From Burkholderiaceae bacterium (GTDB lineage Bacteria > Pseudomonadota > Gammaproteobacteria > Burkholderiales > Burkholderiaceae_C), in contig JAHCKM010000001.1 in assembly GCA_026125795.1 (NCBI GenBank), positions 1,054,001 through 1,118,000 on the forward strand: a DNA stretch of 64,000 bases, given 5' to 3'. The translations under genes were made by a program, and so were the position numbers. Shown one piece after another: positions 1-64,000 of the stretch (position 1 is the stretch's first letter; every line of letters begins with the position of its first letter). The notes below the pieces were generated by a model. It saw only the letters and a list, made by a program, of their open reading frames with translations, ran no database searches and was not told the origin of the DNA.

Positions 1-2
1 GC

Positions 3-209
3 GCGAAGCTGTGCATCCACCCGAAGCAGATCGCCGTCGTGCAGGCCGTCTTCGTGCCCGATCCCGAGCGCGTCGCCTGGGCGCAGCGCGTCTGCGCCGC
101 CTTCGCCGCGGCGGGTGGCGCCGCCGTCGCGGTGGACGGCCAGATGATCGACGTGCCGGTCGTGGAACGCGCGCGCGCGGTGCTGCGCAGCGCCGGCCTC
201 GCGGCCTGA
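3..209 (+). CDS. CitE-like CoA-ester lyase (HpcH/HpaI aldolase family), C-terminal fragment
   Basis: Only the last 68 codons are present; the gene enters from the left edge. The visible part contains the IHPKQI segment followed by a helix rich in Ala and Arg and a VERARAVL tail, which is the usual C-terminus of CitE/malyl-CoA-lyase-type HpcH/HpaI proteins that cleave or form CoA thioesters. The stop codon lies 36 bp before the preferred start of the next gene, a citryl-CoA lyase of the citrate synthase fold, so the two probably form one operon. The substrate cannot be told from the fragment. Confidence 0.7.
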   Translation, partial: AKLCIHPKQIAVVQAVFVPDPERVAWAQRVCAAFAAAGGAAVAVDGQMIDVPVVERARAVLRSAGLAA

Positions 210-245
210 ATGCCATCCCCTTTCGCAACGCCGAGGACGCCCCCT

Positions 246-1037
246 ATGCCCCGCAAGATTAAGCCGATCCGCTCCGACATCGCCTGGAGCACGCCCGACC
301 GCATCGAGGTGCGCGGCCGCAGCCTGCCCGACGATCTGCTGGGCCGCATCAGCCTGGGCGACCTGGCCTGGCTGCTGCTCGTCGGCCGCACGCCCACGCC
401 GCAGGAATCGACCGTCTTCAACGCCGTCGCCGTGACGCTCGTCGAGCACGGCATCACGCCGAGCGCGCTGGCCGCGCGGCTCACCTACGCCGGCGCGCCC
501 GAGTCGCTGCAGGCGGCGGTGGCCGCGGGACTCTGCGGTCTGGGCTCGGTGTTCGTCGGCTCCACCGAAGGCACGGCGAAGATGCTGTACGAAGCGCTGC
601 CGCCGGGCACCCAGGGCGCCGACCTCGAAAGGATCGCGCGCGACGTGGTCGCCGGCTACCGCGCGCGCGGCCAGATCGTTCCCGGCCTCGGCCATCCGCT
701 GCACAAGCCGGTCGATCCGCGTGCGCCGCGGCTGTTTGCGATCGCCGCCGAGAACGGCTTCTCGCGCGACTACGTGCGGCTCGAGCAGCTGATCTGCGCC
801 GAGGCCGAGCGCAGCACCGGCAAGATGCTGCCGGTGAACGCCACCGGCGCGATCGGCGCGATCTGCTGCGAGCTGGGCCTGCCGTGGAAGATCGTGCGCG
901 GCGTCGGCGTGTTCGCCCGCGCGATCGGGCTGGTGGGCCACATCCTGGAGGAAAGCAACCAGCCGATGGCGGTCGAGATCTGGCAGCGCGTCGAGGACGA
1001 GGCCACCGCGCACGTGCGCCCCGGCGCGCGCGACTGA
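246..1037 (+). CDS. Citryl-CoA lyase / citrate synthase family protein
   Basis: A protein of about 263 residues with the small-domain core of the citrate synthase superfamily. The [14 protein letters not shown] segment carries the conserved His and Asp region, and a [13 protein letters not shown] stretch follows. It is much shorter than true citrate synthase (about 430 residues), matching the short citryl-CoA-lyase-type proteins that handle citryl-CoA to acetyl-CoA and oxaloacetate. An ATG at 210 would add 12 residues, but the ATG at 246 opens the conserved [14 protein letters not shown] start. Its partner upstream is a CitE-like lyase. The physiological direction and substrate are inferred from family only. 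Confidence 0.7.
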
Positions 1038-1055
1038 GCACTCGCGGTCACGACG

Positions 1056-2060
1056 ATGAACGAGAATCCTGTGATGGCCAGCATACCGGTCGCGTCGATC
1101 GGGTCGCGGCGGGCCGCGGTACGGCCTGGCGAGCGCTGGCCGGTCGACCAGGTCGAGGCGCTGTTCGAGCTGCCCTTCAACGACCTCATCCACCGCGCGC
1201 AGCAGGTCCACCGCGAGCACTTCGACGCCAACGAGGTGCAGTTGTCGACGCTGCTGTCGATCAAGACCGGGGGCTGCCCGGAGGACTGCGGCTACTGCCC
1301 GCAGTCGGTCCACTTCGACACCGGCGTGGCCGCCGGCAAGCTGCTCGACGTGGCAAAGGTGAGCGCCGCGGCGCGCGCGGCGCGTGCGCAGGGCGCGTCG
1401 CGCTTCTGCATGGGCGCGGCCTGGCGCGAGCCGAGGGACCGCGACATCGAGAAGGTGGCCGAGCTGGTGCGCGCCGTCAAGGCCGAGGGGCTGGAGGCCT
1501 GCTGCACGCTGGGCATGCTCAGCGACGGCCAGGCCAGCGCGCTCAAGTCGGCCGGCCTCGACTACTACAACCACAACCTGGACACCGCCCCCGAGGCGTA
1601 CGGCCGCATCATCTCGACCCGCACCTACGACGACCGGCTGCGCACGCTCGAGCGCGTGCGCGACGCCGGTATCGGCGTGTGCTGCGGCGGCATCGTCGGC
1701 ATGGGCGAGTCGCGCCGGGAGCGGGCGGGGCTGGTCGCGCAGGTCGCCAACCTCGACCCCTACCCGGAGTCGGTGCCGATCAACCAGCTGGTGCGCGTCG
1801 ATGGTACGCCGCTGGCCGACGCCGCGCCGCTCGATCCGCTCGAGTTCGTGCGCACGATCGCGGTGGCGCGCATCACAATGCCGCGCGCGCGGGTGCGGCT
1901 GTCGGCCGGGCGTCGCGAGATGAGCGAGGCGGTGCAGGCGCTGTGCTTCCTGGCCGGCGCCAACTCGATCTTCTACGGCGACAAGCTGCTGACCACCGGC
2001 AACCCGGACTGGGAGGCAGACCAGCGGCTGCTCGGCTCGCTGGGCATGCGCACTTGCTAG
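1056..2060 (+). CDS. bioB: Biotin synthase (radical SAM)
   Basis: Inserts sulfur into dethiobiotin to make biotin. The radical-SAM cluster motif CPEDCGYC is at residues 74-81 (Cys74, Cys78, Cys81), followed by the family segments [20 protein letters not shown] (here [12 protein letters not shown]) and [12 protein letters not shown]. Length 334 residues is normal. It precedes panD with 9 bp spacing, so biotin and pantothenate genes appear to be co-transcribed, which is not the usual bio-operon context. The other bio genes are not in the window. Confidence 0.95.
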
Positions 2061-2069
2061 GGGGACACG

Positions 2070-4182
<2,113 letters not shown>

Positions 4183-4581
4183 GCGCATGATCGACAAATC
4201 AGATCGCTTGAGTCGCACCGTTGCCGCCCTCGCGACCTGCCGATGACTGGGGAAGGCGGAGAGCCTTGGGCAAAGGCAACGCACGGCGAAGCCATGACGA
4301 TGCATGGATGCATGGACTGTTGCCGGCTTCGCGTTGGCGCCGCTGATGCGCTGATGCGTTGATCGAGGCGGTCGGCATCTGGCGAAACGGCGAAACGGCG
4401 AAACAGCCGCGCTGGATCGTCTTCAGCGACGACTTGCCGAAGCTCGGTTCTCTCGCGACCTGCTGCTCACCGGGATCGGTTGAAGCGGCCGCAGCCCGGC
4501 TAACCGAGTGGGGCTGAGACCTGGGAACCTCGAATCGCCCCTTTCCAACTCAGCGGGATGCGCTCAGGGGACTCGACCTCG
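4183..4581. other. Non-coding junction between core and accessory DNA, with short direct repeats
   Basis: No convincing gene in these 399 bp. It contains three head-to-tail copies of an 8-bp unit GGCGAAAC at 4381-4404 and the smaller repeats GATGCATG (about 4300) and CTGATGCG (about 4345). Position and composition shift suggest a boundary between the conserved pan locus and imported DNA. No integrase or tRNA is visible here. Confidence 0.5.
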
Positions 4582-5808
4582 CTAGCGCTGAAGAATGGTG
4601 ACGCATGTTGACGCTTCCTCAAGGCCGCAAGATCCTGCGCTGTTTTGGGAGATCGCAAGACGCGCACCTCCTACTTGCCGCGCACCAGCCTCGCGACGCA
4701 GATGAGTCACAAGCTCGAAGACCTGCGCGAGTCCGGTCGCACCGATTGCATAGCCATTCGACTCGAGCCCACCCGAAGGATTGATCGGGATGCGGCCTCC
4801 GAGCGCTGTGACGCCGCGCTCAGCCAGCTTGCCACCGTCGCCAAAGTCACAGAAGCCGAGGTTCTCGGCCTGAACAATCTCAGCGAAAGCGGTCGAGTCG
4901 TACACCTCCGCGACGTCAATGTCACCAGGGCCGACACCGGCCTGCTCGTATGCGCTCCCGGCAGCGCGATGACAAACATGGCGCCTTACGTCGGCCGGGT
5001 CACGACTGCCTCCGCTTGCTTGCACACATGCTGCCACCTTGACCGCGCGCGCACGAGCGAAGCGATTCATCACGCGGGAACTGCAAAGAACTGCGGCAGC
5101 AGCACCCTCGCTGTCTTGAGCGCACATCGGAAGCGTGAGCGGCCATGCCACCAGTTGTGCCTTCACTACCTCGTCAACGAGCAGGGCATATCGATTTTGT
5201 GTCAGTGGATTCAAAATGGAGTGCAAATGATTCTTCTTTGCAACCGCTGCGATTTGAATCACAGTAGTCCCGAACCGCTTCATATGCGCCCTGGCAAGCG
5301 CCGCCTGAGCCTCCATGAACGCGCTGCGGAAGCCGGGATCACGCTGTCGCTCCCCAGCGGGAGGCTCAGATCCCTTGGTCAGCGCATGAAGACTCTCCAC
5401 CGAGCCAGCATCCCACTCGGCATCGAAGATCTCGAACACCTTGGCCTCTACATCGTTGTGCCTCTTGGCTGCACCGACCGCCAATACAATGTCGACTTCG
5501 CCACTGCGGACCTGGCCATGAGCCAATTTGAATGCAGTGCTGGCGCTGACGCGATCGTGCCCTGTCTCGACAATCGGAACGTGTTCGAATCCCATCTCCC
5601 GCAGCGCAGTCACACCAGCGACTAGCGGCGAGCGCTCGAGCGCGAACAGCGACGAATTCGCAAGAAGAACTATCTGGATAGCCTTGTAGTCGCACCCCGC
5701 ATCGCGGAGGGCGGCATCGGCTGCATCGCGCGTTAAGTCTTGAATGCTCCTCTCCTTCAGCCTGCCGAAGGAGGTCATGCCCACCCCGACCACATAGACA
5801 TCAGACAT
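4582..5808 (-). CDS. Thiolase-superfamily protein (SCP-x type), catalytic Cys apparently absent
   Basis: The 408-residue protein starts MSDVYVVGVGMTSFG, the usual start of nondecarboxylating SCP2-type thiolases, and ends with NPSGGLESNGYAIGATGLAQ and a Ser-Ala-Gly-Ser-Cys-Gly region matching the C-terminal catalytic area. Where active relatives have a Cys nucleophile in a CASG-like loop, this protein reads ETGHDRVSASTAF, so ordinary thiolysis is doubtful. The start at 5808 has a GGAGAG Shine-Dalgarno. A DUF35/OB-fold partner, common beside such proteins, is not seen. It is the last gene of a minus-strand arm with a ThDP enzyme and an alcohol dehydrogenase. Acyl transfer or aldol-type chemistry on CoA esters is possible but unproven. 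Confidence 0.65.
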   Translation of the reverse strand: MSDVYVVGVGMTSFGRLKERSIQDLTRDAADAALRDAGCDYKAIQIVLLANSSLFALERSPLVAGVTALREMGFEHVPIVETGHDRVSASTAFKLAHGQVRSGEVDIVLAVGAAKRHNDVEAKVFEIFDAEWDAGSVESLHALTKGSEPPAGERQRDPGFRSAFMEAQAALARAHMKRFGTTVIQIAAVAKKNHLHSILNPLTQNRYALLVDEVVKAQLVAWPLTLPMCAQDSEGAAAAVLCSSRVMNRFARARAVKVAACVQASGGSRDPADVRRHVCHRAAGSAYEQAGVGPGDIDVAEVYDSTAFAEIVQAENLGFCDFGDGGKLAERGVTALGGRIPINPSGGLESNGYAIGATGLAQVFELVTHLRREAGARQVGGARLAISQNSAGSCGLEEASTCVTILQR

Positions 5809-6141
5809 ATGTGCTCTCCAGAGAACGAGTCTTCGAGACTGACACCACAATGGCCCAGTGCCCGTCGCAAGGCACGTCTTGGACGCAACCGCTCGCCATC
5901 GAAGTCCCAAGGTTCTGTGGATCGTCAGACACGAGTTCGACTGATCAACTGGCATAGCCATTGGCCAGCAGTTGCGCTCCATATGCAGACGGTTCGGCCG
6001 CACCGCGAGTTCAGGACCTTGCATTTGAAAGCTACCAGGGGCGTCAATCCGGGTGACTGCGTAGCGGCCGCTGGCGCCGCGATCTGTGGGGCGGCGGTCT
6101 GAACAGGCGGATCACGTCATGCTCATCGGCCTTGCGGAGTC
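5809..6141. other. Spacer between thiolase-like and ThDP-enzyme genes
   Basis: I see no gene, hairpin terminator or repeat here. The thiolase reading frame extends into it to 6024 but the extra N-terminus has no thiolase character, so the start at 5808 is preferred. Confidence 0.4.
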
Positions 6142-7749
6142 TCAGGTCACGCAGACATCCACCAGTGCTGGTGCCCGAGAGAACGCCCGGTCGAGCGCAC
6201 TGGCTAGATCACCTTGCTCCACGACGCGTTCAGCGTGCAGGCCAAGCGCACGACCCACACCCGCGAAGTTCGGGTACTCCGTTTCGGCAAACTGAGTTGG
6301 CTGGGAATGACTCACCAAACTGCCGCTTCGCTCGACCTTGGACCTTCCGTCGTTCACAACCACGACAACGATGCGGCACTCATGACGTGCCGCTGTTTGG
6401 AGTTCGCTGGCAAACCGACTGAATGCGGCGGCGTCGCAAATAGCAACTACGGGGCGCCCGGGAAGTGCGAGCGCAGCGGCGTTGGCGAACGGAATTGCTA
6501 TCCCTTGACAACCCGAAGGCTCCGAATCGAGGTAGTGAGAAGCGGGGAGGGTGAGCTGCGCCAGATCGGCCAATCCATCCCCGTCGGCAATCACTGTCGC
6601 GTCCGAACTCAGCATCTGACGCAATTCAGCGAAGATGCGCTCTGTCCGTGCAAAACCATTGCCGCTTGGTGACACTGCGCCAATGTCCTCGAGAGACTTG
6701 CGCCGCTGCTCTCGTTGCATCTCGGCAAGCGACGTCGCCCAAGTCAAGTCAAGTGTGGCACGCCGACCCCGTACAGCCGTGACTAACTCGCGCAGCGCGA
6801 TCCTCGGGTCAGCCAACAGTTCGACGTCGCTACCCCGGTGATCGAACGCCTCTGGGCGATAGCGGTCGATTCGGATCAGCGACGTCCCAGCCGGGATTTG
6901 CGAACCAACACTGGCGAGTCGGCATCCGATCGCAAGAATCAGGTCAGCATCCAGTAGTGCAACGCCAGCGACGCGACCGCCGACCAGCTTGGGGAAGTCC
7001 GGCGGGACCACACCGTGGCCTTCTCGGGTATCGAGAAGAACAGCGCCACTCTCTTCAAGCAGTGCGCGAAGCTCGGTCTTCTCTTCGACTACGTCCCTGC
7101 CTCCTATCACCAAGGGACGGCGCGCAGCCACGAGCAAGTCTGTTGCCCGTGACAGCAGTTCAGGGTTGGGGCGGAGCCTCGATGGATCACGAAGGCGAGA
7201 AGTCGCGCGCGGCATGGTGTCCGGTGCGAGTGATCGTTGCAAGACATCTGTCGGTATCTCAAGGTAGACCGGACCGGGCTGCCCAGCAAATCCGATTGCG
7301 CAAGCCACAGCATGATCCAATTCATCGAGTACCTGCTCTGCGGCCCGCAGAGACTTCGCATAGCGTGTTATGCGGCGCAACAGTGTCACACCGGAGGCCG
7401 TTTCAGCAAGCGACGCTTCGCCATCGTTGGGTATTGACCCGGATATCCCAAGCACCACGACCGGCGCACGTTCTTGATGGGCATTTGAGATGGCCGTGAC
7501 GCAGTTCGTGACACCGGGACCCAACGTCACAACCGCGATCCCCACCTCCTGGGTAAGGAGGGCATGGGCCGTCGCCATGTGGACCGCCGCGGCTTCAGTG
7601 CGGGCATCAACGATGGTCGCGCCGTTCCGTCTGAGGGCATCGGACATCGGCAGGACATGTCCACGCGGTACACGAAATAGGCGCTTCGAGGCGTGCGCAA
7701 CGGTGAACCTGGCAACTAGGTCCGCAACGCTACACGCATCATCTGGCAT
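6142..7749 (-). CDS. ThDP-dependent enzyme homologue (acetolactate synthase / 2-hydroxyacyl-CoA lyase fold) with degraded cofactor motif
   Basis: A 535-residue protein with the Pyr domain (DARTEAAAVHMA, catalytic Glu52; LGPGVTNCVTAISNAHQERAPVVVL), the central domain ([10 protein letters not shown]) and a recognisable PP domain. The ThDP/Mg signature, normally GDG followed about 25 residues later by NN or NG, reads CDAAAF and VVNDGR, so the first Gly is replaced and the second half altered. The lyase homologue at 40850 keeps both halves intact. It has a GGAG Shine-Dalgarno before the ATG at 7749. It sits between a broken regulator gene and a thiolase-like gene. It may be a non-catalytic or substrate-shifted paralogue, or a gene on its way to loss. 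Confidence 0.7.
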   Translation of the reverse strand: MPDDACSVADLVARFTVAHASKRLFRVPRGHVLPMSDALRRNGATIVDARTEAAAVHMATAHALLTQEVGIAVVTLGPGVTNCVTAISNAHQERAPVVVLGISGSIPNDGEASLAETASGVTLLRRITRYAKSLRAAEQVLDELDHAVACAIGFAGQPGPVYLEIPTDVLQRSLAPDTMPRATSRLRDPSRLRPNPELLSRATDLLVAARRPLVIGGRDVVEEKTELRALLEESGAVLLDTREGHGVVPPDFPKLVGGRVAGVALLDADLILAIGCRLASVGSQIPAGTSLIRIDRYRPEAFDHRGSDVELLADPRIALRELVTAVRGRRATLDLTWATSLAEMQREQRRKSLEDIGAVSPSGNGFARTERIFAELRQMLSSDATVIADGDGLADLAQLTLPASHYLDSEPSGCQGIAIPFANAAALALPGRPVVAICDAAAFSRFASELQTAARHECRIVVVVVNDGRSKVERSGSLVSHSQPTQFAETEYPNFAGVGRALGLHAERVVEQGDLASALDRAFSRAPALVDVCVT

Positions 7750-8077
7750 CTCTATCTCCGATCAGGAGTCACCACAGCGACTGGTCTTTGGCCTCAGATT
7801 CGCGATGCGTTCCCTTGGCTCGTTGGAGCGTCACGAGGTGTCGCTCGCGGACGCTGGTCACTACCGACGCCAGCTTTACGCGATCTCCGAGAAGTTGTCA
7901 ATGCCGCCGTAACCCTTGTCCGAGGCCCCTCGCGGCCGCAGAACGCTGGGCGTCAACAGGCGTGAATCGGCAGCCCGGGCTCAAGTACTCGCGCGACGCG
8001 CGTGCTGATGTGCACAGCCTAGGATGACGGTGTTTCGATAACGGGCATGTGCTGAGATGTCGACTAGACGATGGCGC
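7750..8077. other. Spacer upstream of the ThDP-enzyme homologue
   Basis: No gene recognised in 328 bp. It separates the 3' end of the decayed regulator from the ThDP gene on the minus strand and could hold a minus-strand promoter, but I find no convincing -35/-10 pair and no copy of the TTTGTCC-type box in the orientation that would serve 7749. Confidence 0.35.
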
Positions 8078-10280
8078 CTATCGTTCCACAGACAGCAACC
8101 GATACACGTACAGCGATAGATCGGCGACGAGTCGGTCATTATGGGTCGAAAGATCCAACCTTGTGAGTTCAGCAATCCGTCGCAGGCGATAGCCGATCGT
8201 CTTGCGATGCACACCCAGCCGCCGCGCTGCCGCCTCGTGTGAGCAGTTCGCGTCGAAGAAGGCACGCAACGTGCCGAGGAGCAGGTCGCGCTCCTTCTCA
8301 TCCTCTCGCAGCAGATCGCCCAGGTTGAGATCGAGGAAGCGCTGCATGCCGGCCTCGTGCCGCGAGCTCAGCAGCATGCCCACCACTCCGGCGCTGTCGT
8401 ACACGATGCTGCCGCTGCGCCCGAGTTGGCGCGCCACGTCCAGCGCGATCTGCGCCTCTCGGTACGCGATCGCCAAACCGCGCGCGTCGGCACAGCGACT
8501 GCTACCGCCAACCATCACGACCCGGTCTGACGACCGCGGTGCCAAGCGCTGCGCCAGTCGATCAGCCCAACGCTCGGCGTCGTCCAATGGCTCCTCGTCA
8601 CGAAGGACGGCCACCGAGAGGCCTCGCAGTGCGGTGGCACGGACCCGGCCCAGGCCTACGGTGTCTGCGACGGCCTGCGCCACCTGCTCGCGCACGGGGG
8701 CCAAGCGGTTGCCGGCACCAGCCGACGCGACCCCAAGTTCGCACAGGAACAAACGCATCGGGCCCGTCAGATCGATGCGGCTCTCGACAGCGCGGTCTAT
8801 CGCGCTCGCGCGCGCAGGTTCGTCCGCTTGGAGTACATCCCAAATCAACGCATCGATCGTCTCGGCGCGGGCTCTGCTGGCGGCGCGTTGCTCCAGCTGG
8901 TGCAGCGCCGCGGCCATCACAACCTGCGACAGCGCCACCTCCGACATTTGTTGGCCTGCTCCATCGGCGCGCGCCAGCACCCATCCTGTCGCTTGGCCCT
9001 CGACTCGGAGCGGCTGCGCGAGCCACCGTCCATTGCTGCCGTCGAGATCGAGTCGAACGACCGCTGCGCTTCGGTGCGTCGCGGGAGACTTAGCGAGTGC
9101 CTTTGCGATGGCCGGCAGAGCGTCCTGGATGTCGTCGGAACCGCCCGCGGCGCGCACTTGCAAGTCCGCATCGAGCACCGCCCCGTCGGTCTCCAGGTGG
9201 TTGCTGGCGGCCGCCTCCATTGCCGGTAGACCGCCGCGCTGAAGCAGCATTCGATCAACCCCTTAGTCAGGTTCGATAAGCGCCGAACCGCGTCGTACCT
9301 TTGGTTGAGTGCTTTGTTGGCCCGTTCCACGTTCTTCAAGGGCGTTTCGCTGGGACGCTACCAGTCGGGCATTCTCGATCGCAATTGAGGTGAGATTCGC
9401 GAGCGCGACCAGTCGGTCGACGTCCATCGCGTTGAAGGTAGACGGCCGACGCCGCCAGACTTCCAAGACACCGATCACCGTGTCGTTGCCAAGGAGGGGA
9501 GCTCCCAGGGCGCTTCGCACCCTTTCTGCTTCTGCGAGAGGGAAGAAGTCGCGACTGATGCAGCCGCTTTCAAGGTAGTCCTCCACCGCTACGGATTCTT
9601 GAGTCTTCAGAACCTGGCCAGGCTTCATGCGCAGTGCTGCTGTTTGTGCCGAAATGTTGCCCACGCATCGGCGCATGACGATTTCGTCTGTCTCCCTCAG
9701 CATCACACCACAGATGTCCGCCCCGAGCGGACGCATTGCTTCTTGCGTGATGTGCAGCAGGATTTCGTCGAGATCGAGGCACTTCAGCATTCGCGTGGCC
9801 ACACGCTGTAGCGCCTGCACCTCGTCTAGGTTCTGTGCGGCAATGCGCTGCCGCTCACATGTAAGCAGCGCGAGCGCGACGCATTTGGCGCAGAGCCCAG
9901 AGCTCATTCGGGTCAACGCCGGCAAGGCAAAGTCCGCGCACCACTAGGCAGACCGCGCCGACCGTGATCGGAACGAAAACCAGCGAGCCTTGCTCATGTG
10001 GTCGGTCCCATCCCAGAGACTCGGCTGGCAAGATCGATTCGCATCCGTCGTCATTGCCCTCCAGCGCTGACCACTCGCGCCAAGCGCCACCGGAGCGAAA
10101 CAGCACGGAGACCGGTGCACCGGAGAAAAGCAGCGAAAACGCCCGCTCGGTCTCGGTAATCAAGGCTTCATATCGCCCCCGCGCGGCGGCAGCGACGATC
10201 GGATCCATCGCTTGCCCAAGCTTGAAACTCGGTGCCGCCGCTTCTGCTGCGCGATGCCAGCGAATGTCCGGTGTGTTCAT
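8078..10280 (-). pseudogene. PucR/CdaR-type transcriptional regulator with GAF domain, broken by about three frameshifts
   Basis: Read through three frames, this region matches the intact regulator at 23471-25762 along its length. From 10280 (MNTPDIRW) to about 9880 it encodes the N-terminal sensor part. From about 9900 to 9340 it encodes a GAF domain (LDEILLHITQEAMRPLGADICGVML ... GVLEVWRRR). From about 9335 to 9255 a short linker is in another frame (RANKALNQRYDAVRRLSNL). From about 9250 to 8078 it encodes the PucR C-terminal part ending in the helix-turn-helix RRLGVHRKTIGYRLRRI. Each switch is a single-base-type shift, so either the gene is decaying or the read has indels. The start lies 10 bp after the alcohol dehydrogenase stop. 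The product, if made, would be an activator of the linked catabolic genes. Confidence 0.75.
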
Positions 10281-10290
10281 CGCGACAGTC

Positions 10291-11334
10291 TCAGGCGGCA
10301 AGTGACACCACAGCTTTGAGGCACTCTTGTGCGCCGAGACGGCGATACAGGTCGGGCACATCATCCAGCCGGCCTCTTGCGTCGACAACGACAGTGGGAT
10401 CGAGCGCGCCGCTGGTCACAAGGCGCACCAGACGCTGACGCACCCGGATGCTGTCGCCGATGGCAAAGCCAACGGTCAGTTCGCTGCGGAATGCCTGCGC
10501 GACAGGAAAGGACCAGGTTTCGGCCGTGTGTGCGCCGACCGAGACAACGCGCCCGACCGATCCCGCCAGTTGCAAAGCAAGGTCGAGCGGACCGTTGCCC
10601 CCGACGGCCTCCACAACGACGTCGGCCCCATTTCCACCCGATGCCTGTCGTACGAAGGCGAGCGCATTGTCCGGGTGCGCCACGAGCGACCCCTGCGCTT
10701 GCGCAAATGCCTGTCTCGGCGCAGCTGGTTCGATGACAACGACTATGCCTGCGCCGACTGCATGCGCGGCCAGGGCTGCAAGCTGTCCCACAGCGCCGCC
10801 GCCGACCACTACGACGCAGTCACCAGGCTGCACGTTGCCGCGCTCCATTGCCACCCAACCGGTGGCAAGGTTGTCTCCGATCAATAGCGCCGCCTCCATG
10901 GAGCAACCTGCTGGCAATTCCGAGAGGGTGGTGTCGGCGAAGGGAACGCGAACGAACTCTGCCTGGGCACCGCTAAGCGCGGGTCCAAATGACGTTCCGG
11001 TACCGAAGAACGCCCGTTCGTTGCAGTGCCAGTGGTGGCCGCGCTCGCACAATTTGCAGAACCCGCAGGCAGCAAAGTCAGATGCCATGACCAAGCTTCC
11101 GACCCGGATGCGTTGCGTCGCCTGACCTACCTGGACGACTTCACCGACAAATTCATGGCCGAGGATCGTCCCGCGCGTGATGCCCTGAAAATCACCGCGC
11201 ACGACGTGCAGGTCGGTCCCGCAGACGCCAGCGAGCAGGACCTTAACCACCGCGTCAGTGGGATGGAGCAGGACTGGCGCAGGTACCTCGGCCAGTGCAA
11301 CCTGGCCGGGTTCGGTATAGATCACTGCGCGCAT
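10291..11334 (-). CDS. Zinc-dependent MDR-family alcohol dehydrogenase
   Basis: A 347-residue medium-chain dehydrogenase that would oxidise a primary or secondary alcohol with NAD(P). Catalytic zinc ligands are visible as Cys38 in VCGTD and the GHE motif near residue 65; the structural zinc loop is CGFCKLCERGHHWHC near residues 96-110. The Rossmann motif GGGAVGQLAALAA follows. It is the first gene of a minus-strand arm and faces a decayed copy of the microcompartment promoter. A role in oxidising the diol made by the Rieske system (for example 2-methylpropane-1,2-diol) is an inference from context only. Confidence 0.8.
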   Translation of the reverse strand: MRAVIYTEPGQVALAEVPAPVLLHPTDAVVKVLLAGVCGTDLHVVRGDFQGITRGTILGHEFVGEVVQVGQATQRIRVGSLVMASDFAACGFCKLCERGHHWHCNERAFFGTGTSFGPALSGAQAEFVRVPFADTTLSELPAGCSMEAALLIGDNLATGWVAMERGNVQPGDCVVVVGGGAVGQLAALAAHAVGAGIVVVIEPAAPRQAFAQAQGSLVAHPDNALAFVRQASGGNGADVVVEAVGGNGPLDLALQLAGSVGRVVSVGAHTAETWSFPVAQAFRSELTVGFAIGDSIRVRQRLVRLVTSGALDPTVVVDARGRLDDVPDLYRRLGAQECLKAVVSLAA

Positions 11335-11362
11335 GCTGTCAGCCCCAAGGCTTCCGAGCCGA

Positions 11363-11462
11363 TCAAAACGCGTTGAGCGTGGACGGCGGCTCGATGCACG
11401 CCGCTGTCAGGACGGTGCCCTGTAGTCTAGCGAGCTGCAAGTCGCTGTCTCCACTTTTGATA
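11363..11462 (-). pseudogene. Remnant of a BMC pentamer (EutN/CcmL) gene 5' end
   Basis: On the minus strand a short reading frame gives KSGDSDLQLARLQGTVL, which lines up with KTETTFLKLAQVRGTVV at the start of the intact pentamer gene at 17937. At DNA level GGAGACA, TTG and AGCTCGC are shared. After about 30 codons similarity ends and a stop follows. It lies in the same position relative to the duplicated promoter block as the real gene does at 17.9 kb. Confidence 0.6.
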
Positions 11463-11463
11463 C

Positions 11464-11571
11464 CTAGGGTATGCCCCACGGCAGGCGAAGTCATTGGCCT
11501 AGTTGGACAGCGCACGCAGCTTCGATTTGTCCGCCATGGCCATAGTCCACGGTTTTGCTGCCACCTACAGT
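11464..11571 (+). promoter_or_regulatory. Decayed copy of the BMC divergent promoter, with operator and sigma70-like core
   Basis: Two blocks are identical to the promoter at 17.97-18.08 kb: CTAGGGTATGCCCCACG (11464-11480) and GGCGAAGTCATTGGCC (11484-11499). An inverted repeat GGACAG-N16-TTGTCC spans 11505-11532. The plus-strand core is -35 TAGTCC (11543-11548), 17 bp, -10 TACAGT (11566-11571), with TTTGTCC (11526-11532) 10 bp before the -35. It may now drive the membrane-protein genes that start at 11919. Confidence 0.6.
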
Positions 11572-11598
11572 CCGCGAAACAGCCGGCACCAGACCGGA

Positions 11599-11710
11599 AC
11601 ACAGGAGACAAGCGTGGTTCGAGACGAAGGCGCCTCTCACGATCCGAAGCTGGCGCACCCGAGATGGGACAGTGTCCAGATCTTCTGCTGCGTTAACGCG
11701 CAGAAAGGCA
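11599..11710 (+). pseudogene. Remnant of the 5' end of a DUF7064-like gene
   Basis: ACAGGAGACAAGCGTG followed by VVRDEGASHDPKLAHPRW and then VNAQK matches the ribosome binding site and the start of the intact gene at 18123 (VIRDADAEFHPPDPAHPTW ... YNAEE). Similarity then fades. Together with the pentamer remnant on the other side it shows that a whole divergent promoter with both gene starts was duplicated and lost its genes. Confidence 0.6.
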
Positions 11711-11918
11711 GGTCTGCCCGCTTTTGCAGATTGCCCGTCGCAGTGGCTGCTTCGATCGGCTTCAGTTGGCGACGCTGTTGTTAACGCTCCGACCAGCGGC
11801 TTCTGCAGCGCGTATCGCGGAACTCGGTCCGGGGCTCATCTGAGTACCGGATCAAGCTATTGATGCATGTGCGCACTGGTGCGCGCGGCATCGCGCGACC
11901 TACGAGGAGGGAAACCCA
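11711..11918. other. Leader region before the membrane-protein pair
   Basis: About 200 bp with no recognisable gene. It ends in a good Shine-Dalgarno (GAGGAGGG) for the ATG at 11919. No terminator hairpin is seen. Confidence 0.35.
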
Positions 11919-12506
11919 ATGGAAACGCTAGAGAAAAAGCCCTTTGGGCTGAGACTTGGCCCGACGATGTTCTCGCTGATGAGTCTGTTGATCATCGCGG
12001 GGGGCAGTTACTTGATTTGGGCGATCTTCGCCGACCCATCCCGAGCGGTATGGAAAACTTATCCCCAGCCTTTCGGGGTGGTCCTTTCTTGGTCGATTCT
12101 GTTCGTTGTGTTCTTCGGCTTTCTGGGGCAGCTCTGGGGACTGGGACAACTCCCTCAGCCGTTTGGTGGCGTTGTCTGGATCCTGCTCACCACAGTCTTT
12201 GCAGTGGTGGTCCCCAGTGTGCTGCTTCACGGGTACGGGTCAATGGACCCTGCCTTCGATATCGGCAAAGGAGGCTACACCGCGACGACGATGATCGTAC
12301 TCATCGGCTTCTACACCTGGGGCATCCTAGGTACGAGCATGGGGCACTGGCCGTGGGTCGACCTAGGCTTGAAGCAGCCCTGGGTAGGTATCGGCGGACT
12401 CTTGCTTGGCTTCGTGCTCACATTTTTTGGGTACATCCTGCTGATCTACCCGAGTCTGGCGAGCTGGACGTCCCCCGACAAGACAATTAGACAATTCTTC
12501 CGCTGA
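11919..12506 (+). CDS. Multi-span membrane protein of unknown family
   Basis: A 195-residue protein with about five hydrophobic segments (roughly residues 16-36, 50-75, 83-103, 120-141 and 153-176) and short polar loops, so an inner-membrane protein. A conserved-looking Trp-Pro-Trp lies in HWPWVDLG and a similar WPW occurs in its downstream neighbour, hinting that the two are related or pair as halves of a transporter or channel. I do not recognise the family. It is separated from the next gene by only 5 bp. It lies between the alcohol dehydrogenase and the BMC operon, so uptake of the substrate is a reasonable guess but nothing more. Confidence 0.6.
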   Translation: METLEKKPFGLRLGPTMFSLMSLLIIAGGSYLIWAIFADPSRAVWKTYPQPFGVVLSWSILFVVFFGFLGQLWGLGQLPQPFGGVVWILLTTVFAVVVPSVLLHGYGSMDPAFDIGKGGYTATTMIVLIGFYTWGILGTSMGHWPWVDLGLKQPWVGIGGLLLGFVLTFFGYILLIYPSLASWTSPDKTIRQFFR

Positions 12507-12511
12507 CGGTC

Positions 12512-13039
12512 GTGATCGGATGGTTCTATAGCGCAATCGTGTCGTGGCTTACGACTTTCCTGATCCTCGACAACTGGCCATGGAGCGCATTCGGATCTCG
12601 CGCCAAGACCGCGATCGCCGCGCTGATTGGCAACTTCATCATTGGGACGGGGATCTACTTCGGCTTCCTGGCACTGCTTAAGGGTGTCCTGGTGCCCAAG
12701 GAGGCGCAAGCGGCTCTTGGGGCTGCGATCGACATTTGGCCCGCGCACCTTGGGGTGTGCGTGTCTTTCTGGTTGATTTTCTGGGCGAACGTCGTAGGCA
12801 ACCATCCGACCAACCTCGGCGCGATCGCAAACCGGGTGATCCGATTGATCGTCACCTTCGGGCTGGCTCTGGTCACCTTCCTGGTGTATACGCGCTGGTT
12901 CGCGGTCAGCGTCTTGAACGAAAAGGAGATCGCCCCCGGCTTTGGAGGAGATCCGCTAACGTGGATTGACCTGATGATCTACGTGATGCTGGTCTACGTC
13001 ATCTACTTGGGATCGTACGGTCTGAACAAGAAAGCTTGA
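12512..13039 (+). CDS. Multi-span membrane protein of unknown family, pair partner
   Basis: A 175-residue, very hydrophobic protein with about five membrane segments; it starts with GTG (VIGWFYSAIVSW), as no in-frame ATG lies near. NWPWSAFGSR near residue 21 recalls the WPW element of the preceding protein. The product ends in a charged tail (GLNKKA), as if exposed to the cytoplasm. It converges with the BMC operon whose last gene ends 66 bp further on, with no clear terminator between. Function unknown; likely works with the preceding gene. Confidence 0.6.
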   Translation: MIGWFYSAIVSWLTTFLILDNWPWSAFGSRAKTAIAALIGNFIIGTGIYFGFLALLKGVLVPKEAQAALGAAIDIWPAHLGVCVSFWLIFWANVVGNHPTNLGAIANRVIRLIVTFGLALVTFLVYTRWFAVSVLNEKEIAPGFGGDPLTWIDLMIYVMLVYVIYLGSYGLNKKA

Positions 13040-13105
13040 CGTCGAGTCGGTGAACGCGACGACGATACGCATACAAGCTCGTCCTGCGCCGCCGAGCATC
13101 AACAA

Positions 13106-14374
13106 CTAGGCTGTGGCAAGCTTTCCCAATTCGTCGATGCGTGCGGCAATACGCCCAGCCGCTTCCTGAAGCGCTTGACGCTCATCGGGGCGCAGCGGCA
13201 GTTCAACTATCTCGGAGACACCGCGTTGGCCTAGGCGTACAGGGAGCCCAACCCGGGTATCGCGCGTGCCGTAGGCGCCGTATGAGCGCACACAGGCAGC
13301 GATCATGGTGCGATCATCCCACACCATGGCGCGCACCATCATGGCCGCCGACTCAGCCGGTGAAAAATAGGCGCTTCCGCTCTGCAGCAGTTTGACTACC
13401 TCGCCGCCGGAATCGCGCGTGCGCTCAACAATGGCGCGCAAGGTGCTCGCATCGAGCAGTGACTCGAGCGGTCGATCGCCGACGAACGCCTGACTCAGGG
13501 GGATCACCATCTCGTGCCCGTGACTGCCGAGCGCCAACGCGCGCACCTCCTGTGGCGTCGCGCGGCCGGTCAGACCGACTAGTGAGCAGAAGCGCGCCGA
13601 ATCGAGTACGCCAGCCATGCCGATCACCCGTGCATCGGGAAATCCCGTTCGCGCCGCGGCGATATGTGTCATTTCCTCCAACGGATTCGTCACCACCACC
13701 ACAGTCGAATCGCTCGCGCGCACCCGAATGGCGTCACAGATCGATCCGACGATTGCCGCGTTGACGGCGGTCAGATCGGTGCGACTCATGCCGGGTTGCC
13801 TCGGTTTGCCAGCAGTGACGACGACATAGTCGGCACGGTCCAGCAGCGCTAGATCGTCGCCACCAGCGATGCGTGTAGAGAAGCCGTTCAGGGCAGCGCT
13901 GTGCGAGATGTCGAGTGCTAGCCCGGCCGCGAGTCCGGACACAACGTCGATCAGCACCAGATCTTCGAAAAGATCGCTTTCGGCGAGCCTCAGTGCCGTC
14001 ATCGCCCCGACGTGGCCAGCGCCGACGACGGCTCCCTTCGGCCTGCCGCCACGCCGCGGAACGGCGGCGTGGCGCGAGGGACCCAGCGCATTGCGTCGAT
14101 ACAAGGCCCCCGACGGCGGCAGCCCGAGCTCTGGCCCTGCTATTCCTGGTCCCCGGACAGACGGTAATGCGGCGACACCCTGCGCAGGTGGCGCAGGCAC
14201 AGGCTTCTTCGCCGCCAGCGCCTGAGCAGGTACCGAAGCATCTCCAACCACGAGTTCAACGCCCAACTCCTTTGCACGATCGCGCGCGAGCGGCGTAAGC
14301 CGGTCGCCTCTCGCAAGCACCAGGCGCTTGCCTGGGGCATTGGCCACCTCTTCGGCCGTGTAGATCTTCGTCAT
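13106..14374 (-). CDS. Malate/lactate dehydrogenase-like protein with an extra N-terminal BMC-type domain
   Basis: A 422-residue protein, about 110 longer than malate dehydrogenase. Residues 1-45 (TAEEVANAPGKRLVLARGDRLTPLARDRAKELGV) resemble the small N-terminal segment of several microcompartment-associated proteins, followed by a Pro/Ala linker to about residue 110. The rest is an NAD-dependent dehydrogenase: VVGAGHVGAMTALRL, VTAGKPRQPGMSRTDL with substrate-binding Arg, VVTNPLEEMT, LDSARF and SHGHEM with the catalytic His. It is the last gene of the shell operon. A role in recycling NADH made by the aldehyde dehydrogenase inside the shell is likely; the substrate is not known. Confidence 0.75.
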   Translation of the reverse strand: MTKIYTAEEVANAPGKRLVLARGDRLTPLARDRAKELGVELVVGDASVPAQALAAKKPVPAPPAQGVAALPSVRGPGIAGPELGLPPSGALYRRNALGPSRHAAVPRRGGRPKGAVVGAGHVGAMTALRLAESDLFEDLVLIDVVSGLAAGLALDISHSAALNGFSTRIAGGDDLALLDRADYVVVTAGKPRQPGMSRTDLTAVNAAIVGSICDAIRVRASDSTVVVVTNPLEEMTHIAAARTGFPDARVIGMAGVLDSARFCSLVGLTGRATPQEVRALALGSHGHEMVIPLSQAFVGDRPLESLLDASTLRAIVERTRDSGGEVVKLLQSGSAYFSPAESAAMMVRAMVWDDRTMIAACVRSYGAYGTRDTRVGLPVRLGQRGVSEIVELPLRPDERQALQEAAGRIAARIDELGKLATA

Positions 14375-14399
14375 CGCTCTACCTGCGCCCAGCGCGAAG

Positions 14400-15017
14400 T
14401 CACGCCTTGCCTTCCAGCGCGTTTAGTGCCTCCGTGGCGGCGCTCGCCGCTGCCTGGACGTCGCTCTCAGTGCCGGATATGAACAGGCGCCCGAAGCGGC
14501 CGAGTGCGCGAACTTCTACGATGCTGATGTCGGCAGCTTTCTCGGCCTCATTCGCCGCCAGTGCCACGTATGCGGCCGGTGCAACCTCCAGGACGTAGAG
14601 GCTACGACCGGGGATCAGCAGGTTGCCCTTGCGCCACTTGTTGATGAGCTGTGCCTGGTACGGGTTGACGTTGGTGACGAACATCGATGAAGCTAGTTTG
14701 GGCTTGACACGATCCTCCTCGCCGAGGTGTAGGTGTTCAAGCACCGCCCGCCCCGCCGCGACTACTTCGGCTTGGTTCCTCGAGTGAATCTCGAGAAGTC
14801 CAAACTCGCGCTCCACAACCTGAAGTGCGGGCCGCACGTCCGCTGCCTTAAGCGCCACGTCCGCACAGCGGAAGATTTCGTTGCCGGGTGCCACCTCTAT
14901 GTACAGCTCGGCCATCCCTGCTACTGGCACGTCTCCCTGACAGGTTGCGGCGACGTGCGCCGCAGCCTGAGGTTGCATGCGATCAATGAACGCGTAGGTA
15001 CGTAGCTGAAATTCCAT
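14400..15017 (-). CDS. BMC-T tandem-domain shell protein
   Basis: A 205-residue protein with two BMC folds in tandem: the first around residues 5-95 (AELYIEVAPGNEIFRCADVALKAADV) and the second around 105-205 (MFVTNVNPYQAQLINKW, EVAPAAYVALAANEAEKAADI, FGRLFISGTESDVQAAASAATEAL). Such proteins form pseudohexameric trimers that tile shell facets and may gate larger molecules. It lies 9 bp after the EutJ-like gene and 25 bp before the malate-dehydrogenase-like gene. Confidence 0.85.
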   Translation of the reverse strand: MEFQLRTYAFIDRMQPQAAAHVAATCQGDVPVAGMAELYIEVAPGNEIFRCADVALKAADVRPALQVVEREFGLLEIHSRNQAEVVAAGRAVLEHLHLGEEDRVKPKLASSMFVTNVNPYQAQLINKWRKGNLLIPGRSLYVLEVAPAAYVALAANEAEKAADISIVEVRALGRFGRLFISGTESDVQAAASAATEALNALEGKA

Positions 15018-15025
15018 TTGCGTAG

Positions 15026-15841
15026 TCAGCTATTGGCGATGCCAAACGGTGTGATGAGGTCAGAGTGCGGATAGCTTCTGGTTTCCCAGCCGAGGTAGTG
15101 CTCTACCACTGCGTCGGCGCCTGGGATGCGAAGGGCACCGCCGGCCAGGTGCACAACGCCTGGACTCCTGTTTCCGCATTGCTGGCGAATCGACTCGGCG
15201 ATTCGCTCGATTCCGGGGCGCACGATGTCGAGCAATTCAGCGCCGTGCGAGCGTTTGTGTGCCTCGGCCTGCTCTACAGGAAGGCGCAGTCGACCTGCGA
15301 CGATCAGGTCCAGATGATGACCGCCGCCCGCACGGTCACTCAGGCTGAGGAGTTTGCCGTCGGCAAACACGCCAACTCCGGTCGAGCCGCCGCCCACGTC
15401 GACCACTGCCCCGTCGGCAACGGCAAGCAAGGCGTTCGCCGCGCTTACCTCGTCGACCAAACGGCGGCACTCGATGCCAGCTTGTTGCAGGACGTGCGCG
15501 CAGGCGCGGCAATCGGCCAGTGGCACGGCTGGTGGATAGGCAGTAGCAGCCTCGTCGATCGATCGAGCCAGGGCGGCTTCGGCACTCCGCTTGAGGTGCG
15601 CCACTGCCTTTACCGCCCCCTGGAAGTCGACCACAACACCGTCTCGCACAGCGCTCTCGCGAACGAAATCCCACCACACTGGCATGTCGTCATCGTCGAC
15701 CGCCGCGATCACGATCGTCGCTGTGCCCAGGTCCACGCCGAAGCGCAAGGTCCCGGTGCGATCCGGCATGGGAGCTCGCAAACATGCCGCGGCGCGCTCT
15801 AGGAACGCATCGACGCGCGAAGCGGCACGCATTAGCATCAA
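15026..15841 (-). CDS. EutJ-like Hsp70-fold chaperone/reactivase of the microcompartment
   Basis: A 271-residue actin/Hsp70-type ATPase. The phosphate-1 motif FGVDLGTATIVIAAVD is near residue 33, phosphate-2 VVDVGGGSTGVGV near 148, and an adenosine-type AGGALRIPG near 235. Length and motif order fit EutJ of ethanolamine-type microcompartments. The start overlaps the stop of the aldehyde dehydrogenase gene (ATGA-type), so the two are coupled. The client enzyme is unknown; no B12 diol dehydratase or ammonia lyase is encoded in this operon. Confidence 0.8.
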   Translation of the reverse strand: MMLMRAASRVDAFLERAAACLRAPMPDRTGTLRFGVDLGTATIVIAAVDDDDMPVWWDFVRESAVRDGVVVDFQGAVKAVAHLKRSAEAALARSIDEAATAYPPAVPLADCRACAHVLQQAGIECRRLVDEVSAANALLAVADGAVVDVGGGSTGVGVFADGKLLSLSDRAGGGHHLDLIVAGRLRLPVEQAEAHKRSHGAELLDIVRPGIERIAESIRQQCGNRSPGVVHLAGGALRIPGADAVVEHYLGWETRSYPHSDLITPFGIANS

Positions 15842-17238
15842 AGCCCCATGGTCGGCGAGTAGAGGTCACGCCACGGACGGTTCTCGTGGGCAACACGCTT
15901 GATGTTGATCAGGTGCATCGGGGTCACGTTGTCCGATACGATCGAGCCACTCCAGGTACCGGTGCCGAGCATGAAGCTCGGGTCGGTGCCCGCACTAAAA
16001 CCCATCCCACCGAGGAGGCTCGGCGTATTGACGATGATGCGCGACGCTGGTAGGGACGATAGTCGCGCGATCATCGCTTCGTCACGGCCGTGAATACCTA
16101 GCGTGTGACCGGCACCCCCAAACGCCAATACCTGCCCGCAGCGGGCGTAGGCCGCTTCAAGGTCGGCGGCGCGGTAGAACGACAGCACCGGCCCGAGGAT
16201 TTCCGCCGACAGCGGCGCACGAGGGCCGACTTCGGTGAGCAGCGCGCCCAGCACTTTCGTCGACGCTGGCACCCGCACGCCGATGCGCTTCGCCAGCTCG
16301 CCTGCAGATTGACCCACCGCCTCGGGATTGAGAGCGCCACTTCTTCCCTCGAAGACCAGTTCCGCCAGCTTCGCCTGCTGATCAGCGTTGAGAAACACCG
16401 TGCCATGTTCTTCGAAGGCTTTCAAGGCTGCATCGGCGATTGGCTCGTCGAGCACCACCGTCTGCTCGGCGACGCACGCGGTACCGTTGTCGAAGGCCTT
16501 CGAAGTGACAACCATAAGCGCCGCCTCACCAACATCTGCGACGGAGCGATGGATGTACACAGGCACATTGCCAGCCCCTACGGCCAGTGTCGGTTTGCCG
16601 CTCGAGTAGGCGGCCCGAACCATTCCGGCGCCGCCAGTGGCCATGACCAGCGCCACGTCGCGATGCGCCATCAGCTCGCGGGTTGCGGATAGCTGCCCAC
16701 CTGTCAGGCAGTCAAGCAAACCGCGCGGCGCGCCAGCCCGTTCGGCCGCCGCGGACATGATTGCCACCGTGCGAACGCAGCACTTCGCCGCACGGGGATG
16801 TGGCGCACACACGATGGCGTTGCCGGACTTGACCGCCGCGAGGCATTTGAAGATCGTGGTCGAAGTCGGGTTGGTCACCGGAATGATGCCGGCGATCACA
16901 CCCATCGGTGCACCGATCGCGGTGACCCGGTTCGGCTCATCGACCCACAAGACCCCGAGCGTGCGCATCTGCAGCATCGCATGGGCGACGAACTTTGCGT
17001 TGTAGAGGTTCTTGAGGATCTTGTCCTCGTACACGCCGTAGCCGGTCTCGTCGACGGCCAGGCGCGCCAGCTCCGCGGCGGCCGCCTCGGTTGCCGCGGC
17101 CATGGTGCGCACGAGCGCGTCGGCCTGCTCCTGCGTGACGCCCTGGAAGGCGTCGAACGCGGCTCGCGCCGATCGCGCCTTGGAGCGCGCCTCGCCGATG
17201 GCGAGGAGCTCCGCGTCGAGCTGCGTGGGGCCGTTCAT
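15838..17238 (-). CDS. CoA-acylating aldehyde dehydrogenase (PduP/EutE type)
   Basis: A 466-residue protein that would convert an aldehyde plus CoA and NAD to an acyl-CoA inside the shell. NPTSTTIFKCLAAVKSGNAIV and GAGNVPVYIHRSVADV are typical of PduP/EutE; the catalytic Cys lies in DNGTACVAEQ near residue 257. The N-terminus (ELLAIGEARSKARSARAAFDAF) is a likely amphipathic helix and could act as an encapsulation peptide. It follows the hexamer shell gene by 34 bp. Because no aldehyde-forming signature enzyme is next to it, the aldehyde is unidentified; hydroxyisobutyraldehyde is the best contextual guess. Confidence 0.9.
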   Translation of the reverse strand: MNGPTQLDAELLAIGEARSKARSARAAFDAFQGVTQEQADALVRTMAAATEAAAAELARLAVDETGYGVYEDKILKNLYNAKFVAHAMLQMRTLGVLWVDEPNRVTAIGAPMGVIAGIIPVTNPTSTTIFKCLAAVKSGNAIVCAPHPRAAKCCVRTVAIMSAAAERAGAPRGLLDCLTGGQLSATRELMAHRDVALVMATGGAGMVRAAYSSGKPTLAVGAGNVPVYIHRSVADVGEAALMVVTSKAFDNGTACVAEQTVVLDEPIADAALKAFEEHGTVFLNADQQAKLAELVFEGRSGALNPEAVGQSAGELAKRIGVRVPASTKVLGALLTEVGPRAPLSAEILGPVLSFYRAADLEAAYARCGQVLAFGGAGHTLGIHGRDEAMIARLSSLPASRIIVNTPSLLGGMGFSAGTDPSFMLGTGTWSGSIVSDNVTPMHLINIKRVAHENRPWRDLYSPTMGL

Positions 17239-17272
17239 CGCTCACGCTCGCGCAGGCGTGTCGCGCGCGGCT

Positions 17273-17587
<315 letters not shown>

Positions 17588-17619
17588 GTCAGCTCCTCAT
17601 GCGGCGACGCGCAGCGTCT

Positions 17620-17937
17620 TCAGGGTTTGACGAAAGTGGTTCGGCCATCGAGCTGCACCGAATCGACTATGGCGACGACGGCGGCGTCGGTCGGCACCGA
17701 CTGGCCCTCGCGCTCGACCCGCGCAGCGCTGCCGTGCACGACCAGCACTACTTCGCCGACTCCGGCTCCGGCAAAGTCAACGGCGACATACATCTGTAGC
17801 GGTTCAGCATCTTTCGACGCGAACTCGCCGAGCGGATCCGAAGCCTCGACCGGCTGCAGCAGCAGCAGCTTGTGCGCGGCCAGGCCCCGGGCCTTGACCG
17901 ACGCGACGACGGTACCCCGTACCTGTGCGAGCTTCAA
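17620..17937 (-). CDS. BMC-P pentameric shell vertex protein (EutN/CcmL family)
   Basis: Caps the shell vertices. The fold is seen in LAQVRGTVVASVKARGLAAHKLLLLQPVE and VAVDFAGAGVGEVVLVVHG. Two starts are possible: GTG at 17958 or TTG at 17937. I prefer TTG because GGAGACA lies just upstream as a Shine-Dalgarno, the product then begins KLAQVRGTVV like other family members, and both elements are kept in the decayed copy at 11.4 kb. It is the first gene of the minus-strand shell operon pentamer-hexamer-aldehyde dehydrogenase-EutJ-tandem shell-dehydrogenase. Confidence 0.88.
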   Translation of the reverse strand: MKLAQVRGTVVASVKARGLAAHKLLLLQPVEASDPLGEFASKDAEPLQMYVAVDFAGAGVGEVVLVVHGSAARVEREGQSVPTDAAVVAIVDSVQLDGRTTFVKP

Positions 17938-17970
17938 GAACGTTGTCTCCGTTTTCACTTCTTGACGACG

Positions 17971-18078
17971 CTAGGGTATGCCCCACGAACGGCGAAGTCA
18001 TTGGCCGGGCCGGACAGCCCGTACCGCCCCGATTTGTCCGCCGCTGCCATAGACACCAAATTCGGCGCTCCCTAGAGT
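17971..18078. promoter_or_regulatory. Divergent promoter between the two microcompartment operons
   Basis: Plus strand: operator TTTGTCC (18033-18039), -35 TAGACA (18050-18055), 17 bp, -10 TAGAGT (18073-18078). An inverted repeat GGACAG-N16-TTGTCC spans 18012-18039, two helical turns centre to centre. Minus strand: -35 TGACTT (18000-17995), 16 bp, -10 TACCCT (17978-17973) would give a leader of about 28 bases to the TTG start. The blocks at 17971-17987 and 17991-18006 recur unchanged at 11464-11499. Likely bound by the GAF/PucR activator encoded at 23471; binding is inferred. Confidence 0.65.
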
Positions 18079-18122
18079 CTTCGTAAAGCGCCCGCCGGTG
18101 CAGCGGAGTGCAGGAGACAAGC

Positions 18123-19127
18123 GTGATTCGCGACGCAGACGCCGAGTTCCACCCGCCCGACCCGGCCCACCCGACCTGGGCCGAGACCAACTACTTCGGC
18201 TTCTACAACGCCGAGGAACATCTGAACGTCGGCGTCTACGCACTGTTTCGCACCAATCTCGGAACGGTAACGTCGTCGATCTGCATCAACTCCCGGCGCA
18301 CGGTGACGCACTGGGAGGCCGACTACTGCGACATGCGTTCGGCCATCCCGATCCCGCAACCGCGCAACCTGCGGGACTATGCGCTGAGCAACAGCCTGCA
18401 CGTGCGCTGCCTCGAGCCCAACCGCGTCTGGCGGATCCACTATGACGACGGGCACGAAACCCGCATCGACGTACGCTACGAGGCGCTAATGCCGGGCTTC
18501 GACATTCACGACCCAGCAATGGACCCGATGTGCGCCTCGGCCTCGCACGAAGGCAAGTTTGCCTGGGGCACGGCCTACAACGGGCACTTCGACCAGACCG
18601 GCGTGTTCACCGGCAGCGTCACCCTCCGCGGGCGCAAGGTGCCGATCGATTGCGTGTCGACGATGGACCACAGCTGGGGTCCACGGCCCGAGCGCGGCGC
18701 CCCGGCGATGAGTTGGCTGCACGGCCACTTCTCAAGTGACTTGGCGATTCACGCGATCCTGGGCTTCGACCCGGCGCGCGACAACGGGCGCGAGCTGTGG
18801 CTGGCGCACGGTTACGTGCTGGAGCGCGGCAAGGTGTTCGGTCTGAAGGCCGGGGTCGGGCAGACGGTGCGCAAGCAGGAGCGTTATCCCGAGACCATCG
18901 CGCTGCGGCTCACCGACAGCGCAGACCGCGTGTGGGAAATGAACGGGCGCACGCTGACCACCATGCCGTGGGTCTACGTGCCCAACAGCATCGGCTTCAA
19001 CACGCTCAGCGAATGGACCTGCGGCACTCAGCGCGGCTACGGTGAGGTCATGGACTTCATCGAGCTGCCGGTGCTGAACGCGCTGAACAGCGCTTTTGCG
19101 ACCCTGCGGCCGTCCAAGCCGCTTTGA
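18123..19127 (+). CDS. DUF7064-like protein, function unknown
   Basis: A 334-residue soluble protein without signal peptide or membrane segment. Its WAETNYFGFYNAEEHLNVG start and the later STMDHSWGPRPERG and WLHGHFSS segments recall proteins annotated as DUF7064/DUF7065, a lipocalin-like fold related to AttH/CrtC; I am not certain of this. I chose GTG at 18123 because AGGAG lies 7 bases upstream; a GTG at 18108 would place that site inside the gene. It is the first gene of the plus-strand operon facing the BMC operon. A decayed copy of its first codons lies at 11.6 kb. The fold suggests binding of a small hydrophobic ligand. Confidence 0.6.
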   Translation: MIRDADAEFHPPDPAHPTWAETNYFGFYNAEEHLNVGVYALFRTNLGTVTSSICINSRRTVTHWEADYCDMRSAIPIPQPRNLRDYALSNSLHVRCLEPNRVWRIHYDDGHETRIDVRYEALMPGFDIHDPAMDPMCASASHEGKFAWGTAYNGHFDQTGVFTGSVTLRGRKVPIDCVSTMDHSWGPRPERGAPAMSWLHGHFSSDLAIHAILGFDPARDNGRELWLAHGYVLERGKVFGLKAGVGQTVRKQERYPETIALRLTDSADRVWEMNGRTLTTMPWVYVPNSIGFNTLSEWTCGTQRGYGEVMDFIELPVLNALNSAFATLRPSKPL

Positions 19128-19141
19128 GCGTCGCCGCAGTC

Positions 19142-20062
19142 ATGCCTCGCGCCATTCTGTTCGACATGGACGGCACCCTGGTGGACACGCGGGCCGCATC
19201 GTGGGAGCTGTTTGCCGAGACGAACCACGAGTTTGCCCTGGGCATCGACACGCGCGAGGCGTTCTTCAAGATCTTCGAGGGCAACTTCTTCGAGTCGTTG
19301 GCGCGCATGTGCCCCGATAGCGGCCGGTTCGAGGCGGTCAAGCGCCACTTCATGGATCTGCTGCGCACGCGCTACCGGCCGGCGATGATTCCCGGCATGG
19401 CCGACGTGGTCCGCGCCTTGGCGCCGCGTTGCACGTTGGCGGTGCTGTCGACCAACGGCATCGAGGCCATACGGCGCATCCTCGTCGACGCCGGCATCGC
19501 GACCTGCTTCTCGCACGTGTTCTCGGGCGAGGTCCAGCCGAAGAAGTCCGAGTCGATGCGCCGCTTCCTCGGCGACTATCGCTACGCCGCGCAGCGCTGC
19601 TGCAGCCCGGCGTACCGCGAGGAATCGACCGACGAGGACGCGCTCGAGTCGTCCGACTGCGTGCTCGTCACCGACACCGCTGGCGACGTCGCCGAGGCCA
19701 AAGAAGTCGGCATCGTCGCGGTCGGCGTTGTCTGGGGCATGCACAGCGAGCGCCAGCTGCTCGACGCTGGCGCGAAGAAGGTGGCACTGTGGCCGCAGGA
19801 GCTCATCGCATGGCTGCGTCCCGAGGACCGTGACGGCGCGGCATGCGGCAGCACGGCCGACGCCGCGGCGCCACGCGCCACGCCGCCGGCGGCCGCACCG
19901 CCCGACCTGCAGGCAGCCGGCCGCCTGCGCCGCGACCAGCGGCTGCAGCACCGGCGCGCGTACGCGACGGCCGCCGTGCGCCTGCCGCAGCCGCGGCTGG
20001 CCAGCGGGGCGGATGCCGAGCTGTTGGGTGCATTGCGCCGTGTCGTGCGCAGTCGGCCATGA
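19142..20062 (+). CDS. HAD-superfamily phosphatase (phosphoglycolate-phosphatase-like)
   Basis: A 306-residue HAD hydrolase. Motif I is FDMDGTLVDT (nucleophile Asp), motif II LAVLSTN, motif III the Lys before KSESMRR and motif IV VTDTAGDVAEAKE. An Ala/Arg-rich C-terminal tail of about 80 residues is unusual and may be disordered. The start is ATG at 19142; a TTG at 19124 overlapping the previous stop is possible. In this context it would remove phosphate from a pathway intermediate or a damaged product, together with the other phosphoryl-transfer genes nearby. Confidence 0.8.
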   Translation: MPRAILFDMDGTLVDTRAASWELFAETNHEFALGIDTREAFFKIFEGNFFESLARMCPDSGRFEAVKRHFMDLLRTRYRPAMIPGMADVVRALAPRCTLAVLSTNGIEAIRRILVDAGIATCFSHVFSGEVQPKKSESMRRFLGDYRYAAQRCCSPAYREESTDEDALESSDCVLVTDTAGDVAEAKEVGIVAVGVVWGMHSERQLLDAGAKKVALWPQELIAWLRPEDRDGAACGSTADAAAPRATPPAAAPPDLQAAGRLRRDQRLQHRRAYATAAVRLPQPRLASGADAELLGALRRVVRSRP

Positions 20063-20157
20063 GGTGCGCACGCCGCTAGGCAAGAGGGGTGGCCGATCGC
20101 GGCTGCCGGCCACCCCCGGGACAGTGAAAGCCGAGTACCCTCTAAGGAGAATCGCAG

Positions 20158-21405
20158 ATGAAGGGTCTTGAACTGATGCCCCTTGAAGAGACCGTCAAGT
20201 GGGCGAAGCACAACTCCTGGTATGTGGCCGACCTGCTCGCCAGACGGGGCACGGAGGGCGTGAATCCGCTGATTCCGCGCGCCGAATACGAGATGCTGTC
20301 ATTCCAGACCACCTTCTTGCAGCACCCGTGGTTGTACATGTGGCTGGGCGAGAAGGTCGGCATGGAGGGCATCCGGGCGACCTGCAGCTCGGGCCATCGA
20401 GAGTTCGGCATCAAGACCATCACCCCCTGCAATATCCAGTGGGGAGCCGGCATCGCGCTTTTCGGCCGATTGTTCCTGATCGACGGGGGCCTCATCGGGC
20501 CGAACGACTACCTCGACAACCTGCGCATCATCTACAGCTTCTGGCGAACCGTTTTCGAAGGCTACATGCGGCAGAAGAAGCCCGCGGTCATGGACGTGGG
20601 CTACGCCTTGCAGGTGCTCGACCAAGACGTGGTCGAGGACCTTGGCAAGAAGGTGGAGCCGCTGCGCGATCCGGATCTTCGGGCCACCGTGGGCCGCTTC
20701 AATTCGCTGGTTCAGTTGATGGGCTTCCTCGATCACTACGACTGCCGCCTCGGCCTGGGCGACACCGGCCCGTACGACTTGGGCGACCGCTTGATGATCG
20801 TCAGAGACTGCTTCGTCAACGAGAAGTCGTTCCCGTGGACCTTCGTCGTCGGCGACCTGCCGTTCTCCTACTCGCTGGTGCTGACCTACGACAAGAAGAA
20901 GATGATGCGCGACCGCAAGAGCGGCAAGCTGAAGATGTTCTCCGTCTACAACACCGGCACGCTCTTCTGTGACCCCAACGACTATGAGGATCAGGCCCTG
21001 ATCGAGGCGGCGGTCTACATGCGCGACGAGGACTTCCCGCGCGGCAAGTCGACCCGCATACCTCTGAGCGAACTGGAAACGCACATCCAGAAGGTCGAGA
21101 CCGCAGTGGAGCGGATGTACACCTACCTGGCGATGAAGCCCAAGTTCGACAAGATCCTGGAAGGCAACTGGGTCTATGTCGCGGCCTCGCTGCCCTACGT
21201 GCGCGCGCATGACCTCGAAGCCGAGGCGGCGGACATGGGCTTCTGGGACATGGATCTGAGAAGCATGGAGTACCTCCTGAAGGGCTACACCAAGGCCGGC
21301 GAAGTCCAGCGCAATGCGACGGCCGGGCTGGGAGCCCCGCCGCCGCAACTGCCAGGGTTCCGCTGCAGGGGAACCAAGTTCGGCAGGTACGAGATCAGAA
21401 ACTGA
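20158..21405 (+). CDS. Unknown 415-residue protein, first of a three-gene unit
   Basis: I do not recognise this family. The protein is soluble, acidic to neutral and rich in aromatic residues, with no signal peptide. Visible features are a Cys-containing segment IRATCSSGHREFGIKTITPCNIQWG near residues 78-102, DHYDCRLGLGDTGPYDLGDR near 197, and a Lys-rich KKKMMRDRKSGKLKM near 246. The first 140 residues hold several conserved-looking Trp and Gly residues. It has a strong AAGGAG Shine-Dalgarno. The next two genes follow with 33 and 19 bp spacing and good ribosome sites, so the three products probably form a complex in fixed ratio. Its placement within the shell operons makes it a candidate signature enzyme. 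Confidence 0.6.
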   Translation: MKGLELMPLEETVKWAKHNSWYVADLLARRGTEGVNPLIPRAEYEMLSFQTTFLQHPWLYMWLGEKVGMEGIRATCSSGHREFGIKTITPCNIQWGAGIALFGRLFLIDGGLIGPNDYLDNLRIIYSFWRTVFEGYMRQKKPAVMDVGYALQVLDQDVVEDLGKKVEPLRDPDLRATVGRFNSLVQLMGFLDHYDCRLGLGDTGPYDLGDRLMIVRDCFVNEKSFPWTFVVGDLPFSYSLVLTYDKKKMMRDRKSGKLKMFSVYNTGTLFCDPNDYEDQALIEAAVYMRDEDFPRGKSTRIPLSELETHIQKVETAVERMYTYLAMKPKFDKILEGNWVYVAASLPYVRAHDLEAEAADMGFWDMDLRSMEYLLKGYTKAGEVQRNATAGLGAPPPQLPGFRCRGTKFGRYEIRN

Positions 21406-21438
21406 AGCCGGCGATTCGCCGACTGGAAAGGACAGCAA

Positions 21439-21897
21439 ATGGCCAACATCAAGGTGAAGAAAGAGGGCGACAAGCGCTTCAGCTGGTCCCATGAGGAGTG
21501 GGCGCTGGACACGAAGATCGAGACGGCAGACGAATTCGAGTCCTGGCTGAACAAGGAAACGAAGTACTTCATCCGCGCCAACGCCGGCTTCTACGGGCAG
21601 TGCGTCATCGTCTGCATCGAGTCGAAAGGCGACGAGTTCCTGGCCTACGTGGACTACTACAAAGGCAACTTCCCGCCGCATTACACCGCCGAGGAGTTGG
21701 CGGCGCTGGACATCGACGAACTGCGCAAGGAGCCTGCGAAGGTCAAGTGGGACGACTGGGAGTGGACGACCCTCAGGAGGGACGACTTCCCGGCGCGCCT
21801 GAAGGAAGTGATCTTCCTCTACCCGCCTCAGGAACCAGCGATCCCGTGGCTGTTCCTGTCGCCGGAGGAAAGCGGCTTGGACAAGATGGAAATTTAG
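21439..21897 (+). CDS. Unknown 152-residue protein, second of a three-gene unit
   Basis: Unrecognised. It is small, acidic and rich in Trp, Glu and Lys (SWSHEEWALDTKIETADEFESWL near residues 15-37; KVKWDDWEWTTLRRDDF near 110-126), with two Cys at FYGQCVIVCIE. No membrane segment. It lies between the large unknown gene and the swivel-like gene, with AAGGA upstream, so it is likely a small subunit of the same complex. Confidence 0.55.
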   Translation: MANIKVKKEGDKRFSWSHEEWALDTKIETADEFESWLNKETKYFIRANAGFYGQCVIVCIESKGDEFLAYVDYYKGNFPPHYTAEELAALDIDELRKEPAKVKWDDWEWTTLRRDDFPARLKEVIFLYPPQEPAIPWLFLSPEESGLDKMEI

Positions 21898-21916
21898 CTC
21901 ACAAGGAGATCCAAAG

Positions 21917-22366
21917 ATGGGTAACGAAACGGAGATCGATGGCTATCGCTACATCGGTCAGGGCTACAACGTGGTGCCGGTCGGCAGGCACAAAGGCGTC
22001 GCGCTGAACGTGACCGAGCCGAAGCAGATGATCGGGTTGATGTCCAACGCACAGAAGATCAAGGAGACCATGGTGGTCACGCCTGGCGGGACAACCACGT
22101 TCGTCGCACCGCTGCTCTACAAGAAGCCGGCCGGCATCATCACGTACGCCGGGACACCGGAGTCTCACCTCGGCATCGTGGGGCGAAACTTTCGCGTGCC
22201 GATCATCATGACGCTTCAGTTGGAGGGCGTGCAATCCATCCCGGACGGCACGCCTTTGCTCATGGAGTGCGACGGAAAGCTGGGTCGCGTCTATGCGAAG
22301 CTGGAAGTGAAAACGGGTGCGAACCAGCCGCCCGTGGACCAGTCGCCCGGGTCGACGCTCGGGTAG
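21917..22366 (+). CDS. Small protein with phosphohistidine-swivel-like motif, third of a three-gene unit
   Basis: A 149-residue protein. Residues around 73-100 (GIITYAGTPESHLGIVGRNFRVPIIM) resemble the swivelling domain of PEP-utilising enzymes, where a TxxGGxxSHAAIVAR motif carries the phosphorylated His; here the Ser-His, Ile-Val and Arg positions are kept. Residues 25-70 (VALNVTEPKQMIGLMSNAQKIKETMVV) also fit the start of such domains. No ATP-grasp or PEP-binding domain is attached, so a partner must supply phosphate, possibly one of the two genes before it or the dikinase-like protein at 30998. Homology is judged by eye and is moderate. Confidence 0.5.
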   Translation: MGNETEIDGYRYIGQGYNVVPVGRHKGVALNVTEPKQMIGLMSNAQKIKETMVVTPGGTTTFVAPLLYKKPAGIITYAGTPESHLGIVGRNFRVPIIMTLQLEGVQSIPDGTPLLMECDGKLGRVYAKLEVKTGANQPPVDQSPGSTLG

Positions 22367-22445
22367 GTGTCAACACAGTCCGGCGGAACGGCTTGCGCGG
22401 CACTTCCGGGCGCGAACCGCCGCCGCCTGTTTTTTCAGAGGAGAG

Positions 22446-23054
22446 ATGGCCCGGTCGCGCTGCCTGGGCCATCGGTTGATGATGCTTGCCGAACCAAACT
22501 TCCTCGTTCTCAACGCGGTCTACCTGAAGAAAGTGGTGGGTGCGCCGCAGATCGCCGAGATGACCGGCGTGTCGTCCGATGACGTGGCGCGCTGCCTCGC
22601 GGCGGCCACCGAACAGGGTTGGCTCATGGACATGGGACCGGACGGCGTGATGGTGCTCGACGACGGCATCACCGAGGTCAAGCGGCATTACGACGAGGCT
22701 TATTCGGACCTCCGCTCCAACCCCGCGTTGAGCGATTGGTACCAAGGCTTCGAGTCGCTCAACACGCGCTTCGTCGCCGCGGTCACCGAGTGGCAGGAAA
22801 GCGGCGGGGCGGATCGCAGCGAACGGCGCGTCATGCAAGCCGCCGAACGGCTCGCCAAGGACATCGCGCGGCTCGTGCCGTTCATCCCGCGCTATGCGAG
22901 CTACGTCAGCCGGCTCGAGCGCAGCACGGAGCGCGTCGACGAAGGCGAGCGCGACTACGTCTGCAATCCGATCGTCGACTCGGTCCACAACGTCTGGTTC
23001 GAGTTTCACGAGGACATCCTTACCGTGCTTGCCAAGCCACGCGACACGACATGA
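22446..23054 (+). CDS. Unknown protein with N-terminal winged-helix-like region
   Basis: About 190-202 residues; the start is either ATG 22446 or ATG 22479/22482 (AGGAG lies very close to the first). Residues about 12-55 ([42 protein letters not shown]) look like a winged helix, followed by a mostly helical domain ending in [23 protein letters not shown]. It could be a small regulator or an accessory subunit of the preceding three-gene unit. It is followed by the second hexamer shell gene. Confidence 0.55.
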
Positions 23055-23160
23055 CCAGGCCCGCGCCGGAAGTGCCGCTGGACTGCCATTCGGCGGTGGC
23101 GCCTCAGGGGTGCCTTGCCTACAATGGCACGGTGCGCAGCGCGTCGTGGAGGGCAGCATC

Positions 23161-23457
23161 ATGAGTGACGGCTTGCACGGAACTGCCTTGGGATTCGTCG
23201 AGACGATTGGCAAGGCGGCCGGCATGCACGCCGCCGATGCGATGGTCAAAGCGGCGAACGTGACTCTGCAGACGGCGCAGCAGCCGGGCGGCGGCATCAT
23301 CACCGTGATCGTCCGCGGCGAGGTGGGGGCGGTGCAGGCGGCCATCGAGGCCGGTGCTGTCGCTGCGCGTAGCGTGGGCAAGGTACGCGCCGTGCATTTG
23401 ATTGCGCGCCCACACGAGGAGATCGAGGCCATCCTGGAGCGGCCTCCTGTCCGCTAG
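23161..23457 (+). CDS. BMC-H hexameric shell protein (second copy)
   Basis: A 98-residue single BMC domain: [26 protein letters not shown], pore loop [28 protein letters not shown] and a [15 protein letters not shown]-terminus nearly the same as the hexamer gene at 17273. The different residues before the Gly-rich pore loop (QQPGGG against REQIGGG) could give a different permeability. Its place in the divergent operon ties the unknown three-gene unit to the shell. Confidence 0.92.
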
Positions 23458-23470
23458 TGTGGGGGATGCG

Positions 23471-25762
23471 ATGCACAAGGCGAAGCGCAGCGGACACCTG
23501 GTCGTCGTCTCACAGCCGTCGGCGGCAGGCGACCCCGCGCCGGCCGTCGACGCGGTCGGGGGGCTCGGCGAGGCGCTGCGCGCGATGGCCGACGCCGCGC
23601 TCGCATCCGAGCAAGGCGTGAAGGAGATTGCGGCCGAGCGCTTCGCCGCGGTTCTCGGAGGGCACGATGCGATCGTCGTCGAACGTTCCGGCATGGGCTG
23701 GTGCTGTGTCGGCAGCCGTGCTTCCCGGCTGGGCGACCGAGCGGCCGAAGTTCCGGCAACGGTCCCGATGTCGCGCGACATCGTCGTCCTGCCCGGGGTC
23801 GGCGCCTTCATCTCCGTGAAGCCGGACGTAGGCGTCCTGACCGATCGCCAGGTCATCGAGGCAGACCGCGCCGTCATGCTGCGCTCGCTCGCGATCGGCT
23901 TCGACCTGGCACTCACGGCGGCAACGCAGAACCGGGTCACGCGCGACGCGATGAACGAGATCGGCAGCCTGCAGCAGATCGCCAAGCGCATCCTGTCCGC
24001 GGGCGAGCTGGACGAGGTCGTGTTCTCGATCACGCGCGAGACGACCCGGCTTCTCGGCGCGGACATCGGCGGGGTGTTCCTGCGCGACGGCGACGAGCTC
24101 GTCATGCGCAGCTGCGTCGGCAACGACACCTTGAATATCGACCGGCTCAGGATGAAGCGAGGACAGGGGCTAGCCGGCCGCGTCCTCGATACCGCGCTCC
24201 CATGCAGGGTCGACGACTACCTCGGCAGCGAACAGCTCAACCGCGACTTCTTCTGGCTCGCGCGCGACGAGCATATCCGCTGCGCCGTGGGCGCGCCGCT
24301 GCATGCCCGCGGAGAGGTGATCGGCGTGCTCGAAGTCTGGCGCCGGCGCAACGTGCCGTTCACCGACCAGGACGTCCAGCGTCTGGTCGCGCTCGCCAAT
24401 CTCACGACAATCGCGATCCAGAACGCCCAGCTCTACGAGAGCCAGAAGGCCGCCATGGGGCAGCTGACGCAAACCAACGAGAACCTGCGCCGGCAAAACG
24501 AGTTCGTGCAGCTGTCTGCCCAGCTCCAGGACGACCTGATCGGGGCATTGCTCGTAGGCGGTGGCGTGACCGCGATTGCCCGGATCGTGGCCCGCCATGC
24601 GGCGGTGGAGGTCGCGATCCTGGGCACCGATTTCGGGGTCATGGCGGCATATCCCACGAGTGTCGCGGACGCCGCCTGGCTGGCCCGGGCCGAGACTGCC
24701 AGCCTGCAGTTGCCCGGGCACGCCAACAGCACGACCGCGACCGCACGCTGGCAGGATGCTTGGCTTTCGCTGCGGCCGATCGTCGCCGGCGGCAACCGGA
24801 TCGGCTGGGTCAGCGCGCTTTCGCCGACCGAGCCCGGCGACATCCAGGAAGTCGCGATTCGTCAGGCGGCCGTCGCCAGCGCGCTCTATTGTCTCGAACA
24901 GCGCTCGGCCAGCCAGGCCCGCGCGTCCGCGCTCAGTGCGTTGATGTGGGACCTGCTCGAAGGCACGCCGCCGGTCAGGCAGTCAGCGCTCGATCGGCTG
25001 ATGGACTTCCACATCGACCTGCAGGGGCCACACCGAGTCGTCCACGGCACGATTGACGGGCTGGCCGAAACCGCGCGCGGCGAAGGCTGGAACATGGACA
25101 CGATCGAGCGCAAGCAGCGTGCCGTGCTCGAAGCCAGCGAGCACGCGCTCAGCACCGTGTCGCTAAAGCTGATTGCCTCGCGCGGTGACCTGGTGGTGGC
25201 CATCATATCCGCGCTGGACGCCGCTCGCGCAACCCGGGTGCTCAAGTCGCTACACGAGGAGATCCTGGCGAAGGACGGGGTGAGGACCTTCTGGGGCGTC
25301 AGCGCCCCCAGCGAATCACCGTCGCAACTGCCGAGCGCGAACCACGAGGCCCGGTGCGCAACGCTTGCGGTCGCGAAGCTGGGGACGCCGAAGAACCCGG
25401 TGGTGATCCACGAACACCTGGGCGTGCTGACGCTGCTGCTGCAAGGCAGTGAAATCGCCGACGGGCGGGATCTGCGCAAGTTCATCAACCGCATCCTGGG
25501 CCCGATGCTCAAGTACGACTCTGCCCACCACGGCGTCCTGGCCAAGACGATCCGGGCCTATCTGGACAACGACTGCTCGCTGAAGCTCACCGCGCAACAG
25601 CTGTTCGTCCACGATAAGACGGTCCGCTACCGCCTGGCGCAGTTCGAGGAGTTGACCGGCGTTGACCTGCGCCGGCACCGCGAACGGATGTCGGTCGACC
25701 TCGCGCTGCTGATGCGCGACTTCGCGACGCGCTTGGCGGACAGCGACGGCGCCGAGGGCTGA
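23471..25762 (+). CDS. GAF-domain PucR/CdaR-type transcriptional activator
   Basis: A 763-residue regulator. Residues about 1-160 form a divergent sensor domain, about 165-330 a GAF domain (DEVVFSITRETTRLLGADIGGVFL ... GVLEVWRRRNVPF), followed by a coiled linker, and the C-terminal PucR region ends in the helix-turn-helix QQLFVHDKTVRYRLAQFEELTGVDL near residue 720. It starts 13 bp after the second hexamer gene, so it is likely autoregulated with the shell genes. A frameshifted paralogue lies at 8078-10280. It is the best candidate to bind the TTTGTCC boxes at the BMC and Rieske promoters; the ligand is unknown. Confidence 0.85.
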   Translation: MHKAKRSGHLVVVSQPSAAGDPAPAVDAVGGLGEALRAMADAALASEQGVKEIAAERFAAVLGGHDAIVVERSGMGWCCVGSRASRLGDRAAEVPATVPMSRDIVVLPGVGAFISVKPDVGVLTDRQVIEADRAVMLRSLAIGFDLALTAATQNRVTRDAMNEIGSLQQIAKRILSAGELDEVVFSITRETTRLLGADIGGVFLRDGDELVMRSCVGNDTLNIDRLRMKRGQGLAGRVLDTALPCRVDDYLGSEQLNRDFFWLARDEHIRCAVGAPLHARGEVIGVLEVWRRRNVPFTDQDVQRLVALANLTTIAIQNAQLYESQKAAMGQLTQTNENLRRQNEFVQLSAQLQDDLIGALLVGGGVTAIARIVARHAAVEVAILGTDFGVMAAYPTSVADAAWLARAETASLQLPGHANSTTATARWQDAWLSLRPIVAGGNRIGWVSALSPTEPGDIQEVAIRQAAVASALYCLEQRSASQARASALSALMWDLLEGTPPVRQSALDRLMDFHIDLQGPHRVVHGTIDGLAETARGEGWNMDTIERKQRAVLEASEHALSTVSLKLIASRGDLVVAIISALDAARATRVLKSLHEEILAKDGVRTFWGVSAPSESPSQLPSANHEARCATLAVAKLGTPKNPVVIHEHLGVLTLLLQGSEIADGRDLRKFINRILGPMLKYDSAHHGVLAKTIRAYLDNDCSLKLTAQQLFVHDKTVRYRLAQFEELTGVDLRRHRERMSVDLALLMRDFATRLADSDGAEG

Positions 25763-25780
25763 AGACCGCGACCCCGCCGG

Positions 25781-26596
25781 TCACGCTGCCGAGGGTTCGG
25801 AAGCCGGCTCGGTGAGCTGGTCGCGCAGCTTGCGGCGGCGCTCCTCGTCGAAGCCCAGACCGCGCGCCAGGAAGTTGTCGACGTCACCAAAGGCGGATTC
25901 GATCGATTCGAAGGCGGCCTCGATATAGCCTGGCCTGGCGGCCGTGAACACTTCTGCCACAGAGGCCGGGGTTCCCGGCGGCATCAGGTGCCCGATGTCG
26001 CGGCGATAGGCATTCGTCAGCAGGTAGTCTTCGACGATCACCGATTTTGGCGCGCCGATTGCCATCAGGATGACGGCCGCGCCGAAACCCGTGCGGTCCT
26101 TTCCGCTCACGCAGTGGATCAGCATCGGCCGCCCTCCTGCCTCCTCCACCGCTTCGAGCATGCCCCGGAATTCTGCGCAATGCTGCAACGGATAGAGCCG
26201 GTAGTGCCCGGTGACGGCCCGCTCGATGGCGGCGGCGTCGATCCGCAGCTGGCGCAGGTCTTCCAGCATTTCCGCCACACCGTGCGGCCAGAAGCCGAAC
26301 TGCGCGATCCTCGGGTTGGCACCGGCCGGCAGCCGGTTCGGGTGGCTCGCGCGTTCGTGCGGCAAGCGGAAGTCGATCACGCCATGGAGGTCCAGCGCGG
26401 CGACGAGTTCGAGATCCCGGCCGGTCAGCGCCGCCAGCGAGTCCGAGCGGAACAGGCGGCGCCAGCGTGTTCGCCGCCCTTCGCCTACCGGATAGCCGCC
26501 CAGGTCGCGAAAGTTCACCGCACCTTCGAGCGGAAGCCGGCGATGCCAGTCGGCGCGCTGCGGATGCAGTGATGGAACGTCCACCTTGTCGCCCAT
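25781..26596 (-). CDS. Tyrosine-phosphatase-fold protein (IphP family)
   Basis: A 271-residue protein with the Cys-based phosphatase loop HCVSGKDRTG near residues 159-168 (HCx5R) and the family N-terminus EGAVNFRDLGGYPV. Such enzymes remove phosphate from proteins, lipids or small molecules. It is the third gene of the Rieske operon, starting 102 bp after the reductase. Its end nearly abuts the activator gene on the other strand. A small-molecule role fits the other phosphoryl-transfer genes in the locus but is inferred. Confidence 0.8.
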   Translation of the reverse strand: MGDKVDVPSLHPQRADWHRRLPLEGAVNFRDLGGYPVGEGRRTRWRRLFRSDSLAALTGRDLELVAALDLHGVIDFRLPHERASHPNRLPAGANPRIAQFGFWPHGVAEMLEDLRQLRIDAAAIERAVTGHYRLYPLQHCAEFRGMLEAVEEAGGRPMLIHCVSGKDRTGFGAAVILMAIGAPKSVIVEDYLLTNAYRRDIGHLMPPGTPASVAEVFTAARPGYIEAAFESIESAFGDVDNFLARGLGFDEERRRKLRDQLTEPASEPSAA

Positions 26597-26697
26597 GGTT
26601 GCGTGCTCTCAGGGAGCCGCCGGGCCGCCCCAGGCCTTCTCGACCCACACGGGGAGCAGGCCGGGCGCAGCCCGGCCCTGGTGGCGCGTAGAGGCGG

Positions 26698-27708
26698 TCA
26701 CAGGTCGAGGACCAGCAGTGCACCGTGCGAGCGCGAGACGCAGGTGGTCAGGAACTGCGTACGCGCTTCGGCGTTCAGCACGTAGTCCCGATGGTCGACC
26801 TCTCCGGAGAAGTAGCGTACCTTGCAGGTCCCGCACAGCCCGCTTTGGCAGGACATCGGTATTTCGATACCGTGCTCGCCGAGAACCTGAGCGATCGACT
26901 TGTCGTTGGGCACGGTCAGCACTTCACCCGTACTGGCAATCTTCAGCTGGAAGCCGAGCGCCAGCGCTTCGCTGCCGACGTCCGGGACCTCCTCGGCGGA
27001 AACCACCGGAGCGCCGACAAAGTACTCGCAATGCACGGCCTCCGCGGGCCAGTGCGTGCAGGCCCGCGCGCAGGCCGCCATGAACCCCTGCGGACCGCAG
27101 TAGTTCAGCTGCCATCCGGGCTCGTAGCGGCGCAGCAGCGCGGCGATGTCCAGTCCGTTGGCCGGATGGCCGCCGTCGTAGTGCATGACCACGCGCCCCG
27201 TGGCCACCAGCGGCTCGAATTCCTCGTGGAACGCAGCGTGCGCGCGCGACTTGGCGCAGTAGTGCAGCACGTAGTCGGCACCGAGTTTCTCGAGCCGGTG
27301 CACCATCGCCTTCAGCGGCGTGATGCCGATGCCACCGGCGAGCAAGAGATAGTAGGGCGCCGTCTCCACCAGCGGGAAATTGTTGCGAGGCCGTCCGACA
27401 GCGACCAGCCGCTGCGTGTGCACACGCTCGTGGATGGCGATCGACCCCCCGCGGCCGTTGTGTTCGCGCAGCACCGCGATCAGGTAGCGCCGCCGCTCCT
27501 GCGGATCGTTGCACAGCGAGTACTGCCTGACGCGTCCGTCCCGGAAGTACAGGTCAATATGCGCTCCGGCAGTGAACTCGGGCAACTCACCGCCGTCTTC
27601 GGGCACGAACTCGTAGGCATTGATGCCGATTCCCTGGTAGGTGATCTGCCGCACCCGCAGCCGCAACGCCGTCTTCGGGTACTTGTCGGCGGACTCCAAC
27701 TGATACAT
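26698..27708 (-). CDS. mdpK: Rieske-oxygenase reductase (FMN/2Fe-2S), MdpK-like
   Basis: A 336-residue phthalate-dioxygenase-reductase-type flavoprotein passing electrons from NAD(P)H to the oxygenase. The FMN site is GRVRQYSLCND near residue 58, the nucleotide site LLLAGGIGITPLKAM near 118, and the plant-type ferredoxin domain at the C-terminus has CQSGLCGTCKVRY plus a later Cys (TTCVS). It starts 44 bp after the oxygenase gene. The name follows the TBA monooxygenase reductase of Methylibium/Aquincola and rests on the neighbouring oxygenase. Confidence 0.75.
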   Translation of the reverse strand: MYQLESADKYPKTALRLRVRQITYQGIGINAYEFVPEDGGELPEFTAGAHIDLYFRDGRVRQYSLCNDPQERRRYLIAVLREHNGRGGSIAIHERVHTQRLVAVGRPRNNFPLVETAPYYLLLAGGIGITPLKAMVHRLEKLGADYVLHYCAKSRAHAAFHEEFEPLVATGRVVMHYDGGHPANGLDIAALLRRYEPGWQLNYCGPQGFMAACARACTHWPAEAVHCEYFVGAPVVSAEEVPDVGSEALALGFQLKIASTGEVLTVPNDKSIAQVLGEHGIEIPMSCQSGLCGTCKVRYFSGEVDHRDYVLNAEARTQFLTTCVSRSHGALLVLDL

Positions 27709-27752
27709 GCCGCTTCCCGCCAAGGCCCCTGACGGACCCCCCGTGTCGCGAG

Positions 27753-29174
27753 TCAGACGTTCGCCTCGATTTCGTCGAGGCGCCGCATGATGTGCGGCTT
27801 GCGCTGCGCGAGCGGCAGTTCGTCGCATTCCCTCATGGCCGCGAACACCTGATGCGCCGCCTTGCGGATGATTTCCCTGTCCTTCTCATGGTCGGCGTGG
27901 CGGCGGATGTTGAGCCTGGTGTCGGAGCAGTAACGGGGCAGCGTTTCGCCGCGGCTGGCGGCGGCCTTGACTCGCGCCGGGTCCGGCGGCGTCTTGCCGG
28001 CCACGGCGTCCCGCAGCAGTGCGCGGCACATGTAGACGCCCACGTCCGAGCGGCCGGGATGCTCAAGGCTGTGGAGGGCCTGCGCGCCTTGGCTGGTGAT
28101 GGCCTCGTAGTCGCCCGGAACCCGCTGCTTCTCGTCGTAGCTGCGATGCCGGGTTTGTCCGATCAGGAAGTCGATCTTGTCCACGCCGCAATCCTGCTCC
28201 CGCCCGTTGTGCTCTGGGTCCACCTCGTCATTGAAGTGCCGCCATCCGAAGGCGATCGAGTGCTCGTCGTCGACGGGCACCTGCCAGCGGGACATGGCCG
28301 GGCCGGAGTGGCGCTGCGGCGCAGCCGCCACGATCGCGGCATTCTGGCACCAGTTGGGGAAAGCCATCTCCGAAATGCGAATCCAGACGCTCTCGTCCGA
28401 CAGTCGCCGCCCGGCGGTGAAGATCATGCCGTTGTTGCCGTGGGTCTGATGCCAGTCGACCACGGGCATCTCACCGAAGCCACCCATCAGGCTCGCGCCT
28501 TTGGCGAGCTTGGCGTCCACTCCCGCGACTGTCATGTTGTTGTGCAGCAATGCGGTGTGGTAGTGATCGATCAGATTCTCGAAAACCTGCAGCCAGTTGC
28601 AGTCGAACACGTTGGAGAACGGCACCAGGCGCGTTCCCTTCGGCATCACGTAGCCGTCAAAGACGGGAAACGCCGGCTTCTGATCCAGCGGCCCCATGTA
28701 AGCGAACACCAGGCCGTCGCGCTCGAAAGCCGGGTAGGCACCCTGGCAGACGGTGTCCTTCAAGCGCGAGTCGGCGGGTTCGGCCGGCGTCTCCAGCACT
28801 TTGCCGTCGACGTCGAACTGCCAGCCGTGATAGCAGCAGCGGATGCCGCGTTGCTGCACGATCCCGAATTCGAGCGAAGCCCCGCGGTGGGCGCACTTGC
28901 GGTGCAGCACGCCGACGTTGCCTTCGCGATCCCTGAACGCCACCAGATCCTCATGCATGATCCGGATAGCCTTCGGGACATCTGTCAGCTCTTGCGACAA
29001 GCACACCGGCTGCCAGTACCGACGCATGTACTCACCCATCGGGGTACGTGGCCCGGTGCGCATGATTTCGTGGCTCGTCGGCGCCGCGATCTGCTGGTCG
29101 CGCAACAGGTAGCCGCTATACGACGCGCCTTGTTCGGCGGCAGGTGCAGCAGCTTGACGTTCGCTGGTAATCAT
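27753..29174 (-). CDS. mdpJ: Rieske non-heme iron monooxygenase, MdpJ-like (tertiary alcohol hydroxylase)
   Basis: A 473-residue oxygenase. The Rieske 2Fe-2S site is CAHRG ... CCYHGW near residues 95-117 and the mononuclear iron site DHYHTALLH near 220. The sequence (TPMGEYMRRYWQPVCLSQELTDVPKAIRI, VPFSNVFDCNWLQVFENLIDHYHT) closely recalls MdpJ, which hydroxylates tert-butyl alcohol to 2-methylpropane-1,2-diol and desaturates tert-amyl alcohol; this is from memory, not a search. AAGGAG lies 8 bases before the ATG. Its promoter has the same operator and core as the microcompartment operon. Substrate assignment is supported by the hcm genes downstream. Confidence 0.75.
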   Translation of the reverse strand: MITSERQAAAPAAEQGASYSGYLLRDQQIAAPTSHEIMRTGPRTPMGEYMRRYWQPVCLSQELTDVPKAIRIMHEDLVAFRDREGNVGVLHRKCAHRGASLEFGIVQQRGIRCCYHGWQFDVDGKVLETPAEPADSRLKDTVCQGAYPAFERDGLVFAYMGPLDQKPAFPVFDGYVMPKGTRLVPFSNVFDCNWLQVFENLIDHYHTALLHNNMTVAGVDAKLAKGASLMGGFGEMPVVDWHQTHGNNGMIFTAGRRLSDESVWIRISEMAFPNWCQNAAIVAAAPQRHSGPAMSRWQVPVDDEHSIAFGWRHFNDEVDPEHNGREQDCGVDKIDFLIGQTRHRSYDEKQRVPGDYEAITSQGAQALHSLEHPGRSDVGVYMCRALLRDAVAGKTPPDPARVKAAASRGETLPRYCSDTRLNIRRHADHEKDREIIRKAAHQVFAAMRECDELPLAQRKPHIMRRLDEIEANV

Positions 29175-29221
29175 CTGAGGATCTCCTTGCCATAGAGGTC
29201 CATACGGACACCCTGCGCGGC

Positions 29222-29267
29222 AGTCTAGCCAGCGCCACAAGTGATGTCTTTGGCGGCGCCGGACAAA
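29222..29267 (-). promoter_or_regulatory. Promoter of the Rieske operon with TTTGTCC operator
   Basis: Read on the minus strand: TTTGTCC (29267-29261), -35 AAGACA (29250-29245), 17 bp, -10 TAGACT (29227-29222), predicted leader about 40 bases. The distance from TTTGTCC to the -35 and to the -10 is the same as in the promoters at 18033 and 11526, and TTTGTCCG, GCCA and GGCGCT are shared with the BMC promoter. The upstream GGACAG half-site of those two is not present here. Confidence 0.65.
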
Positions 29268-29475
29268 AGCACGGCCGCTTGTTGGCGACATCCACCAAAA
29301 ACGACTCGCGGCGGCGGTTCCACCTGTAGCGCGGCCGGGCTTTCGCGAGCCCCGCTTCGATGTCGGTCGCAGACAAATGCGCCGTTTGCTTTGCTCGCTG
29401 CAGGCTAGAGACAGACTCGCGCGGCACGACCATAGTGCGGCCATCCGACAGACCCACACAGAGAGAGGAAGACTG

Positions 29476-30573
29476 ATGAGCTCACCCGCAGTCAAGAAGG
29501 TTCTCGTTGACAGCGGCGAGTTGAGGAAGAAGGTGGCCTCGCTCTTCGAGGCGGTGGGCGTCTCGCCCGGGCACGCCGACGAGATCGCCGAAGTCGTCGT
29601 CTTCGCCGACTTGCGCGGGGTCGAGTCGCATGGGGTGCAGTTCACGCCGCGCTATGTTCGAGGCATCATGCGCGGTCACCTCAATGCGAAGCCGGACATC
29701 CGGGTCGCTCACCGACGCGGCGCGGTGGCCGTCGTCGATGCCGACAATGGTCTGGGCTTCCTTTCGGCGCGCTTTGCGATGAAGCAGGCCATTGCGATCG
29801 CCGCCGACCAGGGCAGCGGTTCGGTGGCGGTGCGCAACAGCAACCACTTCGGGCCGGCGGCCTTCTACCCGATGATGGCGCTGGAGGCCGGGATGATCGG
29901 CTACACCACGACCGACGGACCACCTCACACGGTGGTTTGGGGCAGCCGCAAGCCGGTGCTGTCGAACGATCCCGTCGCGTGGGCATTCCCCACGCTCGAA
30001 GGGCCGCCGATCGTCGTGGACACCGCGTTCACCGGCGTGAAGGAGAAGATCCGGCTCGCCGCCCAGCGTGGCGGCACGATCCCTGCCGACTGGGCCGTGG
30101 GGCCCGACGGCAACCCGACGACCGACCCGAAAGTCGCACTCGAGGGCTACCTGCTGCCCATCGGACAGCACAAGGGCTCGGCGCTGATCGTCGCCAACGA
30201 GATCGTCTGCGGCGCCTTGGCGGGAGCGCTGTTCAGCTTCGAGGTGTCGCCGGCGCTGGTGATGGGCGCCGACCATCACGACTCCTGGAAGTGCGGCCAT
30301 TTCGTGCAGGCGCTGGATCCGGGCGCCTTCGGCGACCGCAAGGCGTTCCTGCGCCGTACCAGCGAGCTGGCCTCGGCCCTGCGCAATGCGCCGCGAGCCG
30401 AGGGCGTGCAGCGCATCTGCATGCCCGGCGAGATCGAGGCCGAGTTGTCGGCGCAGCGCGCGAGGGACGGGCTGCCGCTGGCCGTGACCACGCTCGAGGC
30501 CCTCGATGCTGTGGCGCGCGAGGCCGGTGCACCACTGCCGTCGGCCACGCTGGCAACGCGGGAAATGGCGTGA
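29476..30573 (+). CDS. Ldh2/malate-lactate dehydrogenase family oxidoreductase
   Basis: A 365-residue NAD(P)-dependent dehydrogenase of the YlbC/Ldh_2 family, which acts on 2-hydroxy or 2-keto/imino acids and is unrelated to classical lactate dehydrogenase. Hallmarks are DLRGVESHG near residue 47 (catalytic His), SNHFGPAAFYPM near 118 and GQHKGSAL near 232. It opens a plus-strand operon divergent from the Rieske genes; a possible -10 TAGAGA lies at 29406-29411. The stop overlaps the next start (ATGA). Substrate unknown; a hydroxy acid made from the branched alcohol is plausible. Confidence 0.8.
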   Translation: MSSPAVKKVLVDSGELRKKVASLFEAVGVSPGHADEIAEVVVFADLRGVESHGVQFTPRYVRGIMRGHLNAKPDIRVAHRRGAVAVVDADNGLGFLSARFAMKQAIAIAADQGSGSVAVRNSNHFGPAAFYPMMALEAGMIGYTTTDGPPHTVVWGSRKPVLSNDPVAWAFPTLEGPPIVVDTAFTGVKEKIRLAAQRGGTIPADWAVGPDGNPTTDPKVALEGYLLPIGQHKGSALIVANEIVCGALAGALFSFEVSPALVMGADHHDSWKCGHFVQALDPGAFGDRKAFLRRTSELASALRNAPRAEGVQRICMPGEIEAELSAQRARDGLPLAVTTLEALDAVAREAGAPLPSATLATREMA

Positions 30574-31001
30574 TGCCCTCGGCGTGGGCCTGTGCCGTCT
30601 GCGGGTTCAGTCTGGGCGAGCCGATCGCCAGCCTCGAAACGAGCGAGCTTTGCTTCGTCTCGGACCGGCGCTTCCCCGGCCGCTGCGTCCTCACCCTGCG
30701 CGAGCACGCGACCGAACTGTTCGAGGCGTCGGCGGCCGCGCGAGGCGCGTTCACCGAGGACATGAGCCGGGCCGCACGGGCCATCAAGCTGGCCGTCGGC
30801 GCGTTCAAGATGAACTACGAGATCCTCGGCAACGCCGACCCTCACGTCCATTGCCACCTGATTCCGCGCCAGCACGACGAGCCGAATCCGCGCGTGCCGG
30901 CGTGGTCGCATCCGCAGCCGCAAACAGAACTCGACGAGCAACACGCGCGGCGAATCAAGTATCGGATCCGCGAGTTACTCGCTACCGGAGACAACCGATG
31001 A
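30573..31001 (+). CDS. HIT-family protein
   Basis: A 142-residue nucleotide-binding hydrolase or transferase. The histidine triad HVHCHLI is near residue 90 and an N-terminal CAVC pair may bind zinc. It overlaps both neighbours by 4 bp (ATGA), so it is translated with the dehydrogenase before it and the dikinase-like gene after it. HIT proteins hydrolyse nucleotide adducts or transfer nucleotides; the tight coupling to an ATP-using phosphotransferase suggests a role with its nucleotide product. Confidence 0.8.
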   Translation: MPSAWACAVCGFSLGEPIASLETSELCFVSDRRFPGRCVLTLREHATELFEASAAARGAFTEDMSRAARAIKLAVGAFKMNYEILGNADPHVHCHLIPRQHDEPNPRVPAWSHPQPQTELDEQHARRIKYRIRELLATGDNR

Positions 31002-33553
31002 GGCTCAGACCGATGACCGGCGTCGCCAGCGCCGAGCGTTTCGTCTATCCCTTCGCCGAAGCGACGCATCTCGACGCCTCGGTGCTCGGCGGCAAGGGCG
31101 CGGGGCTTGTGGAGATGACGGCCTCGGGCTTCCCCGTGCCGCCGGGCTTCGTCATCACCACGCGGGCCTGCGGGGCGAGCAAGGACGGCGTGCTGTCGGA
31201 CGCGCTGTGGCAGGAGATCGTGCAAGCCGTGCACCAGCTGGAAACGCGGACCGGCTGCGCCTTCGGCAAGGGATCCAAGCCGCTGCTTGTCTCCGTCCGC
31301 TCCGGGGCGCCGGTGAGCATGCCGGGCATGATGGACACGGTGCTCAACCTCGGCATGAACGAGCAGACCACCGTCGCGCTGGCGAAGGCGACCAGCGGCA
31401 GTTACCGCTTCGCGGCCCAGACCTTCGCCAGGTTCGCGCGCATGTTCGCCGACATTGTTCTGGGCGTCACCGACGAGGTCCTGGTCGACGACGCGAGCCA
31501 CGCGGCCATCGACTCCGTCAAGGACGAGAAGTCGCTGCGCTCTGCGGTGCGGCTCGCCGCAGAGAGCGTCGGCGCGGCCGCCGGCAGTGCCTTTTCGACC
31601 GACCCTTGGGCCCAGCTCAGGCAGGCGGTGGTCGCGGTCTTCGAGTCATGGAACTCGCGCCGCGCGGTGCGCTACCGCGAGCACCACAAGATCGCCCACG
31701 ACCTGGGTACGGCGGTCGTCGTTCAGCAGATGGTCTTCGGCAACCTCGGCAGCCCGTCGGGCACCGGCGTGGCCTTCACCAGGGACCCGCGCGACGGCTC
31801 GCCGAAGTTGTTCGGCGAGTACCTCGAGAGCGGCCAGGGCGAAGACATCGTCGCCGGCACCCACACACCGGAGTCGCTGGATGCTCTAGGCCAGCGGCAC
31901 CCGGACCTGCTCGCGCGGCTCGAGTCGCTGGCGCGGTCGCTGGAGCAGACCTACCGCGACGTGCTCGACATCGAATTCACCGTGCAGGAAGGCGTGCTAT
32001 ACCTGCTGCAGGTTCGCGCCGGGAAGCGCACCGCGGAGGCCGCAATACGCATCGCCAGCGACCTGTTCGACGAAGGCGTCATCGATCGCGGCACCGTGCT
32101 GCAGCGAGTGACCGCCGATCATCTGCGCCAGATTCTGCGGCCCCGGTTCCTGCCGGATGCCGTCGAACGCGCGCGCGCAGGCAAAGCGATCGTCGCGGTC
32201 GGCACAGGAGCGTCGCCGGGCCAGGTCAGCGGCCGCATCGTGTTCGACCCCGATCGCGCCGAGCAGATGGCCGCAGACGGCAAGCCCGTAGTGCTGATGC
32301 GCGTATTCACGAGTCCGCGCGACCTGCACGGCATGCTCGCGGCGCAGGCCATCGTCACAGCCCGAGGGGGCGCGACCAGCCACGCGGCGGTGGTGGCGCG
32401 CGCGCTCGACAAGCCGTGCATCGTCGGCTGCGAGCAGCTCGACATCGACACCGAACGCCGCGTGGTCCGTGCCAGCGGCCGGGAGTTGAGCGAAGGAAGC
32501 TCGGTTTCCATCGACGGGGCCACCGGAGAGGTGTTTGAGGGGACGCTGCCGACCGATGCACGCAGTCCGGAATCGATGAGCCAGATCGGCCGCATCCTGC
32601 GGATCGCAGACGAAATCAGTGGCTGCACAGTCTTTCACCGCGTCTCCACCCCGGACATGGCGCGCCAGGCCCTCGCCGCCGGCGCACACGGCATCGGCAC
32701 GCGCGTCGACGAGACCTTGGCCGCATGCGAAGGATTCGAGACGTTGGTCGATGCGGTCTCCGCGCACAAGCGCGGCGCCACGGCGGCGAACTCATCCGCG
32801 CTGGCTGCCCTGGAGGACGTGATCGCCGAGGCGCTGGTCAAGATCATGAAGGTCGTCCACCCGAAGCCCTTCGCGGCGCGAATCGCCAATCTGTCCAGCG
32901 GGGTCGCGGGCGAGGCCGTCTCCGACTTCACCGACATCGCGCCTTCGCCGGCGATCTGGCTGCCTCTGGGCTCGCCGCAACTTCTGCGCGCGCAGATCCG
33001 TGCGCTGGTGCGTGCCAAGGAGATCGCCAACTATCCGGACAACGTGATCCTGATGGTTGGCAGCGTCAACACCGAGGCCGAGGCGGTCGCACTGAGGACT
33101 GCCTGTCGGGAAGCGGGCGGCGCGGCGCTCAAGCTCGGCCTGGCGACCCGCAGTGCCCACAGCCTGCTCGAACTACCTCGCATCGCCAAGCATGTCGACA
33201 TGCTGTGGATCGACTACCGCTCGCTTTGCGCCGCGATCTACAGGTACCCCGACGACCTGATGCTGTCCCAGGACGCTTGGAAGTCGTACCTTGCCGAGGG
33301 GTTCATGCCGGTAGATCCGGCTAACGAGGTGGACGAAGCGATCGAGCGGCTGATGCCCGCCTTGCCGCGCACCGGGCACTCATGCGAGTTCGGTGTCACC
33401 TTCTACGGCTGGGCAGTGAGCGAGAAGGTGGTGCGCTTCTTCACCGAGCGCGGCTTCACGAACTTCGGGGTGGATATGAATGGCCTGGGCGGCACCCGCC
33501 TGCTTCTGGGCCGCTTGGCGTCGCAGGCGGGGGGGTCCGGCATGCCGTCGTGA
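30998..33553 (+). CDS. Pyruvate-phosphate-dikinase-like phosphotransferase with divergent C-terminal barrel
   Basis: An 851-residue protein. The ATP-grasp part is clear (GGKGAGLVEM, SVRSGAPVSMPGMMDTVLNLGMN near residue 103) and so is the swivel domain with phosphohistidine GGATSHAAVVAR near 460. The C-terminal barrel is divergent: the usual CGEHGG or CGQ active-site region reads HSCEFGVTFYGWAVSEK near residue 797, and the usual RLLDPPLHEF loop is not seen. It may act on another acceptor, as phenylphosphate synthase does, rather than pyruvate. The start overlaps the HIT gene by 4 bp. The acceptor is unknown. Confidence 0.7.
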   Translation: MRLRPMTGVASAERFVYPFAEATHLDASVLGGKGAGLVEMTASGFPVPPGFVITTRACGASKDGVLSDALWQEIVQAVHQLETRTGCAFGKGSKPLLVSVRSGAPVSMPGMMDTVLNLGMNEQTTVALAKATSGSYRFAAQTFARFARMFADIVLGVTDEVLVDDASHAAIDSVKDEKSLRSAVRLAAESVGAAAGSAFSTDPWAQLRQAVVAVFESWNSRRAVRYREHHKIAHDLGTAVVVQQMVFGNLGSPSGTGVAFTRDPRDGSPKLFGEYLESGQGEDIVAGTHTPESLDALGQRHPDLLARLESLARSLEQTYRDVLDIEFTVQEGVLYLLQVRAGKRTAEAAIRIASDLFDEGVIDRGTVLQRVTADHLRQILRPRFLPDAVERARAGKAIVAVGTGASPGQVSGRIVFDPDRAEQMAADGKPVVLMRVFTSPRDLHGMLAAQAIVTARGGATSHAAVVARALDKPCIVGCEQLDIDTERRVVRASGRELSEGSSVSIDGATGEVFEGTLPTDARSPESMSQIGRILRIADEISGCTVFHRVSTPDMARQALAAGAHGIGTRVDETLAACEGFETLVDAVSAHKRGATAANSSALAALEDVIAEALVKIMKVVHPKPFAARIANLSSGVAGEAVSDFTDIAPSPAIWLPLGSPQLLRAQIRALVRAKEIANYPDNVILMVGSVNTEAEAVALRTACREAGGAALKLGLATRSAHSLLELPRIAKHVDMLWIDYRSLCAAIYRYPDDLMLSQDAWKSYLAEGFMPVDPANEVDEAIERLMPALPRTGHSCEFGVTFYGWAVSEKVVRFFTERGFTNFGVDMNGLGGTRLLLGRLASQAGGSGMPS

Positions 33554-33627
33554 GGCGCGCACGGCAGGTGCTGGTGATTGGCCACGCGGCGCGCCCATAG
33601 AGGCAGGCTGCGGTTGCGGAGAAATGC

Positions 33628-34521
33628 ATGAACGAGGTCGGACTGATTGGCTTGGGCAATATCGGCGGCGGAATGTGCCGGCGCCTGCTCGATAGTGGCA
33701 TCGGGGTCGTCGGCTTCGACGTCTCGTCGGCGGCTGCGAAGGCGGCGGCGGAGCTGGGCGCGAAGATCGAATCGAGCCCGGCGGCCGTCGCGCAGCGGGT
33801 CGACGTTGTCGTCACGTCGCTGCCGAATCCGGCGATCGTGCGCGACGTGTACGTGGGGAGCGGCGGGCTCATCGCGAAGGCGCGGCGCGGCAGCACGCTG
33901 ATCGAGACCAGCACCATCGATCCGCACACCATCCGCCATGTCGCGGAGGCCGCCGCTGCCGCCGGAGTCGACATTCTCGACGTCGCGCTTTCGGGCGAGC
34001 CACCGCAGGCGATCCTCGGCGAGCTGGTGTTCCAGGTGGGGGGTGCCGACGACCTCATCGACCGGCATCTCGAGCTGCTGCAGGTGCTGGCGAAGAAGAT
34101 CAACCGGACCGGAGGCATCGGCACGGCCAAGACCGTCAAGCTCGTCAACAACTTGATGTCGCTGGGCAACGTGGCCGTGGCCGCGGAAGCCTTCGTCCTG
34201 GGCGTGAAGTGCGGGATGGAACCGAAGCGGCTGTACGACATCCTGTCGGTCTCGGGCGGGCGTTCGGCGCACTTCATCTCCGGCTTCCAGAAGGTGATCG
34301 AAGGCGAGTACCGGGCCAGCTTCAAGACCAGCCTGGCATTGAAGGATATCAACCTGATCCTCGACCTCGCGCAGGAGGAGCACTATGCGGTCCGGCTCGC
34401 GCCGGTGATTGCTTCGCTGTATCGCAACGCCGTCGAGCAGGGGCTGGGAGAAGACAACTTCACGTCGGTGGTCAAGGGCTATGAAGCCACGGCCGGGATC
34501 CAGGTCGGCACGTCACGCTAG
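33628..34521 (+). CDS. 3-hydroxyisobutyrate dehydrogenase family protein
   Basis: A 297-residue beta-hydroxyacid dehydrogenase. NAD site GLIGLGNIGGGM near residue 5, substrate-binding DVALSGEPPQAILGELVFQVGG near 118 and catalytic Lys region KTVKLVNNLM near 169. Members oxidise 3-hydroxyisobutyrate, tartronate semialdehyde and related compounds. It lies 74 bp after the dikinase-like gene with a GGAG site. A branched C4 hydroxy acid would suit the locus but the exact substrate is open. Confidence 0.8.
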   Translation: MNEVGLIGLGNIGGGMCRRLLDSGIGVVGFDVSSAAAKAAAELGAKIESSPAAVAQRVDVVVTSLPNPAIVRDVYVGSGGLIAKARRGSTLIETSTIDPHTIRHVAEAAAAAGVDILDVALSGEPPQAILGELVFQVGGADDLIDRHLELLQVLAKKINRTGGIGTAKTVKLVNNLMSLGNVAVAAEAFVLGVKCGMEPKRLYDILSVSGGRSAHFISGFQKVIEGEYRASFKTSLALKDINLILDLAQEEHYAVRLAPVIASLYRNAVEQGLGEDNFTSVVKGYEATAGIQVGTSR

Positions 34522-34556
34522 CCACGACTGCGGGGGGCCGCATCGTCGATCATGAA

Positions 34557-35189
34557 ATGAGCGCTACGCAGTTCATCCTCGTCAGGCATGTCGAGACGCT
34601 ATGGAACCGGCAGGGGAGGATCCAGGGTCACCTGGACAGCCCGTTGACCGCCGAAGGAATCGCACAAGCGCAAGCCCTCGCCAGGCGGCTGAGCGGGACT
34701 AGGTACGACCTGTTCGTCAGCAGCGACCTGGGGCGAGCACAGGCGACGGCTGCGTACATCGCCGCCGAGATCGGGATGGAGCCGGTGCCGGACATGCGGC
34801 TGCGCGAACGCCATTACGGAATCTTCCAGGGCATGACGCGCGCCGAGGCCAAGGCCACTCATCCCGAGGTCTACCGGTGCTACAGAGACGAGGACCTCGA
34901 GTTCGCCATTCCGGGGGGCGAAAGCACGCAGGCCTGCTTTGCGCGCAGCGTCGGCTGTCTCGAGGAGCTGGCCGCATGCCGCCCCGGCCAGCGGATCCTG
35001 GTGGTGACGCACGGCGGTGTGGTCGATGGCCTGTATCGCCACACGAAGAAGCTGCCTCATGTCGGTCCGCGCGTCTTCTCGATGGTCAACGGAAGCCTCA
35101 ACGAGTTTCTCTACGAGCGCGGCAAGTGGCACCTGAAGTCCTGGGCCGACGTCGCGCATCTGGAAGGCACTCCGCTGGACGACGTCTGA
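34557..35189 (+). CDS. Histidine phosphatase (phosphoglycerate-mutase-like)
   Basis: A 210-residue histidine phosphatase. The phosphohistidine loop is VRHVETLWN near residue 10 (family: RHGxT), the acid residue lies in MRLRERHYGIFQGM, and the second His in VVTHGGVVDGLYRH near 158. Such enzymes act on sugar phosphates, cobalamin-pathway phosphate (CobC) or other small molecules. It ends the phosphotransfer operon. A CobC-like role would also fit, since B12-dependent hcm genes follow. Confidence 0.8.
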   Translation: MSATQFILVRHVETLWNRQGRIQGHLDSPLTAEGIAQAQALARRLSGTRYDLFVSSDLGRAQATAAYIAAEIGMEPVPDMRLRERHYGIFQGMTRAEAKATHPEVYRCYRDEDLEFAIPGGESTQACFARSVGCLEELAACRPGQRILVVTHGGVVDGLYRHTKKLPHVGPRVFSMVNGSLNEFLYERGKWHLKSWADVAHLEGTPLDDV

Positions 35190-35399
35190 TGGGCACGGCT
35201 GCCACCTGCTTAGCATGTCCCGGCTCGGAGTCGGCGGGCGGTCCAAGCGCAACCTGCAGCCGGACGGTGACGAACGGCCCGAGAGAGGGCCCGAGCTTGG
35301 AGGCTCAGTGCTTACTTGCGATTCCTAGAACCAGTACGCAGACCGCCGACGCGAACAGCACTAACACCTCGCTACAACCCAACTGACCGATTGCCCACC
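35190..35399. other. Upstream region of the hcm operon
   Basis: About 210 bp without a gene. No cobalamin riboswitch box is seen, and no TTTGTCC operator. A weak -10-like TAGAAC lies near 35327. The inverted GC-rich CCCGAGAGAGGGCCCGAGC near 35279 could form a hairpin. Confidence 0.3.
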
Positions 35400-35810
35400 A
35401 TGGAACAAGCTCCCATTCGCGTTCTGCTCGCCAAGGTCGGCCTCGATGGCCATGACCGGGGCGTCAAGGTCGTCGCCCGCGCACTGCGTGATGCCGGCAT
35501 GGACGTCATCTACTCCGGCCTGCACCGCACGCCCGAGGAGGTGGTGAACACCGCCATCCAGGAAGACGTCGACGTGCTCGGCGTCAGCCTTCTATCCGGC
35601 GTACAGCTGACCGTGTTTCCGAAGATCTTCAAGTTGCTCGAAGAAAGGGGCGCCGGCGACCTGATCGTCATCGCCGGCGGCGTCATGCCCGACGAAGACG
35701 CGGCGGCCATCCGCAACATGGGAGTGCGGCAGGTGCTGCTGCAGGACACCCCGCCGCAAGCCATCATCGACTCGATCCGCAGCTTGGTGGCTGCACGTGG
35801 CGCTCGCTGA
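35400..35810 (+). CDS. hcmB: 2-hydroxyisobutyryl-CoA mutase small subunit (B12-binding)
   Basis: A 136-residue cobalamin-binding subunit. The base-off/His-on motif GLDGHDRG (DxHxxG) is near residue 15, SLLSG near 62 and the GG loop near 95. Length equals that known for HcmB. It binds adenosylcobalamin for HcmA, encoded 2.5 kb downstream; the ligase and MeaB-like chaperone genes lie between, an order close to published hcm clusters. The product isomerises 2-hydroxyisobutyryl-CoA to 3-hydroxybutyryl-CoA. Confidence 0.88.
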   Translation: MEQAPIRVLLAKVGLDGHDRGVKVVARALRDAGMDVIYSGLHRTPEEVVNTAIQEDVDVLGVSLLSGVQLTVFPKIFKLLEERGAGDLIVIAGGVMPDEDAAAIRNMGVRQVLLQDTPPQAIIDSIRSLVAARGAR

Positions 35811-35845
35811 GCACTGATGTTGCAGGACCGAAGGAGACCAGCGCC

Positions 35846-37279
35846 ATGGAAGAGTGGAAGTTCCCCACCGCGTACGACGAGAACTACCTGCCTCCGGCGG
35901 ACAGCCGGTACTGGTTCCGGCGTCGCGAAACGATGCCGGCGGTGGAGCGCGAAAAGGCGATCCTTGAGCGGCTGCAGCAGGTGTGCCGCTACGCGTGGGA
36001 CAGCTCCACCTTCTACAGGAAGAAGTGGGAAGAGGCCGGCTTCCATCTCAGCCAGCTCAAGTCCCTGGAGGACTTCGAGGAACGCGTGCCGGTCGTGAAG
36101 AAGACCGATCTGCGGGCCTCGCAGGCGGCACATCCCCCCTTCGGGGACTACGTCTGCGTGCCCGACTCGGAGATCTTCCACGTCCACGGCACAAGCGGGA
36201 CCACCGGCCGTCCCACGGCCTTCGGGATCGGTCGCGCCGATTGGCGTGCGATCGCAAATGCGCATGCCCGCATCATGTGGGGCATGGGCATCCGCCCGGG
36301 CGACATGGTCTGCATCGCGGCAGTCCTGAGCCTCTACATGGGCAGCTGGGGTGCGTTGGCGGGGGCCGAACGCCTGCATGCCAAGGCGTTCCCGTTCGGC
36401 GCCGGCGCTCCCGGGATGAGCGCCCGACTGGTGCAGTGGCTGGACACCATGAAGCCGGCAGCTTTCTATGGCACACCTAGTTACGCCATCCACCTGGCCG
36501 AGGTCGCGCGCGAAGAGAAACTGAATCCGCGCGATTTCGGCCTGAAGTGCCTGTTCTTCAGCGGTGAACCCGGGGCGTCAGTGCCGGGCGTGAAAGACCG
36601 GATCGAGGAGGCCTACGGCGCCAAGGTCTATGACTGCGGCTCGATGGCCGAGATGTCACCGTTTATGAACGTCGCCGGCACGGAGCAGAGCAACGACGGC
36701 ATGCTGTGCTGGCAGGACGTTATCTACACCGAGGTCTGCGACCCCGCGACGATGCGCCGCGTGCCCTATGGGCAGCGTGGCACGCCGGTGTACACGCACC
36801 TGGAGCGCACCAGCCAGCCGATGATCCGCCTGCTTTCGGGCGACCTGACGCTCTGGACCAACGAAGAGAACCCGTGCGGCCGCACCTATCCAAGGCTACC
36901 CCAAGGCATCTTCGGTCGCATCGACGACATGTTCACGATCCGCGGCGAGAATATCTATCCGAGCGAAATCGATGCCGCGCTGAATGAGATGCCAGGCTAC
37001 GGCGGCGAGCATCGCATCGTGATTACCCGCGATTCGGCGATGGACGAACTCCTTCTGCGGGTGGAGCCCACCGAGCAGATCCAGAGCGCGGGTGCAGCGG
37101 CGATGCAGGCGTTCCGGACCGAGGCCTCGCATCGCGTGCAGACGGTGCTCGGTGTTCGTGCCAAGATTGAATTGGTGGCACCCAACTCGATCCCTCGTAC
37201 CGACTTCAAGGCCCGCCGTGTCATCGACGACCGCGAGGTATTCCGGGCGTTGAACGATCAACTGCGCAAAGGTGCCTGA
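35846..37279 (+). CDS. hclA: 2-hydroxyisobutyryl-CoA ligase candidate (phenylacetate-CoA-ligase family)
   Basis: A 477-residue acyl-CoA ligase. The P-loop-like HGTSGTTGRPTAFG is near residue 113, YDCGSMAEMSPF near 263 and FGRIDDMFTIRGENIYPSEID near 353, the order of the PaaK family. In hcm clusters a ligase of this length activates 2-hydroxyisobutyrate for the mutase. It has an AAGGAG site and follows hcmB by 35 bp. Substrate is inferred from position. Confidence 0.8.
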   Translation: MEEWKFPTAYDENYLPPADSRYWFRRRETMPAVEREKAILERLQQVCRYAWDSSTFYRKKWEEAGFHLSQLKSLEDFEERVPVVKKTDLRASQAAHPPFGDYVCVPDSEIFHVHGTSGTTGRPTAFGIGRADWRAIANAHARIMWGMGIRPGDMVCIAAVLSLYMGSWGALAGAERLHAKAFPFGAGAPGMSARLVQWLDTMKPAAFYGTPSYAIHLAEVAREEKLNPRDFGLKCLFFSGEPGASVPGVKDRIEEAYGAKVYDCGSMAEMSPFMNVAGTEQSNDGMLCWQDVIYTEVCDPATMRRVPYGQRGTPVYTHLERTSQPMIRLLSGDLTLWTNEENPCGRTYPRLPQGIFGRIDDMFTIRGENIYPSEIDAALNEMPGYGGEHRIVITRDSAMDELLLRVEPTEQIQSAGAAAMQAFRTEASHRVQTVLGVRAKIELVAPNSIPRTDFKARRVIDDREVFRALNDQLRKGA

Positions 37280-37294
37280 GCAAGGCCGAGCGCA

Positions 37295-38278
37295 ATGACT
37301 TATGTCCCTTCACAGCGCCTGCTGGAACAGCTTCAGGCAGGCGGGACCTGGGCACTGGGCCGGTTGATCTCGCGCGCCGAAGCAGGCCTAGCCGAGGCCC
37401 GCCCGGCGCTGGCCGAAGTCTATCGCCGTGCCGGCGCGGCCCACGTGATCGGCCTCACCGGCGTGCCCGGCAGCGGCAAGTCGACTCTGGTGGCCAAGCT
37501 CGCCGCCGCGCTGCGCGAACGCGGCGAGAAGGTCGGCATCGTCGCCATCGATCCGTCCAGCCCGTACTCCGGCGGTGCGATCCTCGGTGACCGCATCCGC
37601 ATGACCGAGCTGGCCAACGATCCGGGCATCTTCATCCGCAGCATGGCCACGCGAGGTGCCACGGGCGGCATGGCGCGTGCCGCGCTCGATGCGGTGGACC
37701 TGCTGGACGTGGCGGGTTACCGCACCATCATCCTCGAGACGGTGGGCGTTGGCCAGGACGAGGTGGAGGTGGCACACGCCTCCGACTCGACGGTCGTCGT
37801 CTCCGCACCCGGCCTCGGCGACGACATCCAGGCGATCAAGGCCGGCGTTCTGGAAATCGCCGACATCCACGTGGTCAGCAAGTGCGACCGCGACGACGCC
37901 AATCGGACGCTGACCGACCTGAAGCAGATGCTGACCCTGGGCACCATGGTCGGGCCGAAGCGGGCGTGGGCGGTACCTGTCGTCGGTGTCAGTTCCTACA
38001 CTGGACAGGGGATCGACGACCTGCTCGGGCGCATCGCGGCGCACCGCGGGGCCATGACGGGATCCGAACTGGGTCGGGAGCGCCGTCGACGCGTGGCCGA
38101 ATTCCGCCTGCAGAAGACGGCAGAGACGCTGCTGCTCGAACGTTTCACCGCGGGCGCCAGTGCTTTCGCGCCTGCGCTTGCCGAGACCCTGAGCGGTCGC
38201 CAGACCGACCCCTACGCGGCCGCACGGCAGCTCATTTCCAAGACAATCCGCAAGGAGTATTCGAATGAACTGGCTTGA
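37295..38278 (+). CDS. meaH: MeaB-family G-protein chaperone of the mutase
   Basis: A 327-residue GTPase that protects and reloads the B12 mutase. Walker A GVPGSGKST near residue 55, the MeaB segment AIDPSSPYSGGAILGDRIRM near 85, ETVGVGQDEVEV near 145 and a variant base motif SKCD near 192. It overlaps hcmA by 14 bp, so the two are translated together. MeaH is the name used in hcm clusters. Confidence 0.85.
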   Translation: MTYVPSQRLLEQLQAGGTWALGRLISRAEAGLAEARPALAEVYRRAGAAHVIGLTGVPGSGKSTLVAKLAAALRERGEKVGIVAIDPSSPYSGGAILGDRIRMTELANDPGIFIRSMATRGATGGMARAALDAVDLLDVAGYRTIILETVGVGQDEVEVAHASDSTVVVSAPGLGDDIQAIKAGVLEIADIHVVSKCDRDDANRTLTDLKQMLTLGTMVGPKRAWAVPVVGVSSYTGQGIDDLLGRIAAHRGAMTGSELGRERRRRVAEFRLQKTAETLLLERFTAGASAFAPALAETLSGRQTDPYAAARQLISKTIRKEYSNELA

Positions 38279-39953
38279 TGGTAAACAACGTGCCAACCTA
38301 CAGGCCCAGACAATGGACTGGGAGGCCAAAGAGGTCGCTGCATTCCTGAAGAAGGCGCCGGAGCGCAAGGAGCAGTTCCACACCATCGGAGACTTCCCGG
38401 TCAAGCGTACCTACACCGCCGCCGACATCGCCGACACCCCGATCGAGGACATCGGCCTGCCCGGCCGCTACCCCTTCACGCGTGGCCCGTACCCGACGAT
38501 GTATCGCAGCCGCAACTGGACGATGCGCCAGATCGCGGGCTTCGGCACCGGCGAGGACACCAACAAGCGCTTCAAGTACCTGATCGAGCAGGGTCAGACC
38601 GGCATCTCGACCGACTTCGACATGCCCACGCTGATGGGATACGACTCCGACCACCCGATGAGTGACGGCGAGGTCGGGCGCGAGGGCGTGGCCATCGACA
38701 CCCTGGCCGACATGGAGGCGCTGCTCGCCGACATCGACCTCGAGAAAATATCGGTGTCGCTGACCATCAACCCGACGGCCTGGATCCTGCTGGCGATGTA
38801 CGTGGCGCTGGGCGAGAAGCGCGGCTACGACCTGAACAAGTTGTCGGGCACGGTGCAGGCCGACATCCTGAAGGAGTACATGGCGCAGAAGGAATACATC
38901 TACCCGATCGCACCCTCGGTGCGCATTGTGCGCGACATCATCACGTACAGCGCCAAGAACCTGAAACGCTACAACCCGATCAACATCTCGGGCTACCACG
39001 TCAGCGAGGCCGGCTCGTCGCCTCTGCAGGAGGCGGCTTTCACGCTCGCGAACCTGATCACCTACGTCGAGGAAGTGGCCAAGACCGGCATGCACGTCGA
39101 CGAGTTCGCACCACGCCTGGCCTTCTTCTTCGTCTCGCAGGGTGACTTCTTCGAGGAGGTGGCGAAGTTCCGCGCCCTGCGCCGCTGCTACGCCAAGATC
39201 ATGAAGGAACGCTTCGGCGCGAAGAACCCGGAGTCCATGCGGCTGCGCTTTCACTGTCAGACGGCAGCAGCGACGTTGACCAAGCCGCAGTACATGGTGA
39301 ACGTCATCCGCACCTCGCTGCAGGCGCTGTCGGCCGTGCTCGGCGGAGCGCAATCGCTGCACACCAACGGCTACGACGAGGCCTTCGCGATCCCGACCGA
39401 GGACGCGATGAAGATGGCGTTGCGCACGCAGCAGATCATCGCCGAGGAGAGCGGCGTCGCCGATGTGATCGACCCGCTGGGCGGCAGCTATTACGTGGAA
39501 GCGCTGACCACCGATTACGAGAGGAAGATCTTCGAGATCCTCGACGAGGTCGACAAGCGCGGCGGCGCGGTGAAGCTGATCGAGCAGGGCTGGTTCCAGA
39601 AGCAGATCGCGGACTTCGCCTACGAAACCGCGCTGCGCAAGCAGTCCGGCGAGAAGCCGGTGATCGGGGTGAACCGATTCGTCGAGAACGAAGAGGATGT
39701 CAAGATCGAGATCCACCCGTACGACAACACGACCGCCGAGCGCCAGATCTCCCGTACGCGTCGCGTTCGGGCCGAACGCGACGAGGCCAAAGTGCAGGCG
39801 ATGTTGGACCAGCTGGTGGCCGTGGCCAAGGACGAGTCGCAGAACATGATGCCCCTGACCATCGAACTCGTGAAGGCCGGCGCAACGATGGGTGACATCG
39901 TGGAGAAGCTCAAGGGAATCTGGGGCACCTACCGCGAGACGCCGGTTTTCTGA
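38265..39953 (+). CDS. hcmA: 2-hydroxyisobutyryl-CoA mutase large subunit
   Basis: A 562-residue acyl-CoA mutase large subunit, the length known for HcmA. The residues reported to separate this mutase from methylmalonyl- and isobutyryl-CoA mutases are present: Ile90 in [12 protein letters not shown] and Asp117 in [10 protein letters not shown]. These positions are Tyr or Phe at 90 in the other mutases. [28 protein letters not shown] and [10 protein letters not shown] are general family motifs. It makes 3-hydroxybutyryl-CoA, which the dehydrogenase at 44273 can oxidise. Confidence 0.9.
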
Positions 39954-39964
39954 CCCCCTGCCCC

Positions 39965-40229
39965 ATGTTGGCATCCAGCCCCCTGTCGCGCGCCGAAGTT
40001 CGCCAACTCGAATCGGCCGTTCGTCGAGCATCGGACGCCGCAGCGGCTGAACGGCTGCTCGCTCACAGCATGCGCAAGGGGCACGACAAGCTGGCGTTGC
40101 ACCGCTACCCTGTACAGGCTCGATGCTGTGCGGTGCGCGCCGTACGAGGCCTACTGTCAGCAGGTCGCTGGACGGCTCCCGGACGCGGTGTTCAACCGCG
40201 TCCTGCGGCAGGCGGGCTGGATTGCCTGA
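39965..40229 (+). pseudogene. Possible small gene with a one-base frameshift
   Basis: From ATG 39965 a Glu/Arg/Ala-rich helix is encoded (LSRAEVRQLESAVRRASDAAAAERLL). Near 40110, at TACCCTG, the sensible sequence moves to the next frame (LYRLDAVRCAPYEAYCQQVAG ... FNRVLRQAGWIA) and ends at 40229. Removing one base would give a protein of about 87 residues. I do not recognise it. It fills the gap between hcmA and the first adenosyltransferase gene. Confidence 0.3.
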
Positions 40230-40260
40230 AGGTTGGAAAGATGCGCTAAGGAGCAAAGGT

Positions 40261-40839
40261 ATGGGCAGCGACAACATTGGGCGTGTCGGTCACCACGGCG
40301 ACGAACGTATGACGACACTCGCCGGCGGCACGTGCGTCGAGAAGAACAGCCCGTACATCGAAGCTATCGGGATCGTAGATGAACTGAACAGCCTCATCGG
40401 CATGGCGATCGCGTCCGAGTGTGGATCCGATGTACGCTTCGTGCTATCGGAGACGCAGGAAGATCTCATGGCTCTGGCCTTCGAGCTGTCGGCTCCAGGC
40501 AGCGTTGTCCTGACCTCCACCTCGCTGCATCGCGTCGAAGCGGAGCTTGGCAGGCGGGTGGCAGACTTGCCGGCCGCCGCCGGCGTCGTGCTGCCGCGTG
40601 GCGTGATGGCCGCTGCAATGTGCTTCAAGGCAAGAGCAACCTGTCGAACCCTCGAGCGGGAACTCGTTGGCCTTGCGGAAGACGATCACGACGCTTGCGC
40701 TGCATCTGTCCGCCTGCCATATGTCAATCGCCTGGCCGATCTCCTGCAGGCGCTGGCCCGTACGGTGAATTGCCGCGCCAACGCGGAGGCGATTGCCCGG
40801 GTGCCCGCGATGCAGACCGCACCGGCGACGCGAAACTGA
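40261..40839 (+). CDS. Cob(I)alamin adenosyltransferase, PduO-type, divergent
   Basis: A 192-residue protein that would make adenosylcobalamin for HcmAB. IVDELNSLIGMA and the C-terminal RATCRTLERELV, VRLPYVNRLADLLQALAR match PduO adenosyltransferases, including the Arg/Glu residues. The N-terminal ATP-binding motif, normally TRTGDxGTTxLxxG, is altered to GRVGHHGDERMTTLAGG. AAGGAG precedes the ATG at 40261. A second copy at 43662 has a normal N-terminus but is frameshifted. Confidence 0.75.
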   Translation: MGSDNIGRVGHHGDERMTTLAGGTCVEKNSPYIEAIGIVDELNSLIGMAIASECGSDVRFVLSETQEDLMALAFELSAPGSVVLTSTSLHRVEAELGRRVADLPAAAGVVLPRGVMAAAMCFKARATCRTLERELVGLAEDDHDACAASVRLPYVNRLADLLQALARTVNCRANAEAIARVPAMQTAPATRN

Positions 40840-40849
40840 GGCAACCCGT

Positions 40850-42604
40850 ATGCGTCCGAGCTCGGTCGGCGGGAACAGCGCTGCGGCCGTGATCGCGCGC
40901 ACGCTCAAGGCGCGCGGCGTCGATCGCGTGTTCGGCCTGTGTGGCGGGCACATCATGCCGATCTGGATGCGTCTTGACGCAGAGGGCATCGGGATTGTCG
41001 ACGTGCGCGACGAACGGGCCGCGGTGTACATGGCCCATGCCTACGGCGAGTTGAGCGGCAAGCCTGGAGTGGCGCTCGTGACTGCCGGCCCAGGTGTCAC
41101 CAACGCCATGACCGGTATCGCGAACGCCCATGTGGCGAGGGCTCCCGTGCTGGTGCTGTCGGGCGTGGCTCCGCAACCTCAGTTCGACCGCGGCGCGCTG
41201 CAAGACCTCGACCACGTTCGCATGCTGCGTGAGGTCACGCGCTACGCGCGGAGCGTGCGGCAGGCCGCGCACGTGCCGCGCTCCCTCGACGAGGCATTTG
41301 CAGCCGCCGCAGGTGAGTCTGGCGGCGAGCCCGGCCCCGTCTTCCTTGACTTCCCGACAGACGTCTTGCGCGCCGAGGTGCCAGGTGTGCTTCAGATGGA
41401 TGAGCACGTGAGGCCTCACGTGCGCCGCGAGATTCCGCCGGATCCGGCGGCCATCGAGCAGGCAGCGGCGCTGCTTCGCCAGGCGCGCCGCCCGCTCGTC
41501 ATCGGAGGTCGCGGCGCCCGCGGAGCGCGTGGCGAGCTGGAGGCATTTCTCGAGACCTCCGGCGCCGTGTTCCTGGACACCGGCGAGTGCAAGGGCCTCT
41601 TGCCGGAGGACCACCCGGCGATCGTCAGCGCGATGCGCGGCACGGCGATGGCCGAGGCGGACGTCGTTGTCACCCTCGGCCGCAAGCTCGACTTTCAGCT
41701 TGGCTATGGCTCGCCGGCCGTTTTCCCCGCGGCGCGCTGGCTGCGCATCGCCGATACGGCAACCGAACTGCGCGACAACCGGCGCGGCGAGGGCGAGATC
41801 TTCGCGTCACCCCGCCTCGCACTGCGTACATTGACCGCGGCCGGGCCGAGCCTCGCCGCCTCCATCGACCAGGAGTGGCGCGACCGTCTGCGGGCGGGTC
41901 ACGCCGAGAGGTCGGCCAAGCTTAGTCGCTCGACGGCCGCAGCGGATGACGGCAGCGACGGGTATATGCATCCGAACCGCCTTATCGCCGAGGTCCAGCG
42001 CGCCATTGGAGACGACGCGGTCGTCGTCGCAGACGGCGGCGACTTTCTCGCTTTCGCGCGCGTCGGCATTCGCTGCAGTACCTACCTCGATCCTGGAGCC
42101 CTCGGTTGCATTGGCGTGGGCACCTCGTTTGGGATCGGAGCCGCGCTCGCGGCCCCAGGTCGCACCGTGGCGGTCTTGACCGGAGACGGGTCCTTCGGCT
42201 TCAACGCCATGGAGATCGACACGGCGGCACGCCACGGCGTGCCGGTGCTGGTGGTCGTGGCCAACAACGGTGCCTGGCAGATCGAAGTGCACGACCAGAC
42301 GATGACGCACGGCCAGGTGGTCGGCACGCGCCTGCAACGGGCGGACCATGCCGCGATGGCACGCGCATTCAACGCGCACGGTGAACGCGTCGAGAGGGCC
42401 GCCGATCTTCCGATGGCGCTCGAGCGCGCACTTGCTGCGCTCAAGGAAGGACGACCAGCGCTGTTGGATGTGCTGGTGAGTGGTGACGCGATGTCATCCG
42501 ACGCGAAGACGGGGCTCGCCTGGGTGCCAGATCTGCAGCCGCTGGCCGCCTGGGACGTCGCGGAGCGGCGATGGCGCGCGGGTGATGCACCCTCGGAATC
42601 GTGA
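40850..42604 (+). CDS. ThDP-dependent 2-hydroxyacyl-CoA lyase candidate
   Basis: A 584-residue ThDP enzyme. The catalytic Glu is Glu55 ([14 protein letters not shown]); the cofactor motif is intact, GDGSFGFN at 445-452 and NNGAW at 472-476. It has the family Pyr-central-PP domain order and a C-terminal extension of about 40 residues ([30 protein letters not shown]). Bacterial 2-hydroxyisobutyryl-CoA lyases, known from actinobacteria, belong here and split the CoA ester to acetone and formyl-CoA. Acetolactate synthase or oxalyl-CoA decarboxylase are alternatives, but the setting inside an hcm operon favours the lyase. It starts 10 bp after the adenosyltransferase. Confidence 0.7.
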
Positions 42605-42605
42605 G

Positions 42606-43628
42606 ATGACCGCCGCACTCAACGTGATTTCCTACGAAGGGACATGTCCTGCGCTCGCCGCGAATCCCGTGGCGGCGCTGCCTGGCCACGCGGTCGTCGG
42701 CAGGGTGACGCTTGGTGTCAATGCATGGCTCGGTGCGGGCTCGGTCATTCGCGCGGATGGCCACTACGTGCGCATTGGCGACGCGCTGCACATGGGCCGA
42801 GCCGCGACGATTCATATCGCTCATGCGGTCTATCCAACACTGGTCGGGGACCGCGTGTGTATCGGTGCCGATGCAGTCGTGCACGCTTGTACCGTCGGAG
42901 ACGACGTCGTCGTCGAGAAAGGAGCCGTGATTCTCGACGGCGCGACGGTGGGAGCCGGCAGCGTCATCGAGGCGGGCAGCATCGTCTACCCGCGAAGCAA
43001 GCTGGAGCCAGGTACCTTGTACGCTGGCCGCCCTGCCGTCCTAGTGCGGGCGCTGAATGCACACGAACGTCTGGCACGCGCCGAATTGCAGCGTGCGAGC
43101 AATGTGGCTGCCGATGCGACTTGGACGTGCCAGCCACATGCCACGCAAGCGGCTCCGAACGCGTTTGTTGCTGGTACGTGTGACCTCGCAGGCGGCGTGC
43201 AACTGGCAGACGGCGCAAGCGTGTGGTTTGGATCCCGCCTTGACGGGCGAGTGGCGACGATTTCCATCGGCAGGCTCTGCAATGTGCAGGACAACTCGCT
43301 GCTTCGCGCGGGACCCCAAGGGATGGCGTTGGGCGATGAAACAACCATCGGCCACAACGTGCAACTGCTGGAGTGCAACGTGGGCGCGCGTTGCCTGGTC
43401 GGCATTGGAAGCCGAATTGCACGTGACACCACGATTGATGACGACACCTTCGTTGCTGGTGGCTGCATTACGGAGCCCGGTCAGCACTTGTCCGGGGGAC
43501 TTGTGTGGGGAGGCGACCCTGCTAGGCCCATCGGCCAGATGAACGAGGCGAAGCGCGCGGCGATCCTGAATATCGCGACCGTCTACGCCGCCTACGCAGA
43601 TGCCTTGCGCGCCGGCGTACCTGGCTGA
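42606..43628 (+). CDS. Tandem gamma-carbonic-anhydrase-like hexapeptide protein
   Basis: A 340-residue protein with two left-handed beta-helix domains: residues about 20-150 (VTLGVNAWLGAGSVIRADGHYVRIG ... GTLYAGRPAVLVR) and about 185-330 (ADGASVWFGSRLDGRVATISIGRLCNVQDN ... LVWGGDPARPIGQM). Family members are usually one domain of about 170-200 residues. The zinc His set is incomplete in each half: domain 1 has GAD where IGH is expected but keeps VVH; domain 2 keeps IGH but has LLE where LHG is expected. PaaY-type relatives are CoA thioesterases, so salvage of dead-end CoA esters is one idea. It begins 2 bp after the lyase stop. Confidence 0.7.
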   Translation: MTAALNVISYEGTCPALAANPVAALPGHAVVGRVTLGVNAWLGAGSVIRADGHYVRIGDALHMGRAATIHIAHAVYPTLVGDRVCIGADAVVHACTVGDDVVVEKGAVILDGATVGAGSVIEAGSIVYPRSKLEPGTLYAGRPAVLVRALNAHERLARAELQRASNVAADATWTCQPHATQAAPNAFVAGTCDLAGGVQLADGASVWFGSRLDGRVATISIGRLCNVQDNSLLRAGPQGMALGDETTIGHNVQLLECNVGARCLVGIGSRIARDTTIDDDTFVAGGCITEPGQHLSGGLVWGGDPARPIGQMNEAKRAAILNIATVYAAYADALRAGVPG

Positions 43629-43661
43629 AGGCCGGAACCGAACGCACTGCTGCGGGACACC

Positions 43662-44220
43662 ATGGGAAAGCGACTCACAAGCATCGTCACTCGCACAGGG
43701 GACGGCGGGACTACCGGTTTGGGCGATGGCAGTCGTCTGAGCAAGACGGCACCCCCGTGTCATGGCAATGGGCGACGTCGACGAACTCAACTCAGCCGTC
43801 GGGATGTTGCTGGCCATTGGCCTTAACGGCGACGAGGATCTGCAAACCCCCACGCTGCTGCGAGCTGTCCAGCAAGACTTGCTTGACTTGGGTGGCGAAC
43901 TGAGCATCCCCGGTTACACGTTGTTGAAGGCAGACCGCGTCGCAGCCCTCGACGACTGGCTGCGGTTGGCCAACGCAAGGCTGCCGCGACTCGAGGAGTT
44001 CATCTTGCCTGGCGGTTCACTGGCCGCGGCCCAGGCGCACGTGGTGCGAACCGTGTGCCGTCGTGCTGAGCGTGCTGTGGTGGCGCTGGCGGAACACGAA
44101 TCTGTCAATGCCTCCGTGCTGCAGTACCTCAATCGGCTTTCCGACCTCATGTTCGTGTTGGCGCGACTCCTGAATCGTGTGGCCGGCGGTGTCGACGAGC
44201 AGTGGGACAGGACCCGCTGA
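43662..44220 (+). pseudogene. Cob(I)alamin adenosyltransferase (PduO-type) with +1 frameshift
   Basis: The ATG at 43662 opens a perfect PduO N-terminus, ITRTGDGGTTGLGDGSR-like (here IVTRTGDGGTTGLGDGSRL), ending KTAPP at a run of five C near 43751. The rest, VMAMGDVDELNSAVGML to EQWDRTR, continues in the next frame and is also canonical (FILPGGSLAAAQAHVVRTVCRRAERAV). Removing one C restores the whole protein. The shift is either a sequencing error in the C run or a real recent loss, which would leave the divergent copy at 40261 as the only adenosyltransferase here. Confidence 0.8.
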
Positions 44221-44272
44221 ACTTTCGCAGGCATTGCTGACCTAGCTTTCCTATTAACTGAAGATCGGTTCA

Positions 44273-45130
44273 ATGACAAGCTCTCCAAATTCCATCGGCG
44301 TAATCGGCGCAGGCACCATGGGCAACGGAATCGCGCAGGTTTGTGCGGCAGCCGGCCTCAACGTGACGATGCTTGACATCAATGACGCATCGCTGAAGCG
44401 CGGTATGGAAGCCATAGTGCGCAATCTCGATCGCATGGTGGCAAAGGAGAAGCTGACCGCCAGCGATCGTGATGCCGCGCTCGCGCGAATCTCAACCGGT
44501 GTGGACTACGGAGCGCTTCGCATGGCCGATCTGGTGGTCGAGGCGGCGACCGAGAACCTGGACCTGAAGTTGAAGATCCTTCGCCAAGTTGGCGGATCCG
44601 TAGGCAAGGATGCCGTGATCGCGACGAACACGTCGTCGATCTCGATCACCCAACTGGGCGCGGTCCTTGACCAGCCCGAGCGCTTTATCGGCATTCACTT
44701 CTTCAACCCAGTGCCGCTCATGGCCTTGATGGAGGTGATTCGCGGGGTACAGACCTCGGATGCAACCCATGCAACAACGCTGGACTTTGCCAAGAAGATT
44801 GGCAAGTCGCCGATCACGGTCCGCAACAGCCCGGGATTCGTGGTCAATCGTGTACTGTGTCCGATGATCAACGAAGCCATCTTCGTGCTGCAGGAAGGCT
44901 TGGCCACCGCGGAGGATATCGATGCGGGCATGCGCCTCGGCTGCAATCATCCGATCGGCCCCCTGGCCCTCGCCGACATGATTGGACTCGACACGCTCCT
45001 GTCGATCATGCAGGTACTTCACGATGAGTTCGGCGACCCCAAATACCGGCCGGCACCTCTGCTGAGAGAGACGGTGGCCGCCGGGCGCCTCGGCCGAAAG
45101 AGCCGTCAGGGGTTCTACAACTACGCCTGA
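44273..45130 (+). CDS. 3-hydroxybutyryl-CoA dehydrogenase
   Basis: A 285-residue HBD/PaaH-type enzyme that oxidises (S)-3-hydroxybutyryl-CoA to acetoacetyl-CoA with NAD. Motifs: GVIGAGTMGNGIAQ near residue 9, ATNTSSISI near 122 (Ser), GIHFFNPVPLM near 145 (His) and NSPGFVVNRVLCPM near 195 (Asn). It is the last gene of the hcm operon and completes the route from mutase product to central metabolism. Confidence 0.9.
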   Translation: MTSSPNSIGVIGAGTMGNGIAQVCAAAGLNVTMLDINDASLKRGMEAIVRNLDRMVAKEKLTASDRDAALARISTGVDYGALRMADLVVEAATENLDLKLKILRQVGGSVGKDAVIATNTSSISITQLGAVLDQPERFIGIHFFNPVPLMALMEVIRGVQTSDATHATTLDFAKKIGKSPITVRNSPGFVVNRVLCPMINEAIFVLQEGLATAEDIDAGMRLGCNHPIGPLALADMIGLDTLLSIMQVLHDEFGDPKYRPAPLLRETVAAGRLGRKSRQGFYNYA

Positions 45131-45157
45131 ATTCACCAGGCGCGCACGAGACCTTAT

Positions 45158-45261
45158 TGGTGGCGCGATGTCATCCGACGCGAAGACGGGGCTTGCCTGG
45201 GTGCCGGATCTGCAGCCGCTGTCCGCTTGGGACGTCGCGGAGCGGCGATGGCGCGCGGGTG
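45158..45261 (+). repeat. Second copy of the 3' end of the lyase gene
   Basis: These 104 bp match 42481-42584 with five mismatches, including the [18 protein letters not shown] and [12 protein letters not shown] codons. The copy stops exactly where it meets a truncated gene on the other strand (GTG GCT TGT at 45262). It is a scar of a duplication or recombination at the end of the operon. Confidence 0.9.
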
Positions 45262-46223
45262 TGGCTTGTGAACCGGGCGACGCGGATATCGGCTCTGAAC
45301 GAGCCCTCAATACCCGTGTCGCTGAAGTCGACGGAACTCCATGCCAGCAGGAAGTTGCCGTCGGTGGACGCCGCCAGCTCCATGCGGCCGCTGTCTAGAC
45401 CGCCTTGGAAGGAGACGGGACTGGTGACCAAACTGCCTGGGACCACCGCCCCGAGACCCCAGCCCCCGTTGCTGCGTGAGTAGTAGCTGCTCCCCGCTGC
45501 CGTCGTCCGTTCGATGCCCTCTGCGACGACGAAGGCCACGAGCGCGTTGCCTGTGCCGTCCAGCAATGCCACCGGATCGATGTACTGCACGATGCCTGCG
45601 GGATCTTGCGCGATCTCGGCTTCCGGCAGCCACGTTCCACTGACGGGGTCGAGGAAGCGTCCGCGAACCTCAAGCGTGAGGCTGGCACCCTTTGGAACCG
45701 CGTACACGGCGAGCGCTGCGCCGCTGGTGGTATCGGCGACCACGCGCGGGAGATAACTGTTGGCGTTCAGCAGCAACGGGACGGTCCACTTGCCCGCGCC
45801 GGCGTCGAAGCGCGCGCTCATCACCCGGCCGATCGGCGGCGGCGGCAGGCTCGGGTTCTCGTGCCATACGACCACCGCGTTGCCACTGGGGTCGACCGCG
45901 AGGTCGAAGTCGTTGATATCAGCGCTGCTCGAGATGCTGATCGGGCTGCCCCACGCGGCTGTGGCGGCGCGGTAGCGGTTGGCCCAGAGCTTGCCAAGAT
46001 TGCCGTCGACGCCCATCCAGACAGCGAAGCCACCGCCGTTGGCGCTGCGCGCCACGCGCAGGCTGAAGGGATCGCCGCTCGCGCCGCTGTCGATCGATAG
46101 CGGCGTGCCCACGACCAGTTGCGCTGGTGCTGGGGGCGGCTGTGTCGAGCCCGGAGCAGGCGTGGGTGCCGGCATGGAACTCGGCGGCGATGCGCCGTCG
46201 CTGCCCCCACCGCAACCGCTTAT
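45262..46223 (-). pseudogene. Remnant of a secreted lipoprotein gene, both ends lost
   Basis: On the minus strand an open frame runs from ISGCGGGSDGASPPSS at 46223 (Cys and Gly run typical of a lipoprotein after the lipobox) through about 320 residues of repeats such as GNAVVVWHENP, GNALVAFVV, DGNFLLAWSS, a beta-propeller-like pattern. The stop at 46224 removes the signal peptide. At 45262 the frame runs into the antisense of the duplicated lyase tail. Without export signal or native end it is unlikely to be functional. Confidence 0.6.
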
Positions 46224-46593
46224 CTAGACAAACACTGCAACGCAGCCCGCACGCAGCATCGCCGCGGGAGCCGCCCCGATGAGGCGGTCAGAATCCCTTC
46301 GCTTGCCACGCGCATGGCAGCCTCCGCACGCGCACGGTGTCCCGCGGCACCGACAGGGCAATTTGCGCGCCTGTGGCATCCCGCACACACCCGATGCGCA
46401 GTGCTGTCGCGCTCGGCCGTCTTCTGCTTTAGGTCTACTGCTCGGCGGCGTTGCATTGCACACGCCCGGTTGGCCAGCAGCGGCGTGTGATGGAGCGGCA
46501 CAGTTGTTCCAGTGCCGGTTCGCCGGCGCCGCCGAGCTCGGCCGTGTGCAGGTTCAGATCCTGAATGTCGGCATGGTCCTGGGCTCGGGCTAG
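46224..46593. other. Intergenic region left of the first attachment copy
   Basis: No gene or complete tRNA is visible in 370 bp. The 5' half of a tRNA-Arg that would match the 3' end at 46594 is not present immediately upstream. Confidence 0.4.
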
Positions 46594-46622
46594 CGTGGGT
46601 TCGAATCCTGCCAGCCGCGCCA
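46594..46622 (+). repeat. Attachment-site copy 1: tRNA-Arg 3' end
   Basis: The 29 bases CGTGGGTTCGAATCCTGCC plus AGCCGCGCCA form the T-arm, acceptor strand and CCA of a tRNA. The same 29 bases recur at 56052-56080 and 58919-58947. An integrase gene ends 67 bp to the right and a terminator lies between, the usual layout of an element inserted at a tRNA 3' end. Confidence 0.75.
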
Positions 46623-46628
46623 CCTATC

Positions 46629-46660
46629 AAGGACTTGGATCGCAAGATCCAAGTCCTTTT
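46629..46660 (+). terminator. Rho-independent terminator after attachment copy 1
   Basis: A perfect 13-bp stem, AAGGACTTGGATC with its complement, GCAA tetraloop, followed by TT. It would end tRNA transcription and also shields the convergent integrase gene. Confidence 0.85.
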
Positions 46661-46688
46661 CGTTACTGCGGGACCGCTGCGGGACCCG

Positions 46689-47795
46689 TTATCCACAGGC
46701 GCTCTCCGCCGGCTCGACCGGCCAGCCATTGGCCACGCGCAGCACGGTGCACGACTCCTGGCGGTCCAGCACGAGATTGGCCAACCTGAGCAGGCGGCCC
46801 GCGTCGGCGCTCGCGTAGTGCCCGGACATCGAGTGCTCGGGGTGCCCGAGCAGCGCCGAACGGTCCTCGGCCGTCACGCCTGCGGCGCGCAGCCGGCAGG
46901 CGAAGGTGTGGCGCAAGCCGTGCACGCGCATCTGCCGCAGTCCCACGGCGCGGCGCGCGTTCTGCCAGCCGGTGTTGTTCATCGAGTCGATGCGATGGCC
47001 GCGGAACGGGAACACCCAGATCGGATGCAAGCCACGCTGAGCCTGCACGATTGACCAGGCCGCGTCGTTGAGGACCACGACATGGTCACGCTTGCCCTTG
47101 AACGCCTCCGACGGCACGACGAAGACGCTGCGGCCGAGTTCGGGCAGCGGGGCCTCCCAGGTCCACTGCAGGCCGCACACGTTGTTGTCGCGCAGGCCTG
47201 TGTTGATCGCGAACAGCGCCATGCGCTGCAGGTGTGGCGGCAGGCGCGGGAACAGGCGATCCTGCTCGGCCCAGGTGATCGGGTAGGGCGCCCGCCTGGA
47301 CTCCGGCAGCATCGTGATCAGCGGCGGGACGCCGGTCAAACATGGGGTCCCGTCGGCATCGCGGTACGAGCGGGCCGCGCGGTTGAGGATGGCGCGCACG
47401 ATCTCCAGGCTGCGGTTGATCGTCGTGGCGCTTGCGCCAGCGGCCACGCGCGAGGCGACGAAGGGCGCGAGCGTCGCATCGTGCACCTGGTATGGCTCCA
47501 GGTCACCGACGTGCGGCAGCAGCAGGCGCACATGAACCTGCATCGTCGCCAGGCTGCGCCGCTCGTGCCTCTGGGCCAGGTAGCGGCCGGCGCAGTCGCG
47601 GAAGAGGGGGCGGGCGTGAGCGCGGCGCGCCAGCTCCATCTCGACGTGAGCGACTTCCCGCTTCAGGCGCAGTTCTGCTTGCTCGAGGGTGGTGGGGCCG
47701 AGGCGCAGGCAGATGGGCTCGCCGTGGTGGCGCTTGTCAACGTAGTAGTTGCCGTCGGCGGCGATCGTGATGCCGGGCGTGCGGGTGGCGGCCAT
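46689..47795 (-). CDS. Tyrosine-recombinase integrase (intact)
   Basis: A 368-residue phage-type integrase. Catalytic residues: Arg in NTGLRDNNVC near residue 200, HGLRHTF near 300, LGHPEHSMSGHYAS with His and the nucleophile Tyr near 335. The N-terminus MAATRTPGITIAADGNYYVDKRHHG is an arm-binding domain and is shared with the broken integrase at 56162. AGGAGG lies 6 bases before the ATG at 47795. It reads toward attachment copy 1, so it likely integrated the element spanning 46594-56052. Confidence 0.9.
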   Translation of the reverse strand: MAATRTPGITIAADGNYYVDKRHHGEPICLRLGPTTLEQAELRLKREVAHVEMELARRAHARPLFRDCAGRYLAQRHERRSLATMQVHVRLLLPHVGDLEPYQVHDATLAPFVASRVAAGASATTINRSLEIVRAILNRAARSYRDADGTPCLTGVPPLITMLPESRRAPYPITWAEQDRLFPRLPPHLQRMALFAINTGLRDNNVCGLQWTWEAPLPELGRSVFVVPSEAFKGKRDHVVVLNDAAWSIVQAQRGLHPIWVFPFRGHRIDSMNNTGWQNARRAVGLRQMRVHGLRHTFACRLRAAGVTAEDRSALLGHPEHSMSGHYASADAGRLLRLANLVLDRQESCTVLRVANGWPVEPAESACG

Positions 47796-47972
47796 GAGGA
47801 ACCTCCTGTCGGGAACGAGAGGAGGAACACTGGCGATTTGCGGCACGTCGTGCAAGAACTGCGTCGAAGACCAATGACCGCTCCACCTTCGAGACCCGTT
47901 GCTCGGCAAGCTGCGACGGCGGTCTGGCGTCGAACGACCGGTTGGATACGAGTCGGATTGGTACTCCCGACC

Positions 47973-49646
47973 GAGGCTGTGTGAGAACCGGGTGGCGGTG
48001 ACGCTCGAGCAAACGCGCGCATGCGCCACCGGGCCTTTCCTGTCGCGTCGAGGGCATCCAGTAGTGGTTTGGCGTCTAGAGGCCACGTACGAGCCCACAA
48101 GTCGATCCGTGCGCCGAGTTTTCGGCGGTTGAAGGGCTCACGCCCTGGCCGACTGTAAGGCCTTCATCGTCTTGGCAATGCCCAGGACACTCATCACTCG
48201 CTTGAGGTTGTACGCGAGGACGTGTAGGCTCATCTCGGTGCCTACATGGTGAAGCGTTCTCATGAGGAAGTGCGCCGAACCCATCCAGTGCTTCAGCGTT
48301 CCGAAGACATGCTCGATGGTGCGTCGTCGCACTTTCATGGCGTCCGGCTTGCGGTCCAGACGACGTTGCATTGCATCGAGTACTGCTTCATGTTCCCAGC
48401 GCCTCACGCGACGCTTGTTTCCCGTCGTGCACTGAGACTTGAGCGGGCACTGCGGACAAATGTACGTCCAGTAGACGCTGATGTTCATGCCGTCCTCGAG
48501 CCTCGTCTGGTGCCGCCTCAGGCGCTCGCCGGCCGGGCACAGGTATTCATCGTCCTTGGCGATGTAGATGAAGTCGAGCTTGCTGAAGCGCCCTTCGGCC
48601 CTGCTGCTGGACGTCATTGGTTTGGGTACGAGTGTCTTGATGCCCGCTTGTTTGCAAGCCAGGATCTCCGTACCCGAGAAGTAGCCGCGATCAGCGATCA
48701 CGTCTAACTTCTCCTTGCCGATCGCCTCTCGCGCTTGCTTGGCCATGGACCAGAGCTCGGATCGGTCAGGTCCAACATTGATGACCTCGTGCGCCACGAT
48801 CAAGTGATGCTTGGTGTCAGCCGCTATCTGCACGTTGTAGCCAACCATCCCGGTGCCGCGGCCGCTGGTGGCCATCGAGCGCGCGTCCGGATCAGTCAGT
48901 GACAACTGCTTGTCCGGCTGCTGCTGGAGTTTCGACTCGATCGCACGAAGCTGCCTCATTTGCTGCCTCAGGCCGGTCAACTTGTCTTGCAATCGGGCCA
49001 TCTTGCATTCGAGGTCAACAGGCTGCGTCCGATCTGCAGTCTCCAGCGCGCTTAGATACCGCTCGATGCTCTCTTCGACTTGCCGCATGCGCTGCTCGAG
49101 CTTGTGCGGCGTGAAGTTCCTATCGCGGTTGTTGGCTGCCTTGAACTTGCTGCCATCGACAGCCACGACAGCCTGCGTGAACAGCTTCAGCTCGCGGCAC
49201 AGCTCGACGAAGCGCCGACAGGCATTGCGGATGCCTTTGCCGTTGTCGTGCCGGAAGTCGGCGATGGTCTTGAAGTCCGGTGCCAGGCGTCCGGTCAACC
49301 ACATCAGCTCAATGTTGCGATGCGCCTCGCGCTCGAGTCGCCGGCTGGACTGGATGCGGTTGAGATAGCCGTAGATGTAGATCTTGAGCAGCACCGACGG
49401 GTGGTACGAAGGTCGGCCGGTAGCTGCTGGCTCCAATCCAAGGAAGCCCAAGGCCTGCAGATCTAGTTCGTCGACGAAGGCGTCGATGACTCGGACCGGG
49501 TTGTCCTCGTCGATGAAATCATCCAGGCACTCGGGCAACAGCGTGACCTGGTGTCGATCGTCTCCCTCGACGAATCGCTTCACGTGGCGGTCCCGCGTAG
49601 TGGCGTTGCCGGACTTTAGGGGATCAGCGCGTTTTCACGCAGCCTC
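47973..49646. mobile_element. IS1182-family insertion sequence with terminal repeats and 4-bp target duplication
   Basis: Left end GAGGCTGTGTGAGAAC (47973-47988) and right end, read inward, GAGGCTGCGTGAAAAC (49646-49631) agree at 14 of 16 bases. The flanks show GACC at 47969-47972 and again at 49647-49650, a 4-bp target duplication. Length 1674 bp fits a single-transposase IS. Confidence 0.8.
48138..49583 (-). CDS. IS1182-family transposase
   Basis: A 481-residue DDE transposase. The N-terminal region FVEGDDRHQVTLLPECLDDFIDEDNPVRVIDAFV and SYHPSVLLKIYIYGYLNRIQSSRRLE are typical; catalytic acids lie in VAVDGSKFKA, VIADRGYFSG and the C-terminal RTIEHVFGTLK (Glu). A Cys cluster CPQCPLKSQC is also usual. 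It is full length, so the IS may be active. Confidence 0.93.
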   Translation of the reverse strand: MKRFVEGDDRHQVTLLPECLDDFIDEDNPVRVIDAFVDELDLQALGFLGLEPAATGRPSYHPSVLLKIYIYGYLNRIQSSRRLEREAHRNIELMWLTGRLAPDFKTIADFRHDNGKGIRNACRRFVELCRELKLFTQAVVAVDGSKFKAANNRDRNFTPHKLEQRMRQVEESIERYLSALETADRTQPVDLECKMARLQDKLTGLRQQMRQLRAIESKLQQQPDKQLSLTDPDARSMATSGRGTGMVGYNVQIAADTKHHLIVAHEVINVGPDRSELWSMAKQAREAIGKEKLDVIADRGYFSGTEILACKQAGIKTLVPKPMTSSSRAEGRFSKLDFIYIAKDDEYLCPAGERLRRHQTRLEDGMNISVYWTYICPQCPLKSQCTTGNKRRVRRWEHEAVLDAMQRRLDRKPDAMKVRRRTIEHVFGTLKHWMGSAHFLMRTLHHVGTEMSLHVLAYNLKRVMSVLGIAKTMKALQSARA

Positions 49647-49887
49647 GACCCAGAGCGGCCACCGGCGCTTGGTCACAGCGGACATGCGCCCTGCAAGCCG
49701 CCCGCGTTGGCCTCTCCTCCAACGCAGCGCCCGCGGGCTGCCGCGTGCCGAAGTGAATCTTGTCTGCGACTGCAACGCTGAGTTCAAATGTGCACAATTC
49801 ACTTTCACATGAATGAGCCGGGATGAAAGATTGGCGGTGCCGTGAGCCCGCGCCGTGGGCCGGCAGGTCACCCAGGCGTTACGTCCC

Positions 49888-51054
49888 ATGAATCTGAAAC
49901 TCGCGCTTCCGTTCGCCCTTGCTTCCCTGATCGCCGCTTGCGGCGGCGGTGGCGGGACCCCTACCGGCACGGTGCGGTTGTCGCTCACGGACTCGCCCGC
50001 GTGCGGCTACGACAACGTGTTCGTCACCGTGGAGAAAGTGCGTGTGCACCAGAGCGGTGGCGCCAACGACAACGAGGCCGGATGGTCGGAGGTCGTCCTG
50101 CCCACGCCGCAACGCGTGGACCTGCTCACGTTGACCAACGGCACGCTGCTGCCGCTGGGGCAGACCGAGTTGCCGGCGGGCACATACACGCAGATGCGGC
50201 TGGTGCTCGGCAACAAGCCACCACCCGGATCGCCGCAAGGCACGCTGGCCAACTCGATCAAGCCCACAGGCGGTGCCGAGACCGAGCTGACCACGCCGAG
50301 CGGCCAGCAAAGCGGGTTGAAGATGAACGTGAACATCACAGTGCCGGCCGGGCAGGTGGCCGACTTCTCGATCGACTTCGACGCCTGCAAGTCGTTCGTC
50401 AAGTCGGGCAACTCGGGCGACTACATCATCAAGCCCGTGCTTGCGGTGACCCCGATCGTGTCCAGCGCGGCGCAACGCGTGGTGGGTTACGTCGACCCGG
50501 CGCTTGCAGTGGGCAGCACGAGCATCTCGTTGCAGGTGGGCGGCGTGCCGGTCAAGGGCACGGTGCCCGGGGCGAACGGGAGCTTCGTGCTCTATCCGGT
50601 TCCCGCCGGGACCTATGATCTCGTCGTCACCTCGGCGAGCCGCGCGACCGCGGTGATGACCGGCGTGCCGGTCACGAACACCACGGTCACCACGGTCAAC
50701 GCGCTGGCGACGGCAATCGCCCCGCCAACGCTGGCGCAGGGAACGCGCAGCGTGACAGGCAACGTGAGTCCGGCCACGGCGACCGTGCGTGCGCTGCAGG
50801 TGCTGAGCGGCGGCCCGACCATCGAGACGCACTGGGCAGCGGTCGACGCAGCGTCCGGCGACTTCACCTTCACCCTGCCGATCGATCCGCCGGTGCGCAC
50901 CGCCTACGCGTTCAACCCGCCGACGATGACGCTGTTGCCGGACACGCTCGCGCTGGGTCTCTACACCATCGAGGCGCGATCGGGTAGTGACACGGACACG
51001 CAGGCCATTGACACCAAGGCCGCCGTGCCGCCGGTGACACTGACGTTGCCTTGA
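49888..51054 (+). CDS. DUF4382-domain lipoprotein
   Basis: A 388-residue exported lipoprotein. The signal peptide MNLKLALPFALASLIAAC ends in a lipobox with Cys18, followed by GGGG. Residues about 25-185 (GTVRLSLTDSPACGYDNVFVTVEKVRVHQ ... DFSIDFDACKSFVKSGNSGDYIIKPVL) are a DUF4382 domain; the rest looks like carboxypeptidase-regulatory-like beta repeats. Function unknown; probably cell-envelope. It lies as cargo between an IS and a GGDEF gene. Confidence 0.85.
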   Translation: MNLKLALPFALASLIAACGGGGGTPTGTVRLSLTDSPACGYDNVFVTVEKVRVHQSGGANDNEAGWSEVVLPTPQRVDLLTLTNGTLLPLGQTELPAGTYTQMRLVLGNKPPPGSPQGTLANSIKPTGGAETELTTPSGQQSGLKMNVNITVPAGQVADFSIDFDACKSFVKSGNSGDYIIKPVLAVTPIVSSAAQRVVGYVDPALAVGSTSISLQVGGVPVKGTVPGANGSFVLYPVPAGTYDLVVTSASRATAVMTGVPVTNTTVTTVNALATAIAPPTLAQGTRSVTGNVSPATATVRALQVLSGGPTIETHWAAVDAASGDFTFTLPIDPPVRTAYAFNPPTMTLLPDTLALGLYTIEARSGSDTDTQAIDTKAAVPPVTLTLP

Positions 51055-51685
51055 CACGCCAGCGCGTCGCGTGCGCGCCAGATCGCCTCGCTCATGGCGA
51101 GAGCGTCACGGCTGAGTCGGCGGACGGCCAGACGTGATTCACGCTGCCGAAGACGTAGGGCCGCGCAGCGGCCGAGGGCATCGCCAAACACGAGTCTCAA
51201 TGTCCGCTCTGCGGAGCGAAACCAGCGACCGGTGCTGGCCGGGTCCGGGTCTACGTTGGGAGGGCGGCAAGCCGACCCTGGCCGGTGAGCCCGCCGACTC
51301 GGCTGTCAGCTTCCTGGCTCGTCCGCGTACTCACGCACCCGGCCAGTAGCGGGCGAACATGAATGGTCGCTATGCTGCAACCTCATCGAGGTACCACAGT
51401 GGCCGTACTCCCGGAGCGCCGGTGACTCTGGCACGGCATCTGTGTCCGTGGCTCACGTCTTGTACCCACCGACCGGACGGCTCCCCGACGGTGACGAACC
51501 TGACTGCCAGGGGCACAACCCGATTCCGATTCTTGTGAGATAGAGCACACCGCACTACACCTCAGCTCATGCAAGCCTCGGCCGTGCCGAAAATGAGGCA
51601 TGTGCGTCCGGCCGGCTCGCTGCATGAGCCGGCACGGTGACGCGCCGCTCGCCCTCGACGCTGCCTGCAAGGTCCTGCGCAACTC
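51055..51685. other. Gap between lipoprotein and GGDEF genes
   Basis: About 630 bp with no convincing gene, RNA or repeat. Both strands carry only short frames without recognisable content. Confidence 0.4.
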
Positions 51686-52888
51686 ATGAACCTGGACGTA
51701 AACACGTTGCTGGCCTTGATGCTGGCCAACGTTTTTGCCATGGCGCTCGCACTGCCGGTGGTGATGGGTTGGCGCGTCAGCGCGTCGGCCCGATACGTGC
51801 TGGCATCTGCCGTTGCGCAGGCGCTGGCATGGGGCTGCTTGCTGTTGGCCAAGCCGGTTCACGATCGGGTTTTCTCGACGCTGTGGATCGGACTGCTCGG
51901 TGCGAGCTTCGTGATGATGTGGCAAGCGCTGCGCGGATGGCTGGGCCCAAGGCCAGGGCGCACCCTGATACTCGTCACCGCAGTGCTTACACCCATTGGC
52001 TACGGGCTCGGCTTCGGCAGCTATGCGTTCCGCGTCGGATGGTCGAACTTCGGGCTCGCGCTGCAGATGACCATGGTCTGCGCCGCCTGCGCGTGGCCCG
52101 CGCCGCAGACGAGCCGCCGTTGGCGCGGCCTGATCATCGCGTGCCTGGGTGGCCTGGCGGCCGTCACGCTGACGCGTGGCGTGCTCGGCGCGTTCTTCAC
52201 CGAGCTTTACCCAACGTTGCGCACGCCGCATCCGATCAACGTCATGGGCGCTGTGCTCAACCACATCGCATTGACGTTGACCACGATCGGCCTTCTCGTC
52301 GGCTGGCACGAAGAGGCCGAGAACGACCTGCGCCGGCAAGCCGACACCGATGGACTGACTGGCCTACTCAATCGCCGCGCCTGGCTCATGCGGGCCAGCG
52401 CGCGCTTCAACCTTGCGCGCCGTGACGGCGACAGCATCGCGGTGTTGCTGCTCGACATCGATCACTTCAAGCGCATCAACGACCAGTTCGGGCATGAGGC
52501 CGGCGACCGTGCCCTGCAGGTGGTGGCGAGGACGTTGCGCGACTGCGCTCGGCGCAGCGATCTCGTGTGCCGCTACGGAGGCGAGGAGTTTTGCCTGCTA
52601 CTCACCGGCGTCGAGGACGCCTCGGCACGCGACGTGGACACGCGGCTGCGCGCGGCTCTGCGCCAGCAGGCCGCGGCTGGTGCAGGGCTGGGCATCGACT
52701 TCAGCAGCGGACTGGCGCTGCTGTGCGATGGAGACGCGGACTTGCAGTCGCTGCTTCGCCGGGCCGACGCGGCCCTCTACCAGGCCAAGCACGCCGGCCG
52801 TGGAAGGCTGATGCGATGCGATGACATGGTGCGATGCCTTCCGCATGGTGCGCTGAAGGCGTCGCTCTACGAAGGTTCGACCACCTAG
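51686..52888 (+). CDS. Membrane-anchored diguanylate cyclase (GGDEF)
   Basis: A 400-residue protein with about six membrane helices in residues 1-205 and a GGDEF domain from about 218 (DTDGLTGLLNRRAWLMR). The active-site loop is YGGEEF, accepted for activity, and an RRSD inhibitory site lies five residues before it, so product inhibition by c-di-GMP is expected. No EAL domain. It is cargo of the integrated element. Confidence 0.92.
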   Translation: MNLDVNTLLALMLANVFAMALALPVVMGWRVSASARYVLASAVAQALAWGCLLLAKPVHDRVFSTLWIGLLGASFVMMWQALRGWLGPRPGRTLILVTAVLTPIGYGLGFGSYAFRVGWSNFGLALQMTMVCAACAWPAPQTSRRWRGLIIACLGGLAAVTLTRGVLGAFFTELYPTLRTPHPINVMGAVLNHIALTLTTIGLLVGWHEEAENDLRRQADTDGLTGLLNRRAWLMRASARFNLARRDGDSIAVLLLDIDHFKRINDQFGHEAGDRALQVVARTLRDCARRSDLVCRYGGEEFCLLLTGVEDASARDVDTRLRAALRQQAAAGAGLGIDFSSGLALLCDGDADLQSLLRRADAALYQAKHAGRGRLMRCDDMVRCLPHGALKASLYEGSTT

Positions 52889-53570
52889 AGCGTAGCCAAG
52901 CTGAGCCCTCCTGCTGCGCCGCCTCTCGGCATGCTGGTGCGGTTGTCACAGGGTTGATGTAGCCCGATCGTTCAGCTCGCGAGGAGCCGACATCGACCGG
53001 AGGTCCGCTTTCCGCGCGGCCGCTGCTGCACCCGGGTGCCCGCCCAGGGTCGGGTCCACCAGTTCGCGGTCTTGGTCAGCGGACGTTCGGGGGTGGCCGC
53101 GATCTCGTTGCGCTCGGCGTGTCGGCAGTGCCTGCGAGACCGGTCATCGGGCCCGCCAGGCGACTGGCGGTTGAGTGTCGGCGAGGTGGTGGAAACTGTG
53201 ACCTCGCGACCGGGCGTCATCATCGACCGCTCACGTTTAGGGTTGTTCGACACCCGCCCGGATGAGACGCCAGCGCCGCGGGCGTGCTCGGGGGGAGGGT
53301 GGGTGTTGAACAAGCCTCGAGGGAGGAAACCGCGGCGCACGTTGCGGTTGGTACCGAACGCTATGGCGATTGGTGCTGCACCTTAGCCGCGATGCAGCAC
53401 TTGCACACAGCGCGCGAACGCCCGGTGCGGAGGTGAAGGGCGGCGGCCGTGTTGAACATCGTGAGCAGAGAGGCGCCCAGGGACCGACCGGATGACTGGC
53501 GCAGTGCGCCAAACACGAAGTGGCAGCGGCACCTCGCGAGGGACCGTTGAGTGCCGAAGGCGGAGAGTGT
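52889..53570. other. Gap between GGDEF gene and IS91-type unit
   Basis: About 680 bp with no gene I can support. It may contain the downstream end of the IS91-type element, but I could not define its terminus. Confidence 0.4.
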
Positions 53571-54755
53571 TCATGGCATCGATGGCACAGGCGGAGCGCG
53601 GATGGTCTCGGCGCCCGTGAAGATCTGAACGACGATCATCGCGTGGCCGCAGTGCGGGCAGATGAACGTTGGCCGCGCGCCTTCGGGGGCGTCCTCGCAT
53701 GACTCCGGCTGTTGTGACGGCACTTGCAGCAGCTGTCGCGCAAGGGCGAGGCTGGCGCTGCGGCTGCAGTTGGCCAGCAGACCGTAGTGGCGGATGCGGT
53801 GCAAGCCGCTGGGCAGCACGTGCAGCAGGAAGCGCCGCATGAACTCGCCGACCTCGAGCGTCATCGCCTTGTAGCGGGTGCGTCCGTTGGCGCGATAGTC
53901 CTTCCAGCGGAAGGTGACGCCGCGCTCATCGAGCGCGATGAGTCGGCTGTTGGAGATCGCCACTCGGTGCGTGTAGCGCGACAGGTACGCCAATACGGCC
54001 TGGGGTCCGGCGAATGGGCGCTTTGCGTAGACCACCCACTCGGTGCGGCGCAGTGGTGCAAGCCAGTGCGAGAAGGCGCGTGCGTTGCTCAGCGCGGCAT
54101 GCTCGCCGAAGAACCGCAACTGACCTTGTGCATGTGCCTGCACGAGTGCCTCGAGGAAGCGGCGCCGGAACAGCCGCGACAGCACGCGCACAGGCAGGAA
54201 GAAGCCCGGCCTGCAGGCAACCCAACGCTGGCCATCGATAGAGAACCCGCCGCCGGGCACGATGCCGTGCACATGCGGGTGGTGCGTGAGCGCCGAGCCC
54301 CAGGTGTGCAGCACCAGCGTCAGACCCAGCCGTGCACCGAGGTGCTTCGGATCGGCGCCGATGGTCAACAGCGTCTCGGCGGCGATGTCGAACAGCAGGC
54401 CGTAGACAACAGCCTTGTTGTAGTACGCGATCTCGGCGATCGGCGCGGGCAACGTGAAGACCACGTGGTAGTACTCCACCGACAGGAGGTCGGCGGTGCG
54501 CGCGTCGAGCCAGCGTCGGGCCGCACTGGCCTGGCACTTCGGGCAGTGCCGGTTGCGGCACGAGTTGTACGAGACCTGGTCGGCACCACAACCCTCGCAG
54601 CGCAAGACGTGTCCACCCAGTGCCGCGCTGCGGCACTGCTCGATGGCCGACATGACCTTGAGCTGGGCCAGACTCAGGTGGCCGTGCTGCGCCTGACGCC
54701 AGGCGGGACCATGGATGCGGAAGATGTCGGCGACTTCCAGGGCGGCGCGCCCCAC
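53571..54755 (-). CDS. IS91-family (HUH) transposase
   Basis: A 394-residue rolling-circle transposase. A zinc-finger-like CxxC set lies near the N-terminus (CEGCGADQVSYNSCRNRHCPKCQ), the HUH motif is HHPHVHGIV near residue 158 and the catalytic Tyr region is YLSRYTHRVAISNSR near 265. IS91 elements move by rolling-circle replication and can carry neighbouring genes. It overlaps in arrangement with the integrase gene 10 bp upstream. Confidence 0.92.
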   Translation of the reverse strand: MGRAALEVADIFRIHGPAWRQAQHGHLSLAQLKVMSAIEQCRSAALGGHVLRCEGCGADQVSYNSCRNRHCPKCQASAARRWLDARTADLLSVEYYHVVFTLPAPIAEIAYYNKAVVYGLLFDIAAETLLTIGADPKHLGARLGLTLVLHTWGSALTHHPHVHGIVPGGGFSIDGQRWVACRPGFFLPVRVLSRLFRRRFLEALVQAHAQGQLRFFGEHAALSNARAFSHWLAPLRRTEWVVYAKRPFAGPQAVLAYLSRYTHRVAISNSRLIALDERGVTFRWKDYRANGRTRYKAMTLEVGEFMRRFLLHVLPSGLHRIRHYGLLANCSRSASLALARQLLQVPSQQPESCEDAPEGARPTFICPHCGHAMIVVQIFTGAETIRAPPVPSMP

Positions 54756-54765
54756 CGCTGCCGGT

Positions 54766-55638
54766 CTATGACGGAGGCAGGTTCTCCAGTGGGCTGATCA
54801 CCTTGCGCAGCACTTCGGTGGCCACATGGGTGTAAAGCGCAGTGGTCTCCAGCCGCTTGTGACCCAGCAACACCTGGATGACACGGATGTCGACCTTTTG
54901 CTCCAGCAGGTGGGTCGCAAAGCTGTGCCTCAGGGTGTGCGTCACGCGCTTGTCGATGTGCGCCGCTTCGGCGGCGTCGTGGATGGCGCGGTTGAGCTGT
55001 CTCGGGGTCACCGGGTCCACCTTGTTGAGTCCCGGGAACAGCCATCCATTGGGCAGGATCTTCCCTTGTGCGTGGCCCAAGCGCCACCACGCTCGCAGCC
55101 GCTCGAGCAGAACCGGCGAGAGCATGGCGTATCGGTCCTTCCGGCCCTTGCCCTGCTCCACACGCGGCGTCATGCGCTCGCTGTCAATGTCGGTGACCTT
55201 CAGCGAAATGACCTCGCTGGCACGCAGCCCGGCGCCGTAGGCTACCGATAGCGCTGCCTGGGACTTGAGGTTCGGCGCTGCGGCAATCAGGCGTGCGACC
55301 TCCTCGCAGCTCAGCACCACGGGCAGCTTGCGCGGCTGTGGCACCGGCTGCATCTTGACCATCAGTTCGCCGCGCCCGAGCGTGACATCAAAGAAGAACT
55401 TGAGCCCGCTGAGCGTGCCGTTGATGGTGGTCGGCGAAGTACCGGTGTCGACCAGGTGAAGTTGGAAGCTGCGCAACTCCTCAGCGGTGGCGGTGTCGGG
55501 TGAACGCTTCAGGAACGCAGCGAGCCTGCGCACAGCGCGGATGTAGCCGATCTGGGTCCTGCCGTTGAGCTTGCGCATGCGCATGTCGTCGATCATGCGT
55601 TGCCGCAGCGGGGAGACGTTGGGCGTCAATGAGCTCAT
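54766..55638 (-). CDS. IS91-associated tyrosine recombinase
   Basis: A 290-residue XerC-like recombinase with SAM-like N-terminal domain (TQIGYIRAVRRLAAFLKRSP) and catalytic GAGLRASE, HTLRHSFATHLL and LGHKRLETTALYTHV with Tyr nucleophile. It starts at 55638 and ends 10 bp before the HUH transposase. This pair is a known arrangement in IS91-group elements. Confidence 0.9.
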   Translation of the reverse strand: MSSLTPNVSPLRQRMIDDMRMRKLNGRTQIGYIRAVRRLAAFLKRSPDTATAEELRSFQLHLVDTGTSPTTINGTLSGLKFFFDVTLGRGELMVKMQPVPQPRKLPVVLSCEEVARLIAAAPNLKSQAALSVAYGAGLRASEVISLKVTDIDSERMTPRVEQGKGRKDRYAMLSPVLLERLRAWWRLGHAQGKILPNGWLFPGLNKVDPVTPRQLNRAIHDAAEAAHIDKRVTHTLRHSFATHLLEQKVDIRVIQVLLGHKRLETTALYTHVATEVLRKVISPLENLPPS

Positions 55639-56036
55639 GGTTCCGCTCCAGTCGAAGAGCGAGGCAAATCGCCTCGCTCGTCAACTTGGCAGAACCAGCA
55701 GCGTCACGAGCAACCACGCCCTTGCCGGAGCGGGTACCGCGAGAGCGGTTTAGTCCACCGCCGCATGGCGCGCGCAACAAGTGTCGGACGTCAGGTCGGC
55801 GCGCCCCTGACCGCCAGGTGTAGCCATGGATGTCGCTGTCGGCGACACGTCAACGCGATGTGTCGACAGAATCAAGAATTGACGACATGAAGCTTTGCGC
55901 CGACTCTCGGTCGCAGTGTGGGGACTGAAGGGACCTTGAAGGGACTCGCATTGTTCGGCACAGTACGCGACAGAGGCGCGAAGGGACAGGCGGCTCTGCA
56001 AAAACACCAATAAAATCAACTACTTGGCGATGCCAA
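55639..56036. other. Gap at the right end of the first integrated element
   Basis: About 400 bp without a gene. A short inverted repeat, GTCGCTGTCGGCGAC, lies near 55830. It leads directly into attachment copy 2. Confidence 0.4.
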
Positions 56037-56080
56037 CTACGAACCAAGGGTCGTGGGTTCGAATCCTGCCAGCCGCGCCA
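56037..56080 (+). repeat. Attachment-site copy 2: tRNA-Arg(ACG) 3' half
   Basis: Starts at CTACGAA, the anticodon loop of tRNA-Arg(ACG), and runs through CCAAG, the variable loop and T-arm to the encoded CCA. It shares 29 bases with copy 1 and about 44 with copy 3. The 5' half of the tRNA does not precede it. Confidence 0.75.
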
Positions 56081-56120
56081 GACATCAAGCACGAAAACCA
56101 AATCCTCAACGTAACCGTGT

Positions 56121-56160
56121 GACCCCCGTGGGACTGCTTGTCCACAGGGGTCTTTGTTTT
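56121..56160 (+). terminator. Terminator after attachment copy 2
   Basis: Stem GACCCC-GTGG paired with CCAC-GGGGTC (one mismatch), loop of about 10 bases, then TTTGTTTT on the plus strand. Placed like the terminator of copy 1, it would end tRNA transcription. Confidence 0.7.
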
Positions 56161-56161
56161 C

Positions 56162-57254
56162 TCAGGCGTTTGCGACGCGCAGCACGGTGCGAGTTTCCTG
56201 GCGGTTCAAAACCAGGTTCAAAACCAGGTTCGACTGCCGCAACAACGGGCCCACGTCGGCGCTCGCATAGTGCCCGACCATGGATTGAGTGGCGTGTCCC
56301 AACAACGCCGCACGATCCTCGGCAGATACTCCCGCGGCCCGCGGCGCGTAGCCGGCATGCATAGGTGTGCCGCCGATCGTGAACGCGGACGAGAGGGAGG
56401 CCGACGTCGCGGCGAGCGCGCTGCCAGCCGTTGTTGTTCATGCTCCGCACTGGCCGCCCGCGATAGGTGAACACCCAGACGGCGTGCTGGCCCCGCAGAG
56501 TCTGGATGATCGACCAGGCAGCGTCGTTGAGGATCACGACGTGCGGACGTTTCGTCTTGACGGCCTCAGCGGGAATCACGAAGACGCTGCGTGCGATCTC
56601 CGGCACGGGCACCTCCCAACTCCACTGCAGACCGCACACGTTGCTGTCGCGCAGACCCGTGTTGACCGCGAATAGCGCCACGCGCGCCAAGTGCGCCGGC
56701 AGCGTGGGAAACAGCCGGTCCTGCTCGTCCCACGTGATCGGATAGGGCGGTCGCCGCGACTCGGACAGCATCGTGATCAACGGCGGCAGCGCATTGAGCC
56801 ACGGCACGCCGTTGTCATCGCGATACGAACGCGCAGCGCGATGCAGGATCGTGCGCACGACCTCCAGACTGCGGTTGATCGTCGTGGCGCACGCACCGGC
56901 CGCGATGCGCGTGGCGATGAACGGCGCCAGCGTGCCGTCGTGGACCTGGTGAGGCTCGAGATGTCCGATGTGCGGCTGAAGCAGCCGGACGTGGATGCGG
57001 ATGGCTTCGAGGCTGCGCAGCTCCTGAGATTACATGAGGTAGCGGGTTGCGCAATCGGAGAACCGCGGCCTCGCGCCCATGCGGCAGTCGAGAGTTGAGT
57101 CGATCCGGACCATCTCAGCGCGCACGCGCGCTTCCGCTTGCGCTTGATCAATGGCACCGATGCGCATGCCGATGCGAATGCCGCGGTAGCGCTTGTCGAT
57201 GAAGAACCGGCCGTCACCGCTGGTCGTGATGCCGGGAGTGCGGGTCGCTGCCAT
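56162..57254 (-). pseudogene. Tyrosine-recombinase integrase, disrupted paralogue
   Basis: Homologous over its length to the intact integrase at 46689. It starts MAATRTPGITTSGDGRFFIDKRYRG at 57254. An in-frame TAA follows RYLM near 57030 where the intact gene has RYLAQRHE. A 7-bp tandem duplication (GGCCGCG) near 56350 shifts the frame after ACRLRAAG, and the true C-terminus VSAEDRAALLGHATQSMVGHYAS continues in another frame. A 12-base duplication makes NLVLNLVLN near the end. It cannot make a full recombinase, so the 56052-58919 segment is probably fixed unless helped in trans. Confidence 0.88.
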
Positions 57255-57348
57255 GGGGACTCCTCCGTGACGCGGAAGAGATTCCCTCGCAAGCGACGAC
57301 GCGGGAACGAGATCCTGCTGGCCCGCGACTGCTGGGCGATGCGGCAGC

Positions 57349-57717
57349 TCAGCGGTCGTTCGGGGCGCGCGCATCGCAGCGCAGTCGCCACTGGTCCGCC
57401 TCCATCACCAGGCTCCATTCCCCCACTGCGCGCCCGTCGTTCGCGAACTGTTCGAGCCGCCGTTGCGAGAGTGTGCGGAACGCCTGGACCATCTCTGGCG
57501 GCATCTCCGGGTCGCACATGCGTTCGTTCAGGTCCGCCAGAAACTGCGGCTGCGCCCAGCGCGGCGTCGCCATGCCGTGGGCGTTCCACACCGTGATCAC
57601 GACCTTGAAGGTGGACTGGACCACCGCGAGCGGCAGCACCGCGTCGAGCTGGCTGAGCAGCGGCTCACCGAAGTCCAGGATCGTCTCGGAGATCTTGCGC
57701 ACGGACGGGGATGACAT
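57349..57717 (-). CDS. Hypothetical 122-residue protein
   Basis: Start ATG at 57717 gives MSSPSVRKISETILDFGEPLLSQLD; the frame is open further upstream but without character. The protein is soluble and mostly helical (FLADLNERMCDPEMPPEMVQAFRTLSQRRLEQFAND) and ends in a beta-like EWSLVMEADQWRLRCDAR. I do not recognise it. It lies between the broken integrase and the toxin-antitoxin pair as accessory cargo. Confidence 0.6.
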   Translation of the reverse strand: MSSPSVRKISETILDFGEPLLSQLDAVLPLAVVQSTFKVVITVWNAHGMATPRWAQPQFLADLNERMCDPEMPPEMVQAFRTLSQRRLEQFANDGRAVGEWSLVMEADQWRLRCDARAPNDR

Positions 57718-57931
57718 GCAGTGAGGATAGCCAACCCTCGAGACGGTGACCGCCCCGCAGTGCACCGACAATCGCCGCTGGCGCGCGTGCTCGGCACGCG
57801 CCCGGTTCTGGGAAGCATCATCGCCATGCCGCCCGCCACGACGATACACAGGCAGGACCGGGCCGCTGCCGGTCGCGACGAGTAGCGTGCGAACAGTTCC
57901 TGCGCCGCTGCCAGCGCATAGGGTTTGCATG

Positions 57932-57951
57932 TGTGTACACAGTGAGACACA
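57932..57951 (+). promoter_or_regulatory. Candidate autoregulatory operator of the toxin-antitoxin operon
   Basis: A perfect palindrome TGTGTACACA (57932-57941) followed by GTGAGACAC lies directly before the antitoxin ATG. Placement and symmetry fit an operator bound by the Phd/VapB-type antitoxin. Confidence 0.5.
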
Positions 57952-58266
57952 ATGCCCATCTCTGCACAAACTTCAACGCCCGCCGCCGCCATGGAAACCA
58001 CGAAGGTCGGAATCCGCGAGTTCCGCGCAGGCTTGGCCGACTACATCGCCTCGGACAAGCCGGTGGCCGTCACGCGCCACGGCCAGACCGTGGGCATCTT
58101 CATCCCCACGCCAGGGCCATCGCAGGCCGATCTGCTCGCGCTGGCGCAAGCCAGTGCGAGGCTGAAGGCGGTGATGCCGCTCGGCGAGGACGAGGTCGAT
58201 GCGCTCGTGAAGGACTTCAAGGTCGCACGCAAGGCCACGACAGTGCGCCAGCGCAAGCGGCGTTGA
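57952..58266 (+). CDS. Antitoxin of a type II system (Phd/YefM-like)
   Basis: A 104-residue protein; the core TKVGIREFRAGLADYIASDKPVAVTRHGQTVGIFIP is the Phd/YefM fold that binds DNA and the toxin. The start is ATG 57952, or ATG 57991 (METTKVGIREF). A Lys/Arg-rich tail (KVARKATTVRQRKRR) may help DNA binding. The toxin gene follows after 4 bp. Confidence 0.85.
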   Translation: MPISAQTSTPAAAMETTKVGIREFRAGLADYIASDKPVAVTRHGQTVGIFIPTPGPSQADLLALAQASARLKAVMPLGEDEVDALVKDFKVARKATTVRQRKRR

Positions 58267-58270
58267 GCCT

Positions 58271-58720
58271 GTGGCTTTCCACGCGATCGTCCTCGACGCC
58301 AACATCCTGGTGCGCGCCGTGCTCGGCAGCCGCGTGTCGCGGCTGCTCGCCGATCACGTCACCAAGGTGTCGTTCCTGGCGCCCGCTGTCGCCTTCGACG
58401 AGGTGCGCGAGCACCTGCCGGCGATCCTTGCCAAACGCGGGCAGCCAGCCGAATCGACCAAGGCGGCGCTGGACAAGCTGGCGGCCCTCGAACGCGTCGT
58501 CGTCCCGGTGCCTGCCGAATCGTACCTGCCCATGAAGGATCGAGCCATGGCACGCATCGGCGGACGTGATCCCGATGACTGGCCGGTGCTGGCTTGCGCA
58601 CTTGCGGCCGACTGTCCGATCTGGACCGAAGACTCAGACTTCTTCGGTGCAGGGGTCGCGACGTGGACCACCTCAAACATCGAGTTGTTCCTCGCCGAAC
58701 CGAGGCGAGGCCGTGAGTGA
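58271..58720 (+). CDS. PIN-domain toxin (VapC-like ribonuclease)
   Basis: A 149-residue protein starting with GTG. PIN acidic residues are in VLDANILV, FDEVREHL, RDPDDWPVLACAL and WTEDSDFF. Toxins of this fold cleave RNA, often tRNA. It pairs with the Phd-like antitoxin 4 bp upstream. Being in a segment whose own integrase is broken, it may stabilise that segment. Confidence 0.88.
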   Translation: MAFHAIVLDANILVRAVLGSRVSRLLADHVTKVSFLAPAVAFDEVREHLPAILAKRGQPAESTKAALDKLAALERVVVPVPAESYLPMKDRAMARIGGRDPDDWPVLACALAADCPIWTEDSDFFGAGVATWTTSNIELFLAEPRRGRE

Positions 58721-58902
58721 AATCCGCTGCCGTAGCCAAACCGGGGGTGAGACTTGGATGACTTTCCTTCGCAAGACAGTGCAGTGCGCTGCGCGACTTT
58801 TGCGCGACTCGTCGGTGCGCGTTCCAGCATCTCCATGCACTGCGCGGGTTGAGGGCGCCGCTAAGTCGTTGATTCACATCACCCCATTCGGTATTCAGCC
58901 GG

Positions 58903-58947
58903 CTACGAACCAAGGGGTCGTGGGTTCGAATCCTGCCAGCCGCGCCA
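58903..58947 (+). repeat. Attachment-site copy 3: tRNA-Arg(ACG) 3' half
   Basis: Begins CTACGAACCAAGGGG and ends AGCCGCGCCA; one base longer than copy 2 in the G run. Upstream bases do not complete the anticodon stem, so this is again a 3' half. It marks the left edge of a third segment that carries the large helicase. Confidence 0.75.
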
Positions 58948-58955
58948 GTCAGATC

Positions 58956-58990
58956 AACGGGTTAGCTTCGACAGGAGCTGGCCCGTTTTC
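58956..58990 (+). terminator. Terminator after attachment copy 3
   Basis: Stem AACGGG-AGCT with AGCT-CCCGTT, internal TT/GG mismatch, then TTCCTTT. Same relative place as the hairpins after copies 1 and 2. Confidence 0.6.
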
Positions 58991-59210
58991 CTTTGTGGAG
59001 GCTCAGGGGTCCACTGAGGGGTCCACCGGCAGCGGGATCGAGTGAGGCAGCTTGGTACTTGCTGGGCTACCAATGCGTCGGAAGGTTGGGGAGGTCACGG
59101 CCTAGCTCAAGACTTCGCGCAGTACTTGTCGCGTCCCGGCGCCGGGCAGATCGAAGCGACATATCCATCGCTACGATGTGTGACAAAGGACGTGGCGGAG
59201 GGCGTTTCCG

Positions 59211-62200
59211 ATGGATGTTTTCGATCTGCGGCGTCAGATCGTCGAGGACTACGCGAACTTCGCGCGCTCGTTCACGCGCATCAAAGCCGATGACCTTCGC
59301 CGTCAGATTGACGAGGTCTACGCCAACGACCGCTTCTGGCCCGAGCCGCTGCTGCAGATCAGCCCGCACTTCGAGCCTGGCGCAACGGTCGATGAATTGG
59401 CGCGTCACGGTGAGATCGAGCAGACCACAGCACGAGTATTCCGGCGCCCCGACGCGCCGAGCGAGCCACTCCTCCTTCACACGCATCAAGTCCAGGCACT
59501 GACCGCGGCCCGTCAGGGTCGCAGCTTCGTTGTCACGACAGGCACGGGCTCCGGCAAGTCACTGTGCTTCTTCGTCCCGATCGTGGACGCGATCCTGCGG
59601 GCCAAGGTGGCCGATCCGAAGCCGTGCACCCGCGCAGTCATCGTCTATCCGATGAATGCGCTTGCGAACAGCCAGATGGAGGAGCTGGACAAGTTCCTCA
59701 AGCACGTCGCGCCGGAGCGCCCGCTGACGTTCAAACGCTATACCGGCCAGGAGTCCACGGAAGAGCGCCGCGCGGTTGCCGATAGTGCTCCCGACATTCT
59801 CCTGACCAACTTCATGATGCTCGAGTACCTGATGACACGTCAGGACTCGATCGATCGCGATGTCATCGGGAACTGCCAGGGTCTCCCTTTCCTCGTGCTC
59901 GACGAGCTGCACACCTACCGCGGGCGCCAGGGAGCAGACGTGGCGCTCTTGGTCCGGCGAGTGCGCGCGCTTCTCTCGCCAACGAGCCTGCAGTGCATCG
60001 GAACATCGGCCACGATGGCAAGCGGCAGTGAGGAAGCCCGGCGCGAGGCCGTTGCCAGGGTCGCATCAACGCTGTTTGGCAGTCCTGTGGCCCCGAGTGA
60101 CGTGATCGGCGAAACGCTGGTTCGCGCCACGGACAAGACCAGACACGCCGACTCCGTCCAGGCGGACCTGCCTACAGCCGTTGGGGCCGGAGTGCGTCGC
60201 GACTGCACTGACGCCGAGCTGGAACGGCACCCGCTTGCAATTTGGGTTGAGACCCGTTTGGGCCTCGAATGGGTTGACAACCGTTGGGTGCGTGCGAGGC
60301 CGAGAAGACTTCGCACAGCTACGGAGGAGTTGGCGCGAGACAGTGGTGCAACACTTGAGCGTTGCGAGGAGGTCTTGCGCGAGTTCTTGATGCTCAGCTC
60401 GCTGGCAGAGAGCGATCGCGCGTCCGGTCGCAGCAGCGGCGCGCGAGGGTTCTTCGCGTTCAAACTGCACCAGTTCGTCTCCGGAGCCGGATCGGCGTAT
60501 TGCACTCTCGATGCGCCAGGGCGCCGGGTCGTCACGGTTAACGCACAGCAGTTTCTGCCTGGCGACGAGTCGAAGCGCCTGTACCCGACGCACTTCTGCC
60601 GAGACTGCGGCCAGGAGTACCACCCGGTGTTCCTGGTACGACAGGACGGCGCCGGCCTACTGCTGCCGCGCGAGATCGACGATGTGCCGCCGGAACCGAA
60701 GGAGAAGACGGAGCCCGCGCCTGCCGATCGGCCCCGCTATGGCTTTGCCCTGCCTGAACCACCTGGCAACTCACTCGACTTCGAGGGTCGCGACGAAGAC
60801 TACCCAGACGCCTGGCTCGAAGAAGACAAGCATGGCACCTTGCGTCTCAAGGCAGATGCCCGTGCGTACCGGGCCGAGCGCATCCTGGTCGAGCCCACCG
60901 GCCGCGTGGGTGCAGGGCACCCGGTCTGGTTCGTGCCCGGCAAGTTCCGGTTCTGCCTGGCGTGCAAGACGGTTCATGCCGCACAGGGGAAGGACAACAA
61001 CCGCCTGGCAGCGCTATCGGCCGAGGGCCGGTCGTCGGCGACAACGCTTCTCACGCACTCCGTCCTACGCTGGATGCACAAGCAGCCTGCGGTCGCGATC
61101 CCACCGACGCGGCGCAAGTTGCTGGGCTTCACCGACAACCGCCAGGATGCCGCGCTGCAGTCCGGCCATTTCAACGACTTCCTCTTCGTCAGCCTGTTCC
61201 GTGCGGCCTTCCTGGGCGCCGTTCGTTCTGGCGGCGCAGAAGGGTTGTCCTCGGATCGGCTCGGCACCGCGCTTTTTCGCGCACTCGGGTTCGACCGCCC
61301 CGGCGCGCAAGGTCTCCGCGACGAGTGGCTCGTCGATCCCGAGGTGCAGGGCGCCAATCTGATCAACGCGCAGAAGGCGATGCGGCAGGTGTTGGCCTAT
61401 CGCGCCTGGTTCGATCAGCGCCGCGGTTGGCGCTTTACTAACCCGAATCTCGAACAGCTCGGACTCGTGCGTGTGAGCTACGTGGGCTTGGACGAGCTGT
61501 GCGCCGACCACACCCGCTTCGCCAGCGCTCCTGCGCTGCTCGCGGCAGCAACGCCGCAAGCCCGGCAGCGCGCTTACACGGTGGTGTTCGACGCCATGCG
61601 CCAAGCCCTCGCGATCGACGCCGAGGTGCTCGACGCCGCCGAGCAAGACGCGCTGCGCGGCCGTTCTATCAACACGCTGCGCAGTCCGTGGGGTATCGGT
61701 CGCGAAGAGCTGCTGCGCACGGCTCGCTACTTGATGCTGGCGCCACCGGCGCGGCGCGACAACTCGCTGGCCGACGAAGATCGACTGCTGCGAGCCGGCT
61801 ACCTCTCGGCGCTCGGGCGTGAGCTACGCAAGCCAGAGACCTGGGGCGGCGTCGCCGAAGCACGCAAGCTAAAGCGCGACGAGTACCAGCGCTTGCTGCA
61901 GCACATGCTCAACGCTGCTTCGGGTCTGGTGTCCCAGGTCGCCACGCCATTTGGCGATGCGGTTGGCTGGCACTTGAAGAGCATCTGCATCGAGTTCCAT
62001 GCCGGCGACGGCACCTCCGCACGCGGCGGCATGGACAACGCCTACTTCCGCTCGCTGTACGACAACCTGGCTCGCGCCATCGGCTCCGAGTTCCATCACT
62101 TCAGCTTCGAAGCCCGGGAGCACACGGCCCAGGTGGACAAGGACCGACGCGAAGCCCGCGAGCTGCGGTTCCGGTACGGCACCGAAGAACAGCAACGCTT

Positions 62201-64000
62201 GGCTGCGATGGCAGGCGAACTTCGTCAGCTTGGAGAGCACCAACGCTTTCTGCCCGTGCTCTTCTGCTCGCCGACGATGGAACTCGGCGTGGACATCTCG
62301 GCGCTCAACACCGTCTTCCTGCGCAACATGCCGCCCACGCCAGCCAACTACGCGCAGCGCAGTGGCCGCGCCGGCCGCAGCGGAATGCCATCGCTCGTGC
62401 TCACCTACTGCGCCGCGCGCAGCCCGCACGACCAGTACTTCTTCGCCGACCCGCCAGCCATGGTGCATGGCGAGGTGCGCGCACCAACGCTCGACCTGGC
62501 GAACGAAGAACTGGTGCGCAGCCACCTTCAAGCCGTATGGCTGGCTGCCACCGGCGTGCCGCTTTCCGCCTCGATCGCCGAGGTGGTCGAGCCCGATGAG
62601 GCGCTGCGGCTCCCGTTGCGCACTGAGGTGGCCGAGGCGTTGGCGATGCCCGAGATCGCGCCTCGCGCGCGAGCGCAGATCGAGAGCGTTCTGCGACTGG
62701 TCGAACCCGAACTGACAGCAACCAGTGCACCGTGGTTCACGGGCACGCCGGCGCTGGCCTCGGAGATCACCGACCGCGCCGCGCAGCGCTTCGACCGCGC
62801 CTTCGAGCGCTGGCGCGAGCTATTCCTGGGTGCGGCGTTGCAGCGCGACCAGTCGCGCCGCATCATGGACACGCACGGGCTGCCCGAGCGCGAGATTCGC
62901 GCCGCGCGTGTGCTGCACGCACAGGCGCTTGACCAGATTGCATTGCTCCAGCGCGGCCAGGAAAGCTTGTCGAGCGACTTCTACACGTACCGCTACCTGG
63001 CGACCGAAGGCTTTCTCCCGGGCTACAACTTCCCGCGTCTGCCGCTCACAGCCTTCGTTCCCGGCAGCGGTGAACGTGGCACGCAGGGTGCCTATCTGCA
63101 ACGCCCCCGCTTCCTGGCGCTCTCCGAGTTCGGACCCCGCAGCCTCGTCTATCACGAGGGTCGCGCCTACCGCGTCGTCGCGGCACAACTGTCTGCCCGG
63201 GGCGAAGCCGTCGGGCCCGGCGGGCAACTCGTCACTGATGTCGCCACCATCTGCAAGTCTTGCGGCGGCGGACACTTCCGCTCCGACGCCGCCGACCGCG
63301 ACCTCACGCACTGCCGTGCGTGCGGCACACCGCTGCTCGACAACGCGGACATCGTTCTCAACCTCTACCGCATCGAGAACGTCCGCACCCAGCCTGCCGA
63401 GCGCATCACCGTCAATGACGAGGAACGGCTGCGCCAGGGCTTCGACCTTCAGACCACGTTCCGCTGGGCCAGGCGCGAGAGCGGCCAGCCCGACGTGTAC
63501 CAGGTTAACGCTGCCGACGGCGAAGGGCTCGTCGCGCAGCTTCGCTACGGCCCGGGGGCCGAGATCAGCCGGCTCAACAAAGGCCTTCGGCGCCGAGCGA
63601 ACCCGAACGCGCACGGCTTCATGGTCAACCCGCTGAACGGCGCTTGGGCGCGCCTCGACGATGAGGATGCCGAACCTGATCCCACCCGTGCCGCGAACCA
63701 GCCAATCGTCCCCTGGGTGCTCGACCGCAAGAATGCTTTGCTGCTGCAACTGGCCGAACCCGATGCGAGCCAGACCACCATCGCCACCGTGCAGTACGGG
63801 CTGAAGCGCGGCATCGAGCGCGTGTTCCAGCTCGAAGAGTCCGAACTGCTCGCCGAGCCGCTGCCTGATCGTGCCCATCGCCGGGGCGTTCTTTTCTACG
63901 AGGCCACCGAAGGCGGCGCTGGCGTCCTGACGCGGCTCGTGCACGACCCCGAAGCCCTGGCTCGCGTGGCGCACGCCGCGCTGCTCAACCTGCACTTCGA
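59211..64000 (+). CDS. Giant DEAD/DEAH-type helicase with DUF1998-like C-terminus (DruE-like), partial
   Basis: At least 1596 residues from ATG 59211 (GGAGGG 8 bases upstream); no stop before the window end. Helicase motifs: Q-like LLLHTHQVQAL near 87, Walker A TGTGSGKS near 109, Walker B LVLDELHTYRG near 226, SAT (GTSATMAS) near 264, and motif VI QRSGRAGRSG near 1050. Zinc pairs CRDCGQ and CLACKT occur mid-protein and CKSCGGGH with CRACGTPL near 1352-1375. Size and layout suit DruE of Druantia anti-phage systems; a DISARM- or MrfA-type helicase is the alternative. Placed just after an attachment site, it looks like defence cargo; partner genes must lie beyond the window. Confidence 0.75.
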   Translation, partial: MDVFDLRRQIVEDYANFARSFTRIKADDLRRQIDEVYANDRFWPEPLLQISPHFEPGATVDELARHGEIEQTTARVFRRPDAPSEPLLLHTHQVQALTAARQGRSFVVTTGTGSGKSLCFFVPIVDAILRAKVADPKPCTRAVIVYPMNALANSQMEELDKFLKHVAPERPLTFKRYTGQESTEERRAVADSAPDILLTNFMMLEYLMTRQDSIDRDVIGNCQGLPFLVLDELHTYRGRQGADVALLVRRVRALLSPTSLQCIGTSATMASGSEEARREAVARVASTLFGSPVAPSDVIGETLVRATDKTRHADSVQADLPTAVGAGVRRDCTDAELERHPLAIWVETRLGLEWVDNRWVRARPRRLRTATEELARDSGATLERCEEVLREFLMLSSLAESDRASGRSSGARGFFAFKLHQFVSGAGSAYCTLDAPGRRVVTVNAQQFLPGDESKRLYPTHFCRDCGQEYHPVFLVRQDGAGLLLPREIDDVPPEPKEKTEPAPADRPRYGFALPEPPGNSLDFEGRDEDYPDAWLEEDKHGTLRLKADARAYRAERILVEPTGRVGAGHPVWFVPGKFRFCLACKTVHAAQGKDNNRLAALSAEGRSSATTLLTHSVLRWMHKQPAVAIPPTRRKLLGFTDNRQDAALQSGHFNDFLFVSLFRAAFLGAVRSGGAEGLSSDRLGTALFRALGFDRPGAQGLRDEWLVDPEVQGANLINAQKAMRQVLAYRAWFDQRRGWRFTNPNLEQLGLVRVSYVGLDELCADHTRFASAPALLAAATPQARQRAYTVVFDAMRQALAIDAEVLDAAEQDALRGRSINTLRSPWGIGREELLRTARYLMLAPPARRDNSLADEDRLLRAGYLSALGRELRKPETWGGVAEARKLKRDEYQRLLQHMLNAASGLVSQVATPFGDAVGWHLKSICIEFHAGDGTSARGGMDNAYFRSLYDNLARAIGSEFHHFSFEAREHTAQVDKDRREARELRFRYGTEEQQRLAAMAGELRQLGEHQRFLPVLFCSPTMELGVDISALNTVFLRNMPPTPANYAQRSGRAGRSGMPSLVLTYCAARSPHDQYFFADPPAMVHGEVRAPTLDLANEELVRSHLQAVWLAATGVPLSASIAEVVEPDEALRLPLRTEVAEALAMPEIAPRARAQIESVLRLVEPELTATSAPWFTGTPALASEITDRAAQRFDRAFERWRELFLGAALQRDQSRRIMDTHGLPEREIRAARVLHAQALDQIALLQRGQESLSSDFYTYRYLATEGFLPGYNFPRLPLTAFVPGSGERGTQGAYLQRPRFLALSEFGPRSLVYHEGRAYRVVAAQLSARGEAVGPGGQLVTDVATICKSCGGGHFRSDAADRDLTHCRACGTPLLDNADIVLNLYRIENVRTQPAERITVNDEERLRQGFDLQTTFRWARRESGQPDVYQVNAADGEGLVAQLRYGPGAEISRLNKGLRRRANPNAHGFMVNPLNGAWARLDDEDAEPDPTRAANQPIVPWVLDRKNALLLQLAEPDASQTTIATVQYGLKRGIERVFQLEESELLAEPLPDRAHRRGVLFYEATEGGAGVLTRLVHDPEALARVAHAALLNLHF

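What the first reader, a model, noticed from the sequence alone, without database searches (positions are those of the whole stretch)
11526..29267. One promoter layout links the microcompartment and the Rieske monooxygenase
Three promoters share TTTGTCC, then after a fixed 10 bp a -35 (TAGACA, AAGACA, TAGTCC), a 17-bp spacer and a -10 (TAGAGT, TAGACT, TACAGT). They are at 18033-18078 (+), 29267-29222 (-) and 11526-11571 (+). Identical spacing at three sites up to 18 kb apart suggests a common activator, probably the GAF/PucR protein at 23471, and a single regulon joining a shell system to a tertiary-alcohol hydroxylase.
Basis: seen in the sequence. Interest (0 to 1): 0.82.

Follow-up and report, generated by a model that had tools for sequence, protein, structure and literature searches.

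The report
Shared promoter module for tertiary-alcohol genes
Five promoters with one identical layout probably switch on, together, a bacterial protein-shell compartment and the oxygenase thought to attack tertiary alcohols such as tert-butyl alcohol, and related bacteria keep the layout, so one sensor protein may control both.

Summary
All three sites exist. Two more lie on the other strand: 18018-17973(-), facing the shell operon, and 11511-11466(-). The core is a 15-bp dyad, TRKCC-N5-GGMYA, abutting the -35 hexamer. A profile built without window or monooxygenase sites gives exactly these five at E<=0.3 in the 6.57-Mb genome (150 of 6258 candidates scored) and the monooxygenase promoter in 6 of 6 genomes searched. 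It misses two other orthologues, whose sites were recognised by weight matrix. In 59 other genomes the best score is 19.0 bits, against 25.8-30.9 here.

The activator is not shown. Best candidate: the GAF/PucR protein at 23471 (PucR-A). A paralogue, PucR-B, accompanies the shell operon in relatives. Dyad position 6 is G in 17 of 17 PucR-A-cluster sites and A in 7 of 7 PucR-B-cluster sites; recognition helices differ.

Caveats: the 11.5-kb and 18.0-kb modules are duplicates. Shell and monooxygenase share class-A sites here and in G487; in PM1, G485, G488, G489 and G490 the shell sites are class B. Nothing was tested experimentally.

The parts
18033..18078 (+). promoter 1: dyad 18035-18049, -35 TAGACA 18050-18055, 17-bp spacer, -10 TAGAGT 18073-18078; faces the DUF7064...BMC-H2-PucR-A gene row
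   Evidence: R1 29.8 bits; layout in front of DUF7064 in 8 of 8 loci read, several identical in sequence
   Evidence: R1 28.2 bits; same layout, with variants, in front of the other shell operons read
29222..29267 (-). promoter 3: dyad 29265-29251, -35 AAGACA, 17 bp, -10 TAGACT; faces mdpJ-mdpK-phosphatase (ATG 29174)
   Evidence: held-out R2 17.6 bits; conserved at orthologues
11526..11571 (+). promoter 4: duplicate of promoter 1; points to the membrane-protein gene pieces 11919-13039
   Evidence: held-out R2 25.2 bits, best in the own genome
   Evidence: held-out R2 17.2 bits; direction towards ADH read from coordinates
18123..19127 (+). DUF7064/DUF7065 protein (Rv3169-like, far below that model's cut-off), first gene of operon 1
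19124..20062 (+). HAD-family hydrolase
20158..23054 (+). K1 (20158-21405), K2 (21439-21897), K3 PEP-utilising mobile domain (21917-22366), K4 possible winged-helix protein (22317-23054, start uncertain; orthologue annotated MarR family in PM1)
   Evidence: K1 87-93% identical to the 7 other loci aligned
23161..23457 (+). second BMC-domain shell protein, directly before PucR-A
23471..25762 (+). PucR-A: GAF, GGDEF-like, HTH_30 regulator; proposed activator, last gene of the row behind promoter 1
17620..17937 (-). EutN/CcmL shell protein, first gene of the shell operon
13106..17587 (-). shell operon: BMC-H 17273-17587, ALDH 15838-17238, EutJ-like 15026-15841, CcmP-like 14400-15017 (below the CcmP model's cut-off), malate-dehydrogenase-like 13106-14374
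10291..11334 (-). zinc alcohol dehydrogenase, downstream of the shell genes in relatives (L006, L008, L077, PM1)
8078..9943 (-). PucR-B homologue interrupted by an in-frame TAA and shorter than intact relatives
27753..29174 (-). MdpJ-type Rieske oxygenase, 82% identical to the one in M. petroleiphilum PM1
25781..27828 (-). MdpK-type ferredoxin reductase (26698-27828) and tyrosine-phosphatase-family protein (25781-26596)
11919..13039 (+). gene in two frames here, one 372-aa 'membrane protein' gene in PM1 (MPE_RS22070); no Pfam match
35316..39953 (+). hcmB, hcl, MeaB-like, hcmA (2-hydroxyisobutyryl-CoA mutase pathway); no R1 match in front
   Evidence: gene roles from PMC7176365 (passages)

Best explanation
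The five sites are activator-dependent sigma-70-type promoters of one local regulon. SHOWN by sequence: each has a 15-bp inverted repeat of consensus TRKCC-N5-GGMYA ending right at the -35 hexamer, a 17-bp spacer and weak hexamers; the dyad centre would fall near -43 if transcription starts about 7 bp after the -10. Divergent modules put two dyads 33 bp apart, centre to centre, in the modules compared. The block is conserved in front of the same genes in related genomes. INFERRED: a dimer of the GAF/PucR protein at 23471 (PucR-A) binds the dyad and contacts RNA polymerase as a class II activator when its GAF domain senses a tertiary alcohol or a metabolite of it. It switches on (i) the shell operon, (ii) the divergent gene row that ends with pucR-A itself (positive feedback), (iii) mdpJ-mdpK, and (iv) a membrane-protein gene and an alcohol dehydrogenase through a duplicated copy of the divergent module. 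The paralogue PucR-B, which in several relatives follows the shell operon and would read a sister site with A at dyad position 6, is broken here. The shell promoter carries the PucR-A class of site, so the shell compartment appears to have come under PucR-A.
For: Held-out profile R2 (11 sites from relatives, none from the window or from mdpJ) gives in the own genome 5 matches at E<=0.3, the five described sites, and the mdpJ promoter in 6 of 6 genomes searched (places identified). Those genomes were chosen after one search had shown hits there, and the mdpJ 46-mers of PM1, G485 and G486 are identical. Model R1, which was trained on the window sites and the PM1 mdpJ site, puts the five at 25.8-30.9 bits, next 14.1. 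G487 mdpJ has the exact layout (weight matrix 33.9, next best 9.1). Dyad complementarity 91 of 140 at the true centre, 14-69 of 140 at the 11 other shifts tested. 18-bp gap in 12 of 12 divergent modules listed (in L076 one site was located by that spacing, its letters equal those of PM1's). Position 6: G in 17 of 17 sites of PucR-A clusters, A in 7 of 7 of PucR-B clusters. HTH helices differ, VH[DE]KTVRYRL against VHRKT[IV]xxRL. G488, whose mdpJ cluster holds an A-like PucR with VHEKTVRYRL, has G at its mdpJ site and A at its shell site. G487 has class-A sites at shell and mdpJ and a single PucR match, of type A. In the PM1 shell locus, 443225-457591, PucR-B is the only gene annotated as DNA-binding (the table is incomplete by design and has small hypothetical genes). 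G355, with an mdpJ-like gene (58-59%), has no PucR match at E<=1e-15 and no R1 match in L019. PucR-type GabR, AdeR and PutR bind inverted repeats of 21, 24 and 17 bp (PMC7652997, passages).
Against: No binding, expression or start-site data. The same passages say that the site of B. subtilis PucR itself is not palindromic (PMC7652997). Sites of one cluster share ancestry, so the position-6 split may be inheritance rather than recognition. The window's 11511(-) copy has A at position 6 while its twin 11526(+) has G. orf11919 of G488 (A) lies between clusters with different PucR proteins. K4 is a possible second DNA-binding protein behind promoter 1. The mdpJ sites of G487 and G488 score 11.7 bits and nothing with R1 and are not found by R2; they were recognised by a weight matrix that includes window and PM1 mdpJ sites, and by position. 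The -10 fits TAnnnT in 24 of 28 sites only (my count; exceptions include the G487 shell site). The whole-genome tool scored 150 of 10113 (R1) and 150 of 6258 (R2) first-look candidates, so weaker sites may be missed. A secondary symmetry (69 of 140) joins TGTC to the GACA of the -35. A third, distant PucR-like gene (26%) exists elsewhere in the genome.
Confidence: 0.72

Rival explanations
1. The dyad is the site of another regulator, most plausibly the possible winged-helix protein K4 (annotated MarR family in PM1), acting as repressor or activator.
For: K4 is encoded behind promoter 1 and kept in relatives; PM1 annotation; weak MarR_2 and other winged-helix matches below cut-off; a 15-bp dyad would also suit a MarR dimer (general knowledge).
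Against: No K4-like gene is annotated in the PM1 shell locus, which has the sites, and tblastn at E<=1e-8 listed none in L076, L077 and L078. K4 also accompanies K1 in L009, L010 and L012 (Actinobacteria) and L007, where R1 had no match at E<=10. The G/A split follows the PucR paralogue.
Confidence: 0.15
2. Shared descent only: the promoters are copies of one ancestral promoter that moved with rearranging gene blocks; the likeness carries no present co-regulation.
For: The 11.5-kb and 18.0-kb modules are duplicates; the clusters are rearranged between genomes. Two minus-strand sites keep -10 TACCCT although no EutN gene was found behind them (L004, and L005 beside DUF7064).
Against: The mdpJ promoter shares only the 46-bp block with promoter 1, flanks at chance. 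Between the window and PM1 the mdpJ block keeps 36 of 46 positions (25 of 29 in dyad, -35 and -10) against 25 of 60 upstream and 18 of 64 downstream. In L005, where the EutN gene next to orf11919 is broken, the -10 is TTCCAA.
Confidence: 0.08
3. The block is a general promoter type of this genus or family (for example a sigma-factor signature), not a pathway switch.
For: The hexamers fit sigma-70 weakly; only the 18033 pair was listed by the consensus scan of 17900-30000.
Against: Only five matches in the own genome at E<=0.3; in 59 other genomes the best is 19.0 bits (run with stricter filters that lose some weak matches).
Confidence: 0.03

Closest known systems
PucR-family local activators (Bacillus PutR, AdeR; Corynebacterium glutamicum GabR)
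   Same: Local regulators of catabolic genes; inverted-repeat sites of 17, 24 and 21 bp; GabR, encoded divergently to its target operon, binds two inverted repeats in the intergenic region (PMC7652997, passages)
   Different: Here a long GAF plus GGDEF-like protein in Betaproteobacteria; several candidate target promoters including shell genes and a Rieske oxygenase; a 15-bp dyad abutting -35; two paralogues with sister sites
mdpJK / hcm tert-butyl alcohol pathway of Methylibium petroleiphilum PM1
   Same: MdpJ 82% identical; hcmB-hcl-meaB-hcmA order as in PM1; PM1 Mpe_B0555 listed as tert-butyl alcohol hydroxylase (PMC4517660, passages; that this is the gene matched here is inferred from its being the only match at E<=1e-60)
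   Different: PM1 keeps its shell operon with its own PucR-B apart from the PucR-A and mdpJ genes. I did not see this promoter module in the listings or passages returned; most of those papers were not opened
Substrate-induced metabolosome operons (PDU with PocR, EUT with EutR)
   Same: Shell operon with a local regulator
   Different: PocR- and EutR-type regulators are reported there (PMC4207490, passages); the words PucR and Methylibium do not occur in that main text

Membership tests
PucR-family regulator (PucR-A) | C-terminal HTH_30 domain | tested here: met
   PF13556 77.2 bits, cut-off 27
PucR-family regulator (PucR-A) | GGDEF-like domain before the HTH (in about half of the family, PMC7652997) | tested here: met
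   PF17853 37.5 bits, cut-off 24.5
PucR-family regulator (PucR-A) | N-terminal PucR domain PF07905, by which PMC7652997 defines the family | tested here: not met
   PF07905 is not among the 5 families listed at E<=0.001; the protein has GAF instead, so 'PucR-type' here means the HTH_30 and GGDEF-like half
PucR-family regulator (PucR-A) | binds its target promoters | not testable with these tools
   dyad exists; binding not measured
Class II activator-dependent sigma-70 promoter | activator-type site abutting -35, sub-optimal hexamers, 16-18 bp spacer | tested here: met
   28 distinct sites compared; they were aligned without gaps, so the spacing was part of the selection; TAnnnT in 24 of 28 (my count)
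Class II activator-dependent sigma-70 promoter | transcription starts there and depends on the activator | not testable with these tools
   no transcript data
Tertiary-alcohol MdpJ oxygenase | orthology to characterised MdpJ with MdpK neighbour | tested here: met
   82% over 97% of the query to the PM1 protein, which lies next to a PDR/VanB oxidoreductase
Tertiary-alcohol MdpJ oxygenase | activity on tert-butyl or tert-amyl alcohol | not testable with these tools
   inferred from orthology
Bacterial microcompartment locus | BMC-domain and EutN shell genes plus an aldehyde dehydrogenase | tested here: met
   PF00936 at 17273, 14400 and 23161, EutN 17620, ALDH 15838; assembly of a shell not tested

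The most novel reading that the evidence does not exclude
The compartment is a previously undescribed metabolosome for tertiary-alcohol breakdown, perhaps enclosing the aldehyde formed after MdpJ. In this lineage its control was handed from a dedicated paralogue (PucR-B, now broken) to the monooxygenase regulator (PucR-A) by conversion of class-B sites into class-A sites, a natural example of one regulon absorbing another.
Probability: 0.35. Interest if true: 0.8.

Novelty: new variant of a known kind. Interest (0 to 1): 0.62.

Why it matters
If true, it gives a concrete, testable cis-code that ties a bacterial microcompartment of unknown substrate to the key enzyme of tert-butyl alcohol degradation, with close counterparts in the model strain PM1. 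It names a candidate sensor for fuel-oxygenate metabolites, useful for biosensors, and offers a pair of paralogous regulators with matching site variants to test how regulator specificity and regulon fusion evolve.

Tried and rejected
A GntR/FCD regulator lies between pucR-A and hcmB in PM1; none was found among the window ORFs scanned with Pfam in and around the cluster, so it was dropped as the common activator. Sites in front of hcmB (35316) and the Ldh_2 gene (29377) were looked for with R1 at E<=10 and not found; two further weak window matches (14.1 and 11.0 bits) lie in coding DNA. A fold of K1, to learn the compartment's chemistry, gave mean pLDDT 31.3 and was not used; K1 had 5 matches in solved structures, best E 0.34. 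Intrinsic terminators in 17900-30000: 4 found against 6.1 in shuffles.

The Fisher p-value for the position-6 split (2.9e-6) is not relied on, because the sites are related by descent. In one search one site (L077, and its identical copy L078) was read one base off and appeared as C; one search reads L077 correctly as A. Identical 46-mers were dropped before counting, and four sites with mixed or uncertain PucR assignment (two at 11.5 kb, G488 mdpJ, G488 orf11919) were left out of the 17 and 7. R1 was built from 17 sites: near-identical ones (L011, L013 DUF7064) and two EutN-side sites with changed -10 (L005, L013) were left out. R1 hits at mdpJ of G485 and G486 are not an independent test, since their 46-mers equal the PM1 site in R1; R2 is. 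Three of the 29 R2 matches (14.3-14.7 bits; G485 twice, G490 once) are at no known cluster site. R1 lists about fifteen matches in the 60-genome run at E<=0.05, of which five are the window's and ten are scattered in 9 of the 59 other genomes at 16.1-19.0 bits. The shell operon of G486 was not examined.
Full report
OBSERVATION. The three sites are present as described. Two more with the same layout lie on the opposite strand, 18018-17973 and 11511-11466. At 18.0 kb and 11.5 kb the sites therefore form back-to-back pairs. The two pairs are duplicates of each other: 116 nt at 72% identity, extended into the gene starts on both sides. The mdpJ site at 29267 is separate: it matches the 18033 site at 35 of 46 positions inside the block, but at 16 of 60 upstream and 14 of 60 downstream.

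SURROUNDINGS. The genes are: a shell operon on the minus strand (EutN, BMC-H, aldehyde dehydrogenase, EutJ-like, CcmP-like, malate-dehydrogenase-like); a divergent gene row (DUF7064, HAD, K1-K4, a second BMC-H at 23161-23457, PucR-A at 23471-25762), taken here as one operon from order and spacing; mdpJ-mdpK-phosphatase on the minus strand; and hcmB-hcl-meaB-hcmA at 35.3-40.0 kb, the route of 2-hydroxyisobutyryl-CoA (gene roles from PMC7176365, passages). Thus promoter 18018(-) faces the shell operon, 18033(+) the row that ends in the regulator, 29267(-) the oxygenase, 11526(+) a gene called membrane protein in PM1 (in two frames here, one gene in PM1), and 11511(-) the alcohol dehydrogenase.

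RELATIVES. The operon-1 protein K1 led to 10 loci and, in 149 genomes searched, to 3 with a match, the own genome included and one of them at 34% only. One genome, G065, is Methylibium petroleiphilum PM1: its second contig has the length of plasmid NC_008826, 599444, and mdpJ at the same place. Of 9 genomes searched with MdpJ, 8 hold orthologues of 78% identity or more; G491 (Pseudonocardia) has none.

CONSERVATION. Orthologous promoters keep the layout: DUF7064 in 8 of 8 loci read (several are identical in sequence); shell operons in 7 of 7 read (window, G487, G488, PM1, G485, G490, G489; G485 and G489 are identical, and the G487 shell site has GACACT as -10); mdpJ in 8 of 8 orthologues. For mdpJ, six are found by the held-out profile in the six genomes given to it, G487 by weight matrix with the exact layout, and G488 by weight matrix with a weaker match (16.5, next unrelated 6.3 after the overlapping orf11919 sites). 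R1 gives the G487 site only 11.7 bits and misses the G488 site; R2 misses both. The more distant mdpJ-like gene of G355 has no R1 match (L019).

SPECIFICITY. Model R1 (17 sites, window sites and PM1 mdpJ among them) finds in the own genome five matches of 25.8-30.9 bits, then 14.1. Model R2 (11 sites, no window and no mdpJ site) finds in the own genome the same five and no other at E<=0.3, at 25.2, 20.8, 19.8, 17.6 and 17.2 bits. Over the six genomes it lists 29 matches, of which 26 are cluster sites and 3 (14.3-14.7 bits) are not. Some of the 26 are training sites or their near-copies; the window sites and the mdpJ sites are not. In 59 genomes other than the own, R1 reaches at most 19.0 bits (stricter filters). 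The tool scores a limited number of first-look candidates (150 of 10113, 150 of 6258), so weak sites elsewhere are not excluded.

ANATOMY. 28 distinct sites were compared. The 15 bp before the -35 form a dyad of consensus TRKCC-N5-GGMYA: 91 of 140 mirrored positions are complementary, against 14-69 at the 11 other shifts between -4 and +7. The 69 belongs to a secondary symmetry between TGTC and the GACA of the -35. In 12 of 12 divergent modules listed the two dyads are separated by 18 bp; one second site (L076) was located by that spacing and is identical to the PM1 site. The hexamers are weak, as expected for activator-dependent promoters; the -10 fits TAnnnT in 24 of 28 (my count).

WHO BINDS. 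Several PucR-type activators bind inverted repeats, though B. subtilis PucR itself does not (PMC7652997, passages). PucR-A has the HTH_30 and GGDEF-like domains with a GAF domain in front, not the PF07905 domain. Two paralogues exist. PucR-A goes with K1-K4 and, in the genomes with mdpJ at 82% or more, with mdpJ in the same genome; PucR-B follows the shell operon in PM1, G485, G488 and G490. In the window PucR-B carries an in-frame TAA. Sites in PucR-A clusters have G at dyad position 6 in 17 of 17, sites in PucR-B clusters A in 7 of 7; of the four sites left out, the twin sites at 11.5 kb have G and A. The A-like PucR of G488 shares the A-type helix, and its cluster's mdpJ site has G. G487 has a single PucR match, of type A, and class-A sites at shell and mdpJ. 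This favours PucR as the binder but does not prove it. The main rival, K4, is not among the genes annotated in the PM1 shell locus.

INTERPRETATION. Most likely PucR-A, made from its own target operon, activates shell, operon 1, mdpJK and the two genes at the duplicated module in response to a tertiary alcohol or a product of it. The ligand, the binding and the direction of control are inferred. Shared class-A sites for shell and oxygenase are seen in the window and in G487; in PM1, G485, G488, G489 and G490 the shell sites are class B. G486's shell operon was not examined.

LITERATURE. Searches for microcompartment with tert-butyl alcohol, 2-hydroxyisobutyr-, PucR or Methylibium (2, 2, 3 and 4 papers) and for mdpJ with regulator or promoter terms (3 papers; 20 of 70 listed) showed, in the listings and in the passages that I opened, no description of this link. 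Only open-licence papers are held, and most listed papers were not opened.

Noticed in passing
window 23161-23457: Unremarked BMC-domain shell gene directly before the PucR-A gene. L006 and L013 show a similar gene there; none was listed in L004, L005, L011 or PM1.
   Followed up: partly
window 20158-21405; L004-L013: K1 is 87-93% identical between Betaproteobacteria, a deltaproteobacterial MAG and Actinobacteria, with no Pfam or NCBIfam match: an unusually conserved protein of unknown function beside a PEP-utilising mobile domain.
   Followed up: partly
window 8078-9943: PucR-B homologue interrupted by an in-frame TAA; uninterrupted relatives exist in PM1 and others.
   Followed up: yes
window 11919-13039: Gene in two different frames here, one open frame in PM1.
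   Followed up: partly
window 13106-14374: Malate-dehydrogenase-like protein with about 110 extra N-terminal residues before the Ldh_1 domain, possibly a targeting extension.
   Followed up: no
window 46689-56858: Integrases and transposases of several families border the pathway cluster, suggesting mobility.
   Followed up: no
NC_008826 443225-457591: The plasmid of PM1 that carries mdpJ also carries a shell operon with PucR-B, about 45 kb away.
   Followed up: partly
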